Source: Microbispora hainanensis | GTDB lineage: Bacteria; Actinomycetota; Actinomycetes; Streptosporangiales; Streptosporangiaceae | Reading direction: 5' to 3' | Assembly (NCBI RefSeq): GCF_036186745.1 | Contig: NZ_CP108086.1 | Coordinates: 8,494,001 to 8,558,000, forward strand | Length of the DNA: 64,000 nucleotides | Shown here: in pieces, positions 1-64,000 of the stretch | How positions within the stretch are numbered: the first letter of the stretch is position 1 | Layout: each line of letters begins with the position of its first letter | The notes under the pieces: model-generated | What the model saw: the letters and a program-made list of their open reading frames with translations, nothing else | What the model was told of the DNA's origin: nothing | Databases searched by the model: none | Position numbers and translations under genes: made by a program

Positions 1-1
1 G

Positions 2-73
2 TCAACAGGCGGCGGCGCAGACGCGCAGCAGGTCGATGTGCCGGCGCTGGGTCAACCTCCCCGAGGAGTTCAT
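2..73 (-). CDS. Cys-containing putative leader peptide (23 aa)
   Basis: A 23-residue frame starts at ATG 73-71 and stops at TGA 4-2. Its C-terminal half reads RRHIDLLRVCAAAC. This matches the conserved core (RRHxDLxRVxxxxC) of the short actinobacterial peptides annotated as putative leader peptides, which usually lie upstream of sulfur-assimilation or other metabolic operons. A CTCCTCGGGGAGG segment lies just inside the frame. The two cysteines near the end would let ribosome stalling report Cys-tRNA supply, which is inference. The controlled gene would lie beyond base 1 and is not visible. Confidence 0.75.
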   Translation of the reverse strand: MNSSGRLTQRRHIDLLRVCAAAC

Positions 74-115
74 GAGGCCATCATGACAGTGACATTACCC
101 GCTGTCCAGGTAGGA

Positions 116-128
116 ATAAGGGACTTAT
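116..128 (-). promoter_or_regulatory. Perfect palindrome upstream of the leader peptide
   Basis: On the minus strand ATAAG-TCC-CTTAT is a perfect 5+3+5 inverted repeat, about 43 bases upstream of the leader-peptide ATG. A TTGAGT hexamer lies just upstream and could be a -35 box. It is placed like an operator or core promoter of the leader transcript. The binding protein is unknown. Confidence 0.4.
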
Positions 129-154
129 ATCACTCAAGGAATGTCCGGGGATGC

Positions 155-913
<759 letters not shown>

Positions 914-1066
914 GACTCCCCTCCTGGTACGGCCGGACGGCTACCCGGCCGCCGCCGCCTCATGCGCGGTCGCGAGTATCGCACGGCGTCGCAGGACCGG
1001 CCGGGTTACGGAAGGTCAGGCCGGGTACGCCCCGAATCGGGGCAAAACACCACAAGGGGGACACGC

Positions 1067-1357
1067 ATGATCAGCACACTCCACAAAATGGGACTGCGCT
1101 CCAGCGTGATGTACGGCGCCGCTATGGGGTCGATCGGCATGTCGATCGCCTCCTGGATCATCTCGAACAAATTCGAGGCGGCCGGCATCGAGCGCGCCGA
1201 CCGCTGGGCGCTGTTCGTCGGCGAGTGGGCGCCGACCTTCTTCGCGATCGGAATCGCCCTGCGCATCGAGGAGATGACCGAGGAGAAGGGGCGGGAGACC
1301 CCCGAGTGGCAGGAGCAGAGCAGCGACATCCGCCGCCCCACCCGCGCCGGCGTGTAG
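1067..1357 (+). CDS. Small hypothetical membrane protein (96 aa)
   Basis: The chosen ATG at 1067 follows AAGGGGG by a usual spacing; the frame is open further upstream but without a ribosome site. Two hydrophobic stretches, about residues 13-33 and 46-64, suggest a two-pass membrane protein with a charged C-terminal tail containing EEMTEEKGRE. I do not recognise a named family. It resembles short actinobacterial membrane proteins of unknown function. A strong terminator hairpin follows at once, so it is probably transcribed alone. Confidence 0.7.
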   Translation: MISTLHKMGLRSSVMYGAAMGSIGMSIASWIISNKFEAAGIERADRWALFVGEWAPTFFAIGIALRIEEMTEEKGRETPEWQEQSSDIRRPTRAGV

Positions 1358-1379
1358 CGGCCGGGTCAGGGTTTCCGCG

Positions 1380-1417
1380 AGCGGCCCGGAGGGACCGGCC
1401 GGTCCCTCCGGGCCGCT
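1380..1417. terminator. Long perfect hairpin after the small membrane-protein gene
   Basis: An 18-base arm starting GCGGCCCGGAGG (1381) pairs perfectly with its complement ending at 1416, and one more A-T pair flanks it. There is no U-run, as is common for actinomycete terminators. It sits 22 bases after the stop at 1357. Confidence 0.7.
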
Positions 1418-1530
1418 TCGCGTGCTCCCGGCGTCGCCGGGAAGTGTCGTGGCCGCGGCGGGCACCGCGCGCCGGTCCCGGCGTCCCGCTCGGGCCCTGG
1501 GCATCCCGACCACGACCTTGGAGCGGCAGC

Positions 1531-1576
1531 CGAGCGACTTCCGAGCGACTTCCGAGCGGCTTCTGAGCGGCCTCGG
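1531..1576. repeat. Short tandem repeat in a gene-free stretch
   Basis: The unit CGAGCGACTTC recurs about four times in increasingly degenerate form. The rest of 1418-1671 is GC-rich and I see no gene in it. Confidence 0.6.
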
Positions 1577-1671
1577 AGAATGAGCCGCGCGTCCGGCCGC
1601 GCGCGCCACCGCTCCTGCGAGCAGGCGGCCGGCACGCGGAGGCGACGGGATCCGGCACGCCGACGCTCCGT

Positions 1672-1677
1672 TAGGCT
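1672..1677 (+). promoter_or_regulatory. Candidate -10 box TAGGCT, leaderless start
   Basis: TAGGCT lies 8 bases before the GTG start at 1686. No Shine-Dalgarno sequence fits between them, so the mRNA may start at or near the GTG. No convincing -35 box is visible. Confidence 0.4.
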
Positions 1678-1685
1678 CGGCGCGC

Positions 1686-2228
1686 GTGACCCCCGATCCC
1701 GCCGCCGTCGCGCGCTGGCTGCGCACGCGGCCCGCCCGCGTGGCCGGCACCCGTGTCCTGGCCGTCGAGGGACGCTCGGGTGCGGGCAAGTCGACGCTGG
1801 CCGCCGCCGTGGCCACGGAGCTCGACGCGCCGGTCGTCCGCATGGACGACCTGTACGACGGCTGGGACGGCCTGCAGGCCGGGGTGGACGCCCTGCTGGA
1901 GTGGGTGCTGCGTCCCCTGGGCAGAGGGGGCCGGGCACGCTGGCGGCGCTACGACTGGACGCGGGGCCGGTACGCCGAATGGCACGAGCTCCCCGAGTCG
2001 GACACGGTCGTGATCGAGGGCGTGGGCTGCGGCGCCCGCGAGGCGGAGCCGTACCTCAGCGGGCTGGTGTGGCTGGAGGCCGGCGAGGAGATCCGCAGGG
2101 CGCGGGCGCTCGCCCGCGACGGTGAACTGTACGCGCCCCACTGGCGGCGCTGGGCCGAGCAGGAGGAGCGGTACTACGCCCGCCACGACGTGCGCTCCCG
2201 GGCCGGCCTCGTCATCGTCACCGGCTGA
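1686..2228 (+). CDS. P-loop kinase of the uridine kinase type
   Basis: 180 aa with a GTG start. A Walker A motif GRSGAGKST occupies residues 29-37. The following RMDDLYDGW segment matches the substrate-side acidic loop of the uridine/pantothenate kinase-like P-loop family. A later VVIEGVGCG segment resembles the Walker B strand. Substrate is unknown; nucleoside or small-molecule kinase activity is inferred from fold only. The stop codon abuts the stop codon of the convergent cupin gene with no base between them. Confidence 0.75.
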   Translation: MTPDPAAVARWLRTRPARVAGTRVLAVEGRSGAGKSTLAAAVATELDAPVVRMDDLYDGWDGLQAGVDALLEWVLRPLGRGGRARWRRYDWTRGRYAEWHELPESDTVVIEGVGCGAREAEPYLSGLVWLEAGEEIRRARALARDGELYAPHWRRWAEQEERYYARHDVRSRAGLVIVTG

Positions 2229-2627
2229 TCAGCCGAGGCCGGCGCGATACTCCTCGTCGGTCACCGGCCCGTGCCAGTGCGTCGCGCCGCTCGCCGTGAC
2301 GGCGATGTGCACCAGCGTGTCGTCGTCGACGGCGCCGTGCCAGTGCTTCTCGCCCGGCTGCACGTGGACCCAGTCGCCCGGCCCGATGCGCGTGCCGGTC
2401 GTCTCGCCCCAGCGCGTCACCACCCCGCGTCCCGACAGCACGTACAACGCCTGCTCCCCGTCGTGGGTGTGCCAGCCCGAGCGGGCCTGCGGGTCGTAGG
2501 AGAATCGCTGGGCACGCAGGCCGTCCGGCTCCGCCTCCTCCAGCGTCGGGGCCTCCCACACGCCGCCGGTGAACCTTTCCGGCCCCGGCCGGACGGTCTT
2601 GATGTCACCTTCGCGTACGAACCTCAT
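2229..2627 (-). CDS. Cupin-domain protein
   Basis: 132 aa, single cupin barrel. Metal-ligand pattern is visible as GWHTHDGEQALYVLSGRG (first cupin motif, two His and a Glu) and PGDWVHVQPGEKHWHGA (second motif with His). Such small cupins bind a metal and serve as isomerases, dioxygenases or detoxifying proteins; the reaction cannot be read from sequence. AAAGGAG precedes the ATG. The next minus-strand gene upstream is a methyltransferase, 40 bases away, so the two may be co-transcribed. Confidence 0.85.
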   Translation of the reverse strand: MRFVREGDIKTVRPGPERFTGGVWEAPTLEEAEPDGLRAQRFSYDPQARSGWHTHDGEQALYVLSGRGVVTRWGETTGTRIGPGDWVHVQPGEKHWHGAVDDDTLVHIAVTASGATHWHGPVTDEEYRAGLG

Positions 2628-2667
2628 CGCGCACTCCTTTCACCGCTTTCACCACGGGCCGGTCGCG

Positions 2668-3351
2668 TCATGCCGCCACCGCCCGCACCCATCGCCGGTC
2701 GCCGTGGAGGAAGCCCTCCATCGTGAGCCCGGCCTCGCACAGTAATTCCTCGAACCGGGCGTCCGTACGGCGCCTGCTGACGTACGTGTGCGTCCACCGC
2801 CGGTCCCCCACGACATACTCCATCGTCGCGGCGAGCAGATCCGGCTCGGGCCGGCTCACGTCCCTCATGCGGATCACCCGTCCGTCGCGGCGCCTCTCCG
2901 ACGGCTCCACCGTGTCGTACCACTCGGGCGGCTGGCGCTGGAGGATCACGCACCCGTCCGGGGCGACGTGGCGGCGGCAGGTCCGCAGGAACGCCCGGCA
3001 CAGGTCGTCGTCGGCGGTGTCGATCACGTACGACATCAGCAGGACCACGTCGAACATCCGGGCCAGGGACAGGTCCTGGATGCGGGACAGGACCGTCTCC
3101 GCCCCGTTGATGTGCGCGAGCATCTCGGGCGACTCGTCCACGGCGACCACCTCGTGACCGAGCGCGAGCAGGGCGCGGGTGATCCGGCCCGCTCCCGCGC
3201 CGAGTTCGAGGATCGCGGCGCCCTCCGGTATCGCGGCGTGGACGATCTCGGGTTCGCCGTCGGGCGTGAGCATCGCGTAGTAATCGACGGCGCACCCGTC
3301 CGGAGTGATCGGACCGGGGCCGGTGCCTTGATAGATGCGTTCTGGCGGCAT
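2668..3351 (-). CDS. Class I SAM-dependent methyltransferase
   Basis: 227 aa from the ATG at 3351, which has AGGATGG 5-8 bases upstream; an in-frame ATG at 3360 is the alternative. Motif I LELGAGAGRIT and the acidic motif VVAVDESPEML place it in the Rossmann-fold methyltransferases (Methyltransf_25 type). Motif LARMFDVVLLMSYVID follows. The substrate is unknown. It lies upstream of the cupin gene in the same direction and divergent from the Hsp20 gene. Confidence 0.85.
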   Translation of the reverse strand: MPPERIYQGTGPGPITPDGCAVDYYAMLTPDGEPEIVHAAIPEGAAILELGAGAGRITRALLALGHEVVAVDESPEMLAHINGAETVLSRIQDLSLARMFDVVLLMSYVIDTADDDLCRAFLRTCRRHVAPDGCVILQRQPPEWYDTVEPSERRRDGRVIRMRDVSRPEPDLLAATMEYVVGDRRWTHTYVSRRRTDARFEELLCEAGLTMEGFLHGDRRWVRAVAA

Positions 3352-3452
3352 GATCACCATCCTGCATCACGGGCGGTCCAGTCGTGGCGATTTGTCCGAT
3401 TTCTTCCGGGTATGTCGTTAATGATGAGTTCTCCGGACCGGAGGTGACAGGC

Positions 3453-3884
3453 ATGAGCCTTCCGACGAGACGCGAGTCCAGGGGTCTCGTTCCCGACCTG
3501 TTCGACCTGCTGGAGGCACCGCTGGCCGCGCTCCGGCCGATGGCCGGACAGCAGATGCGGCTTGAGGACTACGTAGAGAACGGCCGATACGTGCTGCGCG
3601 CCGAACTGCCCGGGATCGACCCGGACAAGGACGTGGAGATCAGCGTGTCGAACGGCATGCTGACCATCCACGCGGAGCGGCGCCACGAGGAGCGGCAGGC
3701 GCACCGCACCGAGTTCCGGTACGGATCCTTCACCCGGTCGGTCATGCTGCCGCCGAACGTGGACGAGAACGACGTGAAGGCCACCTATGACAAGGGGATC
3801 CTCGAGGTGAGCGTGCGGCTCGCCCAAGAGAAGGAGGAGCGCAAGCGCATCCCCGTCGAAATGCCGGGGAAGAAGAAGAGCTGA
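3453..3884 (+). CDS. Hsp20/alpha-crystallin small heat-shock protein
   Basis: 143 aa. The ATG follows GGAGGTGACAGGC. The alpha-crystallin domain runs from about residue 35 to 125, with RAELPGIDPDKDVEI at its start and the AxGxL-like strand TYDKGILEVSV near its end, followed by a basic tail PGKKKS. Small heat-shock proteins hold unfolding proteins in the cytoplasm. The double-domain universal stress protein gene is nearby, and in actinomycetes both gene types often belong to hypoxia or dormancy regulons. No clear HAIR or DosR-type operator is visible in the 100-base upstream gap. Confidence 0.92.
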   Translation: MSLPTRRESRGLVPDLFDLLEAPLAALRPMAGQQMRLEDYVENGRYVLRAELPGIDPDKDVEISVSNGMLTIHAERRHEERQAHRTEFRYGSFTRSVMLPPNVDENDVKATYDKGILEVSVRLAQEKEERKRIPVEMPGKKKS

Positions 3885-3900
3885 GCTGAGGCGGCTAACA

Positions 3901-3933
3901 CCGGGCCCGTCCGCGTCGCGCGGGCGGGCCCGG
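3901..3933. terminator. Hairpin terminator after hsp20
   Basis: CCGGGCCCGTCCGCG (3901-3915) pairs with CGCGGGCGGGCCCGG (3919-3933) around a TCG loop, with one G-U-type pair. It starts 16 bases after the stop. The region 3934-4180 after it is GC-rich and I see no gene in it. Confidence 0.75.
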
Positions 3934-4180
3934 GTTCGTCCGCTCGACGTTCGCCCGGCGGCGCCCGCTCGCTTTCTCGTGCTTCGCTTCAAGGGGCGGC
4001 ACGCACGGTCGCGGGGGGCGCAGGCGTCTCACTCACCCGGGCACGGCACGCACTGCCACGGCTCAGGGCTCGCCCGCTCGCCATGCATGGGCCTGCTTTG
4101 AGGCGCGGCGCGCTCCGCTCAGAGCTCACTCCGGCTCACTTCGTCCGGTTTCACGGCCGGCCGGCTCCGGCGGCGCGTTC

Positions 4181-4222
4181 GGTTCAGGGCAGGTTCAGGG
4201 CAGGTTCAGGGCACGGTTCAGG
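4181..4222. repeat. 11-base tandem repeat containing the stop codon of the USP gene
   Basis: GGTTCAGGGCA is present three times (4181, 4192, 4203), followed by a variant CGGTTCAGG. Read on the minus strand, every unit contains TGAACC, and the first of them is the true stop codon (4220-4218) of the universal stress protein gene. Confidence 0.85.
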
Positions 4223-5078
4223 ACGCAGACGGGGACCGTACGACGGCGACGGGGCACTCGGCGTGGTGCAGCACTCCCCTGCTGACCGAGCCGAGCATCG
4301 CCGAGCCCACCGCGCCCCTGCCGTGGGAGCCGACCACGAGCAGGCCCGCCGCGCGTGACGCCTGGACGAGCGCGTCGACCGGATGCCCGTAGGCGAGCTC
4401 CTCACGCACCGGCACGTCGGGATACCGCTTCCGCTGGTCCGCCGGTTTCTCGCGCGTGACGCGCTGATGTGCCTCGCGCACCTCTTCCACGTCATAGGTG
4501 ATCTCGGGCGCGAGCGGATGGGCGGGCAGGTGCCAGGCGTGCACGGCCCGCAGCGTGGTGCCCTGTGCCCTGGCCTGCTCGAAGGCGTACGCCAGGGCGG
4601 GCTCGCATTCGGGCGAGTCGTCCACGCCCACCGCGATCTCCCCTCGCTCGCCGCTCCAGCCTGGCCGTACGACGACGACCGGGCAGGGGGCGTGCCCGGC
4701 GACGTTGGTGCTGACCGACCCGAGGACGATGCCGGCGAAGCCGCCCAGTCCCCGGCTGCCGAGCACGATCTCGACGGCCTCCTTGGCCTTGTCCCGCAGG
4801 ACGCGGGAGGGGATGCCCTCGATGATCTCCGTACTGACCTTGACGTCCGGCTGCCGTTCGCGGGCCACGGCCTCGGCGGCGGCCAGCGCCCGCTCGGCGT
4901 GCGCGGTGAGCGGGTCGCCGCCCGAGGTGGGGAACTTCGGGATGCCGTAGGCCCAGTGGTCCACGACCGAGACGAAGCGCAGCGGGCAGCCGCGGCGGGC
5001 GGCGTCGTCCGCGGCCCACCGCACGGCGGCCGTCGCGGCGGGCGAACCGTCGGTGCCGACGATGATCGGGCCGGACAT
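4218..5078 (-). CDS. Universal stress protein, two tandem USP domains
   Basis: 286 aa from the ATG at 5078, which follows GGAAGGAGCGCCC. An in-frame start 21 bases upstream lacks such a site. Domain 1 spans about residues 2-140 and domain 2 about 148-283. Each ends in an ATP-binding loop: GSRGLGGFAGIVLGS in the first and GSHGRGAVGSAMLGS in the second. Double-domain, ATP-binding USPs are typical of actinobacterial stress and dormancy responses. It lies between hsp20 and a DUF1876 gene, a stress-type neighbourhood. Confidence 0.93.
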   Translation of the reverse strand: MSGPIIVGTDGSPAATAAVRWAADDAARRGCPLRFVSVVDHWAYGIPKFPTSGGDPLTAHAERALAAAEAVARERQPDVKVSTEIIEGIPSRVLRDKAKEAVEIVLGSRGLGGFAGIVLGSVSTNVAGHAPCPVVVVRPGWSGERGEIAVGVDDSPECEPALAYAFEQARAQGTTLRAVHAWHLPAHPLAPEITYDVEEVREAHQRVTREKPADQRKRYPDVPVREELAYGHPVDALVQASRAAGLLVVGSHGRGAVGSAMLGSVSRGVLHHAECPVAVVRSPSAS

Positions 5079-5235
5079 GGGCGCTCCTTCCTTCCTCACC
5101 GGCCTTCCGGCCTGGAGCCCTTCTCCATGTGACCACCGGCGGCCATGGCCCTCCAGGGTCGTAGGTCCTCAGCCCGGGGCCGCTGCCGGAGCCACTCGGC
5201 CGAGAGGGATGCTGGAGTCCTGGAGGTGGTCCGAC

Positions 5236-5505
5236 ATGGAATCGAAACGCTGGACCGTCGAAATCTTCGTCAACGAGGACGACAACGACGACGTCACCAC
5301 CGCGACCGCCGTGCTCTACACGCCCGCGGGACGACGCCACGAGAGCGTCGGCCGAGCTCGCCGCAACCCGGCCGACCGGCCCGTGCCCGAGATCGGTGAC
5401 GAGCTGGCGGCCGGACGGGCCCTCGCCGACCTGGGGGCGAAGCTCATCGGGGACGGCGCGGAGGACGTGGCGCAGCTCGCCGGTCCCGCCTACGAGTCGT
5501 ACTGA
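5236..5505 (+). CDS. DUF1876 (dsRBD-like fold) protein
   Basis: 89 aa; GGAGGTGGTCC precedes the ATG. It begins KRWTVEIFVNEDD and ends with an ALADLGAKLIGDGAEDVAQL helix, the pattern of DUF1876 proteins. These small actinobacterial proteins have unknown function and often sit near stress genes. Here it diverges from the USP gene across a 157-base gap in which I see no clear operator. Confidence 0.85.
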   Translation: MESKRWTVEIFVNEDDNDDVTTATAVLYTPAGRRHESVGRARRNPADRPVPEIGDELAAGRALADLGAKLIGDGAEDVAQLAGPAYESY

Positions 5506-5515
5506 GACCGTGGCC

Positions 5516-5564
5516 CGCTCTCCGGCGGCGGCCTGTGCCTGCCGGAGGACGCCGCCGGAGAGCG
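5516..5564. terminator. Hairpin terminator after the DUF1876 gene
   Basis: CGCTCTCCGGCGGCG (5516-5530) and CGCCGCCGGAGAGCG (5550-5564) pair perfectly over 15 bases around a 19-base loop, 10 bases after the stop codon. Confidence 0.8.
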
Positions 5565-5643
5565 GACCTGTAGCGGAGAGCCGGCACCCGGGGGCTCCGC
5601 CGGAGTCCCCCGGGAGTCCACGCCCCATGCCCTCGTTCCACGC

Positions 5644-5808
5644 CGTCGCAGTGCACGGCGTCGCATCACACGGCGCCAAACCGCACGGCGTCACATCACA
5701 TGGCGTCACAGTGCACGGCGTCACATCACATGGCGTCACAGTGCACGGCGTCACATCACATGGCGTCACAGTGCACGGCGTCACATCACATGGCGTCACA
5801 GTGCACGG
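5644..5808. repeat. Tandem array of eleven 15-base half-units
   Basis: From 5689 to 5808 there are four identical 30-base units, each made of two related 15-mers, CGTCACATCACATGG and CGTCACAGTGCACGG. Three degenerate 15-mers precede them (5644-5688). Because the unit is a multiple of three, all six frames stay open or stop in step. The minus strand gives TPCDV/TPCTV pentapeptides. I found no start site that makes this a convincing gene. It lies 20 bases past the stop of the subtilase gene. Confidence 0.95.
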
Positions 5809-5827
5809 CGTCTTACATCTCGGTGTG

Positions 5828-8008
5828 TCATTCCGCGGGGTCGGCCGGGTCGTCGCCGAGGAGCCCAGCGGCCCGCATCTCCTCCCTCAGCCAGGCCATG
5901 GCGGCCTGCTCGCCTCCGGCCGGGCCGGTCCCGCCGGCCGGCGTGCCGTTGGCCGTACGGGGAGGCCCCGGGACGTCGCCCGCCGCGCGGCCAGGCGTCC
6001 GGCCCCCGCCGGGTCCGATGGCGTACGGGCGGTCGGCGGCCGTCCCCCCGCGCTTGCCCCGGCTTCCCGTGCCGCCCCGGCCCGTTGACGACGAGGTGCC
6101 GCCGGTCGACGTGGTGCGCCCGCGCCGGCCCCCGGTGACGAGACCGCCGGGCACCGGCCCGTTGGGCGAGGCACCCACGCCGTACGCGGCCTGCGGGGCC
6201 ATGCCGGGCTGCGCCCCCGGGCCCGCCTGGCCGTCCTGGCCCGTGTGCCCGGCTTCGCCGTCCGGTCCCCCGGCCGCCGGCACGAGCAGTCCCGCGCCGG
6301 TCATCTCGGCGGTGAGCTGACCGAGCAGCGTGCCGGCCTCGATCGGCTCCGGCGTGATCTGCGCGAGGGCCGGGGCGAGGGCGCGCAGCGCGTTCGGCAT
6401 CCCCGCGCCGGTGCGGTGGAGGTCGCCGAGGTTCAGCGGCACGCAACTCGACTTGATGATGTGGAAGAGGTGGTCGACCCGCCGTGCGTCCCGTCCGCTG
6501 AAGGGGCCGCGGAAGTCGCCGTGGTGGGCGAGCACCAGGGCCGCGAGGCCGGCGACGTGCGGCGCGGCCATGGAGGTGCCGTCCAGCGCGGCGTACCCGT
6601 CCGGCGGTACGGCCGACAGGACGGCCACACCCGGGGCGCACACGTCGATCTCGGGACCATGACAGGTGAAGCGCGGCGAGAAGAAGCCGTCACCCGTCAC
6701 CGGCCCGCGGATCTCGGCCTCGTGGGCGGTGCCGGGCGGGAACGCGTCCGCCTTGCCGACGGCCGCGACGGTCAGCACGCCCGGCAGGATGCCCGGGAAG
6801 CCGACCGGCCCGCCGTCGTTGCCGGCGGCCACCACGCACGCCACCCCCGCCTCGCGCGCCTGGTCGATCTTCGCGGCGACGAGCGGCGAATGATGCCTGC
6901 TCGCCAGGCTCAGGTTGACGACGTCGATCCGCTGCTCGACGCAGTAGTCGAGCGCCTCGATCAGGTCGCTGAACCGCCCGCCCGGGAAGATCTTGCAGAC
7001 GTGCACCTCGGCCTCGACGGCGAAGCCGACGACACCGCGGCCGTCGTCGGCCCCCGAGACGACGGCCGCGCAGTGGGAGCCGTGGTAGGCGGCGTCGACG
7101 GACCAGCCGTCCGGCTCGCCGCCGACGAGGTCGACACCGGCGTGGACGCGGTCGCGCAGGTCGGGGTGCCGTACGTCGGCCCCGGAGTCGATGATCGCGA
7201 TCCTGACCCCCGCGCCGCGCAGCGTGGGCGGCAGGCGGTCGAGGTTCATCGCCTGCTGGCCCCAGCCGAAGACCTGCCTGCCGGGGAACCCGGCGAAGGT
7301 CTCCGACAGGCGTACCGGCTCGATCAGGTTGTCCCGGGTCGTGGACAGGGCCGGGCGGTCGATGTGGACGCTCCAGTAGCCGGAGCGCGGCCGGACCGTC
7401 ACCCCGTTGATCGACTCCGGAGTCTCCCCGACCACCGTGATCACCGCGCGGCCGTCGGCCCCCGTGGACGTCTGGGCGGGCCAGCCGTGCCCGGTCACCA
7501 GGATGCTCGCGCCGGGCAGCGGCGTGCCGTCCGCGTCCCTGACCAGGAAGGTGAACGTGCTCTCCACGCCCGGCGGCACCACCGCCGGGGCGGACCGCCG
7601 CCTGCGCGGCGGCTGGGGCACGTCGCTGTAGGTGAGGAGCCGGTCGCGTTCGAAGTAGAGCTGCGGATACTGCCGCCGCAGTGCCTCGACGTGCTCCGCG
7701 GTCATCTCCGCCACGACCACAGCGGGGAACCCGGGAGCCTGAGCCCCCGGGTTCCCCGCCGTTCCCCGCAGGCGGCGCAACACGCGCACCTCGGGGTCGT
7801 CCTCCAGAAGCCTGCGCACCGTGTCGCCGTCGAGAGCCGGCACGGCCGCTCCCGGCGCCGCCGGATGCGGCTGGGGCAGCGCGGCCACCATGTAGCGCCG
7901 TGGCCGGGGCTCCACCGGCTGCGGCGCCTGACGGGACGCCTGCCGCCCCCGCGGGGACGCCGGGCGCGGCTCCTCGCTTCCGTCCTTGGGCTTGTCGTTA
8001 CTGGTCAC
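5828..8008 (-). CDS. S8 subtilisin-like serine protease without signal peptide
   Basis: 726 aa from a GTG start. The catalytic triad is visible: Asp274 in AIIDSGADV, His309 in YHGSHCAA and Ser479 in LDGTSMAAPHVAG, with the oxyanion Asn397 in AAGND. Residues 150-220 resemble a carboxypeptidase-regulatory or Ig-like domain. The N-terminus is polar, with no signal peptide or membrane segment, so the enzyme is probably cytosolic unless exported by another route. Residues 590-690 are Gly/Pro/Ser/Arg-rich low-complexity sequence, followed by a short C-terminal helix. It is the third gene after the Gln-rich protein and the 97-aa helical protein, which may be its partners or substrates (inference). 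The 157-base gap to the 97-aa gene holds a hairpin. Confidence 0.88.
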   Translation of the reverse strand: MTSNDKPKDGSEEPRPASPRGRQASRQAPQPVEPRPRRYMVAALPQPHPAAPGAAVPALDGDTVRRLLEDDPEVRVLRRLRGTAGNPGAQAPGFPAVVVAEMTAEHVEALRRQYPQLYFERDRLLTYSDVPQPPRRRRSAPAVVPPGVESTFTFLVRDADGTPLPGASILVTGHGWPAQTSTGADGRAVITVVGETPESINGVTVRPRSGYWSVHIDRPALSTTRDNLIEPVRLSETFAGFPGRQVFGWGQQAMNLDRLPPTLRGAGVRIAIIDSGADVRHPDLRDRVHAGVDLVGGEPDGWSVDAAYHGSHCAAVVSGADDGRGVVGFAVEAEVHVCKIFPGGRFSDLIEALDYCVEQRIDVVNLSLASRHHSPLVAAKIDQAREAGVACVVAAGNDGGPVGFPGILPGVLTVAAVGKADAFPPGTAHEAEIRGPVTGDGFFSPRFTCHGPEIDVCAPGVAVLSAVPPDGYAALDGTSMAAPHVAGLAALVLAHHGDFRGPFSGRDARRVDHLFHIIKSSCVPLNLGDLHRTGAGMPNALRALAPALAQITPEPIEAGTLLGQLTAEMTGAGLLVPAAGGPDGEAGHTGQDGQAGPGAQPGMAPQAAYGVGASPNGPVPGGLVTGGRRGRTTSTGGTSSSTGRGGTGSRGKRGGTAADRPYAIGPGGGRTPGRAAGDVPGPPRTANGTPAGGTGPAGGEQAAMAWLREEMRAAGLLGDDPADPAE

Positions 8009-8119
8009 AAACGTCTCGACTCTCCCCAGCTCAGGCTGGTGTGGCCGGCCGCGCCCCGTGGGGGCACGAACGGCAGTTCAGGCTCTGTCATCACATTTCG
8101 CCGGTCTCGGGACGGCGGG

Positions 8120-8150
8120 GGCCCGGACCGGCCGCCGACCGGTCCGGGCC
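8120..8150. terminator. Hairpin between the 97-aa gene and the subtilase gene
   Basis: GGCCCGGACCGG (8120-8131) and CCGGTCCGGGCC (8139-8150) form a 12-base perfect stem with a 7-base loop and no U-run. It could attenuate read-through into the protease gene, setting a lower protease dose than for the two small proteins. Confidence 0.55.
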
Positions 8151-8165
8151 ACCGAGGTGATCACG

Positions 8166-8459
8166 TCACAGCAGTGGAACCATGGGCCGTCCGGGGGCGA
8201 CGGCGCCGAGCGCGAACTGGATCTGCGCCAGGCACGCGTCGTACCTCCCGGCCCGGTACAGCTGTACCGCCTGCACCAGCAGCGGGACGATCCCCGCGAC
8301 CTGGGGCGCCTGCGGGAGTGACGCCTGCAGCCAGCCGTACAGCCGCTGGAGCGTCATGGCGCAGTGCGCCTGAAGCGGCGCGACCGGCGCCGGATGCCCC
8401 ATCGCGACTCCCACGGCCGGGGGCGTCACCGGACCCATCCCGGGACCCATCGACTCCAC
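8166..8459 (-). CDS. Small helical protein of unknown function (97 aa)
   Basis: The GTG at 8459 is chosen because GGAGGAACACC lies directly upstream; the frame is open 27 bases further but would overlap the gene before it. The first 30 residues are Met/Gly/Pro/Ala-rich. The rest looks like two or three helices, with VQAVQLYRAGRYDACLAQIQFAL resembling one TPR-like hairpin (about residues 62-84). Two cysteines are present. I know no family for it. It starts 13 bases after the stop of the Gln-rich gene, so the two are surely co-transcribed. Confidence 0.7.
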   Translation of the reverse strand: MESMGPGMGPVTPPAVGVAMGHPAPVAPLQAHCAMTLQRLYGWLQASLPQAPQVAGIVPLLVQAVQLYRAGRYDACLAQIQFALGAVAPGRPMVPLL

Positions 8460-8472
8460 GGTGTTCCTCCGA

Positions 8473-9090
8473 TCAGAGTGCGGCACCGGCCGGCACCGGG
8501 ACCTGCTGAGCGGCCTGCTGGTGCAGCTGGCCGTAACCCTGGCCGTAGCCCTGGCCGTAGACCTGCGACAGCGGCTGCATGGTCAGCGGCACCTGCTGCC
8601 CGTACGCCGCCTGGAGGTGCTGGGGCATGACGGGCTGAATGCCGAGCTGCAGGGCCTGCTGGCCGGGGTGCTGCGCGTACGCCTGGGCGGCGTACGGCTG
8701 GCCGTAAACCTGCGGGAGCTGCTGGGCCTGGGCCTGGATGGCCTGGAGGGCCTGCAGAACCTGCGGCGGGAGCACCTGCTGCTGAACCTGCTGCTGGATC
8801 TGCTCGCGGATCTGGTGCTGGTAGAGCACACCCTCCAGCATCTGGCGGGCCGCGGGAGCGCCGTAACGCACGCTGCACCGCGCGACCTTGGTCCAGAAGG
8901 TCACCGGGCTCACGAGGTGCTCCTGCGGGAGGATCTGCTCCTCCTGCTGCTGAAGCATCGCGAGCGGCGACAGCTGGTGCTGCATGCCCGGGATCTGCTG
9001 GCCGAGCTGCTGCAGGGGCGAGATCTGGTGCTGAGCGCCGTACCCCAGCGTGGTCGCCATGGTCGTGGGGTTCATAGCTGTGAACGTCAT
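8473..9090 (-). CDS. Gln-rich, prion-like low-complexity protein (205 aa)
   Basis: The ATG at 9090 is chosen because AAGGAG lies five bases upstream; a GTG at 9096 overlaps that site. About 51 of 205 residues are Gln by hand count. The sequence contains QQQVQQQV runs and a C-terminal VYGQGYGQGYGQ segment. Tyr-Gly-Gln repeats of this kind are known from phase-separating or prion-like proteins. A central segment, FWTKVARCSVRYGAPAARQ, is less repetitive and is probably the folded or conserved core. There is no signal peptide. It is the first gene of the cassette that ends with the subtilase. Function unknown. Confidence 0.75.
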   Translation of the reverse strand: MTFTAMNPTTMATTLGYGAQHQISPLQQLGQQIPGMQHQLSPLAMLQQQEEQILPQEHLVSPVTFWTKVARCSVRYGAPAARQMLEGVLYQHQIREQIQQQVQQQVLPPQVLQALQAIQAQAQQLPQVYGQPYAAQAYAQHPGQQALQLGIQPVMPQHLQAAYGQQVPLTMQPLSQVYGQGYGQGYGQLHQQAAQQVPVPAGAAL

Positions 9091-9127
9091 ATTCACTCCT
9101 TCGGAGCCAGTAGGTCCGACCCATCGC

Positions 9128-9171
9128 CGATGTGATTACATCGCGTGACAGATCCGTCGCACAACGTTATA
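9128..9171 (-). promoter_or_regulatory. Palindrome and -10-like box upstream of the Gln-rich gene
   Basis: CGATGT-GATT-ACATCG (9128-9143) is a perfect 6+4+6 inverted repeat in the presumed 5' leader. TATAAC on the minus strand (9171-9166) could be the -10 box. The whole 9091-9241 gap is AT-rich compared with its surroundings. Confidence 0.4.
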
Positions 9172-9241
9172 GGCGTAATGAGTAGATAAGGCCGATTTGG
9201 CACTCGGACTCCGGCGACCAGCCGACATCTCTGTTTGCCTT

Positions 9242-9257
9242 GACAAATTAGTTTGTC
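9242..9257. promoter_or_regulatory. Operator-like palindrome at the ArsR gene
   Basis: GACAAA-TTAG-TTTGTC is a perfect 6+4+6 inverted repeat. It overlaps a TTGACA -35-like box (9240-9245) and ends 18 bases before the ATG of the regulator gene, which fits autorepression. Confidence 0.6.
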
Positions 9258-9275
9258 GGGAGCGATGCTTTGGGC

Positions 9276-9878
9276 ATGAAAGACGTGGCGGTGATCGAGG
9301 ACCCGGCCGCGGCGGAGGCGTCGCTCGATCCGATGCGGGCGCGGTTGCTCGCCGAGCTTACGGAACCCAACTCGGCGACGATGCTGGCGGCCAAGGTGGG
9401 GCTGCCGAGGCAGAAGGTGAACTACCACCTCAAGACCCTGGAGCGGCACGGCCTCGTCGAGCTGGTCGAGGAGCGCCGCAAGGGCAACGTCAACGAACGG
9501 GTCATGCGGGCGACGGCGGCGTCGTTCGTGATCTCCCCCGCCGCGCTCGCGTCGGTCGCGCCCGACCCGTCGCGCTCACCCGACCGGCTGTCGGCGCGGT
9601 GGCTGCTGGCGCTCGCCGCCCAGCTCGTACGCGACGTGGGCACGCTGATCGTGGGAGCGTCCCAGGCACGCAAGAAGCTCGCGACGTTCGCCATCGACGG
9701 CAGGGTGCGCTTCGCCTCCGCCGCCGACCGCGCCGCGTTCGCCGAGGAGCTGTCGGCCGCCGTGGCCGCGCTCGTGACCAAGTATCACGACGACTCGGCC
9801 GAAGGCGGGCGCGAGCACCGTCTGGTCGTCGCCGTCCATCCCGCCGTCCCCCGGACGGCCGACACCGAGGAGCGCTAG
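9276..9878 (+). CDS. ArsR-type HTH transcriptional regulator
   Basis: 200 aa from the ATG at 9276; an in-frame TTG lies 6 bases upstream. The winged-helix region holds LDPMRARLLAELTEP and VGLPRQKVNYHLKTLERHGLVELVEER, a classic ArsR recognition helix (residues about 20-75). The C-terminal half is longer than in metal-sensing ArsR proteins and has no cysteine pair. Its stop codon overlaps the GTG start of the SRPBCC gene (TAGTG), a common regulator/AHSA1 pairing. The palindrome at 9242 is the likely autoregulatory site. Confidence 0.87.
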   Translation: MKDVAVIEDPAAAEASLDPMRARLLAELTEPNSATMLAAKVGLPRQKVNYHLKTLERHGLVELVEERRKGNVNERVMRATAASFVISPAALASVAPDPSRSPDRLSARWLLALAAQLVRDVGTLIVGASQARKKLATFAIDGRVRFASAADRAAFAEELSAAVAALVTKYHDDSAEGGREHRLVVAVHPAVPRTADTEER

Positions 9879-10633
9879 TGCCGCACGAGTTCGAGCTGCA
9901 CAAGGAAATCGAGCTGGACGCGACCCCCGACCAGGTCTGGGAGGCGATCGCCACCGGTCCGGGGGTGGACTCCTGGTTCATGGGACGCACCGAGATCGAG
10001 CCCGTCGAGGGCGGCCGCGGCCGGTTCACCATGTTCGGCAACAGCGAGAGCACCACCGTGACCTCGTACGAGCCCGGCAAGCGGTTCGCGTTCCGCAGTG
10101 ACGAGAACCCCGACGGCACGTTCACGGCGATGGAATATCTCATCGAGGGGCGCGAGCACGGCAGCACGGTCCTGCGCCTGGTGCAGCACGGCTTCCTCGG
10201 CGACGACTGGGAGACCGAGTTCGAGGCGATGGGCGTCGGCTGGGACATGTACCTGCACAAGCTGGTCCAATACCTCACCTACTTCCGCGGGCGCCCGGTC
10301 ACGGTCGTGTCCGCCGCACGCCCCCAGGCGGCCGAGAGCGAGCCGGCCTGGGCGGCGATCAAGGACGCGCTGGGCCTGCCTGCCACGGTCCGGCTGGGCG
10401 ACCCCGTACGGCTCGCGGTGGACGGGCTGCCGCCGGAGGACGGGGTGGTCGACTACACCGGCTTCCCGGGCTTCCTCGGCGTGCGGACCACCGACGGGCT
10501 CTACCGGTTCATCCACTCCGGCCCGAAGCGGGGGAACGTGGTGGTCCTCGGACACCATGTCTTCGCCGAGGACGCCGAGCAGGAGCAGGTCGAGGCCGCC
10601 TGGCGGTCCTGGCTTTCCCGGCTCTTCCCCTGA
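9878..10633 (+). CDS. SRPBCC / AHSA1-domain protein
   Basis: 251 aa, GTG start overlapping the stop of the ArsR gene. Residues 1-140 form the AHSA1-like START fold, with KEIELDATPDQVWEAIATGPGVDSWF at the N-terminus and a GVGWDMYLHKLVQYLTYF helix closing the fold. The remaining 110 residues look like a second, divergent domain. AHSA1-domain proteins bind hydrophobic ligands; no enzyme activity can be assigned. Translational coupling to the ArsR regulator suggests a ligand-response role. Confidence 0.85.
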   Translation: MPHEFELHKEIELDATPDQVWEAIATGPGVDSWFMGRTEIEPVEGGRGRFTMFGNSESTTVTSYEPGKRFAFRSDENPDGTFTAMEYLIEGREHGSTVLRLVQHGFLGDDWETEFEAMGVGWDMYLHKLVQYLTYFRGRPVTVVSAARPQAAESEPAWAAIKDALGLPATVRLGDPVRLAVDGLPPEDGVVDYTGFPGFLGVRTTDGLYRFIHSGPKRGNVVVLGHHVFAEDAEQEQVEAAWRSWLSRLFP

Positions 10634-10648
10634 CCCTCGTGAGCCCGG

Positions 10649-10683
10649 CCGTACGCCGCGCCTCTGGGGCGCGCGGCGTACGG
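10649..10683. terminator. Bidirectional hairpin between convergent genes
   Basis: CCGTACGCCGCGC (10649-10661) pairs with GCGCGGCGTACGG (10671-10683) around a 9-base loop. It separates the SRPBCC gene from the convergent DUF429 gene. Confidence 0.8.
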
Positions 10684-10691
10684 CTCCGTGC

Positions 10692-11474
10692 TCAGGCCCA
10701 GATGGCGCAGGGGATGCCGTCGGAGAAGACCTCGGGAGGATCGGGCAGCGGCCGCGCCTCCCCGGACGCCACCCGCAGGGCCGTCCAGGCGGCGGCGCCC
10801 GCGTCGAGCACATCGTCCACTCCGGCCGCCGCCCCGGCCGGGCCGAGGTCGCCCGCGAGCACGACGCCCGCCGATGCCAGCAGTTCGCGTCGCCGTTCGG
10901 CGCCCGCCCACGCCGTCTTCGGGTGCGGCAGGGGCGCCCCGGCGAGCCGGGCGAAGCTCAGCTCGGGGTGGATCTCCACGACGCGCCTGCCCGTCTCCCG
11001 CACCCAGCGCTCGACCTCCAGCAGCTTCTCCCTGAGCCCGTACGCCTGGCGGGAGACGCCCTCGCCGGTCAGCCGACGGTTGACGGCCACGGCCGTGGCG
11101 TAGTCGTCCGCCTCGATCGCGGCACGCGCCGGGGTCATGAACACCGACCGCCACCGGGGGCCGAGCTCCGCCCGCGCCAGCACGTCCGCCCGGCGGCGGC
11201 CCCGGCCCCGGCTCCCAGGGCCAGGGCCGCCGGGTCCGCCGGGTCCGCCGGGTCCGCCGGGTCCGCCGGGTCCGCCGGGGAGACCGTCGGGCAGGCCGAT
11301 CGGCATGTCCACCGCCACGACGGCGACCTCGCCGTCCACGTCGGCCTGGGCGACCAGGTCCGCGATGCGCGGCGCGAAGCAGGCACGCGCCGCACCGCCG
11401 CCCCCGGCGGGCGGGATCACCCCGATCCAGCCCGCCCTGCACGCGTCGACGCCGAGCACACGAGCATTCTTCAC
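10692..11474 (-). CDS. DUF429 protein with a Gly-Gly-Pro repeat insert
   Basis: 260 aa. It begins VLGVDACRAGWIGV and carries VAVDMPIGLPD, HPELSFARLAG and a Lys-containing HPKTAW segment, all typical of the DUF429 family of predicted RNase H-like fold nucleases. Between residues 66 and 85 it has a Gly-Gly-Pro collagen-like run coded by six 9-base tandem repeats, in a loop position. The function of DUF429 proteins is not established. The gene is convergent with the SRPBCC gene; the FAD oxidoreductase gene lies 10 bases upstream in the same direction. Confidence 0.85.
   Translation of the reverse strand: MKNARVLGVDACRAGWIGVIPPAGGGGAARACFAPRIADLVAQADVDGEVAVVAVDMPIGLPDGLPGGPGGPGGPGGPGGPGGPGPGSRGRGRRRADVLARAELGPRWRSVFMTPARAAIEADDYATAVAVNRRLTGEGVSRQAYGLREKLLEVERWVRETGRRVVEIHPELSFARLAGAPLPHPKTAWAGAERRRELLASAGVVLAGDLGPAGAAAGVDDVLDAGAAAWTALRVASGEARPLPDPPEVFSDGIPCAIWA
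11227..11280. repeat. Six 9-base tandem repeats inside the DUF429 gene
   Basis: CCGCCGGGT is repeated six times, the last copy with one change. It keeps the reading frame and encodes Gly-Gly-Pro triplets on the minus strand. Confidence 0.95.
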
Positions 11475-11484
11475 ACGACCATGC

Positions 11485-12861
11485 TCAGCCCTGCCGGGGG
11501 ACGACGTGGCCGAAGCGGAACAGGTTCGCCGGGTCGTAGACCTCGCGCAGCTTCGCCAGCCGCCGCAGCGTCTCCTCCGGCCAGGCCCGCGAGATCTGCT
11601 CGGGAGCCAGCGCGCCGCCCTGGAAGTTGATCTGTGCGCCGCCGGTCGACCAGGGCGCGAGGGCCTCGATCACGGCCCGTACGGCCGCGGGGACGGCCGT
11701 GTCCATCAGCTCCGGCACCGGCGCGCCGACGGCCAGCAGCGTGAAGGCGGCGTCGCGCCCGCCCACGGCGTTGGGCTCCGCGGGCTGACGGGCGAGCGCG
11801 CCGCCGAGCTGGCGCAGCTCGACCACGGCGAGCGGAACCTGCGCGGCCGGGCCGGCGGCCGCGAGCAGCGCGTCCACGGTCTCGGCCGTCAGCTCGCGCA
11901 GCAGCGCGCCCCGCTCCACGACCGGCATGGGCTGCGTCGGGTCCTGGTGGATGGAGTCGATCGCCGTGTACGGCAGGGGCCCGACGGCGTCGAGCACCGG
12001 CTCGGCCACGGCCCGCATGGGGGCCAGCAGCGCCTCGGCCTCCTGTCCCTCCCCCACGTGGGCGACCCGCAGGTGGACGACGAACCTGCCGCTGAGCTGC
12101 GGCGGCAGCTCGGGCAGCGGGGGCAGGCGCAGCAGCGCGACCGACGTGCCGGTGGTCTCCGGCAGCGTGCCGGCCCAGCCACGGTAGGCGTGCAGGACCC
12201 GCCCGGCGTCCTCGGCCGCGTAGAACAGGCCGCCGCCGTACAGGCCGGTGAGCGGCAGCAGGTCCACGGTGATCGAGGTGACGACGCCGAACCCGGCCTT
12301 GCCGCCGCGCAGCGCCCAGAACAGGTCGGGCTCGCGGACCGCGTCGGCGGTGCGCACCACACCGTCACCGGTGACGACGGTGAGCTCCCGCACGTGGTCG
12401 GCCGCGAACCCGAAAGTGCGGGCGATCGGCCCGATGCCGCCGCCGAGCGTGAAGCCGACCACGCCGACGCCGGTCGCCGAGCCGCACACCGGGGCCAGGC
12501 CGTACGGCGCGGCGGCGGCGATGACCTCGCCCCACGTGCAGCCGGCCGCGATCGTGGCGGTGCGGGCGGAGGGGTCCACCACGGCCTCGCGCATCGCGCG
12601 GGTGCTGATCAGGACCGCGCCGTCGGCCGCCTGCACGGCGCCGTGGCCGGTCGCCTGCACGGCCACGGGCAGCCCGTGCGCGGCGGCGAGCCGTACGGCC
12701 GCTGCCACGTCGCCGGCGTCCCGCGCCGCGACGATCACGGCGGGCCGGTGGCGCACGGCGAGGTTGAACCCGGCGGCCTCCTCCTCGAACCCGTCCTGTC
12801 CCGCGACCAGGACCCGGCCGGCGACCTGTCCCCGCAGCGCGTCTTCGATGGTGCTGTGCAT
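11485..12861 (-). CDS. FAD-binding oxidoreductase, BBE/PCMH type
   Basis: 458 aa from the ATG at 12861, which has AGAAGGACGGAC upstream; the frame stays open for hundreds of bases further but only through tandem repeats. The PCMH FAD domain (about residues 30-205) contains RHRPAVIVAARDAGDV, VAVQATGHGAVQAADG (the His that often binds FAD covalently) and GFTLGGGIGPIARTFG. The C-terminal berberine-bridge motif ends YDPANLFRFGHVVP. Such enzymes oxidise sugars, alkaloids or other alcohols with oxygen. The Cys of bicovalent members is replaced by VCGSATGVG. Substrate unknown. Confidence 0.9.
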   Translation of the reverse strand: MHSTIEDALRGQVAGRVLVAGQDGFEEEAAGFNLAVRHRPAVIVAARDAGDVAAAVRLAAAHGLPVAVQATGHGAVQAADGAVLISTRAMREAVVDPSARTATIAAGCTWGEVIAAAAPYGLAPVCGSATGVGVVGFTLGGGIGPIARTFGFAADHVRELTVVTGDGVVRTADAVREPDLFWALRGGKAGFGVVTSITVDLLPLTGLYGGGLFYAAEDAGRVLHAYRGWAGTLPETTGTSVALLRLPPLPELPPQLSGRFVVHLRVAHVGEGQEAEALLAPMRAVAEPVLDAVGPLPYTAIDSIHQDPTQPMPVVERGALLRELTAETVDALLAAAGPAAQVPLAVVELRQLGGALARQPAEPNAVGGRDAAFTLLAVGAPVPELMDTAVPAAVRAVIEALAPWSTGGAQINFQGGALAPEQISRAWPEETLRRLAKLREVYDPANLFRFGHVVPRQG

Positions 12862-12992
12862 GTCCGTCCTTCTGATGTCGCTTGCTGTGACAGTGACAGT
12901 TGTCGCAGCCGCGTCTTGGTGTTCTCTTGCACCTGCCGGGCCGGGGGTTCGGCGACGTGCCGGTGAGAGCCTAGAGACAGAAGGAGATTCTC

Positions 12993-13073
12993 GTGACGAC
13001 ACCCCCATGCTGGGGCGATGCCGCCGCCGTCGGACAAGCGCCGGAGGGGTGCGCCGCGTCGCCGGGAACGTAG
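12993..13073 (+). CDS. Possible 26-codon ORF or truncated gene start
   Basis: A GTG start follows AAGGAGATTCTC, one of the better ribosome sites in the region, but the frame stops at a TAG at 13071-13073, inside the first tandem repeat units. It may be the beginning of a lost gene, for instance a divergent regulator of the FAD oxidoreductase, cut off by repeat expansion. No homology is recognised. The rest of 12862-13361 holds the repeat and no other gene. Confidence 0.2.
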   Translation: MTTPPCWGDAAAVGQAPEGCAASPGT

Positions 13074-13179
13074 CCGGGAACGTAGCCGGGAACGTCGCGG
13101 GGAACGTCGCGGGGAACGTCGCGGGGAACGTCGCGGGGAACGTCGCGGGGAACGTCGCGGGGAACGTCGCGGGGAACAC
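13060..13179. repeat. Ten 12-base tandem repeats
   Basis: The unit is CGCGGGGAACGT in copies 4-9, with AGCCGGGAACGT or close variants in copies 1-3 and a final CGCGGGGAACAC. All frames stay open and give Arg-rich, VAGN or FPAT repeats depending on strand and frame, so they mimic genes. It lies between the divergent FAD oxidoreductase and CDF transporter genes. Confidence 0.95.
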
Positions 13180-13361
13180 TGCTGCTGCGCGAGGTGCGGC
13201 CGCACACCGGCCGGCGGGAGCCGGCATCACCGGCCCGGCAGCGTGACGCGGAGCACCGTGAAGGAGTTCCGGAGGCTCGGCAGGTGCGGGGTGTTCGCAA
13301 CTGCGCCGCCCCAGCTCTTGTCGAGATGCTGCGACGGGTTTTTCGCGCCATCGTGGGTGCC

Positions 13362-14633
13362 ATGAGCCGGCGACAAGTCACCCCCGGGCATGGACATGGC
13401 CACGGACACGAGCACGAGCACGGACACGAGCACGAGCACGGACACGGCCATGGGCATGGACACGAGCACGGGCACGGCCATGGGCATGGGCATGGACGCG
13501 GTGCGGCGGCGCTTCGTGCACGGATGGCGCACCTGCTGCGCCCCCACTCGCACGAGCACGCGGACAAGATCGATTCGGTGATGGAGTCGTCCGCCCGGGG
13601 GATGCGGGCGCTGTGGGTGTCGCTGGCCGGTCTCGGCGCGACCACGGTGGTCCAGGCGGCCGTGGTGGCGCTGTCGGGGTCGGTGGCGCTGCTGGGCGAC
13701 ACCCTGCACAACGCGGCCGACGCCCTGACCGCCGTGCCGCTCGGGATCGCGTTCCTGCTCGGCCGCCGTCCGCCCACCCGCCGCTACACCTACGGCTACG
13801 GGCGGGCCGAGGACCTGGCGGGCGTCGTCATCGTCGTGACGATCGCCGCCTCCTCGATCGCCGCCGCGTACGCCGCGATCGGACGGCTCCTGGAGCCGCG
13901 AGAGGTCTCCCACCTGGGGGCCGTCGCGGCGGCGGCGCTCGTGGGCTTCGCCGGGAACGAGCTGGTCGCCCGCCACCGCATCCGGGTCGGGCGTGAGATC
14001 GGCTCGGCCGCCCTCGTCGCCGACGGGCTGCACGCCCGCACCGACGGCTTCACCTCACTGGCCGTCCTCGCCGGAGCCGGAGGAGCGGCCCTCGGCTGGA
14101 CCTGGGCCGACCCCGCCGTCGGCCTGCTCATCACGGTCGCGATCCTGATGGTGCTGCGGCAGGCGGCGCGTGAGGTGTACCGGCGGCTGATGGACGCCGT
14201 CGACCCCGCTCTCGTGGACCTCGCCGAGGCGACCCTGCGGGGCACGCCCGGCGTGCTCGGCCTGGGCCAGGTGCGGCTGCGCTGGATCGGTCACCGGCTC
14301 AGGGCCGAGTGCGAGGTCGTCGTCGATCCGGCCGCCACGGTGGTGGAGGCGCACCGGGTCGCGGCCGAGGCCGAGCACAACCTGATCCACGCCGTCCCCC
14401 GGCTGACGGCCGCGATCGTGCACGCCGATCCGCTGCCTCACGACGGCGTGGACCACCACGCCGTCCTCGACGGCCATCGCCACGATCGACCCCACGTTGG
14501 CGGCGACGGCCACCGGCGCGACCGTCCTCCGGCCGGCCTCGGGGGCCACCGGCACGACCAGCCCTCGGCCGGCCTCGACGGTCACCGGCACGACCATTCC
14601 CCGGCCGGTGTCGTCCGGCACCCCGCCGGCTGA
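13362..14633 (+). CDS. Cation diffusion facilitator (CDF) metal transporter, His-rich ends
   Basis: 423 aa from the ATG at 13362; an in-frame ATG at 13326 is possible and neither has a strong ribosome site. Residues 9-45 are alternating Gly/Glu-His (GHGHGHGHEHEHGHEHEHGH and onward). The membrane part (about 80-300) carries the CDF metal sites GDTLHNAADAL and GLHARTDGF. A cytoplasmic domain follows, and the last 55 residues contain a second His-rich region built of GHRHD repeats. CDF proteins exchange Zn, Co or Fe for protons. The His-rich ends would bind metal; the ion is not determined. Confidence 0.92.
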   Translation: MSRRQVTPGHGHGHGHEHEHGHEHEHGHGHGHGHEHGHGHGHGHGRGAAALRARMAHLLRPHSHEHADKIDSVMESSARGMRALWVSLAGLGATTVVQAAVVALSGSVALLGDTLHNAADALTAVPLGIAFLLGRRPPTRRYTYGYGRAEDLAGVVIVVTIAASSIAAAYAAIGRLLEPREVSHLGAVAAAALVGFAGNELVARHRIRVGREIGSAALVADGLHARTDGFTSLAVLAGAGGAALGWTWADPAVGLLITVAILMVLRQAAREVYRRLMDAVDPALVDLAEATLRGTPGVLGLGQVRLRWIGHRLRAECEVVVDPAATVVEAHRVAAEAEHNLIHAVPRLTAAIVHADPLPHDGVDHHAVLDGHRHDRPHVGGDGHRRDRPPAGLGGHRHDQPSAGLDGHRHDHSPAGVVRHPAG

Positions 14634-14682
14634 CCCGCACACGACACGCCCGGCGTTCGGTGGGCGCTTTTCCGTACGGAGG

Positions 14683-15453
14683 TCAGAACCAGCCGCGGCG
14701 CCGGGCCATCGCGGTGAGGCCGTCGCGCAGCGCCTGCTCCACCCTGCCGGGGTGGTCGCCGTACCCGACGCGGAAGCGGTTGTAGACGTCGTGGCTTGAG
14801 GTGAGGAAGCCGCCCCTCTTGTCGGCTTCCAGGACCACGTCCATCGAGTGCGGTCCGGCGATGAAGGTCAGCTCCAGCTCGCTGAAGTGGCGGCGCCACT
14901 CCGCACCGGCGTGATACTCGATCTCCTGGTAGAACGGCATGGTCGAGCCCCGGAGGGTGCCGCGCTCCAGGTCGGCCCGCTTGAAGTGGAACCCCATGCG
15001 GACGAGCGCCCCCAGCAGGTGGTCCTGCGCGGGCAGCGGGTTGACGTACAGCGGGTCGAGGTCGCCCTTGTCGAGCGCGCCCGCGAGCGCCAGCTCGGTG
15101 GCCACGCCGAGCCGCATGCCCGGCAACGGACGCCCGCCGACCGCGCTGACCGGCGTCTCCCACGGCACCGGGATCGCGAACGGCAGCGCGCGGGCCTCCC
15201 CCGCCCGCAGCTCGAACGGCCCGGACACCGGCGCCCGCAGGAAGCTGTAGGTCGCGTGGTGTTCCTGGTCGCCGCGCTCGACCTCCACGACGGCGGTGAA
15301 GTCGACGGTGATCCCGTCCACCTTGTGGTCGGACGACCCGCCCCTGAAACGGACCTCGCCGTACAGGGTCTCTCCCGGACGCACGTGCGGGTCGCGCAGC
15401 ACCGTGTCGACCTCCACGCCGGCCCCGAGCGCGGCCATCAGCTTGCGGAACAC
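14683..15453 (-). CDS. Spo0M family sporulation-control protein
   Basis: 256 aa, the usual length. It starts FRKLMAALGAGVEVDTVL, with DPHVRPGETLYGEVRFRGG and later LPFAIPVPWETPVS, hallmarks of the arrestin-like Spo0M family. In Bacillus Spo0M affects sporulation and cell shape; in actinomycetes its role is not settled. The gene is convergent with the CDF transporter and divergent from the YCII/sigma pair. Confidence 0.9.
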   Translation of the reverse strand: MFRKLMAALGAGVEVDTVLRDPHVRPGETLYGEVRFRGGSSDHKVDGITVDFTAVVEVERGDQEHHATYSFLRAPVSGPFELRAGEARALPFAIPVPWETPVSAVGGRPLPGMRLGVATELALAGALDKGDLDPLYVNPLPAQDHLLGALVRMGFHFKRADLERGTLRGSTMPFYQEIEYHAGAEWRRHFSELELTFIAGPHSMDVVLEADKRGGFLTSSHDVYNRFRVGYGDHPGRVEQALRDGLTAMARRRGWF

Positions 15454-15643
15454 CGATCACTCCCTTGGTCGCGGGTCGTTCACCGCTGCCAACGACCTGT
15501 CCCGGCCGCCCGGTTCCCGTACGTACGCCGTCGCGAGGCGAGCAGGCCGAGGAAGACGTCCGCCCTCGGGTGTCCGTTCCGGCCGTCGCCGTTCGTCGGT
15601 TCGTCGTGGGGACATGATGGGATACCGGCCCCGAGGAGGACGC

Positions 15644-15967
15644 ATGAAATACGTGCTGCTGATCTGCGGCGACGAGTCGGCGGCGGAGCACGCCGACGAC
15701 GGGTGCGGCGGGTGGTCGGAGAAGATGGCCGAGCGCGGCGTGCTCCGGGGAGGCGCCGGGCTGCGCCCGCCGAGCGACGCCACCACGCTGCGGGTGCGCG
15801 AGGGCGAGGTGCTGCTGTCGGACGGGCCGTTCGCCGAGACCAAGGAGCAGCTCGGCGGATTCTGCCTGATCGAGTGCGCCGACCTGGACGAGGCCATCGA
15901 GATCGCCGCCGCCCATCCCGCCGCGGCGTACGGCACGATCGAGATCCGGCCGCTCCTCGACCTGTGA
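15644..15967 (+). CDS. YCII / DGPF-domain protein
   Basis: 107 aa. GGAGGACGC precedes the ATG. The motif DGPFAETKEQLGGF (about residues 59-72) gives the DGPF family its name. These dimeric ferredoxin-fold proteins accompany ECF42 sigma factors. Its stop codon overlaps the GTG start of the sigma-factor gene (GTGA), so both are translated together. Confidence 0.92.
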   Translation: MKYVLLICGDESAAEHADDGCGGWSEKMAERGVLRGGAGLRPPSDATTLRVREGEVLLSDGPFAETKEQLGGFCLIECADLDEAIEIAAAHPAAAYGTIEIRPLLDL

Positions 15968-17202
15968 CGCCGCCGATCGAGGCCGCCGTCGACCGGGCCT
16001 TCCGGGAGGAGTGGGGGCAGGTCGTGGCCACCCTCATCCGCTGGACCGGCGACTGGGACCTGGCCGAGGAGTGCGCGCAGGACGCCTTCGCGCTGGCCCT
16101 GCGCACCTGGCGGCGCGACGGCGTGCCGCGCAGGCCCGGGGCGTGGCTGACCACCGCCGCGCGCAACCGGGCGGTTGACCTGCTACGCCGCGAGGCCACC
16201 GGCGCGGCCAAGCTACGGGAGGTCGCGGGCGTGCTCAGGACGGGTGACGACGCCTTCGGCGACGACGAGCCGGACGTGCCGGACGACCGGTTGCGGCTGA
16301 TCTTCACCTGCTGCCATCCGGCGCTCGCGCTGGAGGCCAGGGTGGCGCTGACCCTGCGCACCCTGGCCGGGCTCGGCACGGCCGAGATCGCGCGTGCGTT
16401 CCTGGTGGGGGAGCAGGCGATGGCCAAGCGGCTGGCCCGGGCCAAGCAGAAGATCAGGCATGCGGGCATCCCCTACCGGGTGCCGCCCGCCCACCTGCTG
16501 CCCGAGCGCCTCCCGGCGGTGCTCGCCGTGCTCTATCTGCTGTTCAACGAGGGCTACTCGGCGACGGCCGGCGCCGACCTCGTACGGCACGACCTCGCGG
16601 ACGAGGCGATCCGGCTGGCCCGGGTGCTGGTGCGGCTGATGCCGGACGAGCCGGAGGCGGCGGGCCTGCTCGCGCTGATGCTGCTGCACCACGCGCGCCG
16701 CGCCGCCCGCCTCGACGAGGCCGGCGACCTGGTGGTGCTGGAGGACCAGGACCGCGGCCGGTGGGACACCGCCCAGATCGCCGAGGGCGTGTCCCTGCTG
16801 GACGGCACGCTGCGACGGGGGCGGCCCGGCCCCTACCAGGTGCAGGCCGCCATCGCCGCCTGCCACGCCACGGCGGCCCGCCCGGAGGACACCGACTGGG
16901 CGCAGATCGCCGTCCTGTACGAGCGGCTCGCCCGGTTGGTCCCCTCGCCCGTTGTGGAGCTGAACCGCGCCGTCGCGGTCGGCATGGCGTACGGCCCGGC
17001 CGCGGGCCTGGCGCTGGTCGACGCCCTGCGGGAAACGGGCGCCCTGGCCGGCTATCACCTGCTGCCCGCCGCCCGCGCCGACCTGCTGCGCCGCCTGGGC
17101 CGTACGGCCGAGGCCGCCGACGCCTACCGGGAGGCGGCCGGTCTGGCCACCACCGAGGCCGAGCGCCGCTACCTCGCCCGCCGCCTCGCCGCCCTCGGCT
17201 GA
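15964..17202 (+). CDS. ECF sigma factor, ECF42-like with C-terminal extension
   Basis: 412 aa, roughly twice a minimal ECF factor. Region 2 is seen as WDLAEECAQDAFALALRTW with LTTAARNRAVDLLRRE, and region 4 as LRTLAGLGTAEIARAFLVGEQAMAKRLARAKQKI. The 200-residue C-terminal part (DUF6596/TPR-like, containing LYLLFNEGYSA) is typical of group ECF42, where it is needed for activity and replaces a classical anti-sigma factor. GTG start overlapping the DGPF gene supports that assignment. Confidence 0.92.
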   Translation: MTPPIEAAVDRAFREEWGQVVATLIRWTGDWDLAEECAQDAFALALRTWRRDGVPRRPGAWLTTAARNRAVDLLRREATGAAKLREVAGVLRTGDDAFGDDEPDVPDDRLRLIFTCCHPALALEARVALTLRTLAGLGTAEIARAFLVGEQAMAKRLARAKQKIRHAGIPYRVPPAHLLPERLPAVLAVLYLLFNEGYSATAGADLVRHDLADEAIRLARVLVRLMPDEPEAAGLLALMLLHHARRAARLDEAGDLVVLEDQDRGRWDTAQIAEGVSLLDGTLRRGRPGPYQVQAAIAACHATAARPEDTDWAQIAVLYERLARLVPSPVVELNRAVAVGMAYGPAAGLALVDALRETGALAGYHLLPAARADLLRRLGRTAEAADAYREAAGLATTEAERRYLARRLAALG

Positions 17203-17244
17203 GCGCGCCGGTTGAAGCCGCCGGCTGACGGCGTCGGCTGGACG

Positions 17245-17348
17245 GCCCGGGCGTCAGGCCCGGGCGTTAGGCCCGTGCGCCAGGCCCGTGCGCCAGGCCC
17301 AGGTGCCGGACCCGGGTGTCAGGCTCAGGTCTCAGGCTCAGGTGTCAG
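17245..17348. repeat. Eight 13-base tandem repeats reaching into the next stop codon
   Basis: Units such as GCCCGGGCGTCAG, GCCCGTGCGCCAG and GCTCAGGTGTCAG run with a 13-base period. The last one contains the stop codon (17347-17345) of the minus-strand TIM-barrel gene. Read on that strand, TGA recurs in many of the units. Confidence 0.85.
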
Positions 17349-18388
17349 GCTCGGTAGCAGTCCGCCAGGGCCGCGAACGCGGCCTTCGGTTCCCAGGGCA
17401 TGCCGGGGTAGGCCGTGCCCTGGCGGTCCTCCAGCACCTTCACCACGCCGCAACTGGCCATGTCGAAGTCCGTACGGGGATCGTCCCGGTGGGGCAGGTC
17501 ATACCGGGCGAAGGTGTACCAGAAGGCGGCGTACACTCCCTCGTCGTCGAGGATTCCCAGCACCTCGCGGAGATAGGCCGCCTGCTCGTGCTCGTCGCGG
17601 ACATGGTCGCCGGTCAGACCGGCCGGCGCCCCGTCCTTGCCCCACTCGACGATCGAGTCGCCGCGCTCGCCCAGGTCGGCCGCGCCACGGTGGGTGACAC
17701 AGCCGAACTCGGTGATCGCCACCGGCTTGCCCTGCGCCTTTCCCTGTGCGACCAGGGCGCGGATGTTGTCCCGATAGTGGGCCGCGGTGGCGGCCGACCG
17801 ATAGCCGGCGTCGGTGGCGATGACGTCGAAGGGCGTCCAGTCCACCTGTTCGAGAGGAATCGAGCAGTAGCCGATCCGGCCGCCGAACCGCTCGCGGGCG
17901 ACCGCGACCGCCTCACGGAGGAAGGCGTTGACGCGGCCGGGCAGCAGGGGGAGCGCCTCGCGCAGGGTCTCCGGCCGGGCCAGCAGGGGCATCCGGTCCG
18001 CGAACGTGGCGCCGGGCAGGAACCCGTCGGTGAACAGGCTCACCTCCGAGCCGGTGGCCAGCACGACCTCGGCGCCCTCGCGGCGCAGCCGCTCGGCGTG
18101 CTCGGCGCAGTCGGCGATCACGGCGAGCAGCTCGGCGGTGGTGATGTCGCAGGCGAACGGGCACAGCCAGACGTCCAGGCCGGCGGCGGCGGCGCGGGTG
18201 GCCGCCGCCTTGAGCCGTCCGGGGTCGCCGCCCGTGATCCGTACGGCGGTGCAGTGCAGATCCTCACGGATGACGCGCATCTCCCGTTCGACCACGTCGA
18301 GGTCGAACGGCTCCCGGGTGCTGCGCCCGGCGGCGCGGGCGGCCGCGTCCGCGAAGCCGGTGTCGAAGTTGATGCCCTTGCCGTTCAT
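17345..18388 (-). CDS. TIM-barrel glycoside-hydrolase-like protein
   Basis: 347 aa with no signal peptide. It begins GKGINFDTGF and contains LHCTAVRITGGDPGRL, GSEVSLFTDG (possible acid/base Glu) and VAITEFGCVTHRGAADL (possible nucleophile Glu), the layout of a clan-A hydrolase barrel. I recall similar actinomycete proteins being labelled abortive infection protein in databases, a label without mechanism. The start codon overlaps the stop of the TetR gene (ATGA), so regulator and enzyme form one operon. Confidence 0.7.
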   Translation of the reverse strand: MNGKGINFDTGFADAAARAAGRSTREPFDLDVVEREMRVIREDLHCTAVRITGGDPGRLKAAATRAAAAGLDVWLCPFACDITTAELLAVIADCAEHAERLRREGAEVVLATGSEVSLFTDGFLPGATFADRMPLLARPETLREALPLLPGRVNAFLREAVAVARERFGGRIGYCSIPLEQVDWTPFDVIATDAGYRSAATAAHYRDNIRALVAQGKAQGKPVAITEFGCVTHRGAADLGERGDSIVEWGKDGAPAGLTGDHVRDEHEQAAYLREVLGILDDEGVYAAFWYTFARYDLPHRDDPRTDFDMASCGVVKVLEDRQGTAYPGMPWEPKAAFAALADCYRA

Positions 18389-19071
18389 CTTCCGTTGTTC
18401 CTTTCCGGACGTTCAGAGACCGCGCGGGCCCTGGGCGGCGCGGAGGGTTCGGGCGGCGCGGAGGGTTCGGGCGGCGCGGGCGGCGTGGCGGAGAAGACGC
18501 AGGACAGGGTGCGGCGCAGGACGGCGGCGAAGGGCTCGGTGTTCCCCGGTTCGAGCCAGTGCCGTCCGGCCACGCGTACGGCGCCGGTGACCGCGGCGGC
18601 CATGACGGCGGGATACACGTCGCGCGCGAGATCGGTGCCGGTGCGCGCCGCGATCGCCTCGGCGAGCGGCCCCTCCGCCATGCTGAAAGCCTTGAGCGCC
18701 TCACCTTCCAGCTCGGGCGTCATCATGATCATCCGAAGGCCCGCCTTGTCGGGCTCGGGGTCGGTGTAGAGATCGATCACGGCCGCGGTGACCGCCTGGT
18801 CCAGCGGCTCCTCGGCGGGCCGCGCGCGCAGCGCCTGCCCGGCACGCCTTGACTGGTCGGCCTGGAAGGCGCAGATCGCCTCCTCCCTGCTGGAGAAGTA
18901 GTTGTTGTAGGTGCGGGGCGACACGCCCGCCGCCGTGGCGATGTCGTGAACCCGCACGAGAGCGAGCCCGTGGGGACCCCGCTCGATGGCCAGGCGCAGC
19001 GCGGCCCGGCCGATCGCCTCCCGGGTGGCCTGCTTGTTGCGGGCCCGAAGGTCCATGCCGTCGTCGTTCAC
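18385..19071 (-). CDS. TetR/AcrR family regulator
   Basis: 228 aa from the GTG at 19071, which has AAGG seven bases upstream; an ATG at 19056 is the alternative. The HTH lies at about residues 12-65 with IATAAGVSPRTYNNYFSSREEAI. The C-terminal domain is ordinary TetR ligand-binding sequence, followed by a Pro-rich tail with PPEPSAPPEPSAPP repeats. It is co-translated with the TIM-barrel gene. The large palindrome at 19089-19125 is its probable operator. Confidence 0.9.
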   Translation of the reverse strand: MNDDGMDLRARNKQATREAIGRAALRLAIERGPHGLALVRVHDIATAAGVSPRTYNNYFSSREEAICAFQADQSRRAGQALRARPAEEPLDQAVTAAVIDLYTDPEPDKAGLRMIMMTPELEGEALKAFSMAEGPLAEAIAARTGTDLARDVYPAVMAAAVTGAVRVAGRHWLEPGNTEPFAAVLRRTLSCVFSATPPAPPEPSAPPEPSAPPRARAVSERPERNNGR

Positions 19072-19088
19072 GCGGCGACCTTACGAGG

Positions 19089-19125
19089 GATTGCGTGACA
19101 CGCACAAGATGCGTGCCACGCAATC
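19089..19125. promoter_or_regulatory. Large TetR-type palindrome
   Basis: GATTGCGTGACACGCA (19089-19104) and TGCGTGCCACGCAATC (19110-19125) are inverted copies with one mismatch, separated by CAAGA. It lies 18 bases before the TetR start and 90 bases before the divergent gene at 19216, so it can control both directions. Confidence 0.75.
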
Positions 19126-19215
19126 AATGCGCGTACGGCAGGCAGGTGTCCATCCGGTGCGCGCCCGTTCGTCGGGTGGGCGTACGGACGGACACGACCG
19201 GAAGGCGACGAACGA

Positions 19216-19848
19216 ATGGACACCGAGATCCGGCGGCAGATCGCGGCCGAACGCCGCGAACTGGCCGACCTGCTGAGCGAGCTGCCGCAGCAGTCCTGGG
19301 ACGCGCCCTCGCTGTGCGCGGGGTGGCGGGTGCGTGAGGTGGTGGCCCACATGACGATGCCCTACCGGCACTCCGGGCTGAGCGTGGTGGCCGGTCTCGT
19401 CAGGGCCCGCGGCAACTTCGACCGGCTGGCCGACCGCCTCGCCCGCCAGGATGCGGCGGCTCTCGGCCCGCGCGAGCTGACCGCCTGCCTGCGGGACAAC
19501 GCCGAGCACCCCTGGCGGCCTCCGGGCGGCGGCTACGCGGGCGCGCTGTCGCACGACGTCATCCACGGCATGGACGTCACCGTGGCGCTCGGGATCGACC
19601 GGCGGGTGCCGGGCGACCGCCTGCGCGTCCTGCTCGACAACGCGCTGTCCCCGCGGAGCCGCAGATATTTCGGCGTCGACCTGGACGGCGTGGAGCTGCG
19701 CGCCGACGACGTCGACTGGTCGCTCGGAACGGGCACCCCGTTGTCCGGCGCGGCCCAGGACCTGGTGCTGGTCCTGTGCGGGCGCCGACTGCCCGAGGGA
19801 CGGCTGCGCGGCGAGCCCGCCGCCCGCTTCACCCACTTCGTCCACTGA
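19216..19848 (+). CDS. Maleylpyruvate isomerase-family (DinB-like) protein
   Basis: 210 aa. It begins with a DinB-like helix bundle (AERRELADLLSELPQQSWDAPSLCAGWRVREVVAHM), the signature of the actinobacterial mycothiol-dependent maleylpyruvate isomerase N-terminal family (TIGR03083). The His of VVAHM and a later SHDVIHGMDV supply metal ligands. Such proteins act on mycothiol conjugates or remain uncharacterised. It diverges from the TetR operon and may share its operator. Confidence 0.82.
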   Translation: MDTEIRRQIAAERRELADLLSELPQQSWDAPSLCAGWRVREVVAHMTMPYRHSGLSVVAGLVRARGNFDRLADRLARQDAAALGPRELTACLRDNAEHPWRPPGGGYAGALSHDVIHGMDVTVALGIDRRVPGDRLRVLLDNALSPRSRRYFGVDLDGVELRADDVDWSLGTGTPLSGAAQDLVLVLCGRRLPEGRLRGEPAARFTHFVH

Positions 19849-20005
19849 ACGCGCCACTCCGGCCGTTGATCGCATCGGATGGAGCGGTCTGTGCACTTTC
19901 GAGCGGCAAGAGCGCTAACGTGCTCGGGATCACAGACCTCTCCGGCCGGGGCGAAGAGGCTCCCGGAGGGGACTTCTCCGCCTTGAGATCGCTGGAGGCC
20001 GCTCG

Positions 20006-21304
20006 ATGTCGTCCCACCCCGCTTCCGTCTCCGGAGCCGTCGCCCCCGACCCGCTGATCAGGAAGCACCGCACCGCGGGTGCCACTCTCACCGTGAGCGC
20101 GAACGGCGCGCCCCTCGCCGGCCAGGAGGTGGTCGTCGCGCAGCGCCGGCACAAGTTCCTGTTCGGCTGCATCGGGTTCGACTTCATTCCCCTGGCCAAC
20201 GGCGAGACCACCACGGACACCGGCGGGCGGCCGTCGCTCGGCGAGGCTCCGGCGGCCGGATCCCAGCAGGTCGCCGACCTGTGGTTCGACCTGTTCAACT
20301 TCGCCACGCTGCCCTTCTACTGGGGACAGTTCGAGCCGGTCCGGGGCCGGCCGAACACCGAGCGGCTGCTCACCACTGCGCGGTGGTTCGCCGACCGCGG
20401 CGTCGTCGTCAAGGGCCACCCGCTCGCCTGGCACACCGAGACCGCCGGCTGGCTGATGGACCTGTCGAACGCCGAGATCGCCAAGGCCCAGGTGGAGCGG
20501 ATCCGGCGCGAAATGACCGACTTCGCCGGCGTCATCGACATGTGGGACGTCATCAACGAGGTCGTCATCATGCCGATCTTCGACAAGTACGACAACGGCA
20601 TCACCCGGATCTGCCGGGAGATCGGCCGGATCCCGATGGTCCGCATGGTCTTCGACGCGGCCCGCGAGGCCAATCCCCACGCCACGCTGCTGCTCAACGA
20701 CTTCGACATGTCCGCGGCGTACGAGTGCCTGATCGAGGGCGTACTCGAGGCGGGCATCAAGATCGACGTACTCGGCCTGCAGAGCCACATGCACCAGGGC
20801 TACTGGGGCGAGGAGAAGACGCTCGCGACGATCGACCGCTTCGCGCGGTATGGCCTGCCCATCCACTTCACCGAGACGACGATCGTCTCCGGCCACATCA
20901 TGCCGGAGGAGATCGTGGACCTGAACGACTACCAGATCCCCGAGTGGCCGACCACGCCCGAGGGCGAGGCCCGCCAGGCCGACGAGGTCGTGCGTCACTA
21001 CAAGACCCTGCTGTCCCACCCGGCCGTGGAGGCCATGACCTACTGGGGCCTGTCGGACGGCGGCTGGCTCGGCGCGCCGGGCGGCTTCGTCCGCGCCGAC
21101 GGCACCCCCAAGCCGTCGTACGACGCGCTGCGCTCGCTCATCAAGGGCGAGTGGTGGCTGTCTCCGACGACGATGGTCACCGACGCGGACGGCCGGGTCC
21201 GGTTCGACGGCTTCCTCGGCGAGTACGAGATCACGGCCGGCGGCCGGACGGTCACGTTCACGCTGGACGAGCCCGGAGACGCCAACGTCTCCGTGTCCCT
21301 CTGA
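20006..21304 (+). CDS. GH10 family glycoside hydrolase (xylanase-like), no signal peptide
   Basis: 432 aa. An N-terminal beta segment (residues 22-55) precedes the GH10 barrel. The catalytic residues are Glu185 in WDVINE (acid/base) and Glu290 in IHFTE (nucleophile), and HPLAWHTE forms the substrate site. A short C-terminal beta domain follows (LGEYEITAGGRTVTF). GGAGG lies before the ATG. Without a signal peptide the enzyme should act in the cytosol, perhaps on imported xylo-oligosaccharides, unlike secreted xylanases. The stop codon is part of a 15-base tandem repeat. Confidence 0.92.
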   Translation: MSSHPASVSGAVAPDPLIRKHRTAGATLTVSANGAPLAGQEVVVAQRRHKFLFGCIGFDFIPLANGETTTDTGGRPSLGEAPAAGSQQVADLWFDLFNFATLPFYWGQFEPVRGRPNTERLLTTARWFADRGVVVKGHPLAWHTETAGWLMDLSNAEIAKAQVERIRREMTDFAGVIDMWDVINEVVIMPIFDKYDNGITRICREIGRIPMVRMVFDAAREANPHATLLLNDFDMSAAYECLIEGVLEAGIKIDVLGLQSHMHQGYWGEEKTLATIDRFARYGLPIHFTETTIVSGHIMPEEIVDLNDYQIPEWPTTPEGEARQADEVVRHYKTLLSHPAVEAMTYWGLSDGGWLGAPGGFVRADGTPKPSYDALRSLIKGEWWLSPTTMVTDADGRVRFDGFLGEYEITAGGRTVTFTLDEPGDANVSVSL

Positions 21305-21337
21305 GCCGTGTCCCTCTGAGCCGTGTCCCTCTGAGCC
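21293..21337. repeat. Three 15-base repeats that include the GH10 stop codon
   Basis: GTGTCCCTCTGAGCC occurs three times in a row (21293, 21308, 21323). The first copy holds the true TGA, and because the unit is 15 bases each later copy repeats the stop in frame. Confidence 0.95.
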
Positions 21338-21398
21338 CTGCCCCGGAAGGCCCGCTCTCGGGGCGGGCGGGTGACCTGCCCGGAAGCGGTCCATCGGC

Positions 21399-21457
21399 GT
21401 CAGGGACGGCGGGCGTTGTGGAAGCCGCCCGGTCTCCGGGGTCAGGGACGGCGGGCG
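21399..21457. repeat. Duplicated 3' end of the MarR gene
   Basis: GTCAGGGACGGCGGGCG occurs at 21399-21415 and again at 21441-21457. The second copy contains the stop codon and last codons of the MarR gene (minus strand), so the terminal segment was copied 42 bases downstream. Confidence 0.8.
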
Positions 21458-21918
21458 GCCGTTCCCGGCGCGAGGCGGCCGGCGAGGAATTCGAGCGCCG
21501 CGACGACCTCGGCGACCTGCGCCGGGTCGTCGGTGCCCAGCGCCGCGGCGAGGGGCCCCTCGATCCCGGCCGCCCGCACCGCCTCCACGCGCGCCGGCTG
21601 CCCGGGCGCCCGCTTGATCAGGACCCGGCGGCGGTCGGCCGGATCGGGGGCCGTCACGACCGCCCCGGCCTCCTTCAGCCGGGTGACGGCTCCCGACACC
21701 GCGCTCTGCGGCAGACCCGTGCGGGCCGCGATCTCCCCCACGGAGGTCTCCGGGTGGGCGCACAGGTCCGCGACGACCACCAGCACGGTCCGGACACTGG
21801 CGGCCTGCGCGGCCTTCGACGGGGTGACGTCCCCGACCGGCATGGCCTCTTCGCCGATCTTCATCAGGGTCCTGCCGAGCAGGAAGAGGTCGACTCCGTT
21901 CACCGCTTCACAATACAT
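21442..21918 (-). CDS. MarR family regulator
   Basis: 158 aa from the ATG at 21918. The winged-helix core is visible: VGEIAARTGLPQSAVSGAVTRLKEAGAVVTAPDPADRRRVLI, with the MarR wing DPADRRR. The N-terminal helix DLFLLGRTLMKIGEEAMP is kept only if translation starts at or before the GTG at 21894. No Shine-Dalgarno precedes 21918, and the start codon itself lies in the operator, suggesting a leaderless message. It diverges from the alpha/beta hydrolase gene. Confidence 0.85.
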   Translation of the reverse strand: MYCEAVNGVDLFLLGRTLMKIGEEAMPVGDVTPSKAAQAASVRTVLVVVADLCAHPETSVGEIAARTGLPQSAVSGAVTRLKEAGAVVTAPDPADRRRVLIKRAPGQPARVEAVRAAGIEGPLAAALGTDDPAQVAEVVAALEFLAGRLAPGTAARRP

Positions 21919-21942
21919 CAAACTTGATGCATCAAATTTGAT
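21917..21942. promoter_or_regulatory. Two adjacent MarR-type operator palindromes
   Basis: ATCAAACTTGAT (21917-21928) and ATCAAATTTGAT (21931-21942) are two near-identical 12-base palindromes two bases apart, one overlapping the MarR start codon. They sit 41 bases before the divergent hydrolase gene, so the regulator likely represses both. Confidence 0.8.
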
Positions 21943-21982
21943 GGAATATGGTCCGGATCATCCGATCCGAGAGGACGACCCC

Positions 21983-22804
21983 ATGAACGGCATGCTCCGC
22001 ACGAACGGCGCCGCCATCTACTACGAAGTGCACGGCACCGGACCCATGCTCCTCATCTCGCAGAGCGGGGAGGGCGACGCGGGCCGCACCGCCGACCTGG
22101 TCCGCCACCTCGCCGGAGACCACAGCGTCATCACCTACGACCGGCGCGGCCTGTCGCGCAGCAGCCTCGACGACCCCGGCCGCGGCGCGACCATGGCCGA
22201 CCACGTGGACGACGTCCACCGCCTGCTCTCCGCCGTGACCGACCGGCCGGTGCACATGCTCGGCTGCAGCTTCGGCGCGGCCATCGGGCTGCACCTGGCC
22301 GTCGAGCATCCCGAACGGCTCGCCACCCTGATCGCGCACGAGCCGGTGGTCCCCTCGCTCCTCCCCGTCGCCACCGAACGCGTCCGTCACGTACGCGAGC
22401 TGGAGGAGCTGCAGGACCTCTACCGTGAGCGCGGGCTCGCCGACACGGTCGTAAAGATCGCCGAGGTGCTGGGCATCGACCCCGTCGCCCAGGACACCGA
22501 GCCCGGGCTGACCCCGCTTGCGCTGGACGACCGGCGGCGGGCCGGCTTCGACTTCTTCATCCGCAACGACTTCACCGCGATCGCCCGCGACACGCTGGAC
22601 GTCGCCGCGCTCAGGGACACGCCGGTCCGCGTCATCCCGGCCTTCGGCCGCACCACGCCCCGGCACGTCTTCGACTACCGGTGCGCGCGGGAGCTCGCCG
22701 CGCTCCTCGGGGTCGAGGCGAAGGAATTTCCCGGCGGGCACAACGGCAACACCACACACCCCCGTGCGTACGCCGCGCGCATCCGCGAGCTGCTGCCCGG
22801 TTGA
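21983..22804 (+). CDS. Alpha/beta hydrolase
   Basis: 273 aa; GAGAGGACG precedes the ATG. The nucleophile elbow is atypical: MLGCSFGAAIGLHLA gives Gly-Cys-Ser-Phe-Gly, with Ser (about residue 93) in the usual place. The oxyanion/N-terminal strand reads YEVHGTGPMLLISQSGEGD, where the usual HG is replaced by QSG. The C-terminal His is in FPGGHNGNTTHP. The substrate is unknown. The tandem MarR operator suggests induction by a small aromatic or toxic compound. Confidence 0.85.
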   Translation: MNGMLRTNGAAIYYEVHGTGPMLLISQSGEGDAGRTADLVRHLAGDHSVITYDRRGLSRSSLDDPGRGATMADHVDDVHRLLSAVTDRPVHMLGCSFGAAIGLHLAVEHPERLATLIAHEPVVPSLLPVATERVRHVRELEELQDLYRERGLADTVVKIAEVLGIDPVAQDTEPGLTPLALDDRRRAGFDFFIRNDFTAIARDTLDVAALRDTPVRVIPAFGRTTPRHVFDYRCARELAALLGVEAKEFPGGHNGNTTHPRAYAARIRELLPG

Positions 22805-22938
22805 ACGGCGGAAGGTGCCGTCCCTCCACAATGGTGGCGAGACGGCTCCGTACGGACGTCAAAGGCAAGTGGACCGGCCCTGGGCTGCCCGGTGGCGCAC
22901 GCTCTTGACGTTGGATGACGCCGCGCTCTAAGTTGCTC

Positions 22939-22980
22939 CCGGAAATCGACAATTTTCACAATTTTCCCGAAAGTTTCCGG
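22939..22980. promoter_or_regulatory. AT-rich regulatory region with a xylanase-type GAAANTTTC element
   Basis: CGAAAGTTTCC (22968-22978) fits the (G/C)GAAANTTTC(G/C) element described upstream of actinomycete xylanase genes. An outer CCGGAAA (22939) ... TTTCCGG (22974) inverted repeat and ACAATTTTCACAATTTTCCC lie around it. This is the sharpest AT-rich stretch in several kilobases and probably the promoter of the two genes that follow. The rest of 22805-23038 shows nothing. Confidence 0.55.
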
Positions 22981-23038
22981 GCCGGCCGGCACCCCGGGTG
23001 CGGCACGGCCCGCCACTGCCACACGACTCGGAGTCCGC

Positions 23039-24076
23039 GTGAAGGTCCTCTACATCGGTGGCACCGGAACGATCAGCTCGGCCTGTGTGGCCGAGTCGGT
23101 GCGCCGGGGCCTTGACGTCCACGTGCTCAACCGGGGCCAGACCGCCCGGCGCCGTCCCCTGCCCGAGGGCGTCACCTCGCTCACCGCCGACGTGCGGGAC
23201 CACGACGCGTTGCGCCGCATGCTGGCCGGGAGCGCGTACGACTGCGTCGTCGACTTCCTCGGCTTCACGGCCGGGGACGCGGCGGCGATGGTGGACCTGC
23301 TCGACGGCCATACCGCCCAGTACGTCTACATCAGCAGCGCGTCCATCTACCACAAGCCGGTGCGGCGGGCGCCGATCACCGAGTCGACCACCCGGCGCAA
23401 CCCCTACCTCGCGTACGCCCGCGACAAGATCGCGGCCGAGGACGTCCTGCGCCGCGCCTACGACGAGCGCGACTTCCCCGTGACGATCGTCCGCCCCTCG
23501 CACACCTACGACGACGCGCACCCGCCGCTGCCCGGCGACTGGACGGCGTGGGACCGGGTCGCCCGCGGCGACGAGATCGTGGTGCCCGGCGGCGGCACCA
23601 ACCTGTGGACCCTCACACACGCCGACGACTTCGCCGTCGGCCTCGTCGGTCTGATCGGCGCCTGGCAGGCGATCGGTGAGGACTTCCACATCACCTCCGA
23701 CGAGGCGCTGACCTGGAACGAGATCTACGAGGTCATCGGGCGGACGGTCGCTACGCCGGCCCGGCTGCTCCACCTGCCCGCCGAGTTCCTGCCGCGGATC
23801 GCGCCCGAATGGTTCTGGTCCGACCTGATCATGGGCGACCTCCAGCACACCGCCGTGTTCGACACCACGAAGATCAGGCGGTTCGTCCCGTCGTTCCGGC
23901 CGGTCGTCACCTGGCCGGAGGGGGCGCGGCGGCTGCACGCCTGGCGGTCCGCCCACGCGGAGGAGACCCGGCCCGACGCCGCGACCGACGCGGTGCTGGC
24001 CCGGCTGGCGGAAGGACACCGGCTCGCCTCGGCGGCCGTGGCCCGGCTGGCGCCCGGTCAGGGCGACGGCTCGTGA
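23039..24076 (+). CDS. NAD-dependent epimerase/dehydratase family protein
   Basis: 345 aa, GTG start. The Rossmann loop GGTGTIS (residues 7-13) and the YxxxK-type catalytic pair in AYARDKIAAED mark the extended SDR family. Motifs VYISSASIYHKP and RPSHTYDD are typical of members acting on nucleotide sugars or free sugars. It is followed by an aldo/keto reductase gene after 17 bases, and a xylanase-type regulatory element lies upstream, pointing to sugar catabolism. The exact substrate is unknown. Confidence 0.85.
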   Translation: MKVLYIGGTGTISSACVAESVRRGLDVHVLNRGQTARRRPLPEGVTSLTADVRDHDALRRMLAGSAYDCVVDFLGFTAGDAAAMVDLLDGHTAQYVYISSASIYHKPVRRAPITESTTRRNPYLAYARDKIAAEDVLRRAYDERDFPVTIVRPSHTYDDAHPPLPGDWTAWDRVARGDEIVVPGGGTNLWTLTHADDFAVGLVGLIGAWQAIGEDFHITSDEALTWNEIYEVIGRTVATPARLLHLPAEFLPRIAPEWFWSDLIMGDLQHTAVFDTTKIRRFVPSFRPVVTWPEGARRLHAWRSAHAEETRPDAATDAVLARLAEGHRLASAAVARLAPGQGDGS

Positions 24077-24093
24077 CGGAAGGACACCCTCTG

Positions 24094-25077
24094 ATGCCCC
24101 TCGACTCGCTCGACGGCCTGACGGTCCCCGACCCGTCGGTGCGCCGGCCGTTCGGGCGCACCGGCCTGGCGGTGACGCCGATCTGCGTCGGCACCAGCCC
24201 TCTGGCGAACATGCCGGGACTGTACGGATACGAGGTCGGCGAGCAGCGTGCGCGGGCCACGGTGGAAGCCGTGTTCGACGGGCCGTTCAACTTCCTCGAC
24301 ACCTCGAACAACTACGGCAACGGCAGCGCGGAGCGGCGCATCGGCGCCGTGGTCCGCGACCGCGGCGGCGTCCCCGACGGGTTCGTCCTGGCCACCAAGG
24401 TCGACGCGGACCCCGACACCGGTGACTTCTCCGGCGAGCGCGTCCGCCGTTCGGCCGAGGAGAGCCTCGAACGGCTCGGCGTCGACAACGTGCCGCTGCT
24501 CTATCTGCACGACCCCGAATACCACATCACGTTCGAGGAGGCCATGAGCCCCGGCGGGGCGGTGGAGGCGCTGGTGGCGCTGCGCGACGCCGGCGTCGCC
24601 GACCACATCGGCATCGCGGCAGGCCCGATCGGACTGTTGCGCGACTTCGTCGCGACCGGCGTGTTCGACGCCGTGATCAGCCACAACCGCTGGACGCTGG
24701 TGAACCGCGAGGCCGATCCGCTGCTCGACGACGCCTTCGAACGCGGGGTCGCCTTCGTCAACGGCGCGCCGTACGGCGGCGGGATGCTGGTCAAGGGGCC
24801 CGACGCCCAGCCCCGCTACTGCTATCGGGAGACCGCCGAGGCCGTCCGGGAGTCGGTCCGCGCCATGCAACGGACGTGCGACGAGCACGGCGTGCCGCTC
24901 GCCGCCGCCGCGCTGCAGTTCTCGCTGCGCGACCCCAGGGTGGCGTCCACCATCGTCGGCCTCTCGGAACCCGAGCGGATGGAGGAGACGCTGCGCCTCG
25001 CCACCACCCCGATCCCGCCCGGCCTGTGGAACGAGCTCGACCGGCACCTGCCCTCTCCCCCCGCCTGGCTCGACTGA
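24094..25077 (+). CDS. Aldo/keto reductase
   Basis: 327 aa from the ATG at 24094, preceded by GGAAGGA. An in-frame GTG at 24073 overlaps the previous stop and is possible. Catalytic residues of the family are seen in FLDTSNNYGNG (Asp, Tyr), ATKVD (Lys) and LYLHDPE (His). The pattern RRPFGRTGLAVTPICVGTSPLA resembles bacterial D-threo-aldose (L-fucose) dehydrogenases. It is likely in one operon with the epimerase. Confidence 0.87.
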   Translation: MPLDSLDGLTVPDPSVRRPFGRTGLAVTPICVGTSPLANMPGLYGYEVGEQRARATVEAVFDGPFNFLDTSNNYGNGSAERRIGAVVRDRGGVPDGFVLATKVDADPDTGDFSGERVRRSAEESLERLGVDNVPLLYLHDPEYHITFEEAMSPGGAVEALVALRDAGVADHIGIAAGPIGLLRDFVATGVFDAVISHNRWTLVNREADPLLDDAFERGVAFVNGAPYGGGMLVKGPDAQPRYCYRETAEAVRESVRAMQRTCDEHGVPLAAAALQFSLRDPRVASTIVGLSEPERMEETLRLATTPIPPGLWNELDRHLPSPPAWLD

Positions 25078-25210
25078 CCCCGGCCCGGCTTCCCCGCCGC
25101 CGCCGTGTCGGCCGCGCGCCCGGCCGACACCCAGCGCCGTCGCGGCCGTCACGGCCCGCCGCAGGGGGGCCGGTGGGCGCGACCGCTCCGAACTACGCGG
25201 CGACAGGCCG

Positions 25211-25317
25211 CACGGAGACGGGCCACCCGGGGACGGTCCGCACAGAGACGGGCCGGGCCGCACGGAGACGGGCCACCCGGGGACGGGCCCCACGGAGACG
25301 GGCCACCCGGGGACCGG
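25211..25317. repeat. 26-base tandem repeat in an intergenic region
   Basis: CACGGAGACGGGCCACCCGG plus GGACGG occurs at 25211, 25261 and 25291, with a shortened variant at 25241. It fills most of the 261-base gap 25078-25338, which holds no gene. Confidence 0.9.
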
Positions 25318-25338
25318 CCTTGGGGCGAGGAGGTGTGG

Positions 25339-25986
25339 TCACAGGAGACCGGCGTCGCGTACCTTCATGGCCGCCTGGACGCGGTTGTCGGTGCCGAGCT
25401 TGGCGAAGATCCGGGTGATGTTCGCCTTCACCGTGGCGACGCTCATGTAGAGACGTGCGGCGATCTCGGCGTTCGACCTGCCGTGGGCCACCTCGACCGC
25501 GACTTCGAGCTCGCGCTCGGTGAGCCGGCTCAGCTCCTCTCTCGCCGTCGGGAGGAACGGCCCGGATCCGCCGGTCGCCGCGGCGATCACCTGCCGGGCG
25601 ACGCTCGGCGACAGCACCGGATCGCCCTTCGCCACGGCGCGGACCGCCTCGATCATCCGGGGCGGCGGGGTGTCCTTCAGCAGGAAGCCGTCGGCCCCGA
25701 GCCGCAGGGCCCGCAGCACCATGTCGTCGGCGTCGAACGTCGTGAGCACGAGGATCCGCGGCGGGCCGGGCCTGGCCCGCCGCAGCTCGGTGGTCGTCAG
25801 CCCGTCCTGGTTGGGCATCCGGACGTCCAGCAGCACCACGTCGGGACGCAGGTCGCGGATCACGTCCATCGCGCGCAGCCCGTCCTCGGCCTCCCCGACG
25901 ATGTCGAGGTCGGGTTCGCCGCCGAGGATCAGGCGCAGCCCGGTCCGCACCATCGCGTCGTCATCGACTATCACCAGCCGGGTCAC
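25339..25986 (-). CDS. NarL/LuxR response regulator without adjacent kinase
   Basis: 215 aa. Receiver domain with VDDD and phospho-acceptor Asp54 in VLLDVRMP, Lys in LLKDTPPP; C-terminal LuxR HTH with [43 protein letters not shown]. The GTGA start with no ribosome site suggests it once overlapped the stop of an upstream histidine-kinase gene, which is missing here. Instead the start codon abuts the remains of an ABC permease gene. Confidence 0.9.
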   Translation of the reverse strand: MTRLVIVDDDAMVRTGLRLILGGEPDLDIVGEAEDGLRAMDVIRDLRPDVVLLDVRMPNQDGLTTTELRRARPGPPRILVLTTFDADDMVLRALRLGADGFLLKDTPPPRMIEAVRAVAKGDPVLSPSVARQVIAAATGGSGPFLPTAREELSRLTERELEVAVEVAHGRSNAEIAARLYMSVATVKANITRIFAKLGTDNRVQAAMKVRDAGLL

Positions 25987-25988
25987 CG

Positions 25989-26414
25989 CTGGTCGCGGCG
26001 GTGGCGCTCTCGCTGCTCGCCATGCTGGTCGCGGTTCCGGTCACGGCCGTCGTGGCCCGGGTAGGCGGCGGCCCCGCCGACTGGGACGTCCAGCCGCTCT
26101 GGCTGCTCGGCTGGACCGGCGTGAACGTGCTCGTCGCCGCGCAGGGCCTCGCCCTCGGCACGCTGCTCCTCAACGCGCCCGCCGCGATCGTGATCAGCCT
26201 GTCCACGCCGGTCCTGTGGGCCGTCGTCGGCAGGCTCGGCTCGGCCGGTGCCGCCCTCGCCGAGTGGCTCGACCTCAACACCACCGCCGCCCCTCTCGCG
26301 AGTGGCGACATGACCTGGGGCGAGGGAGCCCGGCTCGCCACGTCGGCCGTCTTCTGGATCGCCCTGCCCATGGCCGCCGGCGTGGTCCGCGTGCTCCGCA
26401 AGGAGGTGGCCTGA
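25989..26414 (+). pseudogene. C-terminal stub of an ABC-2 type permease
   Basis: The frame LVAAVALSLLAMLVAVPV ... FWIALPMAAGVVRVLRKEVA contains three or four membrane segments and ends like an ABC-2 export permease of the kind encoded next to NarL-type two-component systems. The N-terminal half and any ATPase gene are absent. The homologous-looking part begins within a few bases of the response regulator start, with no start codon context before the GTG at 26001. Probably not a functional transporter. Confidence 0.6.
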
Positions 26415-26569
26415 CCTGCCGCGGCCCCGGCTACGGTCCGGCCGTGGGCTGCAGCCCGACGAGGAGCATGGCGATCGGCCTCCGCGGTCAGGTGCCTGAC
26501 CTGCCGCGCCCCGCCCGTGGCTACAGCCCGTCGAGAAGCATCGCGACGCGGTCGGTCTCCGCGGCCAGA
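26412..26569. repeat. Degenerate direct duplication of a gene 3' end
   Basis: The segment 26497-26569, which holds the last codons and stop of the winged-helix gene plus its downstream sequence, recurs with changes at 26412-26492. Shared blocks include TGACCTGCCGCG, CAGCCCG and CTCCGCGG. The outer copy overlaps the stop of the permease stub. Confidence 0.65.
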
Positions 26570-27615
26570 GGATGCTCCGGCACCGGTTCGAAGAGCTCGA
26601 CTACCGGCCGCCCCTCCTTGGCCTCCCACACGCCCGCCACCCGGCCCCGGTGGATCACCACAGGCGAGATCCACCCCGCAGCCCGGCTCACCTTGGGCCG
26701 TACGGACTTCGGCAGGAGCGGCTCCAGGTCGCGCGGCGCGCCCAGGATGAACTGGTCGAAGCCGGGTAGCAGATGCACGCCCTCGGACGGCGGGCAGGCC
26801 AGCAGGTCGTCGAGCAGCTCCGCCGGCAGCACGGCGGGCATGCCCTCCACCTCGACCTGGGCGAGCTCGCCCTCCAGCTCCCCGAACCAGCCCCGCAGCA
26901 CGGCCTTGGGCGTGAGGCCGCGGAACAGCCACGCGTCGAACATTTGGGGTGTGGCCGGGCCGTGGGCGCCGAGGAACGCGCGGAGCACCCGCACTCCCCC
27001 TTCCTCCGGCGAGAGCGCCTCCTCCCGGCCGCCCGGTAGCCAGTCGGCCGGGCTGGTGAAGGTGACCCTGCGGTCGCGCGGCGGGCCGTGACACAGCTCG
27101 CCCAGGAAGCTGAGCGGCTTGAGCAGCGCGCCCCAGCCGGACGTGAGGGCCTCGCGCAGATGGGCGTCCCCGGTCACCTCGATGACCGCCTCGACCAGTT
27201 CCTCGCGGGTCAGCGACCGGCCGGACAACGCCTGCGGAACGGCGTCCAGGAGAGCCGCGATCTCCCGCGCGGACACCCCGTGGCCACGCTGCCAGGAGGC
27301 TCTCTCCCAGAACCGGAGCGCCCCGAGGGCGGCGCGGTAGGCGGGGAATTCATCGGCGGGGAGGATATGGAGCGTGCCTCGCATCGTCCAGGTCTTGACC
27401 AGCGTGCGGTCCCGCCACAGGGCGTCCTCGATCTCTCCCGGACGCGGGCTCGCGTGCCGTACGGCCACGGCCAGCGCCGCCGACGAGGCGACCTGCGCCT
27501 GCACCCCGCACAGCCGCCGGGCGATCGCCACCGCGTCCGCGCCGCCCGCGGGCTCGACGAACTGCCGTCTCAGCCTCCAGGCGAGCACCTGCGCCCAGGT
27601 CGTCTCAGCAGCCAC
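26521..27615 (-). CDS. Winged-helix protein of the AlkZ/YcaQ (HTH_42) family
   Basis: 364 aa, GTG start. Family marks are LAWRLRRQFV near the N-terminus, GVQAQVASSAALAVAVR (the Q-x-Q motif), TWTMRGTLHILPADEF, and HRGRVAGVWE near the end. HTH_42 proteins include DNA glycosylases that repair interstrand cross-links in Streptomyces. QAQ here resembles the catalytic QxQ of that group, but many members are untested. It is monocistronic. Confidence 0.82.
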   Translation of the reverse strand: MAAETTWAQVLAWRLRRQFVEPAGGADAVAIARRLCGVQAQVASSAALAVAVRHASPRPGEIEDALWRDRTLVKTWTMRGTLHILPADEFPAYRAALGALRFWERASWQRGHGVSAREIAALLDAVPQALSGRSLTREELVEAVIEVTGDAHLREALTSGWGALLKPLSFLGELCHGPPRDRRVTFTSPADWLPGGREEALSPEEGGVRVLRAFLGAHGPATPQMFDAWLFRGLTPKAVLRGWFGELEGELAQVEVEGMPAVLPAELLDDLLACPPSEGVHLLPGFDQFILGAPRDLEPLLPKSVRPKVSRAAGWISPVVIHRGRVAGVWEAKEGRPVVELFEPVPEHPLAAETDRVAMLLDGL

Positions 27616-27743
27616 GCCACACTTCTACACCCCGGGTACGACAAGTCGCCCACCTCGTGGACGATCACGCGGGTTCTCCGCCTCCGCGATCTCGGGGCTG
27701 GAGTTGTCGCTCCCCGAACGGACGGAGGGATCGGGAGGCAGTC

Positions 27744-28292
27744 GTGGTGTTCCGCAGAACCGCCGGGAAAGCGGCCGAGCCGCCGGTGGAACCCGTCGCC
27801 TGGACGGACGTCTGGGAGTTCGTCGTGAGCGCGGTGGAACGCCCGGTGACGCCCAAGCGCAGAACGGCCACTCGGGGAGCCCGTGCGATACGGGTGCCCC
27901 GCGGAGGGAAGTCCGACAGGGTCTTCGCCCCGTGCGCGTACGTCGCCTCAAGGCAGCTCACAGGACTGCCCGCCGCTCCGGAGCCGACCCTCTTCGAGGA
28001 CGCCGCACAGCAGCGCCTGCTCTGCTACGTCGCGCCCGCGCAGGAGGTGGACGGTGAGCGGCAGCCTCAAGGACGTCGCCGGCCGGGCGGCCGAACGGTT
28101 GCTGCACGGCGCCCTCGACAACATGCTTTCCGGCCCCGAGCTGTCCGACCGCGCCCGGGGCCCCCGCTCGCTCGAATGGCGGTCCGGCGAGGAGATCGTG
28201 ATGACGTCGGAGGGCGGCGCCCACGTCAGGATCCGCGAGGATGGCCGGATCGCCGTCTCGCGTTCGCCTTCGCCCTGATCGGAGACGCCTGA
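27744..28292 (+). CDS. Hypothetical protein, frame probably shifted near 28053
   Basis: A GTG at 27744 (or 27747) follows GGGAGGCA. Up to about 28053 this frame has the GC-rich third positions of a real gene and encodes a domain with WTDVWEFVVSAVERP and RVFAPCAYVASRQLTGLPAAPEPT. Beyond that point its codon pattern is lost and the +1 frame takes over (28054-28278). So either the stop codon has been lost by an indel and the gene really ends near 28053, or the two parts are one gene with a frameshift. Function not recognised. Confidence 0.45.
   Translation: MVFRRTAGKAAEPPVEPVAWTDVWEFVVSAVERPVTPKRRTATRGARAIRVPRGGKSDRVFAPCAYVASRQLTGLPAAPEPTLFEDAAQQRLLCYVAPAQEVDGERQPQGRRRPGGRTVAARRPRQHAFRPRAVRPRPGPPLARMAVRRGDRDDVGGRRPRQDPRGWPDRRLAFAFALIGDA
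28054..28278 (+). CDS. Hypothetical protein (74 aa)
   Basis: GTG start with GGAGG six bases upstream. The codon pattern is typical of the organism throughout. It encodes an amphipathic N-terminus (SLKDVAGRAAERLLHGALDN) and a beta-rich end (EEIVMTSEGGAHVRIREDGR). No family recognised. It may be an independent gene coupled to the one before it or the C-terminal half of a frameshifted gene. Confidence 0.5.
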   Translation: MSGSLKDVAGRAAERLLHGALDNMLSGPELSDRARGPRSLEWRSGEEIVMTSEGGAHVRIREDGRIAVSRSPSP

Positions 28293-28322
28293 GACTCCCC
28301 ATCGAGGGCCGGTTGCGGCGGC

Positions 28323-28949
28323 TCAGGGGTGGTGTTCGCGGCCGAGGCGGCGCAGGAGGTGGTCGCGGGCGGCGCGGTCGCCGGGGCCGCCCCGCTCCGC
28401 GAGGCGTTCCGCGACGTACCTGCGGTGGGCCTCGTCCACGTTCCCGCCGAACTTGAACTTGCCGTTGATCTTCTGGACGGTCAGCCGGAGCCCGCGGATG
28501 CCCGGCAGGCGCCGGTGATGCTCGGCGGGATCGGCGAGGTCGTGGTCCAGGTGGGCGAGCTGGGCACGCAGGATGCCGAGCTTGCCGTCCGGGTCGTCGA
28601 CGATCTCCGCGTGGCAGACCAGCTGGACGGCCGCGTAGTAGGTCGTGGGGACGCCGAGCCGGGGGTCCTCACCGGCGTCGGGCAGCGCCTTCCACGCTCC
28701 CTCGACGTACGCCCAGTCACCGGCCACGGCCATGACCACGGCGGGGTTCTCCTCGATCGCCGGCCAGATGGGGTTCGGCCGGGCGAGGTGCAGCAGGATC
28801 GTGGACGCGTCGGCGAGGAGGAACTGCGTCGGCACGACCACAGGCACGTCGCGGTCACGTCCGGACGCGATGAGATGGCCGAACTCGTTCGCGCGGACGA
28901 AGGCCAGCGCCTCCTCGTCCGTGCCGGCGTCCCAGGGGTGGATCAACAC
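28323..28949 (-). CDS. PaiB-like FMN-binding negative regulator
   Basis: 208 aa from a GTG at 28949; a weak AAGGGG lies directly before it. Characteristic segments are FVRANEFGHLIASG, VPTQFLLADASTILLHLARPNPIW, TYYAAVQLVCHAEIVDD and LRLTVQKINGKFKFGGN, all typical of PaiB proteins with a split-barrel flavin fold. In Bacillus, PaiB represses sporulation and protease genes; in actinomycetes function is unknown. Confidence 0.88.
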   Translation of the reverse strand: MLIHPWDAGTDEEALAFVRANEFGHLIASGRDRDVPVVVPTQFLLADASTILLHLARPNPIWPAIEENPAVVMAVAGDWAYVEGAWKALPDAGEDPRLGVPTTYYAAVQLVCHAEIVDDPDGKLGILRAQLAHLDHDLADPAEHHRRLPGIRGLRLTVQKINGKFKFGGNVDEAHRRYVAERLAERGGPGDRAARDHLLRRLGREHHP

Positions 28950-29004
28950 CCCTTCACTGTACGCACGGCCGCGGCACACCTCAGGGGCCAGGTCCCCGGC
29001 CCTA

Positions 29005-29643
29005 CTACCGCTCGCCGAGGCCGGCGTCCCTGGCGCGCGCCACCGCCGCGGCGCGGTCGGAGACGCCGAGCTTGGCGAAGATGTTCGACACGTGGTTGCG
29101 CACAGTCTTCTCACTCAAATAGAGGCGCCGCGCGATGGCGTGGTTGGTGAGACCGGCGGCGACGAGGTCGAGGACCTCCAGTTCGCGTTCCGTCAGCTCG
29201 GGCACCGGCCGGGGCCGTACGGCCGGCGCGGTGAGAGCGGCCAGCACCCGGTTTCCGGTCGCCGCGCCGAACACGACCTGGCCCGAAGCCACCGCTTCCA
29301 GCGAGCGCACGATGTCCGCGGGCGTCGCCTCCTTGAGCAGGTAGCCGCGGGCGCCGGCCCGTACGGCGGCGAGGATCGACGCGTCGTCGGAAAGCATGGT
29401 CAGGGCCAGCACGGCCACGCCGGGATGCCGGGCGGTGATGCGGGAGGTCGCCTCGATCCCGCTCATACCCGGCAGGTGCAGGTCCATCAGGACGACATCG
29501 GGAGCGACCTGGTCCACCAGCTCGACGGCCGCCTCGCCGGTGCTCGCCACTCCCGCGACCTCCACCTCGGGCAGGTCGCGGAAGAGCGCGACCAGCCCTT
29601 CGGCGAACACCGGGTGGTCCTCCACCACCATGACGCGGATCAT
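29005..29643 (-). CDS. NarL-type response regulator of a two-component system
   Basis: 212 aa. Start at ATG 29643, overlapping the kinase stop (ATGA). Receiver with VVEDHPVF, Asp54 in VLMDLHLPG and Lys in LLKEATPAD; Lux[47 protein letters not shown]. It works with the kinase encoded directly upstream. The clustered GTCCC palindromes at 31691-31732 are candidate binding sites. Confidence 0.93.
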
Positions 29644-31676
29644 CGGACCGCCAGTGGAAGCCGTACGACCAGGTGCGTGCCCGCCCCGGCCTGGTCGAGC
29701 AGCTCGAAGGTGCCGTTGAGCTCCTCCGACCGGCGCCGCATGGAGGCGAGGCCGAACCCGTGGCGGACGGGAGCCCCCACTCCAACGCCGTCGTCGTCGA
29801 CCCGCAGCTCCAGGACGCCCGGCGCGTCGCCCGCCCGCAGGCTCACCGTGCACCGGGACGCCATCGCGTGCCGTACGGCGTTCGTCATGGCCTCGGCCGC
29901 GATCCGGTAGGCGGCCAGCTCGACCGGCGGCGGAAGAGCGGGCAGGTCGGGCGGGGCCTCCACCTCGACCTGGAGGTCACCCGCGAAGCCCCGGCCGAGC
30001 TCGGCCAGCGCGCCCGTGAGCCCCAGGGTGTCCAGGGGCGGCGGGCGCAGGTCGTTGACGATCGCACGGACGTTCTCGACCGTGCCGCGGATTCGGCCCG
30101 ACAGCTCCTCCATCACCTGCTTGGCCCCCTCGGGATCGGTGTCGACCAGGCGCCGGCCGCGGTCCACCTGCAGCGCGAGGGCCGCCAGGGTCGGGCCGAG
30201 CCCGTCGTGGAGCTCGTAGAGCAACCGGTCGCGCTCCTCCTGCCGGGCCGCCAGCAGGCGCCCATGCGAGCGTTCGAGATCGGCCCCGAGGCGATGCGCC
30301 CGTACGGCCACCGCGACGTGCGGCGCGAGCTGCGCCAGCAGCGCACGGTCCTTGGGGCGCAGCCGTTCGCCCAGCACCAGCGTGCCGACCCGCTCGCCCT
30401 GGTAGAGAAGCGGAACACGCTCGGTCGTGTCGGACTCACCAGGGCGGCTCTCCGCCGCGTCGGGGCCGCCGAAGCGACCCCAGGAGGCCACGATTCCGTC
30501 CGGCTCCTCGACGGCCACGTAGTGGATACGCAGGACCCGCCCGACCTCCGCGGCCACCCGTTCCAGCAGGTCACCGGGCGCGCCCGCGTCCGAGAGCCGC
30601 ACGCCGAGCCGGCGCAGCGCACGCGCCGGGTCCTCACGATCGCCGTACACGAGGCGGTTCGCGGCGGCGGACGCCCGCAGATAGAGAGGGTGTACCGCGA
30701 GCGCCACGATCAACGCGGACGCCCCGGCGCCGATCGCGTTTCCGAGCGTGGCCGCGACCAGGGCGTACGCGCCGAGCAGGAGCACGGTGACGGCGCCGAA
30801 CGCGAGCGCGCGCGACAGCAGGAGATCGAGGTCCCACAGGCGGTGCGCGACGACCGCGACCGACACCGCCACCGGCAGCGGAACGGCGGCGAGCGTCACG
30901 ATGACCGGCCCCCACGGCACGACCAGAGCGACGCCGAGCAGGGTCACCGTCAGCAGCGCGGCGGCCAGCACCCATTGGAGGCGGCGTCGCACCTCCTCGC
31001 CCGCCGACCGGTAACGACAGACGAGTGAGGCGACCGCGGCGAGCACCGCGCCGATCGTGCACACCATGCCCACCGCCATGAGGGCGTCCGGCACCCCGGT
31101 GAGCCCGGCCAGCACACCGGCGTACCCCTGGGGGAACAGCCCGGGGACCTGCTCGTAGGTCACCGGACGGAGCATCCAGTCGAGCGTGTTCACCCCGATA
31201 CCGGCGTACGCCGCGGCGAGCGCGGGCCACCAGCGGCGGGACGGCAGGCGGCCGTCCGGGAAGATCAGCAGGAAGATCGTCGGGACGAGGAGGTAGGCGG
31301 GGACCCACAGCGAGTTGGACACCCACATCGCCCAGTCGTCCCCCGGCAGGCCGCTGTCGCCGTCACCGCCGTTGAAACCGACGTTGATGCCGAGCAGGCC
31401 GTACGCCCCGAGGGCGAGCCCGAGCCCCTGGGACGTCCCGACGGCCACCATCACCCAGCCGACCCGGCTGCCCGGCCGCTGCGCCACCACGAACAGGCCG
31501 GGCACGCCGAACGACAGCGCCGCGACCGCGCGGAAGGCGTCGAACCGTTCGACGATCCCCGTCACACCGAGCTGCCGCAGCCTGGGCTCGACGACCAGCG
31601 TCCCGATGACCAGGACGAGCAGCGTGCCCGCCGCCATTGCGGCGCGCCGGACCGATCTGTCCGTCATGAGGGGCAT
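29640..31676 (-). CDS. Membrane sensor histidine kinase (HisKA_3/NarL type)
   Basis: 678 aa from the ATG at 31676; a GTG at 31703 is possible but lies in the operator cluster. The N-terminal half (to about residue 330) has some 8-10 membrane helices. A GAF-like region follows ([30 protein letters not shown]). The phospho-acceptor His is near residue 490 in [19 protein letters not shown], followed by an HATPase domain with [18 protein letters not shown] and [10 protein letters not shown]. It phosphorylates the regulator encoded after it. Confidence 0.92.
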
Positions 31677-31690
31677 GTTGCCATCCGTGA

Positions 31691-31732
31691 GTCCCGTCGT
31701 CACGGGACGAGATGTCCCGTCCCACGCGGGAC
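31691..31732. promoter_or_regulatory. Cluster of alternating GTCCC / GGGAC half-sites
   Basis: GTCCCGT (31691), ACGGGAC (31702), GTCCCGT (31714) and GGGAC (31728) alternate in orientation, giving nested palindromes with spacers of 4, 5 and 4 bases. The cluster starts 15 bases before the kinase ATG and lies 79 bases before the divergent membrane-protein gene. GGGAC...GTCCC is reminiscent of DosR/NarL-family boxes. Confidence 0.7.
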
Positions 31733-31810
31733 CGGCGGCTCATGCCGGCAGGACGTCGCCCGCCGGATCCTTGAACCGCACTCATCCACGGCGCTCTTCG
31801 AGGGAAGGTC

Positions 31811-32230
31811 ATGTCCGCCACCACCCCCACCGTCAAACCCGCCGCTCTCTCGACCGCGCTCGTCGCAGGGGTGGGCGTGCTGCTCGCCATGGACGTCGCC
31901 GGCGCGGTCATCTCCCTGTCCGCGGGCCTCAGCCCGACCCTGCTCGACGCCCTCGGGCCACAGGCCCGGCTGTCGGCGCCGATCCCGATGATGATCGCGC
32001 AGGTCCTGCTCGTCGCCGGCGCGACCCGGCGTCGCCGCGGCATCGCCGTTCCCGCCTCGGCCCTCCTCGCCCTCGCCGGAGTGCTCGCCTTCGTGTCCGG
32101 CTTCTACGACGGCGGCTACGCCGCCGACCTCACGACCGGTCAGCGGGTCTTCCAGATCGCCCTCGTCACGGCCCACCTCGGAGTCGGGGTCCTCGCGGCG
32201 TTCCACCTCGTACGGCTGCCGCGCCGCTGA
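31811..32230 (+). CDS. Four-helix membrane protein of unknown function
   Basis: 139 aa with GAGGGAAGGTC before the ATG. Four hydrophobic helices (about residues 11-40, 55-70, 78-98, 112-135) and a basic C-terminus. No enzyme motif. It faces the two-component operon across the palindrome cluster and is therefore a likely target of the regulator. Confidence 0.75.
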   Translation: MSATTPTVKPAALSTALVAGVGVLLAMDVAGAVISLSAGLSPTLLDALGPQARLSAPIPMMIAQVLLVAGATRRRRGIAVPASALLALAGVLAFVSGFYDGGYAADLTTGQRVFQIALVTAHLGVGVLAAFHLVRLPRR

Positions 32231-32239
32231 CGCCCGGCG

Positions 32240-32638
32240 TCAGATGCGCCGCAGGAGCAGGGTGACGAAACCGAGGCTCCCTCGATAGCCGCCGAGCCAC
32301 ATGTCGCGATGCTCCCGCATCACGGCGAGGGCCTGCTCACCATCGGGCCCCGGGTTGTCCGCGGCCCAGCGCGCCAGCGTGCCGGTCCACGACCACTCGT
32401 ACTCGTCCCATTCCGCCAGGTCGCTCACGTGGGCGTATACGGTCAGCCATCCCTTGGACTCGGCGCGCTCCACCGTGCCCGCGAGGTCCGGATATTCGCC
32501 GATCGCCTCGGCGACCTCGGGAGCGGGAGGGCGTTCCCAGTAGCCCTCCCCCACGAGTGCGAGGCCGCCGGGCCGTACGAACCGGGCGAGCGCCTCCATC
32601 GTCTCCGTCAGCCCGCCGAAGGCGTGCGTCGAGCCCAC
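32240..32638 (-). pseudogene. C-terminal fragment of a SAM methyltransferase-like gene
   Basis: The 132 codons start with VGSTHAFGGLTETMEALARFVRPGGLALVGEGYWERPP, which is the second half of a class I methyltransferase domain; the SAM-binding N-terminus (GxGxG) is absent. Just upstream lies the end of the mannosyltransferase gene, so the N-terminal half was lost by a rearrangement near 32640. The remaining frame is intact and could still be translated from an internal start. Confidence 0.6.
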
Positions 32639-32660
32639 AATGACAGGGCGGGGTGGCGGC

Positions 32661-33884
32661 TCAGCCGGTCCAGGAGCTGTTGAGGAAGGACATCAGCATC
32701 GGCACCATGAGCGGCCCGATCACCGCGGCGTACACGATGATCACGGATCGATGTCGGGCGCCCGCCCTGCCGATCAGCACCCACAACGGCCACCACAGCA
32801 GCGCCGACCTGGGGATCGACATGTAGAACGTGGAGGTCACCAGCGCGCCCAGCTGCAGCCCGACGTAGACGAACTCGGCCCAGCGGCGGGTGACCAGCAG
32901 CCAGACGAGCAGCAGCACCCCCACGATGGCCGCCGCGATCTCCAGCCGGAACATCGGCCCGAACCCCTCGTCACCGCCGGTCGAGTCCCACGTGGTGCGG
33001 AACGCCTCCCAGGGCCAGACGGGTTTGCGTCCCCACCCGGTCAGCTGCGCGTTGTTCCAGGCCAGCCAGTCCCCCGTACGGGAGTACTGGTAGGCGGCGT
33101 ACGCGAGGATCGGCGCGAACGGCAGCGCCAGCCAGGCCCCCCGCCACCAGCCCGCCCAGCCGTCCCTCCTGATGCGGCTCACCACGAACTCGACGATCAG
33201 CGCGACGGCCAGGAACAGGCCGGTGATCCGTACGCAGGACGCCCCGGCGGCCAGGGCACAGGCCAGCGGCCAGGCGCGGCGGCGGGCCGCCAGCCAGGCG
33301 GGCAGCGCGAAGGCGAGGAAGAGCGCCTCGGAATAGCCTGCGAACAGGAAGACGGCGGGGGGACACAGCAGCAGCGCCAGTACGGCCCAGCGCCCCGCAC
33401 CCGCGGGCCCCTCCAGGTCGGCGAGCCTGGCCAGCGCCACGACGGCCACCGCACCGGCGACGAAGGAGATGATCAGCCCGGCCAGCGTCCAGTCGTCCAC
33501 CACCAGGTGCACCAGCCGCAGCGCCAGCGGCAGGCCGGGGAAGAACGCCGGCAGCCCCGGGTCGGGCTCCAGGTTGGGGTCGCCGTCGTAGCCGAACTGC
33601 GCGATCTTCCGGAACAGGTCGACGTCCCAGAACTTCCACCGCTCCAGCAGCGGGGCGTGGTTCTGACCGGAGACGATCAGCACGCCGTAGAGCGCCACGA
33701 GGAGCATGCCCGCCCTGGTGCCCACCCACAGCAGCAGGGCGTCGCGGACGGTGGCGCTGCGCCACAGCGGTTCGGCGGCGGTCTCGCCGCCGGGGAGACC
33801 CGTCTGCCCCGGAGCCTCCTCGTCCGGCCCGGGTCGCTCCCCGCGTTCGGGGTCGTGCTCAGCTTCCTGGACGAAAGCCGTCAC
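32661..33884 (-). CDS. Mannosyltransferase, PIG-V type membrane protein
   Basis: 407 aa from the GTG at 33884, which has GAGAGGAGA upstream. After a charged 40-residue N-terminus it has about ten membrane helices. FWDVDLFRKIAQFGYD and LPAFFPGLPLALRLVH between helices resemble the Mannosyl_trans2 (PIG-V) family of polyprenyl-phosphate-mannose dependent transferases. CAGYSEALFLAFALPAW-like segments (here LFAGYSEALFLAFALPAW) are also typical. Probably glycosylates a cell-surface glycan or protein. Confidence 0.85.
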   Translation of the reverse strand: MTAFVQEAEHDPERGERPGPDEEAPGQTGLPGGETAAEPLWRSATVRDALLLWVGTRAGMLLVALYGVLIVSGQNHAPLLERWKFWDVDLFRKIAQFGYDGDPNLEPDPGLPAFFPGLPLALRLVHLVVDDWTLAGLIISFVAGAVAVVALARLADLEGPAGAGRWAVLALLLCPPAVFLFAGYSEALFLAFALPAWLAARRRAWPLACALAAGASCVRITGLFLAVALIVEFVVSRIRRDGWAGWWRGAWLALPFAPILAYAAYQYSRTGDWLAWNNAQLTGWGRKPVWPWEAFRTTWDSTGGDEGFGPMFRLEIAAAIVGVLLLVWLLVTRRWAEFVYVGLQLGALVTSTFYMSIPRSALLWWPLWVLIGRAGARHRSVIIVYAAVIGPLMVPMLMSFLNSSWTG

Positions 33885-34254
33885 GTGCCGTCTCCTCTCG
33901 CGCCCGCCGGTCATCGCCGCGCGGTGCCCCACCGCTTCGGAGCACGGTGCCTTACCGCCCCGAAGCGGGCCCGCCTCCCGGACCGCTGTCACTCCCTCTG
34001 GGCCGTACGCGGCGGGCGGCCGCGCCCATGATCGGCAATGATGTCAATCACGCGCGGCGCCGCGCCAGAGCGGGCTCCGGAGCCGTCCGCGCGAGCCGCG
34101 ATGACCTCGGGTTTCACCCGTGACGAGCCGGAGCGACCGGCGCCCCGGATGAAAGTTGCAGCGCCCGGTGAAGCGAGCGCCCGCTGAACGGCATCCCGGC
34201 TGGGAGACAGCCCGGCGGAGGAGACGGCGCGGCTGAGGAGGCGGGAGCGATGGC
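33885..34254. other. Gene-free stretch
   Basis: GC-rich sequence between the mannosyltransferase start and the end of the FAD monooxygenase gene. Open frames here have no ribosome site or family features. I see no repeat or hairpin of note. Confidence 0.6.
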
Positions 34255-35481
34255 CTACCGCGACGGCCGTTCCACGACCGGGGGTTCGGGCAGGACGAGC
34301 GCCGAATGGACCGGATTCCCCTCCGAGGGCGGCATCTCGCTGAGATTGCGCAGCCTCTCGTCGCGCCGCCTCAGGTCCTCGGCGGTGGTCGGCATGAGGG
34401 TGATGCGGCCCTCACCGACCAGGTCCTGGTTCGCGGTGACGAAACCACGGGTGTCGCGCTCGTAGGCGGCGAAGCCCTCCACGTAGTCCCCATGCGCGAG
34501 GGAGGCCGCGAGCATGTAGGCGCCGACGAGGGCGAGGCTGGTGCCCTGCCCGGTGAGGAACGACGGCGCGAACGCGGAGTCGCCGACCAGCGCGACACGG
34601 CCACTGGACCAGCGGGGCGCGCGGATCTGGGCGACCGCGTCGAAGAACAGGTCGTCCGCCTCCCGCAGCGCGGCCAGCATGTCCGGCACCACCCAGCCGA
34701 CACCGGCGAAGATCTCGCTGATCAGATCGCGCTGGGCCTGCAGGTTGCCGAAGGCGTGGAACGGCGTCTCGGGATAGGCGAAGGTCAGGAGGGCGTTCAC
34801 CTCGTCACCGGTCGCGTAGAAGGCCGCGGCCCTGCCCGGGTCGTTCCACATCGCGACCTCGTTCTTGAGACCGAGGAGGTTGGGCATGGAGAGGATGCCG
34901 AAGGAGTAGCCGAGGTAGCGGTGGAACGGCTCCTCCGGTCCGAACACCAGCTCCCGGGTGTGCGAGTGCATGCCGTCCGCGGCGATCACCAGGTCGAAGG
35001 TGCGGCTGCCGCCCCCCTTGAAGGTGACGTCGACCCCGTGGCCGGACTGGTCCAGGCTGACGATGGAGTCGTTGAACAGGAACTCCACGTCGTCACGGAC
35101 CGACCCGTACAGCGCATCGGTCAGGTCGCCGCGCCGCACCTCCAGGTCCCGCCCCGCGACGCCGCCGGTGACGCTCTGCGGGCGCAGGGTCGCCACCACG
35201 TCGCCTTCTCCCTCGTAGAAGGTCATCCGCTCCATCTCGATGTGCGCCTCCCGCAGCCGGGGCAGCAGGCCCATGCGCTCGACGACGCCCAAGGCGGTGC
35301 CGCGGATGTCGATGGGGTAGCCGCCGCTGCGCGGCGCGGGCGCCCTCTCGACGACGGTGACCTCGTAGCCGTAGCGGTTGAGCCAGTACGCCACGGTAGG
35401 ACCCGCGATGCTGGCTCCGGAGACCAGGACGGTGCGCGCGGGCGTGACACGGCCGTGGTTCGGCTGGTCGGTGAGGGTCAT
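34255..35481 (-). CDS. FAD-dependent monooxygenase (PHBH/TetX type)
   Basis: 408 aa; start ATG 35481 overlaps the MFS stop (ATGA). The FAD motif is VSGASIAGPTVAYWLNRYGYEVTVVERAP, then DG in VIAADGMHSHTRELV and the GD motif ALVGDSAFAPSFLTGQGTSLAL, in which the usual Ala-His of GDAAH is replaced by Ser-Ala-Phe. Such enzymes hydroxylate aromatic or polycyclic compounds, including antibiotics. It is the last gene of the minus-strand operon, next to an exporter. Confidence 0.9.
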   Translation of the reverse strand: MTLTDQPNHGRVTPARTVLVSGASIAGPTVAYWLNRYGYEVTVVERAPAPRSGGYPIDIRGTALGVVERMGLLPRLREAHIEMERMTFYEGEGDVVATLRPQSVTGGVAGRDLEVRRGDLTDALYGSVRDDVEFLFNDSIVSLDQSGHGVDVTFKGGGSRTFDLVIAADGMHSHTRELVFGPEEPFHRYLGYSFGILSMPNLLGLKNEVAMWNDPGRAAAFYATGDEVNALLTFAYPETPFHAFGNLQAQRDLISEIFAGVGWVVPDMLAALREADDLFFDAVAQIRAPRWSSGRVALVGDSAFAPSFLTGQGTSLALVGAYMLAASLAHGDYVEGFAAYERDTRGFVTANQDLVGEGRITLMPTTAEDLRRRDERLRNLSEMPPSEGNPVHSALVLPEPPVVERPSR

Positions 35482-36878
35482 GCCTTGACTCCTTCGTGCA
35501 TGGTACGGACGACGAGCAGGCACAGCGCCGCGGTTATGCCTGCGATGACGAAGCCGGTGACGAAGCCGGACTCGGCCGGTACGCCGGAGCCGGCGACGGT
35601 ATTGGCGGTGAGGAGCGCGCCGCCGAGCATGGCGCCGACGGCCGAGCCCAGGGCGCGGGTCACCAGGAGCACGCTGGTAGCGATGCCGGTGTCGCCTTCG
35701 TCGACATAGGAGGCGACGCCGGTCATCATGGCCGTGACACACAGCCCGTTGGCGAGCGCGATCAGTGCCTTGCCGACCACGATGTGCCAGATCTCGCCGT
35801 GCACGGCGCTCAGGCCGAGCAGGGCGAAAGCCATCATGACGGTCGAGATGATGGTCATTGTGCGCGGGCCGAAGCGCCGCTCCCCGATCCCGCCGATCGG
35901 CCCGGCCAGCGTCGCGGCCACCGCGCCGGGCAGGAGGACGAGGCCGATGGTGGTGGGAGACGCCCCGAAGCCGTAACCGTCGCCGGACACGTCGAGCAGC
36001 TGCGGCACGAGGTAGGCCCCGTTCGCGGTGCCGAGGCAGATCACGAACGTCACCACGCACGACTTCCAGACCATGGGGCGTGCCAGCATCCGCAGGTCGA
36101 TCATGGGCGCGACGGCGCGGCGTTCCACGGCGACCCACCCGGCCGCGAAGGCGACCAGCACGACGACGAGCGCACCGAAGACGACCGGCGCCGAGCCCGC
36201 CTGGGGCGCCAGCACCAGCACGAGGATGAGGGTGGCGAGAGTGCCGCTCAGCAGCAGCAGGCCGGGCCAGTCGATGCCCGAGCCGTGCGAGCCGCTTGGC
36301 TCGTCGCCGGGCATCAGCTTGCCGACCAGCAGGGTGAATACGATGATCGCGAAGGTCGGCAACGCGAACATCCAGTGCCGGGAGAGCGACTCGGCCACGG
36401 GGCCGGCGGCCAGCAGCCCTACCATCGAGCCGCCCACGAACATCCCGCTGACCAGCCCGATGGCGGCCTTGGCCGCGCCCGTCGGCAGGTTCTTGCGGAC
36501 CACGATGAACGTCAGGGGCAACGAGCCCAGCATCACCCCCTGCAGGAGCTGACCGACCAGCAGCACCGGCAGGTTGGGCGCGAGCGCGGAGGTCAGGCCT
36601 CCCACCGAGACCACGGCCATGAGCCGGATCAGCATCCGCTTGCCGCCGTAGCGGTCGCCCAACGTGCCGGCGATCGGAGTGATGAGCGCACCCGTGATGA
36701 GGATCATGATGTTGAGCAGCGCCCCTTGGGCCGGGCTCATGTTCAGCTCGCGTTGCAGGAGCGGCAGCGTCGGCGACACGACCGACTCCAGTGAGCCGAC
36801 GGAGATGGCCAGCAGTCCAAGGGCCGCCACGGCGGCCCTGCTCATGCGGACCGGCGAGGCGGAGGGGGGTGTGGTCAT
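35478..36878 (-). CDS. MFS transporter, DHA2-like drug exporter
   Basis: 466 aa from the ATG at 36878, which overlaps the DUF1275 stop (ATGA) and has AAGG six bases upstream. About 14 membrane helices. Motif A is visible as GTLGDRYGGKRMLI, motif C-like GGSMVGLLAAGPVAE follows helix 5. DHA2 exporters pump drugs against protons. Coupled to a TetX-like monooxygenase, it suggests resistance to or handling of a small aromatic molecule. Confidence 0.9.
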   Translation of the reverse strand: MTTPPSASPVRMSRAAVAALGLLAISVGSLESVVSPTLPLLQRELNMSPAQGALLNIMILITGALITPIAGTLGDRYGGKRMLIRLMAVVSVGGLTSALAPNLPVLLVGQLLQGVMLGSLPLTFIVVRKNLPTGAAKAAIGLVSGMFVGGSMVGLLAAGPVAESLSRHWMFALPTFAIIVFTLLVGKLMPGDEPSGSHGSGIDWPGLLLLSGTLATLILVLVLAPQAGSAPVVFGALVVVLVAFAAGWVAVERRAVAPMIDLRMLARPMVWKSCVVTFVICLGTANGAYLVPQLLDVSGDGYGFGASPTTIGLVLLPGAVAATLAGPIGGIGERRFGPRTMTIISTVMMAFALLGLSAVHGEIWHIVVGKALIALANGLCVTAMMTGVASYVDEGDTGIATSVLLVTRALGSAVGAMLGGALLTANTVAGSGVPAESGFVTGFVIAGITAALCLLVVRTMHEGVKA

Positions 36879-37759
36879 TGGCATCCTTTTTCTTGCTGCC
36901 GGATTTCTTGCTGCCGGGCGAGTTGAATGCCGGTCGTGCGCGGGACGCCGTTGTCTTCGCGCACGACCGGCCGTGTGGAGGCGTCACCGGCCGCCGGGGA
37001 GGCGGCCGGTCCGGTCGCGGCCGGAGCCGGGGAGGCGGCCGGTCCGGTCGCGGCCGGAGCCAAGTGGGAATCGGATCGGGTGGTGAGATCACCGAGGCCG
37101 CTCACAGCGAGGACGACGAGCGCCGCCACCGCGACCGCGAGGCCCTCGTTCACCTGGCACAGCGCCGCGCCGGCGGCCGCGCCGAGGATGATCCACATGA
37201 CGGCGGCGGCCCGCCGCAGTGCACCCTGGGAGCGGGCCGCGCCCAGCCGGGAGTCCGCCGCGAGCCCGGTGAGGGTGGAGGTGACCACCACGGTGGTGAC
37301 GTCCTTCACCGCCAGATGGCGGGCCGTCGCCGCCTGCATCCCCATGGCCAGGGCGAGCGCCGCCGCCATCGCCGGGCGCAGGCCGGGCGCGGCATCCGCC
37401 CCGACGGCGACCAGGACGAGGGCCACCGCCACCAGGACCAGCGCGACACCGGTCAGCAGCCCCGTGCACCGGGCGCTCCAGCCCGGGGCGGCGGTGCGCA
37501 GCACCCGCCCGGCCAGCGCCGCGCCGGCGAGAAAGCACACGAGGGCCACGGCGGGGCCGAGCACCGGCAGATCCGTCACGCCCGTGGCGGCCATCCCGAG
37601 GATGACGACGTTGCCGGTCATGTTGCCCGCGAACACCCTGTCGAGGCGCAGATATCCGACGGCGTCGACGACGCCCGTCGCGAAGGTGAGCGCGAGCATC
37701 AGGCCGGGAAGGGACACCCGTCGCAGCACCGTCCCGGCCCCGGCCGCACGGCCCGTCAT
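36875..37759 (-). CDS. DUF1275 (YoaK-type) membrane protein
   Basis: 294 aa; start ATG 37759 overlaps the stop of the gamma-glutamyltransferase-like gene. Six or seven helices with TFATGVVDAVGYLRLDRVFAGNMTGNVVILG, the DUF1275 signature. The last 70 residues are a hydrophilic tail in which AATGPAASPAPAATGPAASP is coded by a 33-base direct duplication (about 36990-37060). Transport role suspected but not established. Confidence 0.88.
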   Translation of the reverse strand: MTGRAAGAGTVLRRVSLPGLMLALTFATGVVDAVGYLRLDRVFAGNMTGNVVILGMAATGVTDLPVLGPAVALVCFLAGAALAGRVLRTAAPGWSARCTGLLTGVALVLVAVALVLVAVGADAAPGLRPAMAAALALAMGMQAATARHLAVKDVTTVVVTSTLTGLAADSRLGAARSQGALRRAAAVMWIILGAAAGAALCQVNEGLAVAVAALVVLAVSGLGDLTTRSDSHLAPAATGPAASPAPAATGPAASPAAGDASTRPVVREDNGVPRTTGIQLARQQEIRQQEKGCQ

Positions 37760-39564
37760 CGGCCCACCGCGTATCCCTGGGCGCCGCGCGGGTTGGCCGC
37801 CGCCCCCAGGACGCCGCTGTCCGGATCACGGGTGACGACCGACAGCCGGCCCTGGCTCCATGGCCCGGAGACGGTCACGTCGTGGCCCCGCCGGCGCAGC
37901 TCGTCGATGACCGCCGGGTCCGCTCGTTCCTCGATCACCAGCCCGCCCGGTGTCCATGTCCGCGGCCAGAACGAGCTCGGCACCGCCGTGGTGTGGAACG
38001 CGGGTGCGTCGATCGCCTGCTGCGGGTCGAAGCCCAGAGCGAGGGTGCGCACCAGGTACAGCAGCTGCCACTGGTCCTGCTGGTCGCCGCCGGGGGTGCC
38101 CAGCGCGGCCACGGGAACGCCGTCGCGCAGCAGCAGGGTGGGCGTCAGCGTCGTCCGCGGGCGCCTGCCCGGTTCCAGGCGGGAGGGCGCGGCAGGGTCG
38201 AGCCAGGTCATCTGCAGCCGCGTGCCCAGCGCGAAACCGAGCTCGGGCACGGCCGGGGAGGACTGGAGCCAGCCTCCGGACGGCGTGGCGGAGATGATGT
38301 TGCCCCAGCGGTCGACGACATCGATGTGACAGGTGTCGCCCCGGGTCTGCCCGGTCTGCTGCACGGTGGGTTCGCCCACGCCATCGGCCTGCACGGCGTT
38401 CCGGCGCGTCTCCAGGGGCGGTGTGTACGGTTTGAAGCCGATGTCGCCGGGCCTGAACTCGGTGGAGGCGGCCGGGCCGATCAGTGCGGCGCGCTCCTCG
38501 CTGTACTGCGGGGACAGCAGCCGGCGCACCACCTCCTCGGCGTCCGCCGGGTCCAGGTGCCCGTAGTACGCCTCCCGGTCGGCCATGGCCAGCTTCAGGG
38601 CTTCGATGATGGTGTGGACGCCCTCGGCGGTCGACGGATCGATTCGCGAGTCATCGAAGTGGTCGAGCAGGGTGAGGGCCTGCAGCAGCACGGGGCCCTG
38701 GGACCACAGGCCCGCCTTCGCCACCGTGATCCCCCGGAAGCGCGCGGTGACGGCGGGTTCGAGACGGGGCTCGAAGTCGGTGAAGTCGGCGGCGGTGATC
38801 ACTCCGGCGTGGACGGTGCCCGACGAGTGCCGGTGCGGCACGGCGGCGGCCTCCTCCACGGCGGTGGCCACGAACCCGGTCCGCCAGGCGCGTCGCGCGG
38901 CCTCTATCCGTGCCCTCCGCGTCGTGCCGGTGCCCTCGGCGACCAGCCGGCGCAGGGTGCGGCCGTAGACGGGGTTGACGAGGTTGTCGTACGGCTGCGG
39001 GACACGGCCCTCGGGCATCCACAGCGCGTACGACGTCGGCCAGTGGGTGCGGAAGAGGTCCTCGACCGTGGCCAGGACGCGGGCAAGCTGGGGCACGACG
39101 GGCACGCCGCGTTCGGCGTACTCGATCGCGTAGGCCAGGACGTCGGCGAGCTCCCAGGTGCCGTGCTCGGCGAGCAGCCAGAGCCAGGAGTCGACGGCGC
39201 CGGGAACGGCGGCGGCCAGGGCGCCCGCGCCCGGGACGTGGTCGAGCCCTTCGGCGCGGAAGTGCTCGATCGTGGCGGCGCGCGGGGCGTGGCCCTGTCC
39301 GGCCAGCACGCGCGGGGTGGGGTCCTCCGCGGTGGCCAGCACGGCGACGAGGTCACCGCCGGGTCCGTTCAGGTGGGGTTCGGCCACGTGGAGCACGAAG
39401 GCGCCCGCGGTGGCCGCGTCGAAGGCGTTGCCGCCCCGTTCGAGTACGGCCTGGGCCGTCGCGGACGCCAGCCAGTGGGTCGAGGCGGACATGCCGAAGG
39501 ATCCGCGCAGCGTGGGGCGAGTCTGGTGAGGGAGATCGGTCTGCGCGCGGTGTTGACCGGCCAT
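37756..39564 (-). CDS. Gamma-glutamyltransferase family protein
   Basis: 602 aa, full Ntn-hydrolase length. The autoprocessing/catalytic Thr411 lies in GDTCHIDVVDRWGN, and the substrate-binding GGW/GTPGGDQQ motif (GTPGGDQQDQWQ) follows. The N-terminus has no signal peptide, unlike periplasmic GGTs, so this is a cytoplasmic relative acting on gamma-glutamyl or other amide bonds. The protein joins the operon with DUF1275, MFS and monooxygenase by overlaps of 4 bases. Confidence 0.9.
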   Translation of the reverse strand: MAGQHRAQTDLPHQTRPTLRGSFGMSASTHWLASATAQAVLERGGNAFDAATAGAFVLHVAEPHLNGPGGDLVAVLATAEDPTPRVLAGQGHAPRAATIEHFRAEGLDHVPGAGALAAAVPGAVDSWLWLLAEHGTWELADVLAYAIEYAERGVPVVPQLARVLATVEDLFRTHWPTSYALWMPEGRVPQPYDNLVNPVYGRTLRRLVAEGTGTTRRARIEAARRAWRTGFVATAVEEAAAVPHRHSSGTVHAGVITAADFTDFEPRLEPAVTARFRGITVAKAGLWSQGPVLLQALTLLDHFDDSRIDPSTAEGVHTIIEALKLAMADREAYYGHLDPADAEEVVRRLLSPQYSEERAALIGPAASTEFRPGDIGFKPYTPPLETRRNAVQADGVGEPTVQQTGQTRGDTCHIDVVDRWGNIISATPSGGWLQSSPAVPELGFALGTRLQMTWLDPAAPSRLEPGRRPRTTLTPTLLLRDGVPVAALGTPGGDQQDQWQLLYLVRTLALGFDPQQAIDAPAFHTTAVPSSFWPRTWTPGGLVIEERADPAVIDELRRRGHDVTVSGPWSQGRLSVVTRDPDSGVLGAAANPRGAQGYAVGR

Positions 39565-39698
39565 GGGTCACCTTCCGTTCGGGGCACGCGGTGGATCGGG
39601 GGACGCGCCGGCCCGGCCCCCGTGGCGACGTGGACGCGCGGGGGCTCGGGTCATGTGGTGGCGCGGGGTGGTCACATGAGGGCCGGGGCCCATGTGCC

Positions 39699-39740
39699 GG
39701 TCAGGAGGCCCGGGTCAGGGGGCCCGGGTCAGGGGGCGGG
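39699..39740. repeat. Three 14-base tandem repeats between two operon genes
   Basis: GGTCAGGAGGCCCG, GGTCAGGGGGCCCG and GGTCAGGGGGCGGG follow one another. They lie in the 229-base gap between the DUF3500 and GGT-like genes; read on the minus strand each carries CCTGACC. Confidence 0.85.
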
Positions 39741-39793
39741 CCGGGGCGCCGGACCAGGGCACCGGTGTGCCGCAGGCCCGGGACGCCGCCGGC

Positions 39794-40906
39794 TCAGGAC
39801 GCGTGGTGGGCGGCGTGGTGGGCGGCCAGGACGTCGCCGCCGAAGTCGGTCTCCGGATCCCGCCACACGGCGTGGGCGTGGTTGGCGCCGCGGTGGACCT
39901 TGGTCCACTCGACGAGCAGCCGCGGGCCGTGCAGGCGGTAGTAGTGCGGCTCGCCCGGCTCCGTCGAGCCGGCCCAGGCGAAGTGGACGGCGTCCAGCTG
40001 CGCCGGGTCGTCGTAGCGCGACAGCGGGGAGATGCCGTCCTGCACCCGGCCGAGGTAGGTGCCGAGCAGGGCGCGCAGCAGCTCACGCTGCCCGGCGTCG
40101 AGCTCGGCGGCGGGCACCCCCTTGAGCGGCGGAGTGAGGGACACCGCTCGCCGCTCCGCGTCGTCCAGGAACGTGTGCGGCTGGTCGGGGCGGTCCGGCA
40201 CGTTCTGGTCGGGCTGCCACAGCTCACGGCGCGTGATCACCCGGTCGTCGACCCGGGGGCTGTTGCCCGCCACGACGTCGTACGGCGGCCGCGGCAGCAG
40301 GATGGCGCGCTCGGCCGCCTCCGGCCGCAGGGAGCGGACCAGTTCACGGGCCAGGTCCTCGGGTGCTCCCAGCGGGCGCAGGGCCGCGCCGCCGAGCAGG
40401 GGTGACGCGGCCGGGTCCGCGCCCATGAACATGGGCGTGGTGGCGGTGACCCGCCCGTCGACCACGAGGAAGTTGAGCGAGACGTGGTGGCCGCCGAACC
40501 GCCAGCCCCACGGCTCCGTCCCGCCGGGCTCCCCGAAGACCCGCAGGTAGTACATGTTCGGGTCGCGGGACCGCTCCCTGCCCCAGTACACCGAGAAGTC
40601 CTCGACGCGGTCGAGCACGTTCTCCAGGCCGATGACGGTGGCGACCGTGTTGTACCCGGCTTCGGACAGTCCGCTCGCGACCAGCCGCATCACCATCCGG
40701 TGCTGGGCGGGACGCTGCCGGGAGAACGTCAGGCCACCGTGGTCGGTGGGCGTGTAGTACCACGTGGTGCGTTCGGCCTCGGCCGCCTCCCCCGCGCCCG
40801 GCGCCGGTCCGACCGCCAGCCGGCGCTGCTCCGCGTCCAGGGAGTCGAGCCACTCCCGGGCCGCCTTGGCCATCAGGTCCGCGACCTCGCGCGCTGCGTC
40901 TGTCAT
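39794..40906 (-). CDS. DUF3500 protein
   Basis: 370 aa from the ATG at 40906, preceded by AGGAGGGGATC. An in-frame ATG at 40960 overlaps the stop of the hydrolase gene and would add an unconserved Thr/Pro-rich stretch. Features of DUF3500 are WYYTPTDHGGLTF, HHVSLNFLVVDGRVTATTPMFMG and a final HFAWAGSTEPGEPHYYRLHGPRLLVEW. The many conserved His suggest a metal site. Function unknown. Confidence 0.85.
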   Translation of the reverse strand: MTDAAREVADLMAKAAREWLDSLDAEQRRLAVGPAPGAGEAAEAERTTWYYTPTDHGGLTFSRQRPAQHRMVMRLVASGLSEAGYNTVATVIGLENVLDRVEDFSVYWGRERSRDPNMYYLRVFGEPGGTEPWGWRFGGHHVSLNFLVVDGRVTATTPMFMGADPAASPLLGGAALRPLGAPEDLARELVRSLRPEAAERAILLPRPPYDVVAGNSPRVDDRVITRRELWQPDQNVPDRPDQPHTFLDDAERRAVSLTPPLKGVPAAELDAGQRELLRALLGTYLGRVQDGISPLSRYDDPAQLDAVHFAWAGSTEPGEPHYYRLHGPRLLVEWTKVHRGANHAHAVWRDPETDFGGDVLAAHHAAHHAS

Positions 40907-40956
40907 GCCTTGATCCCCTCCTGCTTGCGTACGTGTGGGGGGTGTGGTGGCGGTGG

Positions 40957-41763
40957 TCATGTCGCGTCCACTCCCAGGAACTCGCGCACCCACAGCGCGA
41001 TCCTGTCGGCGAACTCCTGCGCGATCGCGTGGCGTCCACCCTCGATGGCCTTCAACTGGGCGTTCGGAATCTGCTGCTCCATGAGGACCGCACCGGCGTA
41101 CGGCGCCAGCCGGTCCTCCGTGCCGTGCACGATGAGGGTGGGCACCGAGATCTCCGCCAGCCGGTCCCGGACCTCGTGCTGCCTGATGACATGCTCACGG
41201 CGGGAGTTCTTGTCGGGGCTGCGCTTGGTGAGCACATTGACCCGGCCACCCTGCGCGGGCCGGCCCTCGGGGGTGAAGAAGAACTCGACCGCCGAGCGCT
41301 GCCGTTCCTCGTGGGTCATGGACAACAGCTCGTCGATCGCCGCGCCTTCGAAGAAGTAGCTCGGTGAGGTGGCGACCAGGATGAGGGAGGCGACCCGCTC
41401 GGGATGCCGCAGAGCGACGTGCTGGGCCACAGCGCCGCCGAAGGACGTGCCCAGCAGGTGCGCGGAGGGGAGGTCCAGCGCGTCCAGCAGGTGAACGAGG
41501 TCGTCGGCGAGGTCGGACATCGTGTAGAGAACCGGCGGGTTGACGGTCACTCCCGAGTCACGCTGGTCGTACGAGATGACCCGGATCCCCGGGCCGAGAT
41601 GGGCACGCAGTGCCGTGAACTGGGTGCGGTCGCTCTCTCCGCCGTGCACGAGCACGAGCGGCACGCCGGACCCGCTGTCGATGATCCCGACCTCGAGGTC
41701 ACCCGCCCGTACGATCGACGTGGCCGGGTCGGCGGGTGCGGTCGTGTCATCGGGCATCGTCAC
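40957..41763 (-). CDS. Alpha/beta hydrolase
   Basis: 268 aa from the GTG at 41763, with AGGAGG six bases upstream. LVLVHGGESDRTQF gives the oxyanion HGG, and LLGTSFGGAVAQHVALRHPE is the nucleophile elbow with Ser in GTSFG. Asp is in HGTEDRLAPY and His in EGGRHAIAQEF. It is the first gene of the minus-strand operon; its role could be hydrolysis of an ester or lactone in the same pathway as the other five genes. Confidence 0.9.
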   Translation of the reverse strand: MTMPDDTTAPADPATSIVRAGDLEVGIIDSGSGVPLVLVHGGESDRTQFTALRAHLGPGIRVISYDQRDSGVTVNPPVLYTMSDLADDLVHLLDALDLPSAHLLGTSFGGAVAQHVALRHPERVASLILVATSPSYFFEGAAIDELLSMTHEERQRSAVEFFFTPEGRPAQGGRVNVLTKRSPDKNSRREHVIRQHEVRDRLAEISVPTLIVHGTEDRLAPYAGAVLMEQQIPNAQLKAIEGGRHAIAQEFADRIALWVREFLGVDAT

Positions 41764-41789
41764 TGCGGACCTCCTGGTGGATGGCGTCG

Positions 41790-41835
41790 GTGGCACAAGT
41801 CGAACATTTGTCTGATATGCAACAGAAATCTGGCG
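41790..41835 (-). promoter_or_regulatory. AT-rich upstream region of the six-gene operon
   Basis: The bases between 41790 and 41835 contain TTGCATATCAGACAAATG on the minus strand, the only AT-rich stretch upstream of the hydrolase gene. ACAAGTCGAACATTTGT also has loosely inverted ends. No clear -35/-10 pair or operator is certain. Confidence 0.3.
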
Positions 41836-42167
41836 TCGAGCCAGGAAAGGACCCCGTTTTCACCCCCGGGGCGGGTGCAACGGCTGGAAAGGAGTCTGGG
41901 CCGACGGCCACGCGTCCGGCGTCACACCTGAGAGCCAAGCCGAAGGTGATACCGCGGTAGGGGGTGTCGCGGGTGTGCCGCAGCGCCGGCGCGGCGCCGG
42001 ACGCCACAAGCGAGACAGGCGGGCAGGCGAGAAGAACGGGACAACCGGGCAGGCGAGACAGGAAGGGCGGAATCAGGGGTGGTCAGCCCGCGCGCCCACC
42101 CACGCAGGGCTGACCTCAGGCAGCCACGCGGGACGGCCGCCATCCGGCGCCGTCGTGGATATATGGG

Positions 42168-42264
42168 TCCGGGGACGGCCGCGCGGGCACGTGGGCCTTG
42201 CGGGCACGTAGGTCCGGGGACGACCTCGCGGGCACGTGAGTCCGGGGACGGCCTCGCGGGCGCC
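42168..42264. repeat. 28-base tandem repeat in a gene-free region
   Basis: TCCGGGGACG followed by CCTCGCGGGCACGTGAG-like sequence occurs at 42168, 42213 and 42241, with a partial copy at 42196. The wider gap 41836-42294 contains no convincing gene. Confidence 0.8.
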
Positions 42265-42294
42265 ACCGCCGTAGGGGATGGCGGTGCGGCCGTG

Positions 42295-42969
42295 TCACTC
42301 GCCGGGAGCCACCAGTCCCGACTCGTAGGCGAAGACCACCGCCTGGGCGCGGTCGCGCAGGTCGAGCTTGGTCAGCACGCGGCTCACGTGCGTCTTGACC
42401 GTCTGCTCGGCCAGCACCAGAGCCCGGGCGATCTCCTGGTTCGAATAACCGCGCGCCACCAGGGTCAGCACCTCGGTCTCGCGTTCGGTCAGCTCTTTCA
42501 GCCGCAGCGCGGGCTTGCCGCGGGCCGCGGGACGCTGCTTGACGAAGTCCGCGATGAGACGGCGCGTCACGGACGGCGCGAGCAGTGCGTCGCCTCTGGC
42601 GACGATGCGGACCGCCGCGACGAGGTCGTCCGGCGGCGCGTCCTTCAGCAGGAAGCCGCTCGCGCCCGCCCGCAGCGCCTCGTACACGTAGTCGTCGACG
42701 TCGAACGTGGTCAGCATCAGCACACGCGGCCGGTGGGTCACCCCCGGCGGGGGCGAGAGGAGCCTGCGGGTGGCCTCCAGGCCGTCCATGACGGGCATGC
42801 GCACATCCATCAGCACCACGTCAGGACGGGTCTGCCGGCTCACTTCGACGCCCTGTGCGCCGTCGGACGCCTCGCCCACCACGTCGATGTCGCTCTGGGC
42901 GGCCAGCAGTGCCGCGAAGCCGGCCCGCACCATGGCCTGGTCGTCGACGACGACGACTCGTATCGTCAC
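42295..42969 (-). CDS. NarL-type response regulator
   Basis: 224 aa. GTG start overlaps the kinase stop (GTGA). VVDDQAMVRAGFAALL with Asp55 in VLMDVRMPVMDG, Lys in LLKDAPPDDL; HTH LTERETEVLTLVARGYSNQEIARALVLAEQTVKTHVSRVLTKL. Partner of the kinase encoded upstream. Confidence 0.93.
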   Translation of the reverse strand: MTIRVVVVDDQAMVRAGFAALLAAQSDIDVVGEASDGAQGVEVSRQTRPDVVLMDVRMPVMDGLEATRRLLSPPPGVTHRPRVLMLTTFDVDDYVYEALRAGASGFLLKDAPPDDLVAAVRIVARGDALLAPSVTRRLIADFVKQRPAARGKPALRLKELTERETEVLTLVARGYSNQEIARALVLAEQTVKTHVSRVLTKLDLRDRAQAVVFAYESGLVAPGE

Positions 42970-44207
42970 GTGAAGTCCTCTTCGTTCAAGGGGAGCCGGG
43001 CGGCCACTCGGAAGCCTCCGTCCGGCAGTGGTCCGGCATCGAGGGTGCCGCCGACGAGCCGCACCCGCTCGCGCATGCCGACCAGTCCGTGTCCGGTGCC
43101 GCTCGGCTCCAGCGGTACGGCGCGCGGCTCAGGCGACGGTCCGTTGACGATCAGGACGGCCAGCCGCCTGCCGTCCTCGCCTTCGGCCGGCTCCGACACC
43201 GACAGGGACACCTGTGTGTGCGCTCCGGGTGCGTGCCGCACGACGTTCGCGAGGGCTTCCTGGACGATCCGGTACGCGGACAGGCCCACCGACTCGGGGA
43301 CCTTCACGTCGCAGGCGGTGAACTCCACCGGCACGTGCGCCCGCGAGGTCGCGTCCACCAGCTGGTCGATCTGGGCCAGGCCCGGCTGGGGCGCGAGTTC
43401 GTCCTGCGTCTCCTCGTTGCGAAGAACGCCGAGGAGGCGCCGCATCTCGCCGAGCGAGTTGCGCGCGGTCGAGGCGATGTTCGCGAACTCCTTCCGCACA
43501 TCCGGCGGCAGCCGGTCGAGGCGATATTCGGCGCTGTCCGCCTGCACCGTGATGACCGACATGTGGTGCGCCACCACGTCGTGCAGTTCGCGGGCGATCC
43601 GGGCCCGCTCCTCCAGCAGCGTCCGCCGCGCGCGCTCGGCCTCGCTGATCGTCTCCTGCTCGACCAGCCTGCGCTGCACCTCGGCCCGTTCCCGCAGCGC
43701 GACGGCGACCAGCAGGGCGAGGCCGCCGAGGGCGGTGAACGACAGGTCCACGGCGCCGGCGCCGTGCGGTGCGAAGAACATCAGCGTCACGTTCGCGGCC
43801 GCCGTGGCCAGCCACACCAGCAGCAGCGTCCGGCGCCGCTCGCTCAGACCCAGAGCGAGACAGAGTCCGACATATCCGACGATCACCACGGACGGGAACG
43901 GCCACAGCAGCCGTTCCGGGAAGTCGACGGTGAGCAGGGCGAGCGCCCCGGCCACGTCGGCCGTGAAGATCACATACCAGGCTCGCAGCGGCCGTACGAC
44001 GGCCAGCAGCAGCGGCGCGACCTGTGCGATGGCCAGCGCGGTCCCGGCGACGGCGATCAGTCCGTAGTACTTGGTGAGGAGGATGCTCGTCGCCGGAAGC
44101 AGGCAGACGCACAACACGGTCGCCACAACCCCAGGCAGCAGCCGAACCCACGGGCGGGACGACCCCGCCAACAGCGCGTGCGGGCCTCCCTCCTTCACTG
44201 AGGTCAT
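42966..44207 (-). CDS. DesK-like sensor histidine kinase
   Basis: 413 aa. Four to six membrane helices up to about residue 170, then a coiled linker ([25 protein letters not shown]), the HisKA_3 box with His near residue 209 ([15 protein letters not shown]), and an HATPase domain with [15 protein letters not shown] and [12 protein letters not shown]. Pairs with the regulator at 42295. Confidence 0.93.
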
Positions 44208-44213
44208 GGAGAC

Positions 44214-44219
44214 AGCCTA
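44214..44219 (-). promoter_or_regulatory. Candidate leaderless -10 box of the DesK-type operon
   Basis: TAGGCT on the minus strand ends six bases before the kinase ATG. No Shine-Dalgarno site exists in that gap, which fits a leaderless transcript. No -35 box is clear. Confidence 0.45.
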
Positions 44220-44608
44220 GGGGCTTAACACGAGGTCAGGACACATGTGAAAGCGGGACAGACCCGGCGTCGCCCCCCGCCGGCGGGCGTGGCGGCGGCG
44301 CGCGGGGGTTCGCCGGCGGCGCCGGACAGGACCCGATGCGGCGCCGTGATGACGAACGCCTGCGCGCGAGAGATCGTCGTCATACCGTGTGGACGGCCAC
44401 CGGCAGATACACCTTGATCCGTACCACGCAAAGTCGGGACAATTTCCCCGATATTCCCATCAAATCGCATCCATCCCTTTCACCGCCGCCCGTACGGCGA
44501 CGCATGGCATGCCGCCGTTCCATATCACCGCGACCCACGAGTGAGCGGAGGACGGCGGCGACCGCAGGGCCGGCCAACCCGACTGCCCGCACGACAGAAA
44601 GGATCGTG
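44220..44608. other. Gene-free stretch with an AT-rich promoter region
   Basis: The divergent gap between the kinase and pntA. 44410-44470 is clearly AT-rich (TTGATCC, GACAATTTCC, GATATTCCC) and probably holds the pntAB promoter. No gene or palindrome is convincing. Confidence 0.5.
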
Positions 44609-46204
44609 ATGAGTCACTCAGCACAACGCCTGGGCGTGGTCGCCGAATCGGCGCCGGGCGAGACCCGGGTGGCGGCCACCCCGGCCACCGTCCCGCAGTT
44701 GGTCTCGCTCGGCTACGAGGTGATCGTCGAATCGGGAGCAGGCAGACGGTCGGGCTTCACCGACGACGCGTACACCGAAGCCGGGGCGCGGATCGCCGGC
44801 CGTGAGGAGACGTGGGACGCCGACATCGTGCTCAAGGTGAACGCGCCGACGGCGGACGAGATCACGGCCCTGCACGACGGAGCCACGCTCGTCTCCCTGA
44901 TCGGCCCGGCGGCCAACCCCGATCTGGTGGACGCGCTCGCGCGACGGCCGATCACCGTGCTCGCGATGGACGCCGTGCCGCGCGTCTCCCGCGCGCAGGC
45001 GCTCGACGTGCTGAGCTCGATGGCGAACATCGCCGGTTATCGCGCCGTCATCGAGGCGGCGCACGCGTTCGGGCGGCTCTTCACCGGCCAGGTGACCGCG
45101 GCGGGGAAGGTCCCCCCGGCCAAGGTCCTGGTGGCGGGCGCGGGCGTGGCGGGGCTGGCGGCCATCGCCACGGCGGCCAGCCTCGGCGCGATCGTGCGGG
45201 CGACCGACCCCCGTCCCGAGGTGGCCGAGCAGGTGCGGTCGCTGGGCGCGGAGTTCCTGGACGTCGGGGTCGTCCAGGCGGCGAGCACGGACGGGTACGC
45301 CCGGGAGACCTCGCGCGACTACGACCGCCGCGCCGCCGAGATGTACGCCGAGCAGGCCGCCGACGTGGACATCGTCGTCACCACCGCCCTGATCCCCGGG
45401 CGTCCCGCTCCCCGGCTGTTCACCGCCGAGCACGTGGCGCGCATGCGCCCGGGCAGCGTCATCGTCGACATGGCCGCCGCGCAGGGCGGGAACGTCGAGG
45501 GCACCCGGCCCGGGGAGGCGGTCGTCACCGAGAACGGCGTGACCATCATCGGCTACACCGACCTCGCGGGACGGCTGCCGGCGCAGGCGTCACAGCTCTA
45601 CGGCACCAACCTCGTCAACCTGATGAAGCTGCTCACCCCCGGCGCGGACGGCCGGCTCGTCCTGGACTTCGACGACGTCGTGCAGCGCGCTATGACCGTC
45701 GTCCGCGACGGCGAGAAGACCTGGCCGCCACCGCCCGTTCCGGTGAGCGCGGCACCCACGACCCCCTCCCCCACGGCCCCCGCGACCGACGCCTCCGCCC
45801 CGGGGCGGGGAACGGTGCGGGAAGCGGCCGCGGCTCCCGCCGGGCGACCGCCGTCGCCGCCCGGACGGCGACGCCATCTGGTCACCGCCGCCCTCGCCGT
45901 CGCGCTGTTCCTGCTGACCGCCTTCTCGCCGAACGCGCTGATCGAGCACCTCACCGTCTTCGTGCTGTCGATCGTGATCGGCTACTACGTGATCGGCAAC
46001 GTCCACCACGCGCTGCACACGCCGCTGATGTCGATCACCAACGCCATCTCCGGGATCATCGTGGTCGGCGCGCTGCTCCAGATCGGCCAGGGCCACGCGG
46101 TCGTCGCCGTCCTGTCGTTCGTCGCCATCCTGCTGGCGAGCATCAACATCGTCGGCGGCTTCGCCGTGACCCGGCGCATGCTCGGCATGTTCACGAGGAG
46201 CTGA
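44609..46204 (+). CDS. pntA: NAD(P) transhydrogenase alpha subunit
   Basis: 531 aa; AAAGGATCGTG precedes the ATG. Residues 1-380 form the NAD(H)-binding domain I, with [24 protein letters not shown] and the Rossmann loop [18 protein letters not shown] Pro/Ala/Thr-rich linker (about 380-430) leads to four membrane helices at the C-terminus ([22 protein letters not shown]). With PntB it couples hydride transfer from NADH to NADP+ to proton flow across the membrane. pntB follows two bases later. Confidence 0.95.
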
Positions 46205-46206
46205 CC

Positions 46207-47613
46207 GTGACCCTCTCCACGGCCGCGCAGGCCGCCTACATCGTCGCCGCCCTGCTGTTCATCCTCAGCCTCGCCGGGCTGTCCAAGCACGAGACCGCGC
46301 GCTCCGGGGTCGTGTCGGGCATCTCCGGCATGGTCATCGCGCTCGCCGCGACCGTCGTCCTCGCCGCGGACGGCTCCGCGGCCCTCGCGGTGGTCCTGCT
46401 CCTGGTCGCGATGGCGATCGGCGCCGCCATCGGGCTCTGGCGGGCCCGCATCGTCGAGATGACCGCGATGCCGGAGCTGATCGCCATCCTGCACAGCTTC
46501 GTCGGTCTCGCCGCCGTGCTCGTCGGCTGGAACGGCTTCCTTGAGGTCGAGAACGGAGGCGGGGCGCGGGCCGAGCTGCCCGGCTCGCTGCTGGGCGTCC
46601 ATCACGCCGAGGTGTCCATCGGCGTGTTCATCGGTGCGCTCACCTTCACCGGGTCGATCGTCGCGTTCCTCAAGCTGTCGGCCCGGATCGACTCCCGCCC
46701 GATGATGCTGCCGGGCAAGAACTCCCTGAACCTGGGCGCGCTCGGGGCGTTCGCGGTGCTGACCGTGCTCTTCGTGGCCTCCCCGAACCTCGGGCTGCTC
46801 GTCGCCCTGACCGTCGTGGCGCTGCTGCTCGGCTGGCACCTGGTCGCCTCCATCGGCGGCGGCGACATGCCCGTCGTCGTCTCGATGCTCAACAGCTACT
46901 CCGGGTGGGCGGCCGCGGCGTCCGGGTTCCTGCTCGACAACAACCTGCTGATCGTCACCGGCGCGCTCGTCGGCTCGTCCGGTGCCTACCTGTCGTACGT
47001 GATGTGCCAGGCGATGAACCGGTCGTTCATCTCCGTGATCGCCGGGGGCTTCGGCATCGAGGCGGGCCCCGCGGGCGACCGTGACTACGGCGAGCACCGG
47101 GAGATCACCGCCGTCGAGACCGCCGACCTGCTCAAGGACGCCAAGTCGGTCGTCATCACCCCCGGGTACGGCATGGCGGTCGCGCAGGCGCAGTATCCGG
47201 TCGCCGAGCTGACCCGCAGGCTGCGGGAGCGCGGCGTCGAGGTGCGCTTCGGCATCCACCCGGTCGCCGGACGCCTGCCCGGTCACATGAACGTCCTGCT
47301 CGCCGAGGCCAAGGTGCCGTACGACATCGTCCTCGAAATGGACGAGATCAACGACGATTTCGCCACCACCTCGGTCGTCCTCGTCATCGGCGCCAACGAC
47401 ACCGTCAACCCCGGGGCCGTCGAGGACCCGGACAGCCCCATCGCCGGGATGCCCATCCTGCGCGTGTGGGAGGCGGAGCACGTGATCGTCTTCAAACGGT
47501 CGATGGCCACGGGGTATGCCGGGGTGCAGAACCCCCTGTTCTTCCGGGACAACAGCAGGATGCTCTTCGGCGACGCCCGGCAGCGCGTCGAGGAGATCGT
47601 CTCCGCGCTCTGA
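46207..47613 (+). CDS. pntB: NAD(P) transhydrogenase beta subunit
   Basis: 468 aa; GTG start after GAGGAGCTGACC. The N-terminal half has about eight membrane helices with the [20 protein letters not shown] and [12 protein letters not shown] motifs of the proton channel. The C-terminal NADP(H) domain III shows [44 protein letters not shown] and [11 protein letters not shown]. Its stop codon is the first copy of a degenerate tandem repeat. Confidence 0.95.
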
Positions 47614-47691
47614 CCCGCGACCGCCGGACCTGCGATCGTTCCTGACCAGCGATCGTTCCTGACCAGCGATCGTTCTGACCTGCGACCGTCC
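47611..47691. repeat. Degenerate 17-base repeats beginning with the pntB stop
   Basis: Starting at the true TGA, units of the form TGACCNGCGAYCGTTCC follow one another about five times, each beginning with TGA or its variant. Three contain GCGATCGT. Confidence 0.8.
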
Positions 47692-47723
47692 GACGCGGAC
47701 CGCCTGCGGGCGGACGACGATCC

Positions 47724-47751
47724 GGGCCGGGAGGGCGATGCCTCCCGGCCC
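47724..47751. terminator. Bidirectional hairpin between pntB and the SnoaL-like gene
   Basis: GGGCCGGGAGG (47724-47734) pairs with CCTCCCGGCCC (47741-47751) around GCGATG. It ends four bases before the convergent SnoaL-like gene stop. Confidence 0.8.
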
Positions 47752-47754
47752 CGG

Positions 47755-48192
47755 TCACCCGTGCTCGATCTTCGTCAGCCCGAAGCCGAGCTGGCTGTAG
47801 AGCTCCAGCTGGTCGAAGTATTCGCGGTGCGTGACGATCTTGTCGTCGTGGACGAAGGTCGAACAGGTGGCGCGGATGGTGATGTGACGGCCTGTTCCCC
47901 TTATCTCGCGTCCGTCCGGCAACATAAGAGGACCTTCATGGGTGCCGGTATAGGTCCATTCCGTGACGGCGGGGTTCTCACAGTCGCCGAGCTCGAACCA
48001 GGCCGTCGCGCGGAAGTCCGGAAAGGCCCTGAAGAACTGCTCGTACATCCAGGCGATCTGGTCGTGGCCCTCCGCCACGCCTGACGGCGTGACATACACG
48101 GCGCCAGGGCTGTAGCAGGCGAGTATTCCCCGGATGTCGTGCATGTTGATCGCGTCGGTCAACCAGTGCTTGAGGTCCCAAAAAGTAGCCAT
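47755..48192 (-). CDS. SnoaL/NTF2-like protein
   Basis: 145 aa; GAGGGTGCCCT precedes the ATG. The NTF2-like cone fold is seen in INMHDIRGILACYSPGAVYVTPSGVAEGHDQIAWMYEQFFRAFPDF and the closing HREYFDQLELYSQLGF. SnoaL-like proteins act as polyketide cyclases, hydratases or ligand binders; none can be chosen here. It diverges from the ArsR gene and may share its operator. Confidence 0.85.
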   Translation of the reverse strand: MATFWDLKHWLTDAINMHDIRGILACYSPGAVYVTPSGVAEGHDQIAWMYEQFFRAFPDFRATAWFELGDCENPAVTEWTYTGTHEGPLMLPDGREIRGTGRHITIRATCSTFVHDDKIVTHREYFDQLELYSQLGFGLTKIEHG

Positions 48193-48302
48193 AGGGCACC
48201 CTCGATGCGTCGAAATCTCGGGTTCTTAATTTACGCAAAGAGTGGTTTTCTCCTGGTTCCCATAGGGCCTTGCCTTGGCAAAGACCGCTCACCCGCACAG
48301 GT

Positions 48303-48349
48303 GCACAAGAACTGTTGCACAACGACTCTTGTGCGACTAGGGTGAGCGG
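48303..48349 (+). promoter_or_regulatory. Leaderless promoter overlapped by ArsR-type inverted repeats
   Basis: -35 TTGCAC (48315-48320) and -10 TAGGGT (48338-48343) are 17 bases apart, and the GTG start is six bases after the -10, so the mRNA is leaderless. GCACAAGA (48303) ... TCTTGTGC (48327) and TTGCACAA (48315) ... TTGTGCGA (48329) form nested inverted repeats over the promoter, a natural repressor site. Confidence 0.75.
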
Positions 48350-48913
48350 GTGAGTGATCGCCCCACGCGTGACGTACGCGACTCGAAGGTGCTGGCCGCG
48401 ATGTCCCACCCGCTGCGCCGGCGGCTGCTCGACATCCTGCGGGTGGACGGGCCCTCGACGGCGTCGGTGCTGGCCGACAGGACCGGGCAGGCCGTCGGCA
48501 ACATCAGCCATCACCTCAAGGTCCTCGCCGCCAGCGAGCTCGTCGAGGAGGTGCCCGAGCTCGCGCGTGACCGGCGGGAACGCTGGTGGCGCAGGTCAGC
48601 CGACGTCATCAGCTGGTCGATGTCGGACTTCCCCGACGATCCCGTGGCCGCGGCGGCCGAATCGCTCGTGCTTGAGCGGCAGACCGCGCTCGCCCGGCAG
48701 TGGTTCGCCGAGCGCGACGGCCACCCGGAGGCGTGGCGGCGAGCGGCGTTCACCACCGACCACTGGGCGAGGCTGTCCGTCGCCGAGCTCGCCGAGCTGG
48801 AGGAGAAGATCCTCGCCCTGTTCACCTCGCTGGCGGACCGGGAGGTCCCCGACGACGGGGAGGAACGCAAGCTGGTCTTCCTCACCGCCCGCGCCGTACC
48901 AGGCCGGCCGTGA
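48350..48913 (+). CDS. ArsR-family HTH regulator
   Basis: 187 aa, GTG start, leaderless. HTH about residues 14-75: KVLAAMSHPLRRRLLDILRV and ADRTGQAVGNISHHLKVLAASELVEEVPE. No metal-binding cysteines. It is followed by an MFS gene through a GTGA overlap, so it is probably the local repressor of that exporter. Confidence 0.9.
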   Translation: MSDRPTRDVRDSKVLAAMSHPLRRRLLDILRVDGPSTASVLADRTGQAVGNISHHLKVLAASELVEEVPELARDRRERWWRRSADVISWSMSDFPDDPVAAAAESLVLERQTALARQWFAERDGHPEAWRRAAFTTDHWARLSVAELAELEEKILALFTSLADREVPDDGEERKLVFLTARAVPGRP

Positions 48914-50373
48914 ACACCACACCGCCCGTGCCCACCACACCGCCCGTACCCACCACACCGCCCGAACCCACCACACCGCCCGAACCCACCGCGACCGCGA
49001 CCGCGACGCCGCCCGAATCCACCACGCCGCCCGTGACCACGACGCCGGCCGTACGCGGCGGCCTGCTGGGCACGCGCGACTTCCGGCTGCTCTGGATCGG
49101 CGAGACGACGAGCACGCTCGGCGGTTCCGTCGGCGGCGTGGCGCTTCCGCTGGTCGCCGTGGTGACCCTGCACGCGAGCCCCCTGGCGGTCGGGCTGCTG
49201 ACCGCGGCCGCCTGGCTGCCGTGGCTGCTGGTCGGGCTGCCCGCGGGCGCATGGGTCGACCGGATGCCGAAACGGCCGGTGATGCTGGTGTGCAACACCG
49301 TGTCGATGGTGGCGTTCGCGGGCGTGCCGATCGCGGCCTGGCTCGGCGCGCTGACCACGACCCACCTGCTCGTGGCGGCGACGACGGCCGGCGCGGCGAA
49401 GGTGTTCTTCACCCTCGCCTACCGGGCCTACCTGCCCGCCCTGGTCGAGCGTGACCGGCTGCTGGAGGCGAACGCCATGCTCCAGGGCAGCGAGTCGGCC
49501 GCGCAGATCGCCGGTCCCGGGCTGGCCGGGCTGCTCGCGCAGTGGTTCGGCGCCGTCAGCGGCGTGCTGGCCGACGCGGTCAGCTTCGCGATCGCCGTCC
49601 TGTGCCTGCGTTCGGTGCGCACACGCGAGGCTCGCCGGGAGACCGGCGCGCGACGGCGGCTGCGCACGGAGATCGGCGACGGGCTGCGGTTCGTCGTGCA
49701 CGATCCATACCTGCGTACGCTCACCGCCTTCGGCGCGACGTCCAACATCGCGTTGATGGGCTACGCGTCGATCCAGGTCGTGTTCCTCACCCGGGATCTC
49801 GGTGCGGGAGCGGCACAGGTGGGCGTGGTGCTGGCGGTGGCGGGCTCGGGCGGCCTGTTCGGCGCCGCGCTGTCCGGCCGGGTGGCCACGCGGTTCGGAC
49901 CGGCGCGGGGATTCCTGATGTGCGAGGCGCTCGCCGCGCCGATGGCTCTGCTGGGGCCGATCGGCACCGGCGGCGCGGGACTGGCGCTCTTCGCCGCCGC
50001 GGGCTTCGGCACCGGTCTGGGCGTCGTGGCCTCGAACATCCTGACGAGCACCTTCCGCCAGCGTTACTGCCCGGCCGGCATGTTCGGGCGGATCACCGCG
50101 AGCACCTCGGCCCTGAACTACGGCGCGATCCCCCTCGGCGGGCTGCTCGGCGGCCTGCTCGGCGAGGCGATCGGCGTACGCGAGACCATGATCCTGATGG
50201 CCGTCGTCCAGCTCCTGTCGGTCGCGATCCTGTTGCTCAGCCCGCTCCGTCCGCTGCGCGACTTCCCCGCCCGGCGCCGTCGTGCGGAACCGGTCCTGCA
50301 CACTGCCCTGCACCCTGCCCTGCGCCCAGCCCTGCGCACTGGTCGGGCCGATCGTGATATCCCGTGCGAATGA
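48910..50373 (+). CDS. MFS transporter (EntS/MFS_3-like) with Pro/Thr repeat N-terminus
   Basis: 487 aa from the GTG at 48910. The first 45 residues are TTPPVPTTPPEPT-like repeats coded by short tandem duplications. Twelve helices follow from RDFRLLWIGETTSTLGGSVGGVALPLVAV; GAWVDRMPKRPVMLV is motif A and AALSGRVATRFGPARG the second-half copy. A tandem TALHPALRPALRTG tail ends the protein. Substrate unknown; the ArsR partner suggests stress-induced export. Confidence 0.88.
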   Translation: MNTTPPVPTTPPVPTTPPEPTTPPEPTATATATPPESTTPPVTTTPAVRGGLLGTRDFRLLWIGETTSTLGGSVGGVALPLVAVVTLHASPLAVGLLTAAAWLPWLLVGLPAGAWVDRMPKRPVMLVCNTVSMVAFAGVPIAAWLGALTTTHLLVAATTAGAAKVFFTLAYRAYLPALVERDRLLEANAMLQGSESAAQIAGPGLAGLLAQWFGAVSGVLADAVSFAIAVLCLRSVRTREARRETGARRRLRTEIGDGLRFVVHDPYLRTLTAFGATSNIALMGYASIQVVFLTRDLGAGAAQVGVVLAVAGSGGLFGAALSGRVATRFGPARGFLMCEALAAPMALLGPIGTGGAGLALFAAAGFGTGLGVVASNILTSTFRQRYCPAGMFGRITASTSALNYGAIPLGGLLGGLLGEAIGVRETMILMAVVQLLSVAILLLSPLRPLRDFPARRRRAEPVLHTALHPALRPALRTGRADRDIPCE

Positions 50374-51056
50374 TCAGACGAGGGACGGCGCTGCGCGCCC
50401 TGGGCTCGTTGCTGGACAGGTCGCTCGTACAGATCGCGGAGGCGTCCGCGGACGCACGGACGTACGACCGGCGAACCGTCAACGAGGTCGCGGACGTCTG
50501 GGACAACAACACCTTCCCCCTGTTCCACGCCGCGACCGCCCGCACGTCCATCGGGCGGGAACGGCGTGCCCGCGCGGCCCTCAGCTGGATGGCCGATTTC
50601 GGGCCGGAGCGGCGGAGCTGGATGGTCGAGCAGGCCGCGGCGGCGGGGCACCCACTGGAGCGATCACTGCCGCCGCCCATAGCGCAGCCCCGGCGCACCA
50701 GAGACTTCCGAGGGCACGTGACTCCCTCGGCCAGGCCGCTGACAGCCGAGGCCGCGCTCGAACTCGCGACCGGCTACGACGTCGCCGCCGGGGAGGTCCG
50801 CTCCCTGCTGATCGAACGTGCCGGCGAGCGACTGACCGGGTCACTCGTCCTGATCGTGCCGCGCCGCTACGACGCCGGCCCGCAGGCGGGAGACCTGCCC
50901 GAGCTGCACCTGTGGCTGGAGGATGTCACCGGCGTGCACTTCGCCTCCGACGACCGGAGAGGAGCCACGCTGCCCTGCCGGGCGCCTCAATGCGCGTGGG
51001 AGCGACGCCCGGCGTTGATGCCGGCTTCAGACGTCACTGCCCGCTGCGCAGCGTGA
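50370..51056 (+). CDS. Hypothetical protein (228 aa)
   Basis: Start ATG 50370 overlaps the MFS stop (ATGA); a GTG at 50364 is in frame. The first half is helical with WDNNTFPLFHAATARTSIGRERR and DFGPERRSWMVEQAAAAGHPLE; the second contains TAEAALELATGYDVAAGEVRSLLIERAGE. No family recognised. Its last 23 bases overlap the end of the convergent MerR gene, and the final 20 codons look unconserved, so the true C-terminus may be younger sequence. Confidence 0.6.
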   Translation: MIRRGTALRALGSLLDRSLVQIAEASADARTYDRRTVNEVADVWDNNTFPLFHAATARTSIGRERRARAALSWMADFGPERRSWMVEQAAAAGHPLERSLPPPIAQPRRTRDFRGHVTPSARPLTAEAALELATGYDVAAGEVRSLLIERAGERLTGSLVLIVPRRYDAGPQAGDLPELHLWLEDVTGVHFASDDRRGATLPCRAPQCAWERRPALMPASDVTARCAA

Positions 51057-52038
51057 GCAGGTAGGTCGCGGTGAGTGCGACGGCCCGGTCGTCGTCGTGC
51101 GACAGCTCGGCCAGGGCGCGTGAGGTGATGTCGCCAGGGATGTCGGCGAGCGCCTGGGTCAGCCGCCGGCGTCCGGACGGTTCGACGCCGCCCTGGGCGA
51201 GGCGGCCGACGAGCCCGGTGGCGATCCGATCCGTCAGCGCGGGATCGGCCGCCAGCGCGCCCAGCGCGTCGGCCGCGTCGACGTCGTTCACCCCCTCGAC
51301 GATCATGTCGATGAGCGTCGGCACCGCTTCGGCCACCCCGCGTGCCCCGAGCGCCAGAGCCACACGCCTGCGGACCTCGGCGTCGGAGTTCGTGAGAGCG
51401 TCCTGCAGCAGCGCGGTCGCCGCCTCTCCCGTGATCTCGGCGAGGGACTGGACGGCGCGCCTCCGCACCTCGGCGGCCGGTGAGCCGAGGCCCTCCGCGA
51501 GCGGCGCCACCGCGTCGTCGCCCGATCGCGCCAGGGCCCAGCGCAGGGCACCGGCGACGTTCGGGTCCGTCTCGCTCAACGCCGCCTCGGCCAGCGCCTC
51601 CACGGGCGCCGAAGCCTCTTCGGCCGTGGCCAGGGCCGCCTGCTGGCGCTTGCCTGCGCTCTCCGACCCCAGGGCCTGGAGGAGCGCCACGATCCGGAGC
51701 ACGTCCTCCCAACCGGCGGGCTCGGCGGCGCCGATCCGGCGCAGCCGCGTGAGCAGCTCCGTCTCGGCCGCGATGCGTTCGCGCGTACGGCGGATGAGGT
51801 CGTCGACGAGTTCCGAGGGCGTGAATCGGGGATCGTCCAGCGCGCGCCCGACCTCACGCAGCGACAGCCCCAACGACCGCAGGCTCTCGATGTGGAAGAT
51901 CCGCGCGATGTCGTCGCTGGAATACTCCCGATAGCCGGCCTCGTTCCGGCCCGTCGGCCGCACCAGGCCGAGCGACTCGTAATGCCGGAGCATCCGGGCG
52001 CTGACCCCCGACCGCCGTGCCACCTCGCCGATCAACAC
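51034..52038 (-). CDS. MerR-type regulator with HEAT-repeat C-terminus
   Basis: 334 aa, GTG start. Residues 1-70 are a MerR HTH (IGEVARRSGVSARMLRHYESLGLVRPTGRNEAGYREYSSDDIARI). After the coiled dimer helix (to about 115), the rest is built of 30-35-residue HEAT-like repeats, e.g. SPAAEVRRRAVQSLAEITGEAATALLQDAL and NSDAEVRRRVALALGARGVAEAVPTLIDMI. HEAT repeats in place of the usual small-molecule domain suggest protein-protein sensing. It starts just after the neighbouring HEAT gene and is likely in one operon with it. Confidence 0.85.
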   Translation of the reverse strand: MLIGEVARRSGVSARMLRHYESLGLVRPTGRNEAGYREYSSDDIARIFHIESLRSLGLSLREVGRALDDPRFTPSELVDDLIRRTRERIAAETELLTRLRRIGAAEPAGWEDVLRIVALLQALGSESAGKRQQAALATAEEASAPVEALAEAALSETDPNVAGALRWALARSGDDAVAPLAEGLGSPAAEVRRRAVQSLAEITGEAATALLQDALTNSDAEVRRRVALALGARGVAEAVPTLIDMIVEGVNDVDAADALGALAADPALTDRIATGLVGRLAQGGVEPSGRRRLTQALADIPGDITSRALAELSHDDDRAVALTATYLLTLRSGQ

Positions 52039-52044
52039 CGCATG

Positions 52045-52713
52045 TCACTCCTCCTGCCCTGCCGCGCCGAGGACCGCGACGCGCTTCGCCTCCTCGATCG
52101 CGAACTCGAATCCCGCGTCCGGATCGCGCAGCAGCCGTTCCGTGGCGATCGCGTGCCGGCGTACGCGCTCGTCGCGGCTCGTCATCGCCTCGCGCAGGAT
52201 CGGCTTGATCACCTCGCCGAGCCCGGCCAGGGCACGGCTCAGGCTCAGCTGCGTCTCGCGTTCGCCGCGTCCGAGCTGTGTCGCCAGCACCCCGGCCAGT
52301 TCGGATTCTTCACCATCGGGCACGAGCACGACCGCCGCCCGCCAGGCGCTCCGCGCCACCTCGTCGTCGGTGTCGGTCAGGAGCGCCCGTGTGATCGCCG
52401 GCCATGCGCTCTGGTCCCCGATCTTCGAGAGCGTGTGCAACGCCTGGCTGCGCGCCTGCGCGCGCTCCGAGCGCAGCTCGTCCACGAGCTTCGGCACCGT
52501 CACCGATGACGGATGGCGGGTGAGCGCCCACGTGAGCATGTCGCGCACGTAGAAATCGGGCTCGACCGCGCAGCGCTCGATGAGCTTGCCGACCAGCCTC
52601 TGGTCCGGGGCCGTGCCGACCGCCAGCACCGCCTTCAGCCGCACCGACGAGTCGCCGTCCTCAAGCGCGTGCAGAACGCGCACCGTGTTCGTGTCGCCTT
52701 CCTGCGTGGTCAT
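52045..52713 (-). CDS. HEAT-repeat protein
   Basis: 222 aa from the ATG at 52713, which has GAGGAGGTGGTCGCG upstream. It consists of HEAT-like repeats: HALEDGDSSVRLKAVLAVGTAPDQRLVGKLIER, EPDFYVRDMLTWALTRHPSSVTVPKLVDEL, ERAQARSQALHTLSKIGDQSAWPAITRALL. No catalytic motif. The downstream MerR gene shares the same repeat type and starts 6 bases later. The pair could be a sensor and its scaffold or an inhibitor. Confidence 0.85.
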   Translation of the reverse strand: MTTQEGDTNTVRVLHALEDGDSSVRLKAVLAVGTAPDQRLVGKLIERCAVEPDFYVRDMLTWALTRHPSSVTVPKLVDELRSERAQARSQALHTLSKIGDQSAWPAITRALLTDTDDEVARSAWRAAVVLVPDGEESELAGVLATQLGRGERETQLSLSRALAGLGEVIKPILREAMTSRDERVRRHAIATERLLRDPDAGFEFAIEEAKRVAVLGAAGQEE

Positions 52714-52743
52714 CGCGACCACCTCCTCGGCCACAGTGAAAAG

Positions 52744-52784
52744 CTTGTCACTGTGTCAAGGTCAAGCGGAGTCAAGGTCAAGCG
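52744..52784. promoter_or_regulatory. MerR-type palindrome and direct repeats
   Basis: CTTGTCACTGTGTCAAG (52744-52760) is an inverted repeat with symmetrical mismatches, in the spacer position expected of a MerR promoter. GTCAAGGTCAAGCG occurs twice at 52755 and 52771, a 16-base period. It lies upstream of the HEAT-repeat gene start. Confidence 0.6.
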
Positions 52785-52806
52785 CAGCCCGCCCGTGGCC
52801 GTACGG

Positions 52807-53523
52807 TCAACCGGCGCAGTGGTTGTCGGTGAGGGACGTGGTCGCGTCGGGGTTGCCGAGGGACGCCGCCGTGTTCCAGTCGGCGCAGGCGGCGCCGGTA
52901 TCGCCGAGCCGCGACTCGGCCACCCCGCGCTGATAGTAGGCGTCGGCATATTCGGGCATGAGTCCGATCGCCGCGTTCAAATCGGATATCGCCTCCTGCG
53001 GCTTGTCCAGCCCGATCCCGGCCACTCCCCGGGAGTAGTAGGCCTCCGCCTGCTGCGGGTCATAGGTGAGGGCCGTGGAAAGGTCGGCGTACGCGCCCGA
53101 GTAGTCCCGCAGCGCGATCTTGGTCTTGCCGCGCTCGCTGTAGGCGACCGCGAAGGTCGGAAGCCGCGACACCTCATAGTCGAGCTCCCGTAGTGCCCCG
53201 GTGTAGTCGCCGTTGTAATACCTGATCAGGCCGAGATAGTGGTGCGCCAGGACGAAGTCCGGGTCGAGTTTCACCGTGCGTTCCAGATCCGATGTGGCGC
53301 CCGTGTAGTCTCCGCCGCGGAATCTGGCGATGCCCCGGCTGTTGTACGCCAACGCGATGCCCGGCTCTTTGGCGATGGCGTCGCTCATGATGGTTTCCGT
53401 GTTCTTCCAGGCCGTGTTCCTGATGACGGTCAGCGTGGCGAACAGGATCGCGAACACCGCCGTCACCCCGATCGCACCGGCCCGCAGCACGCGATAACGC
53501 CCCCGGAGCGGGTCCGTCCAGTC
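52807..53523 (-). pseudogene. 3' part of a TMTC-like glycosyltransferase/TPR gene split by an IS
   Basis: Begins (at the IS side) WTDPLRGRYRVLRAGAIGV, one membrane helix, then four or five TPR units such as ALAYNSRGIARFRGGDYTGATSDLERTVKLDP, EAYYSRGVAGIGLDKPQEAISDLNAAIGL and DAYYQRGVAESRLGDTGAACADW. It joins in frame to 54893-56026 when the IS and one target copy are removed, giving a 613-residue protein. Alone it lacks a start and the catalytic half. Confidence 0.85.
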
Positions 53524-54892
53524 AACGGTGTAACTCGCGGCTGATTTCTTCTATCGCGAGGCCGGGGACAGCCGGCCTTCGAAGGTGATGGCGAAGGCGT
53601 TGAGGGCGGCCTTCCAGCGGGTGACCCAGCGTTTGCGGCCCTTGCCCGTGGGGTCGAGACTCATGATCGCCATGTAGACGCACTTGAGCGCGGCCTGCTC
53701 GTTGGGGAAGTGGCCGCGGGCCTTGACCGCCCGGCGGATGCGGGCGTTGACCGACTCGATCGCGTTCGTCGAGCAGATCACCCGGCGGATCTCGGCATCG
53801 AAGTTGAGGAAGGGCACGAACTCGGCCCAGGCGTCCTCCCACAGCTTCACGATCGCCGGATACCGGCTGCCCCAGGCCTCGGCGAACTCCATGAACCGCT
53901 CCAGCGCCGCCGCCTCGGTCGGGGCTGTGTAAACAGGCCGCAGCGCTTTGGCGATCGCGTCCCAGTGCTGGCGGGCGGCGTACCGGAAGCTGGCGCGCAG
54001 CAGGTGCACCACACAGGTCTGCACCACCGCCTGGGGCCAGACCTGCTCGATCGCCTGCGGCAGGCCCTTGAGCCCGTCGCAGACCACCATCAGCGCATCA
54101 CCCGCACCGCGGTTCTTGATCTCGGTCAGCACGTGCAGCCAGAACTTGGCGCCCTCACCGCCGTCACCGGCCCACAGGCCGAGGATGTCGCGTTCGCCGT
54201 CGACCGTCACAGCCAGGGCGACGTAGATGGGCCGATTGGCGACCTGACCATCGCGGATCTTCACGTGGATCGCGTCGATGAACACCACCGGGTAGACGGG
54301 GTCGAGCGGCCGGTTCTGCCACTCGGTCATGCCCTCGATCACCTTGTCGGTGATGGTGGAGATGGTCTGCTTGGATACCTGCGCGCCGTACACCTCGGCC
54401 AGGTGCGCGGAGATCTCGCCCGTGGTCAGGCCCTTGGCAGCGAGCGAGATGACCATCTCATCGACGCCGGACAGGCGCCGCTGCCGCTTGGCCACGATCT
54501 TCGGCTCGAAGCTGGCGTCCCGGTCCCGCGGCACATCGATCTCGACGGGCCCGACGTCGGTGATCACCGTCTTGGTACGGGTGCCGTTCCGGGCGTTGCC
54601 CGTCTGGCTCGCGCCGCGTTCGTGCTTGTCGTAGCCGAGATGGTCGGTGAGTTCGCCTTCCAAGGCGGACTCCAGCACCAGCTTGGTCAGCCGGCCCAGC
54701 AGCCCGTTGTCGCCGACCAGCTCCAGGCCATCAGCGCGGGCCTGCTCGACCAGCTTGGCCACCAGTTCCTGCTCTGAGGCCTGCGGCTTCTTACGCGCCA
54801 CCGCGGCGTCCTCCAGGTCATTCGTCGCTTCCGATGCCTGGATCACAGTAGTCATCGATGCGTTCTCCTTGATCAGGAGTTACACCGAAGAC
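53524..54892 (-). mobile_element. IS256-family insertion sequence (about 1369 bp)
   Basis: The ends carry inverted copies of CGGTGTAACTC (53526-53536 and 54877-54887), with further partial matches outward (GTCAAC and GTCTTC). Flanking 9-mers CGTCCAGTC (53515-53523) and CGTACAGTC (54893-54901) differ at one base and are the likely target duplication. Exact end points may shift by 2-3 bases. Contains one intact transposase gene. Confidence 0.85.
53551..54855 (-). CDS. IS256-family (Mutator-type) transposase
   Basis: 434 aa. The DDE residues are Asp194 in VVFIDAIHVKI, Asp260 in VVCDGLKG and Glu367 in STNAIESVNARIRRA, and the family motif TCVVHLLRASFRY is present. No frameshift or stop, so the element should be mobile. 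The reading frame is encoded within the two IS ends. Confidence 0.95.
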   Translation of the reverse strand: MTTVIQASEATNDLEDAAVARKKPQASEQELVAKLVEQARADGLELVGDNGLLGRLTKLVLESALEGELTDHLGYDKHERGASQTGNARNGTRTKTVITDVGPVEIDVPRDRDASFEPKIVAKRQRRLSGVDEMVISLAAKGLTTGEISAHLAEVYGAQVSKQTISTITDKVIEGMTEWQNRPLDPVYPVVFIDAIHVKIRDGQVANRPIYVALAVTVDGERDILGLWAGDGGEGAKFWLHVLTEIKNRGAGDALMVVCDGLKGLPQAIEQVWPQAVVQTCVVHLLRASFRYAARQHWDAIAKALRPVYTAPTEAAALERFMEFAEAWGSRYPAIVKLWEDAWAEFVPFLNFDAEIRRVICSTNAIESVNARIRRAVKARGHFPNEQAALKCVYMAIMSLDPTGKGRKRWVTRWKAALNAFAITFEGRLSPASR

Positions 54893-56026
54893 CGTACAGT
54901 CCCCCCGGAGCACCGCGTCCACGAGATATCCGAAGACGAGGAAGAGACCAAGATAGGGCAGATACACATATCGGTTCGCGTGATATCCGTCGATGAGAAG
55001 CACGGCCTGGGTCGGCGCGATGGTGACCACGAAGAACCCGAGCCCGAAGACGAGGATTCTGCGCACCGGCCTCACCACCCACGCGGCGGCGATCCCGGCC
55101 GCGAGCACGAGCGGGAAAACGGAGAAATACCAGGGGAAGGGCGTGCGGGGGTATTCGTAGGCGAACGACAGGTGCACCGGATAGACCGACTGCACAAGGT
55201 GGTCGACCAGCGCCGAGCAGGTCAGGAGGATCCGGTCGACCACGGTGTATCCGCCCTGTGGAACCACGTCCTGCCGTACGTCCAGCCCGACGAGCACCGT
55301 GATCGCGGCGATGACGAAGAACGGGAGTTTCTCCAGGAGCAGACGCCGGCTCGGCCCGCGGCACAGCCAGAAGTCCACGAGGAACAACACCACGGGAAGC
55401 GCGACGGCGGTCGACTTGGACAGCGCGGCCAGCCCGAACAGCACCACCGACCAGACCAGCGGCCGCCATCGCCATGACTCGAGATAACGCACGTAGAGCG
55501 AGATCGCGGCCAGCGAGAAGAGCGTGGCCAGCAGATTGCTGCGGGCCGAGATCCAGGCGACCGTGTCGACGTTCACGGGATGGATCGCGAAGGCCACCGC
55601 GACGAAACAGGCCGGGAAAGCGCGCTCGGTGAGCCGCCGGAAGAGCAGGAACACCAGCACCACATTGGCCAGGTGCAATATCAGGTTCGTGAAGTGGTAC
55701 ATGCCGATCGCGCCATGGCCGAACATGTAGTCGATCGCGTACGACACGTACACCAGCGGCGTGTACATGAACTGCAGCGGCGTGGTGAACCAATAGCCGA
55801 TGTTGGCCGCGCTGAACTCCCGGATGGAGACGTTGTCCACGACGCCTTCGGGATCGTCGAAATAGATGAAGCCGTTGCCGAGGCCGTTGGCGTGCACGGC
55901 GAACGTCCCCGCGACGATCAGGAACAGAATCTGCCACGGCAGGGAAGAGTTCCGCGCTCCGATCGCGCTCGCGGGTGCGGCCGCGTAACGAGGACCACGG
56001 CGAACGGCCGGGCGAGCGGGCGTCAT
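54893..56026 (-). pseudogene. 5' part of a TMTC-like glycosyltransferase/TPR gene split by an IS
   Basis: Start ATG 56026 with GGAGG six bases upstream. About ten membrane helices; the first loop has the acidic motif FIYFDDPEGVVDN, typical of TMTC/GT-C enzymes, and FAIHPVNVDTVAWISARSNLLATLFSLA is a strong TMTC signature. The open frame runs a little into the IS and stops at 54818. Without the TPR part it may still fold but is probably non-functional. Its product would glycosylate proteins or a lipid-linked glycan in the membrane. Confidence 0.85.
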
Positions 56027-56311
56027 CACACGCCTCCAGTGAGCGTCGTCGCTGACGGGCGTCCCGGTCCCGCCGGCGTTCCCACGCCGGCTTTCCGGGC
56101 GTCCGCGACGAGGCAGAAGGCGGGCGTTCCCGGAAATCGTGGACCGCCCCGGACTGTACGCCGCACTGATCTAACCCGGTACCGACGGCGGCCCGCGCCA
56201 CCCGGCACAAGGGGCCTGACCAGGAAGATTGCCCAGGGCGGCAAGGCCGTCCGCTGAAACGATCAGAGCGGCGCCCTCGGTGCCCGGCTCAGTGCTCGCC
56301 CCTGTGCCCCG

Positions 56312-56393
56312 CTTCCGTGCCCCGGCCTCCGTGCCCCGGCCTCCGTGCCCCGCCTCCGTGCTCGGCCTCCGTGCTCGGCCTCCGTGCTCGGCC
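56312..56393. repeat. 14-15-base tandem repeat in a gene-free region
   Basis: CCTCCGTGCCCCGG and CCTCCGTGCTCGG recur about six times. It occupies the gap 56027-56464, which otherwise shows nothing. Confidence 0.85.
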
Positions 56394-56464
56394 CAGGGAA
56401 GCAGGCCGAAGCATCAGTGCCCCTGCCCGGGCCGCTCTCACCCGCCGGTGTATACAAGGCGAAC

Positions 56465-57367
56465 ATGACAGCGGATACCTTCACGGATTCGACGGCATTC
56501 CTCGCCTCCAAGGGCGCCGCCGGGCTCCCCCACCCCGGGGGCACGCTCCTGGAACACCTGCGGCGCGTCGCCGCCCGGCTCAAGGACTGGGGCGCGCCGG
56601 AAGAGGTCCAGCTCGCCGGCCTGTGCCACGCGGCCTACGGCACGGACGGCTTCGACCACCCGCTCCTCGGCCTCGCCGATCGCGCCGCGCTGGCCGAGGT
56701 GATCGGGGCCCCGGCCGAGGCGCTCGTATATCTCTACGCATCCTGCGACCGCGCGGCCACCTATCCCGCCCTGCGCTTCGCCGACCGCTTCACGGGCCGT
56801 ACGGTCGACCCCTCCGACACCGAGCTCCGGGCGTTCATGCTGATCACGGCCGCGAACGAGATCGACGTCGCCCGGCACAACGCGGACATCCGCACCGAGC
56901 ACGCAGCCGCGCTGCACGCGTTCTTCGCCCGCAACCGGGACCTGCTGCCACCGGTCGCCTGGGAGGCCGTCAAGGAGACCTTCGCCGTCCGCATCGCGAG
57001 CCTCGATCACCTGGTCCTGACCGTGGCCGACATCCCCCGCGCCATCGCCTTCTATCGCGACGCCCTCGGCATGGAGCCGGTGACCTTCGGCGACGGCCGC
57101 CACGCGCTCGTCTTCGGCTCCAGCAAGATCAACCTGCACCAGGCCGGGCACGAGATCCGGCCGCACGCCCTCCACCCCGTGCCGGGCAGCGCCGACCTCT
57201 GCCTGATCACCCACTCGCCCCTGGATCAGGTGGCCGCTCATCTGACCGCTTCGGGCGTACTCATCGAAGAAGGTCCGGTGCCCAGGACCGGCGCGCTCGG
57301 CCCGATCACCAGCCTGTACGTCCGCGACCCGGACCACAACCTCATCGAGATCTCCACCTACGACTGA
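56465..57367 (+). CDS. DUF6817-VOC domain fusion
   Basis: 300 aa. TATACA (56451) lies eight bases before the ATG, suggesting a leaderless or near-leaderless message. Residues 1-170 match DUF6817 (LPHPGGTLLEHLRRVAARLKDWGAPEEVQLAGLCHAAYGTDGF), a helical HD-like domain with several His. Residues 178-300 form a VOC/glyoxalase domain (LDHLVLTVADIPRAIAFYRDALGMEPVTF and VRDPDHNLIEIS) with metal-ligand His and Glu. The fusion of these two is unusual; the reaction is unknown. Confidence 0.85.
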   Translation: MTADTFTDSTAFLASKGAAGLPHPGGTLLEHLRRVAARLKDWGAPEEVQLAGLCHAAYGTDGFDHPLLGLADRAALAEVIGAPAEALVYLYASCDRAATYPALRFADRFTGRTVDPSDTELRAFMLITAANEIDVARHNADIRTEHAAALHAFFARNRDLLPPVAWEAVKETFAVRIASLDHLVLTVADIPRAIAFYRDALGMEPVTFGDGRHALVFGSSKINLHQAGHEIRPHALHPVPGSADLCLITHSPLDQVAAHLTASGVLIEEGPVPRTGALGPITSLYVRDPDHNLIEISTYD

Positions 57368-57435
57368 GAAAGAGTCCTTGACGTCGGCTCCGGCACCCCG
57401 GCCCGCGAGATGGTGCAGGCGTCTTGTTCAGGAGA

Positions 57436-57530
57436 CCGTACGGCAGGCCGTCGGCGCATTCGAGCGCACGCCCGGCCTGCCGTACGGGAAACGGCACAGC
57501 GCACGCCCGGCCTGCCGTACCGGAAACGGC
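57436..57530. repeat. Nested inverted and tandem repeat, terminator-like
   Basis: CCGTACGGCAGGCCG (57436-57450) pairs perfectly with CGGCCTGCCGTACGG (57473-57487). The right arm is part of a 32-base segment (57464-57495) repeated at 57499-57530 with one change. It lies between two convergent genes (gap 57368-57556) and may terminate both. Confidence 0.75.
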
Positions 57531-57556
57531 GCCGCCCATGCTCGGGCCTCGACCGT

Positions 57557-59335
57557 TCACGACTTCAGCGTGAGCCTCTTCCTCGACGTGCCCGGGAAGA
57601 CGACGATCAGGTGCTCTTCCTCCTCCGAATCGTCGACCCGCACGTAGACACGGAGCCGGTAGCGGCCCTTCCCGTTGATCGCCAGGTTCGGCATCGGGGC
57701 ACCCGCGCCCACCTCTCCGCCCTCGCTTATGTCCGGCACGGTGAGCCTGCCGCTGCGGCTGACGATCGGCACCTCGTTGACCTGATCCCATCCGGCCGTC
57801 CGCCGCGGCGGCGGGGTGCGGAAGGCCTTCACCGTGAGGCAGACATCGGCCACATCCGCGACATGGCCGACGAGCACCGCGCTGCCGGCCACCCCGATGC
57901 CGGCGTCGTCGTCGAAGACCCTGTCCATCGCCTGCTCCGCCGTCTCCTCGGCCGCTTCGTCTTCGGGGTCGTAGACCAGATAGCCGGGATCGCCGTCGAC
58001 GAACAGGAAGTAGTTGGCCGTGGCCTGGACGACACCCTTCGTCCGGGGCCACGGGTCGCGGCACCTCGCGTTCTGCTCGGCGACGTAGGCGGCGTCCGCC
58101 TCCTGCATCTCCGTGGTCGACCGCAGCAGCTCCGGATGGGTCGCGCCGACGATCTCGGGACAGACGTAGACGAGGTCCCACGGGTCCGCGCCCCAGGCGG
58201 GCCGCGCGCTCCCGGCCCGGGTGAGAATCGCGTGCTCCTCGTCGCGGTCCTTCGCATGGCACAGCATCCGCCCGTACGCGAGGATCTCCTGGTCCGACAC
58301 GCTGTCCGGGAACACGGGCGGCACTCCGCCCTCCCTGCTCCGCGCCCGGCACAGGAACGCGGCGTCCCGTTCCGAGGGTTTCAGATCGCCGAATGCGGGC
58401 CGGTCATAGCAGTCCACCGACCAGCCGGTGTAGGTGAGGTGCGGGGTCGCCTCCGGGTGGATCGCTGCGATGACCGGCAGTACGGCCACGGCCACCACCG
58501 CGACACGGATCACGCGCCGCCGCGCGGGCGGCAGGTCCGTCTGAGTGCCCTCGGCGGGCATTTCACGGGCGGTCGCCGCGATCCACACGCTGCTGATCAG
58601 CGCCGCCGCGTCCATGATGACCACCGCCGCCAGGCTGCCGCCGGAGATCCTCCCCAGGAGAACGTTGAGCGGGATCGCCAGCGCGCAGACCCCCACCGAC
58701 AGCCATCCGGCGGCCTGCGTGCCGCGGCTCCACCGGCCGTCGCGCCACTGTCCGACGACCGTGATGGCGATCGCCGCCGCTCCGCCTGCCAGAAACGTCA
58801 GTTCGACGATGGTGCCCGATCCGAGCCGCGGGAGGTCGAGTTCGTCGAGCAGTTCGTCGGCCATCCCCATCAGCTCGACCGCGTACATCACCCCGGCCAC
58901 CGCGCGCAGCATGCGGGACCGCCAGCGGATGACGAGCAGGTAGAGGACGTTGATCGCGGTCCACAACGCGAGCTGGAACGCCGCGTCGACCGCGCCGGGA
59001 AGCAGCGCGATCGAGTACCACGGCACGAGGGTGCACGCCACCGCCAGATAGAGCAGCCGGCGCAGTGCCTTCGCCTGACTATCCAGCGGTCCCGGCGCGG
59101 GGGCGCGCAGGATCAGCCACAGCAGCGCGGCCTTCACCAGAGCGGCCACGAGCAGCACCACGATCATCGGGGTGTCGAACCCGGCGCGTACGAAGAACTC
59201 CGCATAGGCCGGCGGCGTCCATTCGACGGCGGCCCAGAGCCAGGCGTCGCCGAGCACCAGCCCCGTCACCGCCGCCGCAAGAACCAGGCCGACTACGCAA
59301 ATCCTGATAATTCGCGAAAAGCTATTCGGAGACAC
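57557..59335 (-). CDS. Large membrane protein of unknown function
   Basis: 592 aa. The first 300 residues hold about eight helices; the rest is extracellular-looking, with Cys in VDCYDRPAFGD, AFLCRARSRE, RMLCHAKDRD, YVCPEIVG, NARCRDPW and DVCLTVKAF suggesting disulfides. No family recognised. Neighbour on the right is a region of gene remnants. Confidence 0.7.
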   Translation of the reverse strand: MSPNSFSRIIRICVVGLVLAAAVTGLVLGDAWLWAAVEWTPPAYAEFFVRAGFDTPMIVVLLVAALVKAALLWLILRAPAPGPLDSQAKALRRLLYLAVACTLVPWYSIALLPGAVDAAFQLALWTAINVLYLLVIRWRSRMLRAVAGVMYAVELMGMADELLDELDLPRLGSGTIVELTFLAGGAAAIAITVVGQWRDGRWSRGTQAAGWLSVGVCALAIPLNVLLGRISGGSLAAVVIMDAAALISSVWIAATAREMPAEGTQTDLPPARRRVIRVAVVAVAVLPVIAAIHPEATPHLTYTGWSVDCYDRPAFGDLKPSERDAAFLCRARSREGGVPPVFPDSVSDQEILAYGRMLCHAKDRDEEHAILTRAGSARPAWGADPWDLVYVCPEIVGATHPELLRSTTEMQEADAAYVAEQNARCRDPWPRTKGVVQATANYFLFVDGDPGYLVYDPEDEAAEETAEQAMDRVFDDDAGIGVAGSAVLVGHVADVADVCLTVKAFRTPPPRRTAGWDQVNEVPIVSRSGRLTVPDISEGGEVGAGAPMPNLAINGKGRYRLRVYVRVDDSEEEEHLIVVFPGTSRKRLTLKS

Positions 59336-59568
59336 AAGATGCGATCTTAGTGTGGCATTGCCGTACGGCCGGACACAGCGAAACGACGAACGGTCCCGTC
59401 ACGCCGATCGGACTCCACGACCGCAGATTTCGCTATCGATTTCTCCGGAAACCCGGGCGCGCACATTCACACGCACGTACGGGCCGCCTCGAAGTAGCCG
59501 GAGCCGACGACAAGTCTCCGTATCCGAGCGATTTCGCTGTCAAGCCGAGCGCGAATCCCGTTGCTTCG

Positions 59569-59904
59569 TCACGACCGGATGAGGGGCCGGGTCTCCCCCG
59601 CACCGGTGACCACGAGGTGGCGGCGGCGGCTCGGCGCCATCATGGTCGGGTGGGAGATGCCCCAGGCCGCGCTCGCGCAGATCATCTCCTTGATGCGGGC
59701 GGCGGTCCGGCCCGTGAACGCGGTGGGCAGGACCTGGTCGTCGGGGGTCACGCGCTGGACGATGCCGTCGTGGCGTCCGATGCTGACGCACTGCAGGACG
59801 TAGCCGATCGTGGTCTCGGGAACCTTGCGACCGGTCAGGCGCGCGGCGATGACGTCGGCTGCCAGCCACGCCATCGGGTTCGCCGAAGCGCAGGACATCC
59901 GCAG
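59569..59904 (-). pseudogene. C-terminal fragment of a pyridine-nucleotide-disulfide oxidoreductase
   Basis: The frame CASANPMAWLAADVIAARLTGRKVP ... IGYVLQCVSIGRHDGIVQRVTPDD ... FTGRTAARIKEMICASAAWGISHPTMM is the end of an NADH-dehydrogenase-like flavoprotein of the actinobacterial type. The N-terminal FAD and NAD domains are missing; the fragment is joined directly to a PIN-domain remnant. Confidence 0.65.
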
Positions 59905-60005
59905 CGGCTTGCCACCCGCTCCTTCGGCGGCTTGAGACAGGCCTGGTGATGCTTGTCCTTGGCGTTGCCGACAGCGAGCAGGACGCCGGTGTCGCACAGG
60001 AGCAC
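59905..60005 (-). pseudogene. N-terminal remnant of a PIN-domain (VapC-like) toxin
   Basis: After GTG 60005 the codons read LLCDTGVLLAVGNAKDKHHQACL, the first strand and acidic site (CDTGVL) of a PIN domain. The frame then breaks within about 30 codons and runs into the oxidoreductase fragment, so three of four acidic residues are gone. Confidence 0.65.
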
Positions 60006-60006
60006 G

Positions 60007-60202
60007 TCAGCGGCCCATCTCGGAGCGCAGGATCTCCTCATGGCGTTCGGCGAGGTCCGGCTCAGCCTCGAACGACGCGAAGAACGGGAAGGTCACGCTC
60101 CGCGGGGGCAGGCTCGTCCAGACGGCCACGGATCAACTCCAGAGCCGGGCGTAGCTCCGACTCCGGCAACTGGTCCACGAGATAGTGCAACTCCTCGCGC
60201 AT
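60007..60202 (-). pseudogene. Frameshifted antitoxin gene remnant
   Basis: ATG 60202 with GGAGG upstream starts REELHYLVDQLPESELRPAL, typical of short antitoxins paired with PIN toxins. Near codon 38 the frame shifts by one base; the second frame gives FFASFEAEPDLAERHEEILRSEMGR and ends at 60007, one base before the toxin start. Together they formed about 65 residues. Confidence 0.6.
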
Positions 60203-60438
60203 GGCGCTCGTGCCTCCAGTCTAGGTGTCAGGCAAGACGAAGGCAGAAGCATTGGGCGTAGCCCGGCCCAAATAAGGTCGGTGAGGACCGTGAGAGCGAC
60301 TGAGCTCGCTCGGCCAGGCAGCCGCATGAGAGGCGAAGTGCCGTGACAGCAGCCCCAGGTCGCTGGTATGGCCCCTCTCTTGCAACCTCTGAGATTGCTT
60401 GCCATCGCTCGTAAAAAGAAGATTCGCCCGCCACGGTC
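60203..60438. other. Gene-free stretch in the remnant region
   Basis: No convincing gene, palindrome or repeat. Base composition is less GC-rich than the genes around it, like the rest of 59340-61690, which fits acquired or decaying DNA. Confidence 0.4.
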
Positions 60439-61407
60439 ATGCGGTCGTCAGACCCCGCAGCCGTCCCCACGCCGCTGCCCATGGCGACCTCCTTGGCATC
60501 GGCGATGGCGACCTCTTCGCCCCTGCCGATCATCGGCCCACCGCGATTCTTTGTCATCGCGAGGGCTCCACTCGCACGCTTTCCGAATAAGTCCAAGACG
60601 GCAATCTTCACTCCGGTACGGCCCGCCGTGCACGACGCCACAACCGGAGAGTTCCTGGCCGCCATCCCTCTGCCGGCAGGAGTGCGCTCCTCCTGGCAAG
60701 TTCTAGCCGCGGCACCCGACAACCGCACCTTTGTACTGTCCGGATGGACCGGGCCGGACTCTCCTCTCCGATTCTTCCGCGTCCACCTCGCCGAGGACGG
60801 GTCGCCGAGCGACCCGATACCCGTCCCCGGACTCGAGAGCGACGCACTGGGCGCCGGATACATCCTCGCCCTGAGCCCGGACGCCACGAGACTGGCCTAC
60901 GCCGCCTCCATCCCGGGTGGAGCGAAGATCTCTGTTGTCGATCTCGCCACCGGGCAGCGCCGCGACTGGAGCACGCGAGTGTCCGTGGTGACCGGCCTGG
61001 CCTGGGCCCCGGACGGTCAGCGGATCGCACTGGTGGTCGGTGGCTGGGGCATCGGCGTCCTCGACCTCGGCTTGAAGGGATCCGATCTGCTGGCCGCCAC
61101 CCGCCTCGTCAAACCGAGCAACGACCTGCCATTCCTGGAATCTGTGGCCTACACCCCCGATGGCAGTGCCCTGATCTACTCGGCCGGTCATGCCATAATG
61201 CGCATCCCGGTCGACGGTAGAGGGAAATCGCAGGTTCTCGCGCGGCTCACCCTCCGTTTCAGCCTTGATGGAACCGGCCAATACCTGCTCTACGTGCACC
61301 GATGGCGGGGCTTTCGAGTCGATCTTGCCAATGGTTCGACCACGCCGATGCCGATCAAGACCGATGAGCACCCCGGCGAGGGCGACTCCCCGAACGCCGC
61401 CTGGTGA
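60439..61407 (+). CDS. WD40-like beta-propeller protein, N-terminus probably lost
   Basis: 322 codons. From about residue 60 on the protein looks like an intact six-blade propeller: NRTFVLSGWTGPDSPLRFFRVHL, ALSPDATRLAYAASIPGGAKISVVDLATG, GLAWAPDGQRIALVV, VAYTPDGSALIYSAG, FSLDGTGQYLLYVH. Relatives normally begin with a cytoplasmic region and a membrane helix; the first 50 codons here look like unrelated sequence and lack a ribosome site. I therefore suspect a 5'-truncated gene. ATG 60439 is nominal. Confidence 0.55.
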   Translation: MRSSDPAAVPTPLPMATSLASAMATSSPLPIIGPPRFFVIARAPLARFPNKSKTAIFTPVRPAVHDATTGEFLAAIPLPAGVRSSWQVLAAAPDNRTFVLSGWTGPDSPLRFFRVHLAEDGSPSDPIPVPGLESDALGAGYILALSPDATRLAYAASIPGGAKISVVDLATGQRRDWSTRVSVVTGLAWAPDGQRIALVVGGWGIGVLDLGLKGSDLLAATRLVKPSNDLPFLESVAYTPDGSALIYSAGHAIMRIPVDGRGKSQVLARLTLRFSLDGTGQYLLYVHRWRGFRVDLANGSTTPMPIKTDEHPGEGDSPNAAW

Positions 61408-61610
61408 TGACCCCATCCGAGAGCCATCGCGCGGGCGGCGGTCGACGTGGTCGCCAAACAGCTCTCCGCGACCTGGCGTGCATGGGCCATGACAGTGTGC
61501 GCGCCGCGATGATCTACCAGCACCGCACCGCTGAGGCAGACCACAAGATCGCCAATGTCATGAACGGCAAGATCGCACAAGTCCTACCGACTGAGGCGAG
61601 TGGTCACTGA
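61404..61610 (+). pseudogene. C-terminal remnant of a tyrosine integrase
   Basis: LRDLACMGHDSVRAAMIYQHRTAEADHKIANVMN is the end of an actinomycete site-specific integrase, with the catalytic His in MGHDS and nucleophile Tyr in IYQH. The N-terminal 350 residues are missing. It stops 84 bases from tRNA-Val, the expected site for such an integrase gene. Confidence 0.75.
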
Positions 61611-61650
61611 GCAAGATCGATTGCGTTCGCTAATGGCACGTTAATGGTAC

Positions 61651-61687
61651 GAGCCCCGTGTTCCCTGATGGGAGACGGGGCTCTTTT
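61651..61687 (+). terminator. Rho-independent-like terminator between integrase remnant and tRNA
   Basis: GAGCCCCGT (61651-61659) pairs with ACGGGGCTC (61675-61683), followed by TTTT on the plus strand. Just before it TAATGGCACGT and TAATGGTACGA are an 11-base direct repeat (61631-61652), possibly part of an attachment region. Confidence 0.65.
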
Positions 61688-61693
61688 CGCAGG

Positions 61694-61765
61694 TGGGCGG
61701 TACTGGGTTCGAACCAGTGACCCCTCGCTTGTAAGGCGAGTGCTCTACCGCTGAGCTAACCGCCC
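61694..61765 (-). tRNA. tRNA-Val (anticodon TAC)
   Basis: 72 bases with a complete cloverleaf: 7-base acceptor stem GGGCGGT/ACCGCCC, D arm GCTC...GAGC, anticodon stem CTCGC/GCGAG with loop CTTACAA, and T loop TTCGAAC. Discriminator A; CCA is not encoded. The integrase remnant lies at its 3' side. Confidence 0.98.
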
Positions 61766-61780
61766 GGACCGGACTACACC

Positions 61781-62737
61781 TTACGACACCGACCCGCCTC
61801 TCAGCACATCGAGTGACCAGTCGGCGCCCGCGTCGCCGTCTCCCGCGGCCTGCCAGCCGAGTAGGGCCGCGCCCAGCATGCCCGCCCGGGTGCCCAGGGC
61901 GGCCGGGCGTACGGGCGGGGGCTCGCGGAAGGCCAGCCGACCGGCGAGCCGCTCCTTCAACGGCTCGAACAGGGTTGCGCCTGCCTCCGCCAGGCCGCCG
62001 CCGATGACGATCAGGGCCGGGTCGAGCACGAGCACGTACGACGCGAGGGCGATGGCCAGGGCCTCGATCGCCTCGCCGAACACCTCGGCGGCCACCGGGT
62101 CTCCCGCGACCGCGAGTTCGACGACCTCCTTCGCTGTCGCCGTACGGCCGGAGCGGTCGGTGAAGCGCCGGGCCACGGCCGAGGCGGAGGCGTAGGTCTC
62201 CAGGCAGCCGATCTGCCCGCAGGCGCACTTCTCCCCCGCGGGCCAGACGGCCGCGTGCCCGATCTCGCCGCCCCACCCATGCGCTCCGCCGTACGGCTCG
62301 CCGCGGAGCACCACCGCTCCCGCGATGCCGGTGCCGATGGGCAGGAAGAGGAAATCGGCGACGTCGCGGCCCGCGCCGAAGACGCTCTCGGCCAGGCCGC
62401 CCGTACGGACGTCGTGGCCGAGCCGCGCCGGGACGCCCGGCGGCGTGAACGCCTCGGCGGGCACGTCGCGCCAGCCGATGTTGGCCGAATAGACGGCGGT
62501 GGACGCGGTGACGATGCCCGGTACGGCCAGGCCAACCCCGGCGGGCTCGGCGCCATACCGGGAGCGGCCGAGGTCGGCGATCTCGCCGACGTAGGCGCGC
62601 ACGGCGTCCACGACCGCGTCAGGACCGTCCTCACGCCCCGTGGGACGCCCGGCGAGGACGGTGACCTCGCCGCGCCGGGTGACGAGGCCGCCCTTCATGG
62701 AGGTGCCGCCCACGTCCAGGGCGACGACGTACGTCAC
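61781..62737 (-). CDS. ROK-family sugar kinase (glucokinase-like)
   Basis: 318 aa; GTG start overlaps the stop of the zinc-ribbon gene. ATP-binding loop ALDVGGTSMKGG at the start, IGTGIAGAVVLRG, GWGGEIGHAAV, and the zinc motif CACGQIGCLETYAS. Typical of ROK glucokinases (EC 2.7.1.2); other sugars cannot be ruled out. Paired with the zinc-ribbon gene by GTGA overlap. Confidence 0.92.
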   Translation of the reverse strand: MTYVVALDVGGTSMKGGLVTRRGEVTVLAGRPTGREDGPDAVVDAVRAYVGEIADLGRSRYGAEPAGVGLAVPGIVTASTAVYSANIGWRDVPAEAFTPPGVPARLGHDVRTGGLAESVFGAGRDVADFLFLPIGTGIAGAVVLRGEPYGGAHGWGGEIGHAAVWPAGEKCACGQIGCLETYASASAVARRFTDRSGRTATAKEVVELAVAGDPVAAEVFGEAIEALAIALASYVLVLDPALIVIGGGLAEAGATLFEPLKERLAGRLAFREPPPVRPAALGTRAGMLGAALLGWQAAGDGDAGADWSLDVLRGGSVS

Positions 62738-63060
62738 GAGCGGCCCAGGACGCGGTCGAGGGCCGCCTCCACCTCCGCGGCGAGGCCGGGCATCCGGGCG
62801 GAACCCGGCGGGCCGGCCGTGACGAGCGGCTCACCGGCGCGGGCGAGCCGCACCTCACCGCAGGAGCGGCACTCGATCTCCCCCAGGCGGCAGATCAGCG
62901 CGATCGAGCCGCACGAGGCGCACGTGTCGAGATCGAGATCGTGCACGCGCTGGCAGTCCGGGCAGACGAGGACCTGCGCCTCGTGGCGCACCGCGCGCTT
63001 CCATGGGCTGGCGCCGCGGACGGGGTCGGTCTGCCGGGCCCCGCACCGGTAGCAGGGCAT
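62734..63060 (-). CDS. Zinc-ribbon protein with four CxxC pairs
   Basis: 108 aa from ATG 63060, preceded by GGAGGCCACG. Cys pairs at 3/6, 33/36, 47/50 and 64/67 suggest two zinc ribbons. The rest is hydrophilic, and the C-terminal helix VEAALDRVLGRS is conserved-looking. It precedes the ROK kinase in one operon; function unknown. Confidence 0.8.
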   Translation of the reverse strand: MPCYRCGARQTDPVRGASPWKRAVRHEAQVLVCPDCQRVHDLDLDTCASCGSIALICRLGEIECRSCGEVRLARAGEPLVTAGPPGSARMPGLAAEVEAALDRVLGRS

Positions 63061-63131
63061 CGTGGCCTCCAAAAGGGCGAGTCGGAGTCGGAGTCGGATA
63101 TGTCAGTGCCCGGGGGCGGGCAATGAAACGA

Positions 63132-63587
63132 TCAGATGTCCGCGAGCGCCTTGCGGTACTCGTCGAGATCGCGTGCGGAACCGATCGGGTTGACGACCTT
63201 CCAGCGCACGATGCCTTCGCCGTCGATGATGAACGTGCCCCGGAGCGCGAGGCCCCTGTCCTCATCGAGGACACCGTACGCCCGGGCGACCTCACCGTGG
63301 GGCCAGAAATCCGACAACAGGGGAAAAGTGAAACCCTCCTGGTCGGCCCAGGCACGCTGGCTGAACATCGAGTCGACCGACACCGCCAGCACCTGGACGT
63401 GCGGAGGCAGGGAGCCGGCGAGCTCGTCGCGGATGGCCGCGAGCTCGCCATGGCAGACGGGGCTGAAGGACAGGGGATAGAAGACGAGCATCACGGTTTT
63501 TCCCCGCAGGCCGGACAGGCGCACGGGGACTCCGTGCTGGTCCTTGAGCGCGAAATCCGGAGCCCGCTGCCCGACCTCTATCGCCAT
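63132..63587 (-). CDS. AhpE-like 1-Cys peroxiredoxin
   Basis: 151 aa. Peroxidatic Cys45 lies in YPLSFSPVCHGELAAIRDEL; it is the only cysteine, so this is a 1-Cys enzyme that reduces peroxides and needs an external thiol (mycoredoxin/mycothiol is the known partner for AhpE). VSVDSMFSQRAWAD and GTFIIDGEGIVRWKVV are family strands. Next to the DUF3052 gene, as in many actinomycetes. Confidence 0.9.
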   Translation of the reverse strand: MAIEVGQRAPDFALKDQHGVPVRLSGLRGKTVMLVFYPLSFSPVCHGELAAIRDELAGSLPPHVQVLAVSVDSMFSQRAWADQEGFTFPLLSDFWPHGEVARAYGVLDEDRGLALRGTFIIDGEGIVRWKVVNPIGSARDLDEYRKALADI

Positions 63588-63619
63588 GAGCAGTCCCTCC
63601 CCAGGTGTCCGCTCATCAT

Positions 63620-63653
63620 CCTGCCGTACGGCATCCCCGGGCCGTACGGCAGG
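63620..63653. terminator. Perfect hairpin after the DUF3052 gene
   Basis: CCTGCCGTACGGC (63620-63632) and GCCGTACGGCAGG (63641-63653) pair over 13 bases around ATCCCCGG. It follows the DUF3052 stop by 7 bases on the minus strand. Confidence 0.8.
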
Positions 63654-63660
63654 GCAATAC

Positions 63661-64000
63661 TCAGCGGCGGGCCTTCGGGGCGACGAGCCTTGTGCCCGAC
63701 CAGTCCCTGGCGGCGCTCACGCTGCTCGTCTGCGACAGACCCGCGGTCGCCGCGTCCTCGCCGATGTCGCTGGGCTCCACGTGGCCCTCGCGCCCCGCCT
63801 TGGGGGTCAGCAGCCAGATCTGGCCTCCGTCGGCGAGTGCGGTCATCGCGTCGCTCAGCGCGTCGAAGAGGTCGCCGTCGCCGTCACGCCACCAGAGCAG
63901 CACCACGTCGACGACGTCGTCGTAGTCCTCGTCCACCAGCTCGTTGCCGGTCAGCTCCTCGATGGACTCGCGCAGCGCCTCGTCGCAGTCCTCGTCCCAG
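63661..64000 (-). CDS. DUF3052 protein, 5' end outside the window
   Basis: The partial frame runs off the right edge. The visible 112 residues contain LRESIEELTGNELVDEDYDDVVDVVLLWWRDGDGDLFDAL, DGGQIWLLTPKAGREGHVEPSDIGEDAATAGLSQTSS and a basic end TRLVAPKARR, all characteristic of DUF3052, an actinobacterial family of unknown function. Confidence 0.9.
   Translation of the reverse strand, partial: WDEDCDEALRESIEELTGNELVDEDYDDVVDVVLLWWRDGDGDLFDALSDAMTALADGGQIWLLTPKAGREGHVEPSDIGEDAATAGLSQTSSVSAARDWSGTRLVAPKARR

Follow-up and report, generated by a model that had tools for sequence, protein, structure and literature searches.

Why should short repeats gather at the stop codons of unrelated genes? 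The question arises from a 64,000-nt window of Microbispora hainanensis (GCF_036186745.1, NZ_CP108086.1, 8,494,001–8,558,000), which is the whole stretch of DNA analysed here. Its preliminary description saw tandem repeats and 3′ duplications anchored on stops, held the process rather than the genes to be common, and proposed slippage at 3′ ends or selection for back-up stops or termination. The repeats named there were confirmed by Tandem Repeats Finder (TRF) and direct sequence reading (Table 1), and Pfam supports the USP, subtilase, GH10, MarR, AlkZ-like and pntB assignments. The 'TIM-barrel' gene has a single Pfam match, to GH113 and below the cut-off.

Table 1. Repeats of the window, their relation to gene ends and the state of the same spacers in related genomes
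Repeat	Positions	Setting	Related genomes
11-bp tandem array, ×3.7 (TRF)	4181–4222	Last copy holds the stop (TCA, 4218–4220) of the minus-strand USP gene (4218–5078)	G012, 17-bp ×4.4 array; G006, no array
15/30-bp tandem array	5639–5812	Convergent spacer of Rv2632c-like and subtilase genes; ends 15 bp from the subtilase stop	G012, array with similar but not identical unit
13-bp tandem array	17196–17354	Fills a convergent spacer and extends past both gene ends (plus-strand gene, 17202; minus-strand TIM-barrel-like gene, 17345); TIM-barrel-like stop (17345–17347) inside the last copies of the 13-bp run at 17244–17354	G012, 74-bp spacer, 26-bp-period array built from 13-bp units; G006, 11-bp spacer without array
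15-bp tandem array, ×3.1 (TRF)	21291–21337	First copy holds the GH10 stop (21302–21304)	Array absent from G012 and G006
21-nt direct copies, ×2, 42 bp apart	21395–21415, 21437–21457	Second copy contains the MarR stop (21442–21444)	
Array with 15/30/50-bp periods	25198–25319	Convergent spacer; missing from the preliminary description	G012, no array; G006, different 11-bp array
19-nt copies, 85 bp apart	26409–26427, 26494–26512	Spacer adjoining the AlkZ-like ('winged-helix') gene; the plus-strand neighbour (26001–26414, no Pfam match) has its stop in the first copy	G012, 74-bp ×2.9 array
17-bp tandem array, ×3.8	47627–47689	Between the pntB stop (47611–47613) and the GGCCGGGAGG/CCTCCCGGCC inverted repeat	Inverted repeat also in G006, G008 and G013
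35-bp tandem duplication, ×1.9	57463–57530	Convergent spacer	Single copy in G012

The seven sites noted beforehand fall in six spacers, all between convergent genes by our gene calls, a setting absent from the preliminary description. The stop was said to lie within a repeat, or to be its first copy, at four genes. This holds for USP, the TIM-barrel-like gene and GH10 but fails at pntB, where the TRF array begins 13 bp past the stop. The USP array is unlisted by a repeat search with a 12-base minimum and is detected by TRF. The TGA read in the minus-strand units of the subtilase array is indeed present as TCA in the plus-strand units, and the duplicated MarR 3′ end is real, its stop being in the second copy. 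As to the reported duplication of the winged-helix 3′ end, a longer and more diverged duplicate is seen by eye only, but the 19-nt copies hold the neighbour's stop.

Genes were called by a home-made codon-usage caller with visible errors. It fused the MarR region into a single plus-strand ORF, owing to which the GH10 array is counted as co-directional in the spacer-class and gene-end census; for the cross-genome spacer comparisons the fused ORF was swapped for two minus-strand ORFs. One minus-strand ORF, 21932–22831, is probably not real, having no Pfam match where the plus strand matches alpha/beta hydrolases. The caller also placed a minus-strand gene without Pfam match (13227–13559) where a plus-strand cation-efflux ORF begins.

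Genome-wide, the survey sampled 60 stretches that together make up 1.194 Mb of the 8.80-Mb genome, the overlap of one of them (L087) with the window being removed in the spacer-class census and derived counts and kept in the relatives' load comparison. Tandem-repeat cover is 21.7% in convergent, 11.2% in co-directional and 4.3% in divergent spacers, and falls to 1.7% inside genes. The dinucleotide-shuffled spacers contain 0.31%, 0.14% and 0.07% repeat, respectively, so the real convergent ones hold about 70-fold more and chance from base composition is ruled out. Strict filters on the flanking genes leave the order unchanged (23.2%, 11.8% and 4.3%), which rejects gene-calling error as the source of the class differences. 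A chromosome-arm effect is likewise rejected, as the convergent spacer bases are similarly repetitive in the left arm (19.7%), core (26.3%) and right arm (19.0%). The window itself is representative of the genome.

The arrays are head-to-tail, often imperfect and 72–75% GC, with units mostly of 12–21 bp and a few of 7–9 bp. With units generally of about 10 bp or more that are specific to their locus, they are minisatellites. Of 767 stop-side gene ends 59 are spanned by an array, versus 8 of 815 start-side ends; the claimed concentration at 3′ ends is upheld, and so is a process common to unrelated genes.

It could be that head-on transcription of converging genes induces the duplications, being mutagenic rather than permissive. 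In 60–300-bp spacers the cover after stops is indeed 29.6–33.5% for convergent versus 5.0–13.1% for co-directional genes. However, the order flips in 300–700-bp spacers, where the 100 bp after stops are covered to 14.8% in convergent and 23.1% in co-directional ones (n = 48 and 58 ends), as expected if the missing constraint and not the collision matters. We consider this explanation quite improbable. In the same long spacers only 3.2–3.4% of the 100 bp before starts is covered, so it is the 3′ end that matters and not the convergence alone. The co-directional spacers of 60–150 bp show no 3′ bias, with 5.0% after stops versus 5.8% before starts.

The evidence on the stop as an anchor differs between the spacer classes. 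At convergent stops there is no coverage peak: the cover rises from 9.7% over the final 10 coding bases to 14.9% over the 10 that follow and 21–30% farther out. Arrays span 30 convergent stops where random placement predicts 24.4 (p 0.055), and 7 versus 8.9 in spacers longer than 150 bp. In favour of an anchor, array edges are 2–3 times denser per base at −20 to +10 of stops than farther out, a value uncorrected for spacer length. In co-directional spacers, by contrast with the near-random convergent ones, 21 arrays span stops versus 10.8 expected within the stop-proximal half (p 0.001), and among 66 units touching no gene 16 carry sense TGA and 5 carry TCA. Given this excess and this bias, stops may be subject to some influence besides neutral placement. 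The stop as the general anchor, central to the preliminary description, is not supported; the idea stands only in part.

One rival explanation is selection for back-up stops, by which arrays are retained since every copy supplies another stop after the real one. The excess of stop-spanning in co-directional spacers speaks for it, and so does the content of the units (those of at most 60 bp, from 70 of 74 convergent and 94 or 95 of 104 co-directional arrays). Convergent arrays have TGA or TCA in their units in 43 of 70 cases, with 17.2 expected, and in 16 of the 38 that overlap no gene (7.3 expected); among co-directional units sense TGA turns up 28 times versus 10.2 expected and antisense TCA 6 times versus 9.5. 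The next in-frame stop also comes sooner with a stop-spanning array, at a median of 18 versus 53.5 codons (n = 59 and 558).

In-frame back-up, however, needs units that are multiples of three, and only 17 of 56 stop-spanning units are. The gene-free convergent arrays are not biased to the sense of the nearer gene (8 TGA and 8 TCA among 38), and at least 30 bp away from both ends the enrichment fades to 5 of 16, with 3.0 expected. From this lack of sense bias and this fading it follows that the signal in the units is mostly the captured stop itself. Selection for back-up stops is therefore disfavoured and, as the cause of the arrays, rather unlikely.

The arrays could instead serve as transcription terminators, mRNA 3′-end protectors or insulators between converging genes. 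They do sit after stops and are densest between converging genes, in spacers longer than those of the compared relatives. But hairpins with perfect 8-bp stems and loops of 3–10, the only kind counted, occur at 0.55 per kb in arrays (3 hairpins, in convergent arrays) versus 2.10 outside and 0.39 in shuffled spacers; the arrays do not form the GC-rich hairpin of an intrinsic terminator. In the pntB, USP and subtilase spacers, compared by eye, inverted repeats adjoin the arrays and are kept in array-less relatives, except that the pntB spacer of G003 retains one arm. Moreover, the units share no common sequence, and Rfam at gathering score finds one tRNA only in the window and no family matching an array. 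Such functions are unlikely, and termination by hairpins of the arrays, one of the options first proposed, is disfavoured.

REP-like families prefer extragenic 3′ positions, which counts for the insertion of a dispersed mobile or palindromic family (REP/BIME, MIRU or CRISPR-like) at the gene ends. Against it, the units are specific to their loci, only 4 pairs among 166 being at least 85% identical versus 1 among shuffled units. They are also rarely palindromic and run head-to-tail, contiguously, without the unique spacers of similar length that separate CRISPR repeats. With neither palindromic units nor one dispersed family, we regard this origin as extremely improbable.

We favour, with a probability of about 0.73, slippage-born minisatellites that are tolerated at 3′ ends, with a raised load specific to this lineage. 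They arise locally by tandem duplication, most likely through replication slippage, which was proposed in the preliminary description and which we judge the best mechanism, and would persist where the harm is small, directly downstream of stops. A duplication over a stop would leave the protein intact, so the stop would be swept into the array without being its main cause. Duplications near starts would disturb promoters and ribosome sites, and those inside genes survive almost only with a unit multiple of three. Afterwards, the arrays diverge in copy number and unit from species to species.

The frame filter is plain: the period is divisible by three in 202 of 217 in-gene arrays versus 27 of 74 convergent-spacer arrays. 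The fraction exceeds a third among co-directional arrays (48 of 104) and among divergent ones (14 of 26), which may reflect coding sequence missed in some of these spacers. Microhomology counts for the favoured explanation: of 84 exact duplications with fewer than three copies, 13 lack an extension past two copies (42.3 expected), and among the 25 duplications with clean flanks 11 extend by at least 4 bases (about 0.5 expected). Against it, 9 of the 25 are without microhomology, and remnants of partly lost larger arrays could mimic it.

Comparison with related genomes, which the preliminary description called for, reveals that unit sequence and copy number both differ between related species, each represented by one genome. 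Convergent spacers with an array number 63 of 155 in M. hainanensis, 17 of 45 in its nearest relative (G012) and 14 of 98 in six other genomes of the genus (Fisher p 6e-6 and 0.002, respectively, versus the six). The first two genomes would form one lineage, whose nearly threefold share implies that birth was raised or clearance reduced. Summed over orthologous spacers, the convergent ones reach 1500 bp here and 755 bp in G006, and the divergent ones 1154 and 1182 bp; G013, G003 and G009 also have divergent spacers shorter than those of M. hainanensis. In a pooled outgroup, which is without Sphaerisporangium (0/2 spacers) and Streptomyces plus Actinacidiphila (6/46), arrays occur in 14 of 197 convergent spacers. 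The wider comparison grouped 68 of 80 loci and left out 12 (L171, L174, L175, L178, L179, L189, L217, L221, L228, L234, L243 and L244), 11 of them MAG contigs. The Micrococcales are an exception by bases, with 17.9% of convergent bases repetitive yet in just 2 of 29 spacers.

A burst of tandem-duplication birth in the lineage of M. hainanensis and G012, with an additional co-directional pull at stops, is a tentative alternative that we hold possible but not favoured. If true, it would stem from an alteration in polymerase, repair or recombination activity, and within about 5% DNA divergence the array-bearing convergent spacers would have nearly tripled and the 3′/3′ spacers lengthened. A general mutator predicts more repeats inside genes as well, but the in-gene load is not clearly higher in this lineage (1.7% here, 1.8 and 2.7% in G012, 1.7% in G001 and 1.3% in G006), which counts against the favoured explanation.

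Several simple causes of the lineage difference were rejected. The presence of Ku-dependent end joining does not explain it, as Ku occurs in all 11 genomes checked, nor does a loss of NucS or of exonuclease VII, both present in 15 of 15 genomes of the genus. Draft assembly does not account for a low load, as G012 has a high load although its draft is split into about 250 contigs and the single-contig G001 is low, with an array in 5 of 22 convergent spacers by its own codon model and 4 of 23 by that of M. hainanensis. Nor does GC alone, as G040 of equal GC (0.71) has an array in 1 of 25 spacers.

The arrays give a clean natural readout of where a bacterial chromosome tolerates short tandem duplications, which is much more downstream of stops than upstream of starts. 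The contrast within the genus (about 40% versus 14% of convergent spacers) could allow the genetic cause of repeat birth to be mapped, and the arrays offer many candidate typing loci. They also caution against inferring function from repeats at stop codons. Among the matches listed in a literature search, no title or abstract start concerned 3′-end or convergent-spacer minisatellites in actinomycetes.

Like the arrays here, REP/BIME elements are extragenic repeats at gene 3′ ends, but they are dispersed, palindromic and of one family, whereas ours are specific to their loci and rarely palindromic. The small variable segments of E. coli and S. aureus are short, partly intergenic and partly minisatellite variation between close genomes; the words 'convergent' and 'stop codon' are absent from that text (PMC2884548). 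Borg tandem repeats are perfect, A-enriched and on archaeal extrachromosomal elements; their in-ORF units are divisible by three versus only 14–38% of the intergenic ones, and slippage is discussed (PMC9879509). The repeats here, in contrast, are often imperfect, GC-rich, on a bacterial chromosome and concentrated after stops.

The closest likeness is to bacterial minisatellites or VNTRs, which also have head-to-tail units of about 10–60 bp whose copy number and sequence differ between related genomes. Unlike them, the arrays here fill about one fifth of the convergent spacer DNA and track 3′ ends genome-wide, with a bias that, compared between species, is strongest in two genomes of one genus.

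For the most part, these arrays give an unusually clear view of an ordinary mutational process: they are minisatellites tolerated at gene 3′ ends, to which the stop codon is largely incidental. The preliminary description had tandem repeats and 3′ duplications anchored on the stops of unrelated genes; its pattern is real and its slippage guess stands, but the stop as anchor holds only in part. Tandem Repeats Finder (TRF) and direct reading recovered the repeats at all its sites (USP, subtilase, TIM-barrel, GH10, MarR, AlkZ-like, pntB). Two details change: at pntB the array called by TRF starts 13 bp past the stop rather than containing it, and the duplicated stop beside the AlkZ-like gene is that of its plus-strand neighbour, not its own.

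The seven sites fall in six spacers, 6/6 convergent (stop/stop) by codon-usage gene calls. Pfam backs the USP, Rv2632c-like, subtilase, GH10, MarR, AlkZ-like and pntB genes. Among the matches listed, where very near genomes may be missing, the best named match of the pntB protein is Sphaerisporangium melleum (87%), and Streptomyces species reach 75–79%. These identities point to an actinomycete host, perhaps one of the Streptosporangiales.

The host genome is a single contig of 8.80 Mb with 71% GC, and the window lies at 8,494,001–8,558,000. We sampled 60 stretches of 20 kb from its left arm, core and right arm, calling genes by codon usage and arrays by TRF (score at least 50). Repeats cover 21.7% of 25,128 convergent, 11.2% of 80,520 co-directional (same-strand) and 4.3% of 47,770 divergent (start/start) spacer bases, with arrays in 62/154, 76/459 and 23/178 spacers, respectively, and 1.7% of coding bases. 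Dinucleotide-shuffled spacers (10 shuffles) give 0.31, 0.14 and 0.07%, and the class order is unchanged under strict gene filters. The load is a property of the whole genome; the window, at 29.9, 12.7 and 6.0%, is slightly rich yet typical.

The profile across the sampled convergent stops has no coverage peak at the stop codon. Within the gene, coverage is 0.6–0.8% between 60 and 21 bases from its end and rises to 3.5% and then 9.7% over the last twenty coding bases; it is 14.9% in the first ten bases past the stop, 21–24% in the next twenty and 25–30% farther out to about 150 bases. On the start side, coverage is 0.6–6.1% over the nearest 80 upstream bases. At −20 to +10 of stops the per-base density of array edges is two to three times that farther out, before any correction for spacer length. 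After correction for spacer and unit length, convergent arrays span the stop at a near-random rate (30 observed vs 24.4 expected, p = 0.055; by array, 28/70, p = 0.17; in spacers >150 bp, 7 vs 8.9). Overall, 59/767 gene ends are spanned on the stop side vs 8/815 on the start side. Taken together, the absent peak, the near-random spanning and the side contrast place the main anchor on the 3′ side of genes.

Anchoring on stops proper holds in part for co-directional spacers, where 21 arrays span the stop vs 10.8 expected (p = 0.001), even with placement restricted to the stop-proximal half. This excess comes on top of the 3′-side anchor. Arrays do not depend on convergence as such: where spacers measure 300–700 bp, the 100 bases past the stop are 23.1% covered when co-directional vs 14.8% when convergent, and 3.2–3.4% is covered before starts. 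Among shorter spacers the convergent ones are much fuller than the co-directional ones. Co-directional spacers of 60–150 bp have no 3′ bias (5.0% past stops, 5.8% before starts), which would fit their need to house a promoter or ribosome site.

The earlier guess of slippage was on the correct side. In 84 exact duplications of fewer than three copies, the match runs on past the second copy by a mean of 5.1 bases, with zero run-on in 13 vs 42.3 expected. In the 25 with clean flanks, run-on is at least 4 bases in 11 (about 0.5 expected) and zero in 9 (13.3 expected). These expectations assume a chance match rate that we set at 0.27–0.29 per base. Such microhomology-type run-on would be the trace left by slippage between short direct repeats, though some of it could also arise where larger arrays have lost copies.

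The commonest periods among exact duplications are 12–18 bp, and the median array has about three copies. Among 166 units, 4 pairs share at least 85% identity (1 in shuffled units); units of different loci are unrelated, so the arrays were born locally. The period is divisible by three in 202/217 in-gene arrays vs 27/74 convergent-spacer arrays, and the two are one process filtered by protein function. Co-directional (48/104) and divergent (14/26) arrays also exceed a third, and some of these spacers may hold missed coding sequence.

TGA or TCA occurs in units of 43/70 convergent arrays vs 17.2 expected. Co-directional units have sense TGA in 28 (10.2 expected) and antisense TCA in 6 (9.5 expected). 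Of the 32 gene-touching convergent units, 24 have TGA in the same sense as their nearer gene, and the 38 touching none show no sense bias (8 TGA, 8 TCA). This marks the enrichment as mostly captured stop. The gene-free 38 still have either triplet in 16 vs 7.3 in shuffles, an excess fading at least 30 bp from both gene ends (5/16 vs 3.0 expected). Gene-free co-directional arrays have sense TGA in 16/66 and TCA in 5, which mildly favours something acting at stops.

Selection for back-up stops is disfavoured: 17/56 stop-spanning arrays have units divisible by three, so in-frame copies are not preferred. Their genes meet the next in-frame stop at a median of 18 vs 53.5 codons, as expected since the units carry TGA. 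Hairpin termination by the arrays is disfavoured too. Of the perfect hairpins, 41 fall outside arrays (2.10 per kb) and 3 inside (0.55 per kb; shuffled, 0.39 per kb). By eye, array-free relatives retain the inverted repeats of the pntB, USP and subtilase spacers, except that the pntB spacer of one (G003) retains a single arm. Hairpins outside arrays occur in 13/61 array-bearing vs 21/69 array-free convergent spacers (at least 20 bp), so arrays do not depend on hairpins and are no clear substitute for them.

Further features of the window (G numbers, same-genus relatives)
Position	Feature	Observation	Reading
13385–13497	In-gene 6/18/36-bp repeat	In plus-strand ORF 13194–14633, cation-efflux protein with zinc-transporter dimerisation domain; His-rich when translated (by eye)	
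21442–22804	Minus-strand MarR gene and plus-strand ORF, overlapping in codon caller's output	ORF matches alpha/beta hydrolases; AT-richer short repeats nearby	Look like a head-to-head pair
48915–49054	18-bp ×7.9 array	Starts 1 bp past stop of gene ending 48913, extends 22 bp beyond called start of next; pair overlaps by 4 bp, array-free, in G012 and G006	Seems to have pushed a tight gene pair apart
56275–56393	13-bp ×9.2 array	Divergent spacer, 23 bp from called start; missing in G012 and G006 despite similar spacer length (387, 331, 372 bp)	Exception to 3′-end rule; candidate promoter variation
61408–61780	tRNA-bearing spacer	Flanking genes not found in G006, G013, G003 pieces reaching there; G012, G008, G009 pieces stop short	Plus-strand part resembles a phage-type integrase end (by eye)
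61694–61765	tRNA gene, minus strand	Sole Rfam match within window	

DNA identity at pntB (95%) and protein identities at convergent pairs led us to take G012 as the nearest relative; G006 and G008 also show 95% at pntB, over shorter matches. Copy number differs between these species. Of twelve convergent spacers orthologous with G012, 4 have arrays in both genomes, 3 here only and 2 there only; for ten with G006 the counts are 1, 5 and 1. Arrays common to this genome and G012 differ in unit and copy number, as in the USP (11-bp ×3.7 vs 17-bp ×4.4) and TIM-barrel (13-bp ×8.5 vs 26-bp ×2.3) spacers. Divergent spacer length is level in 3/6 relatives and longer here in the other 3/6.

Orthologous spacer lengths (bp), M. 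hainanensis/relative
Relative	Convergent	Divergent
G012	1782/1351	1628/1594
G006	1500/755	1154/1182
G013	518/101	1149/451
G003	1106/905	1051/764
G008	517/216	880/852
G009	391/214	435/291

Neither the presence of Ku nor a loss of NucS or exonuclease VII would account for the raised load, all three being present throughout the genomes checked.

The array load is raised in this genome and G012. Arrays occupy 63/155 convergent spacers here and 17/45 in G012 vs 14/98 in six other same-genus genomes (p = 6e-6 and 0.002, respectively, with the relatives thinly sampled). The share is 6/46 in Streptomyces and Actinacidiphila and 14/197 in other actinobacteria.
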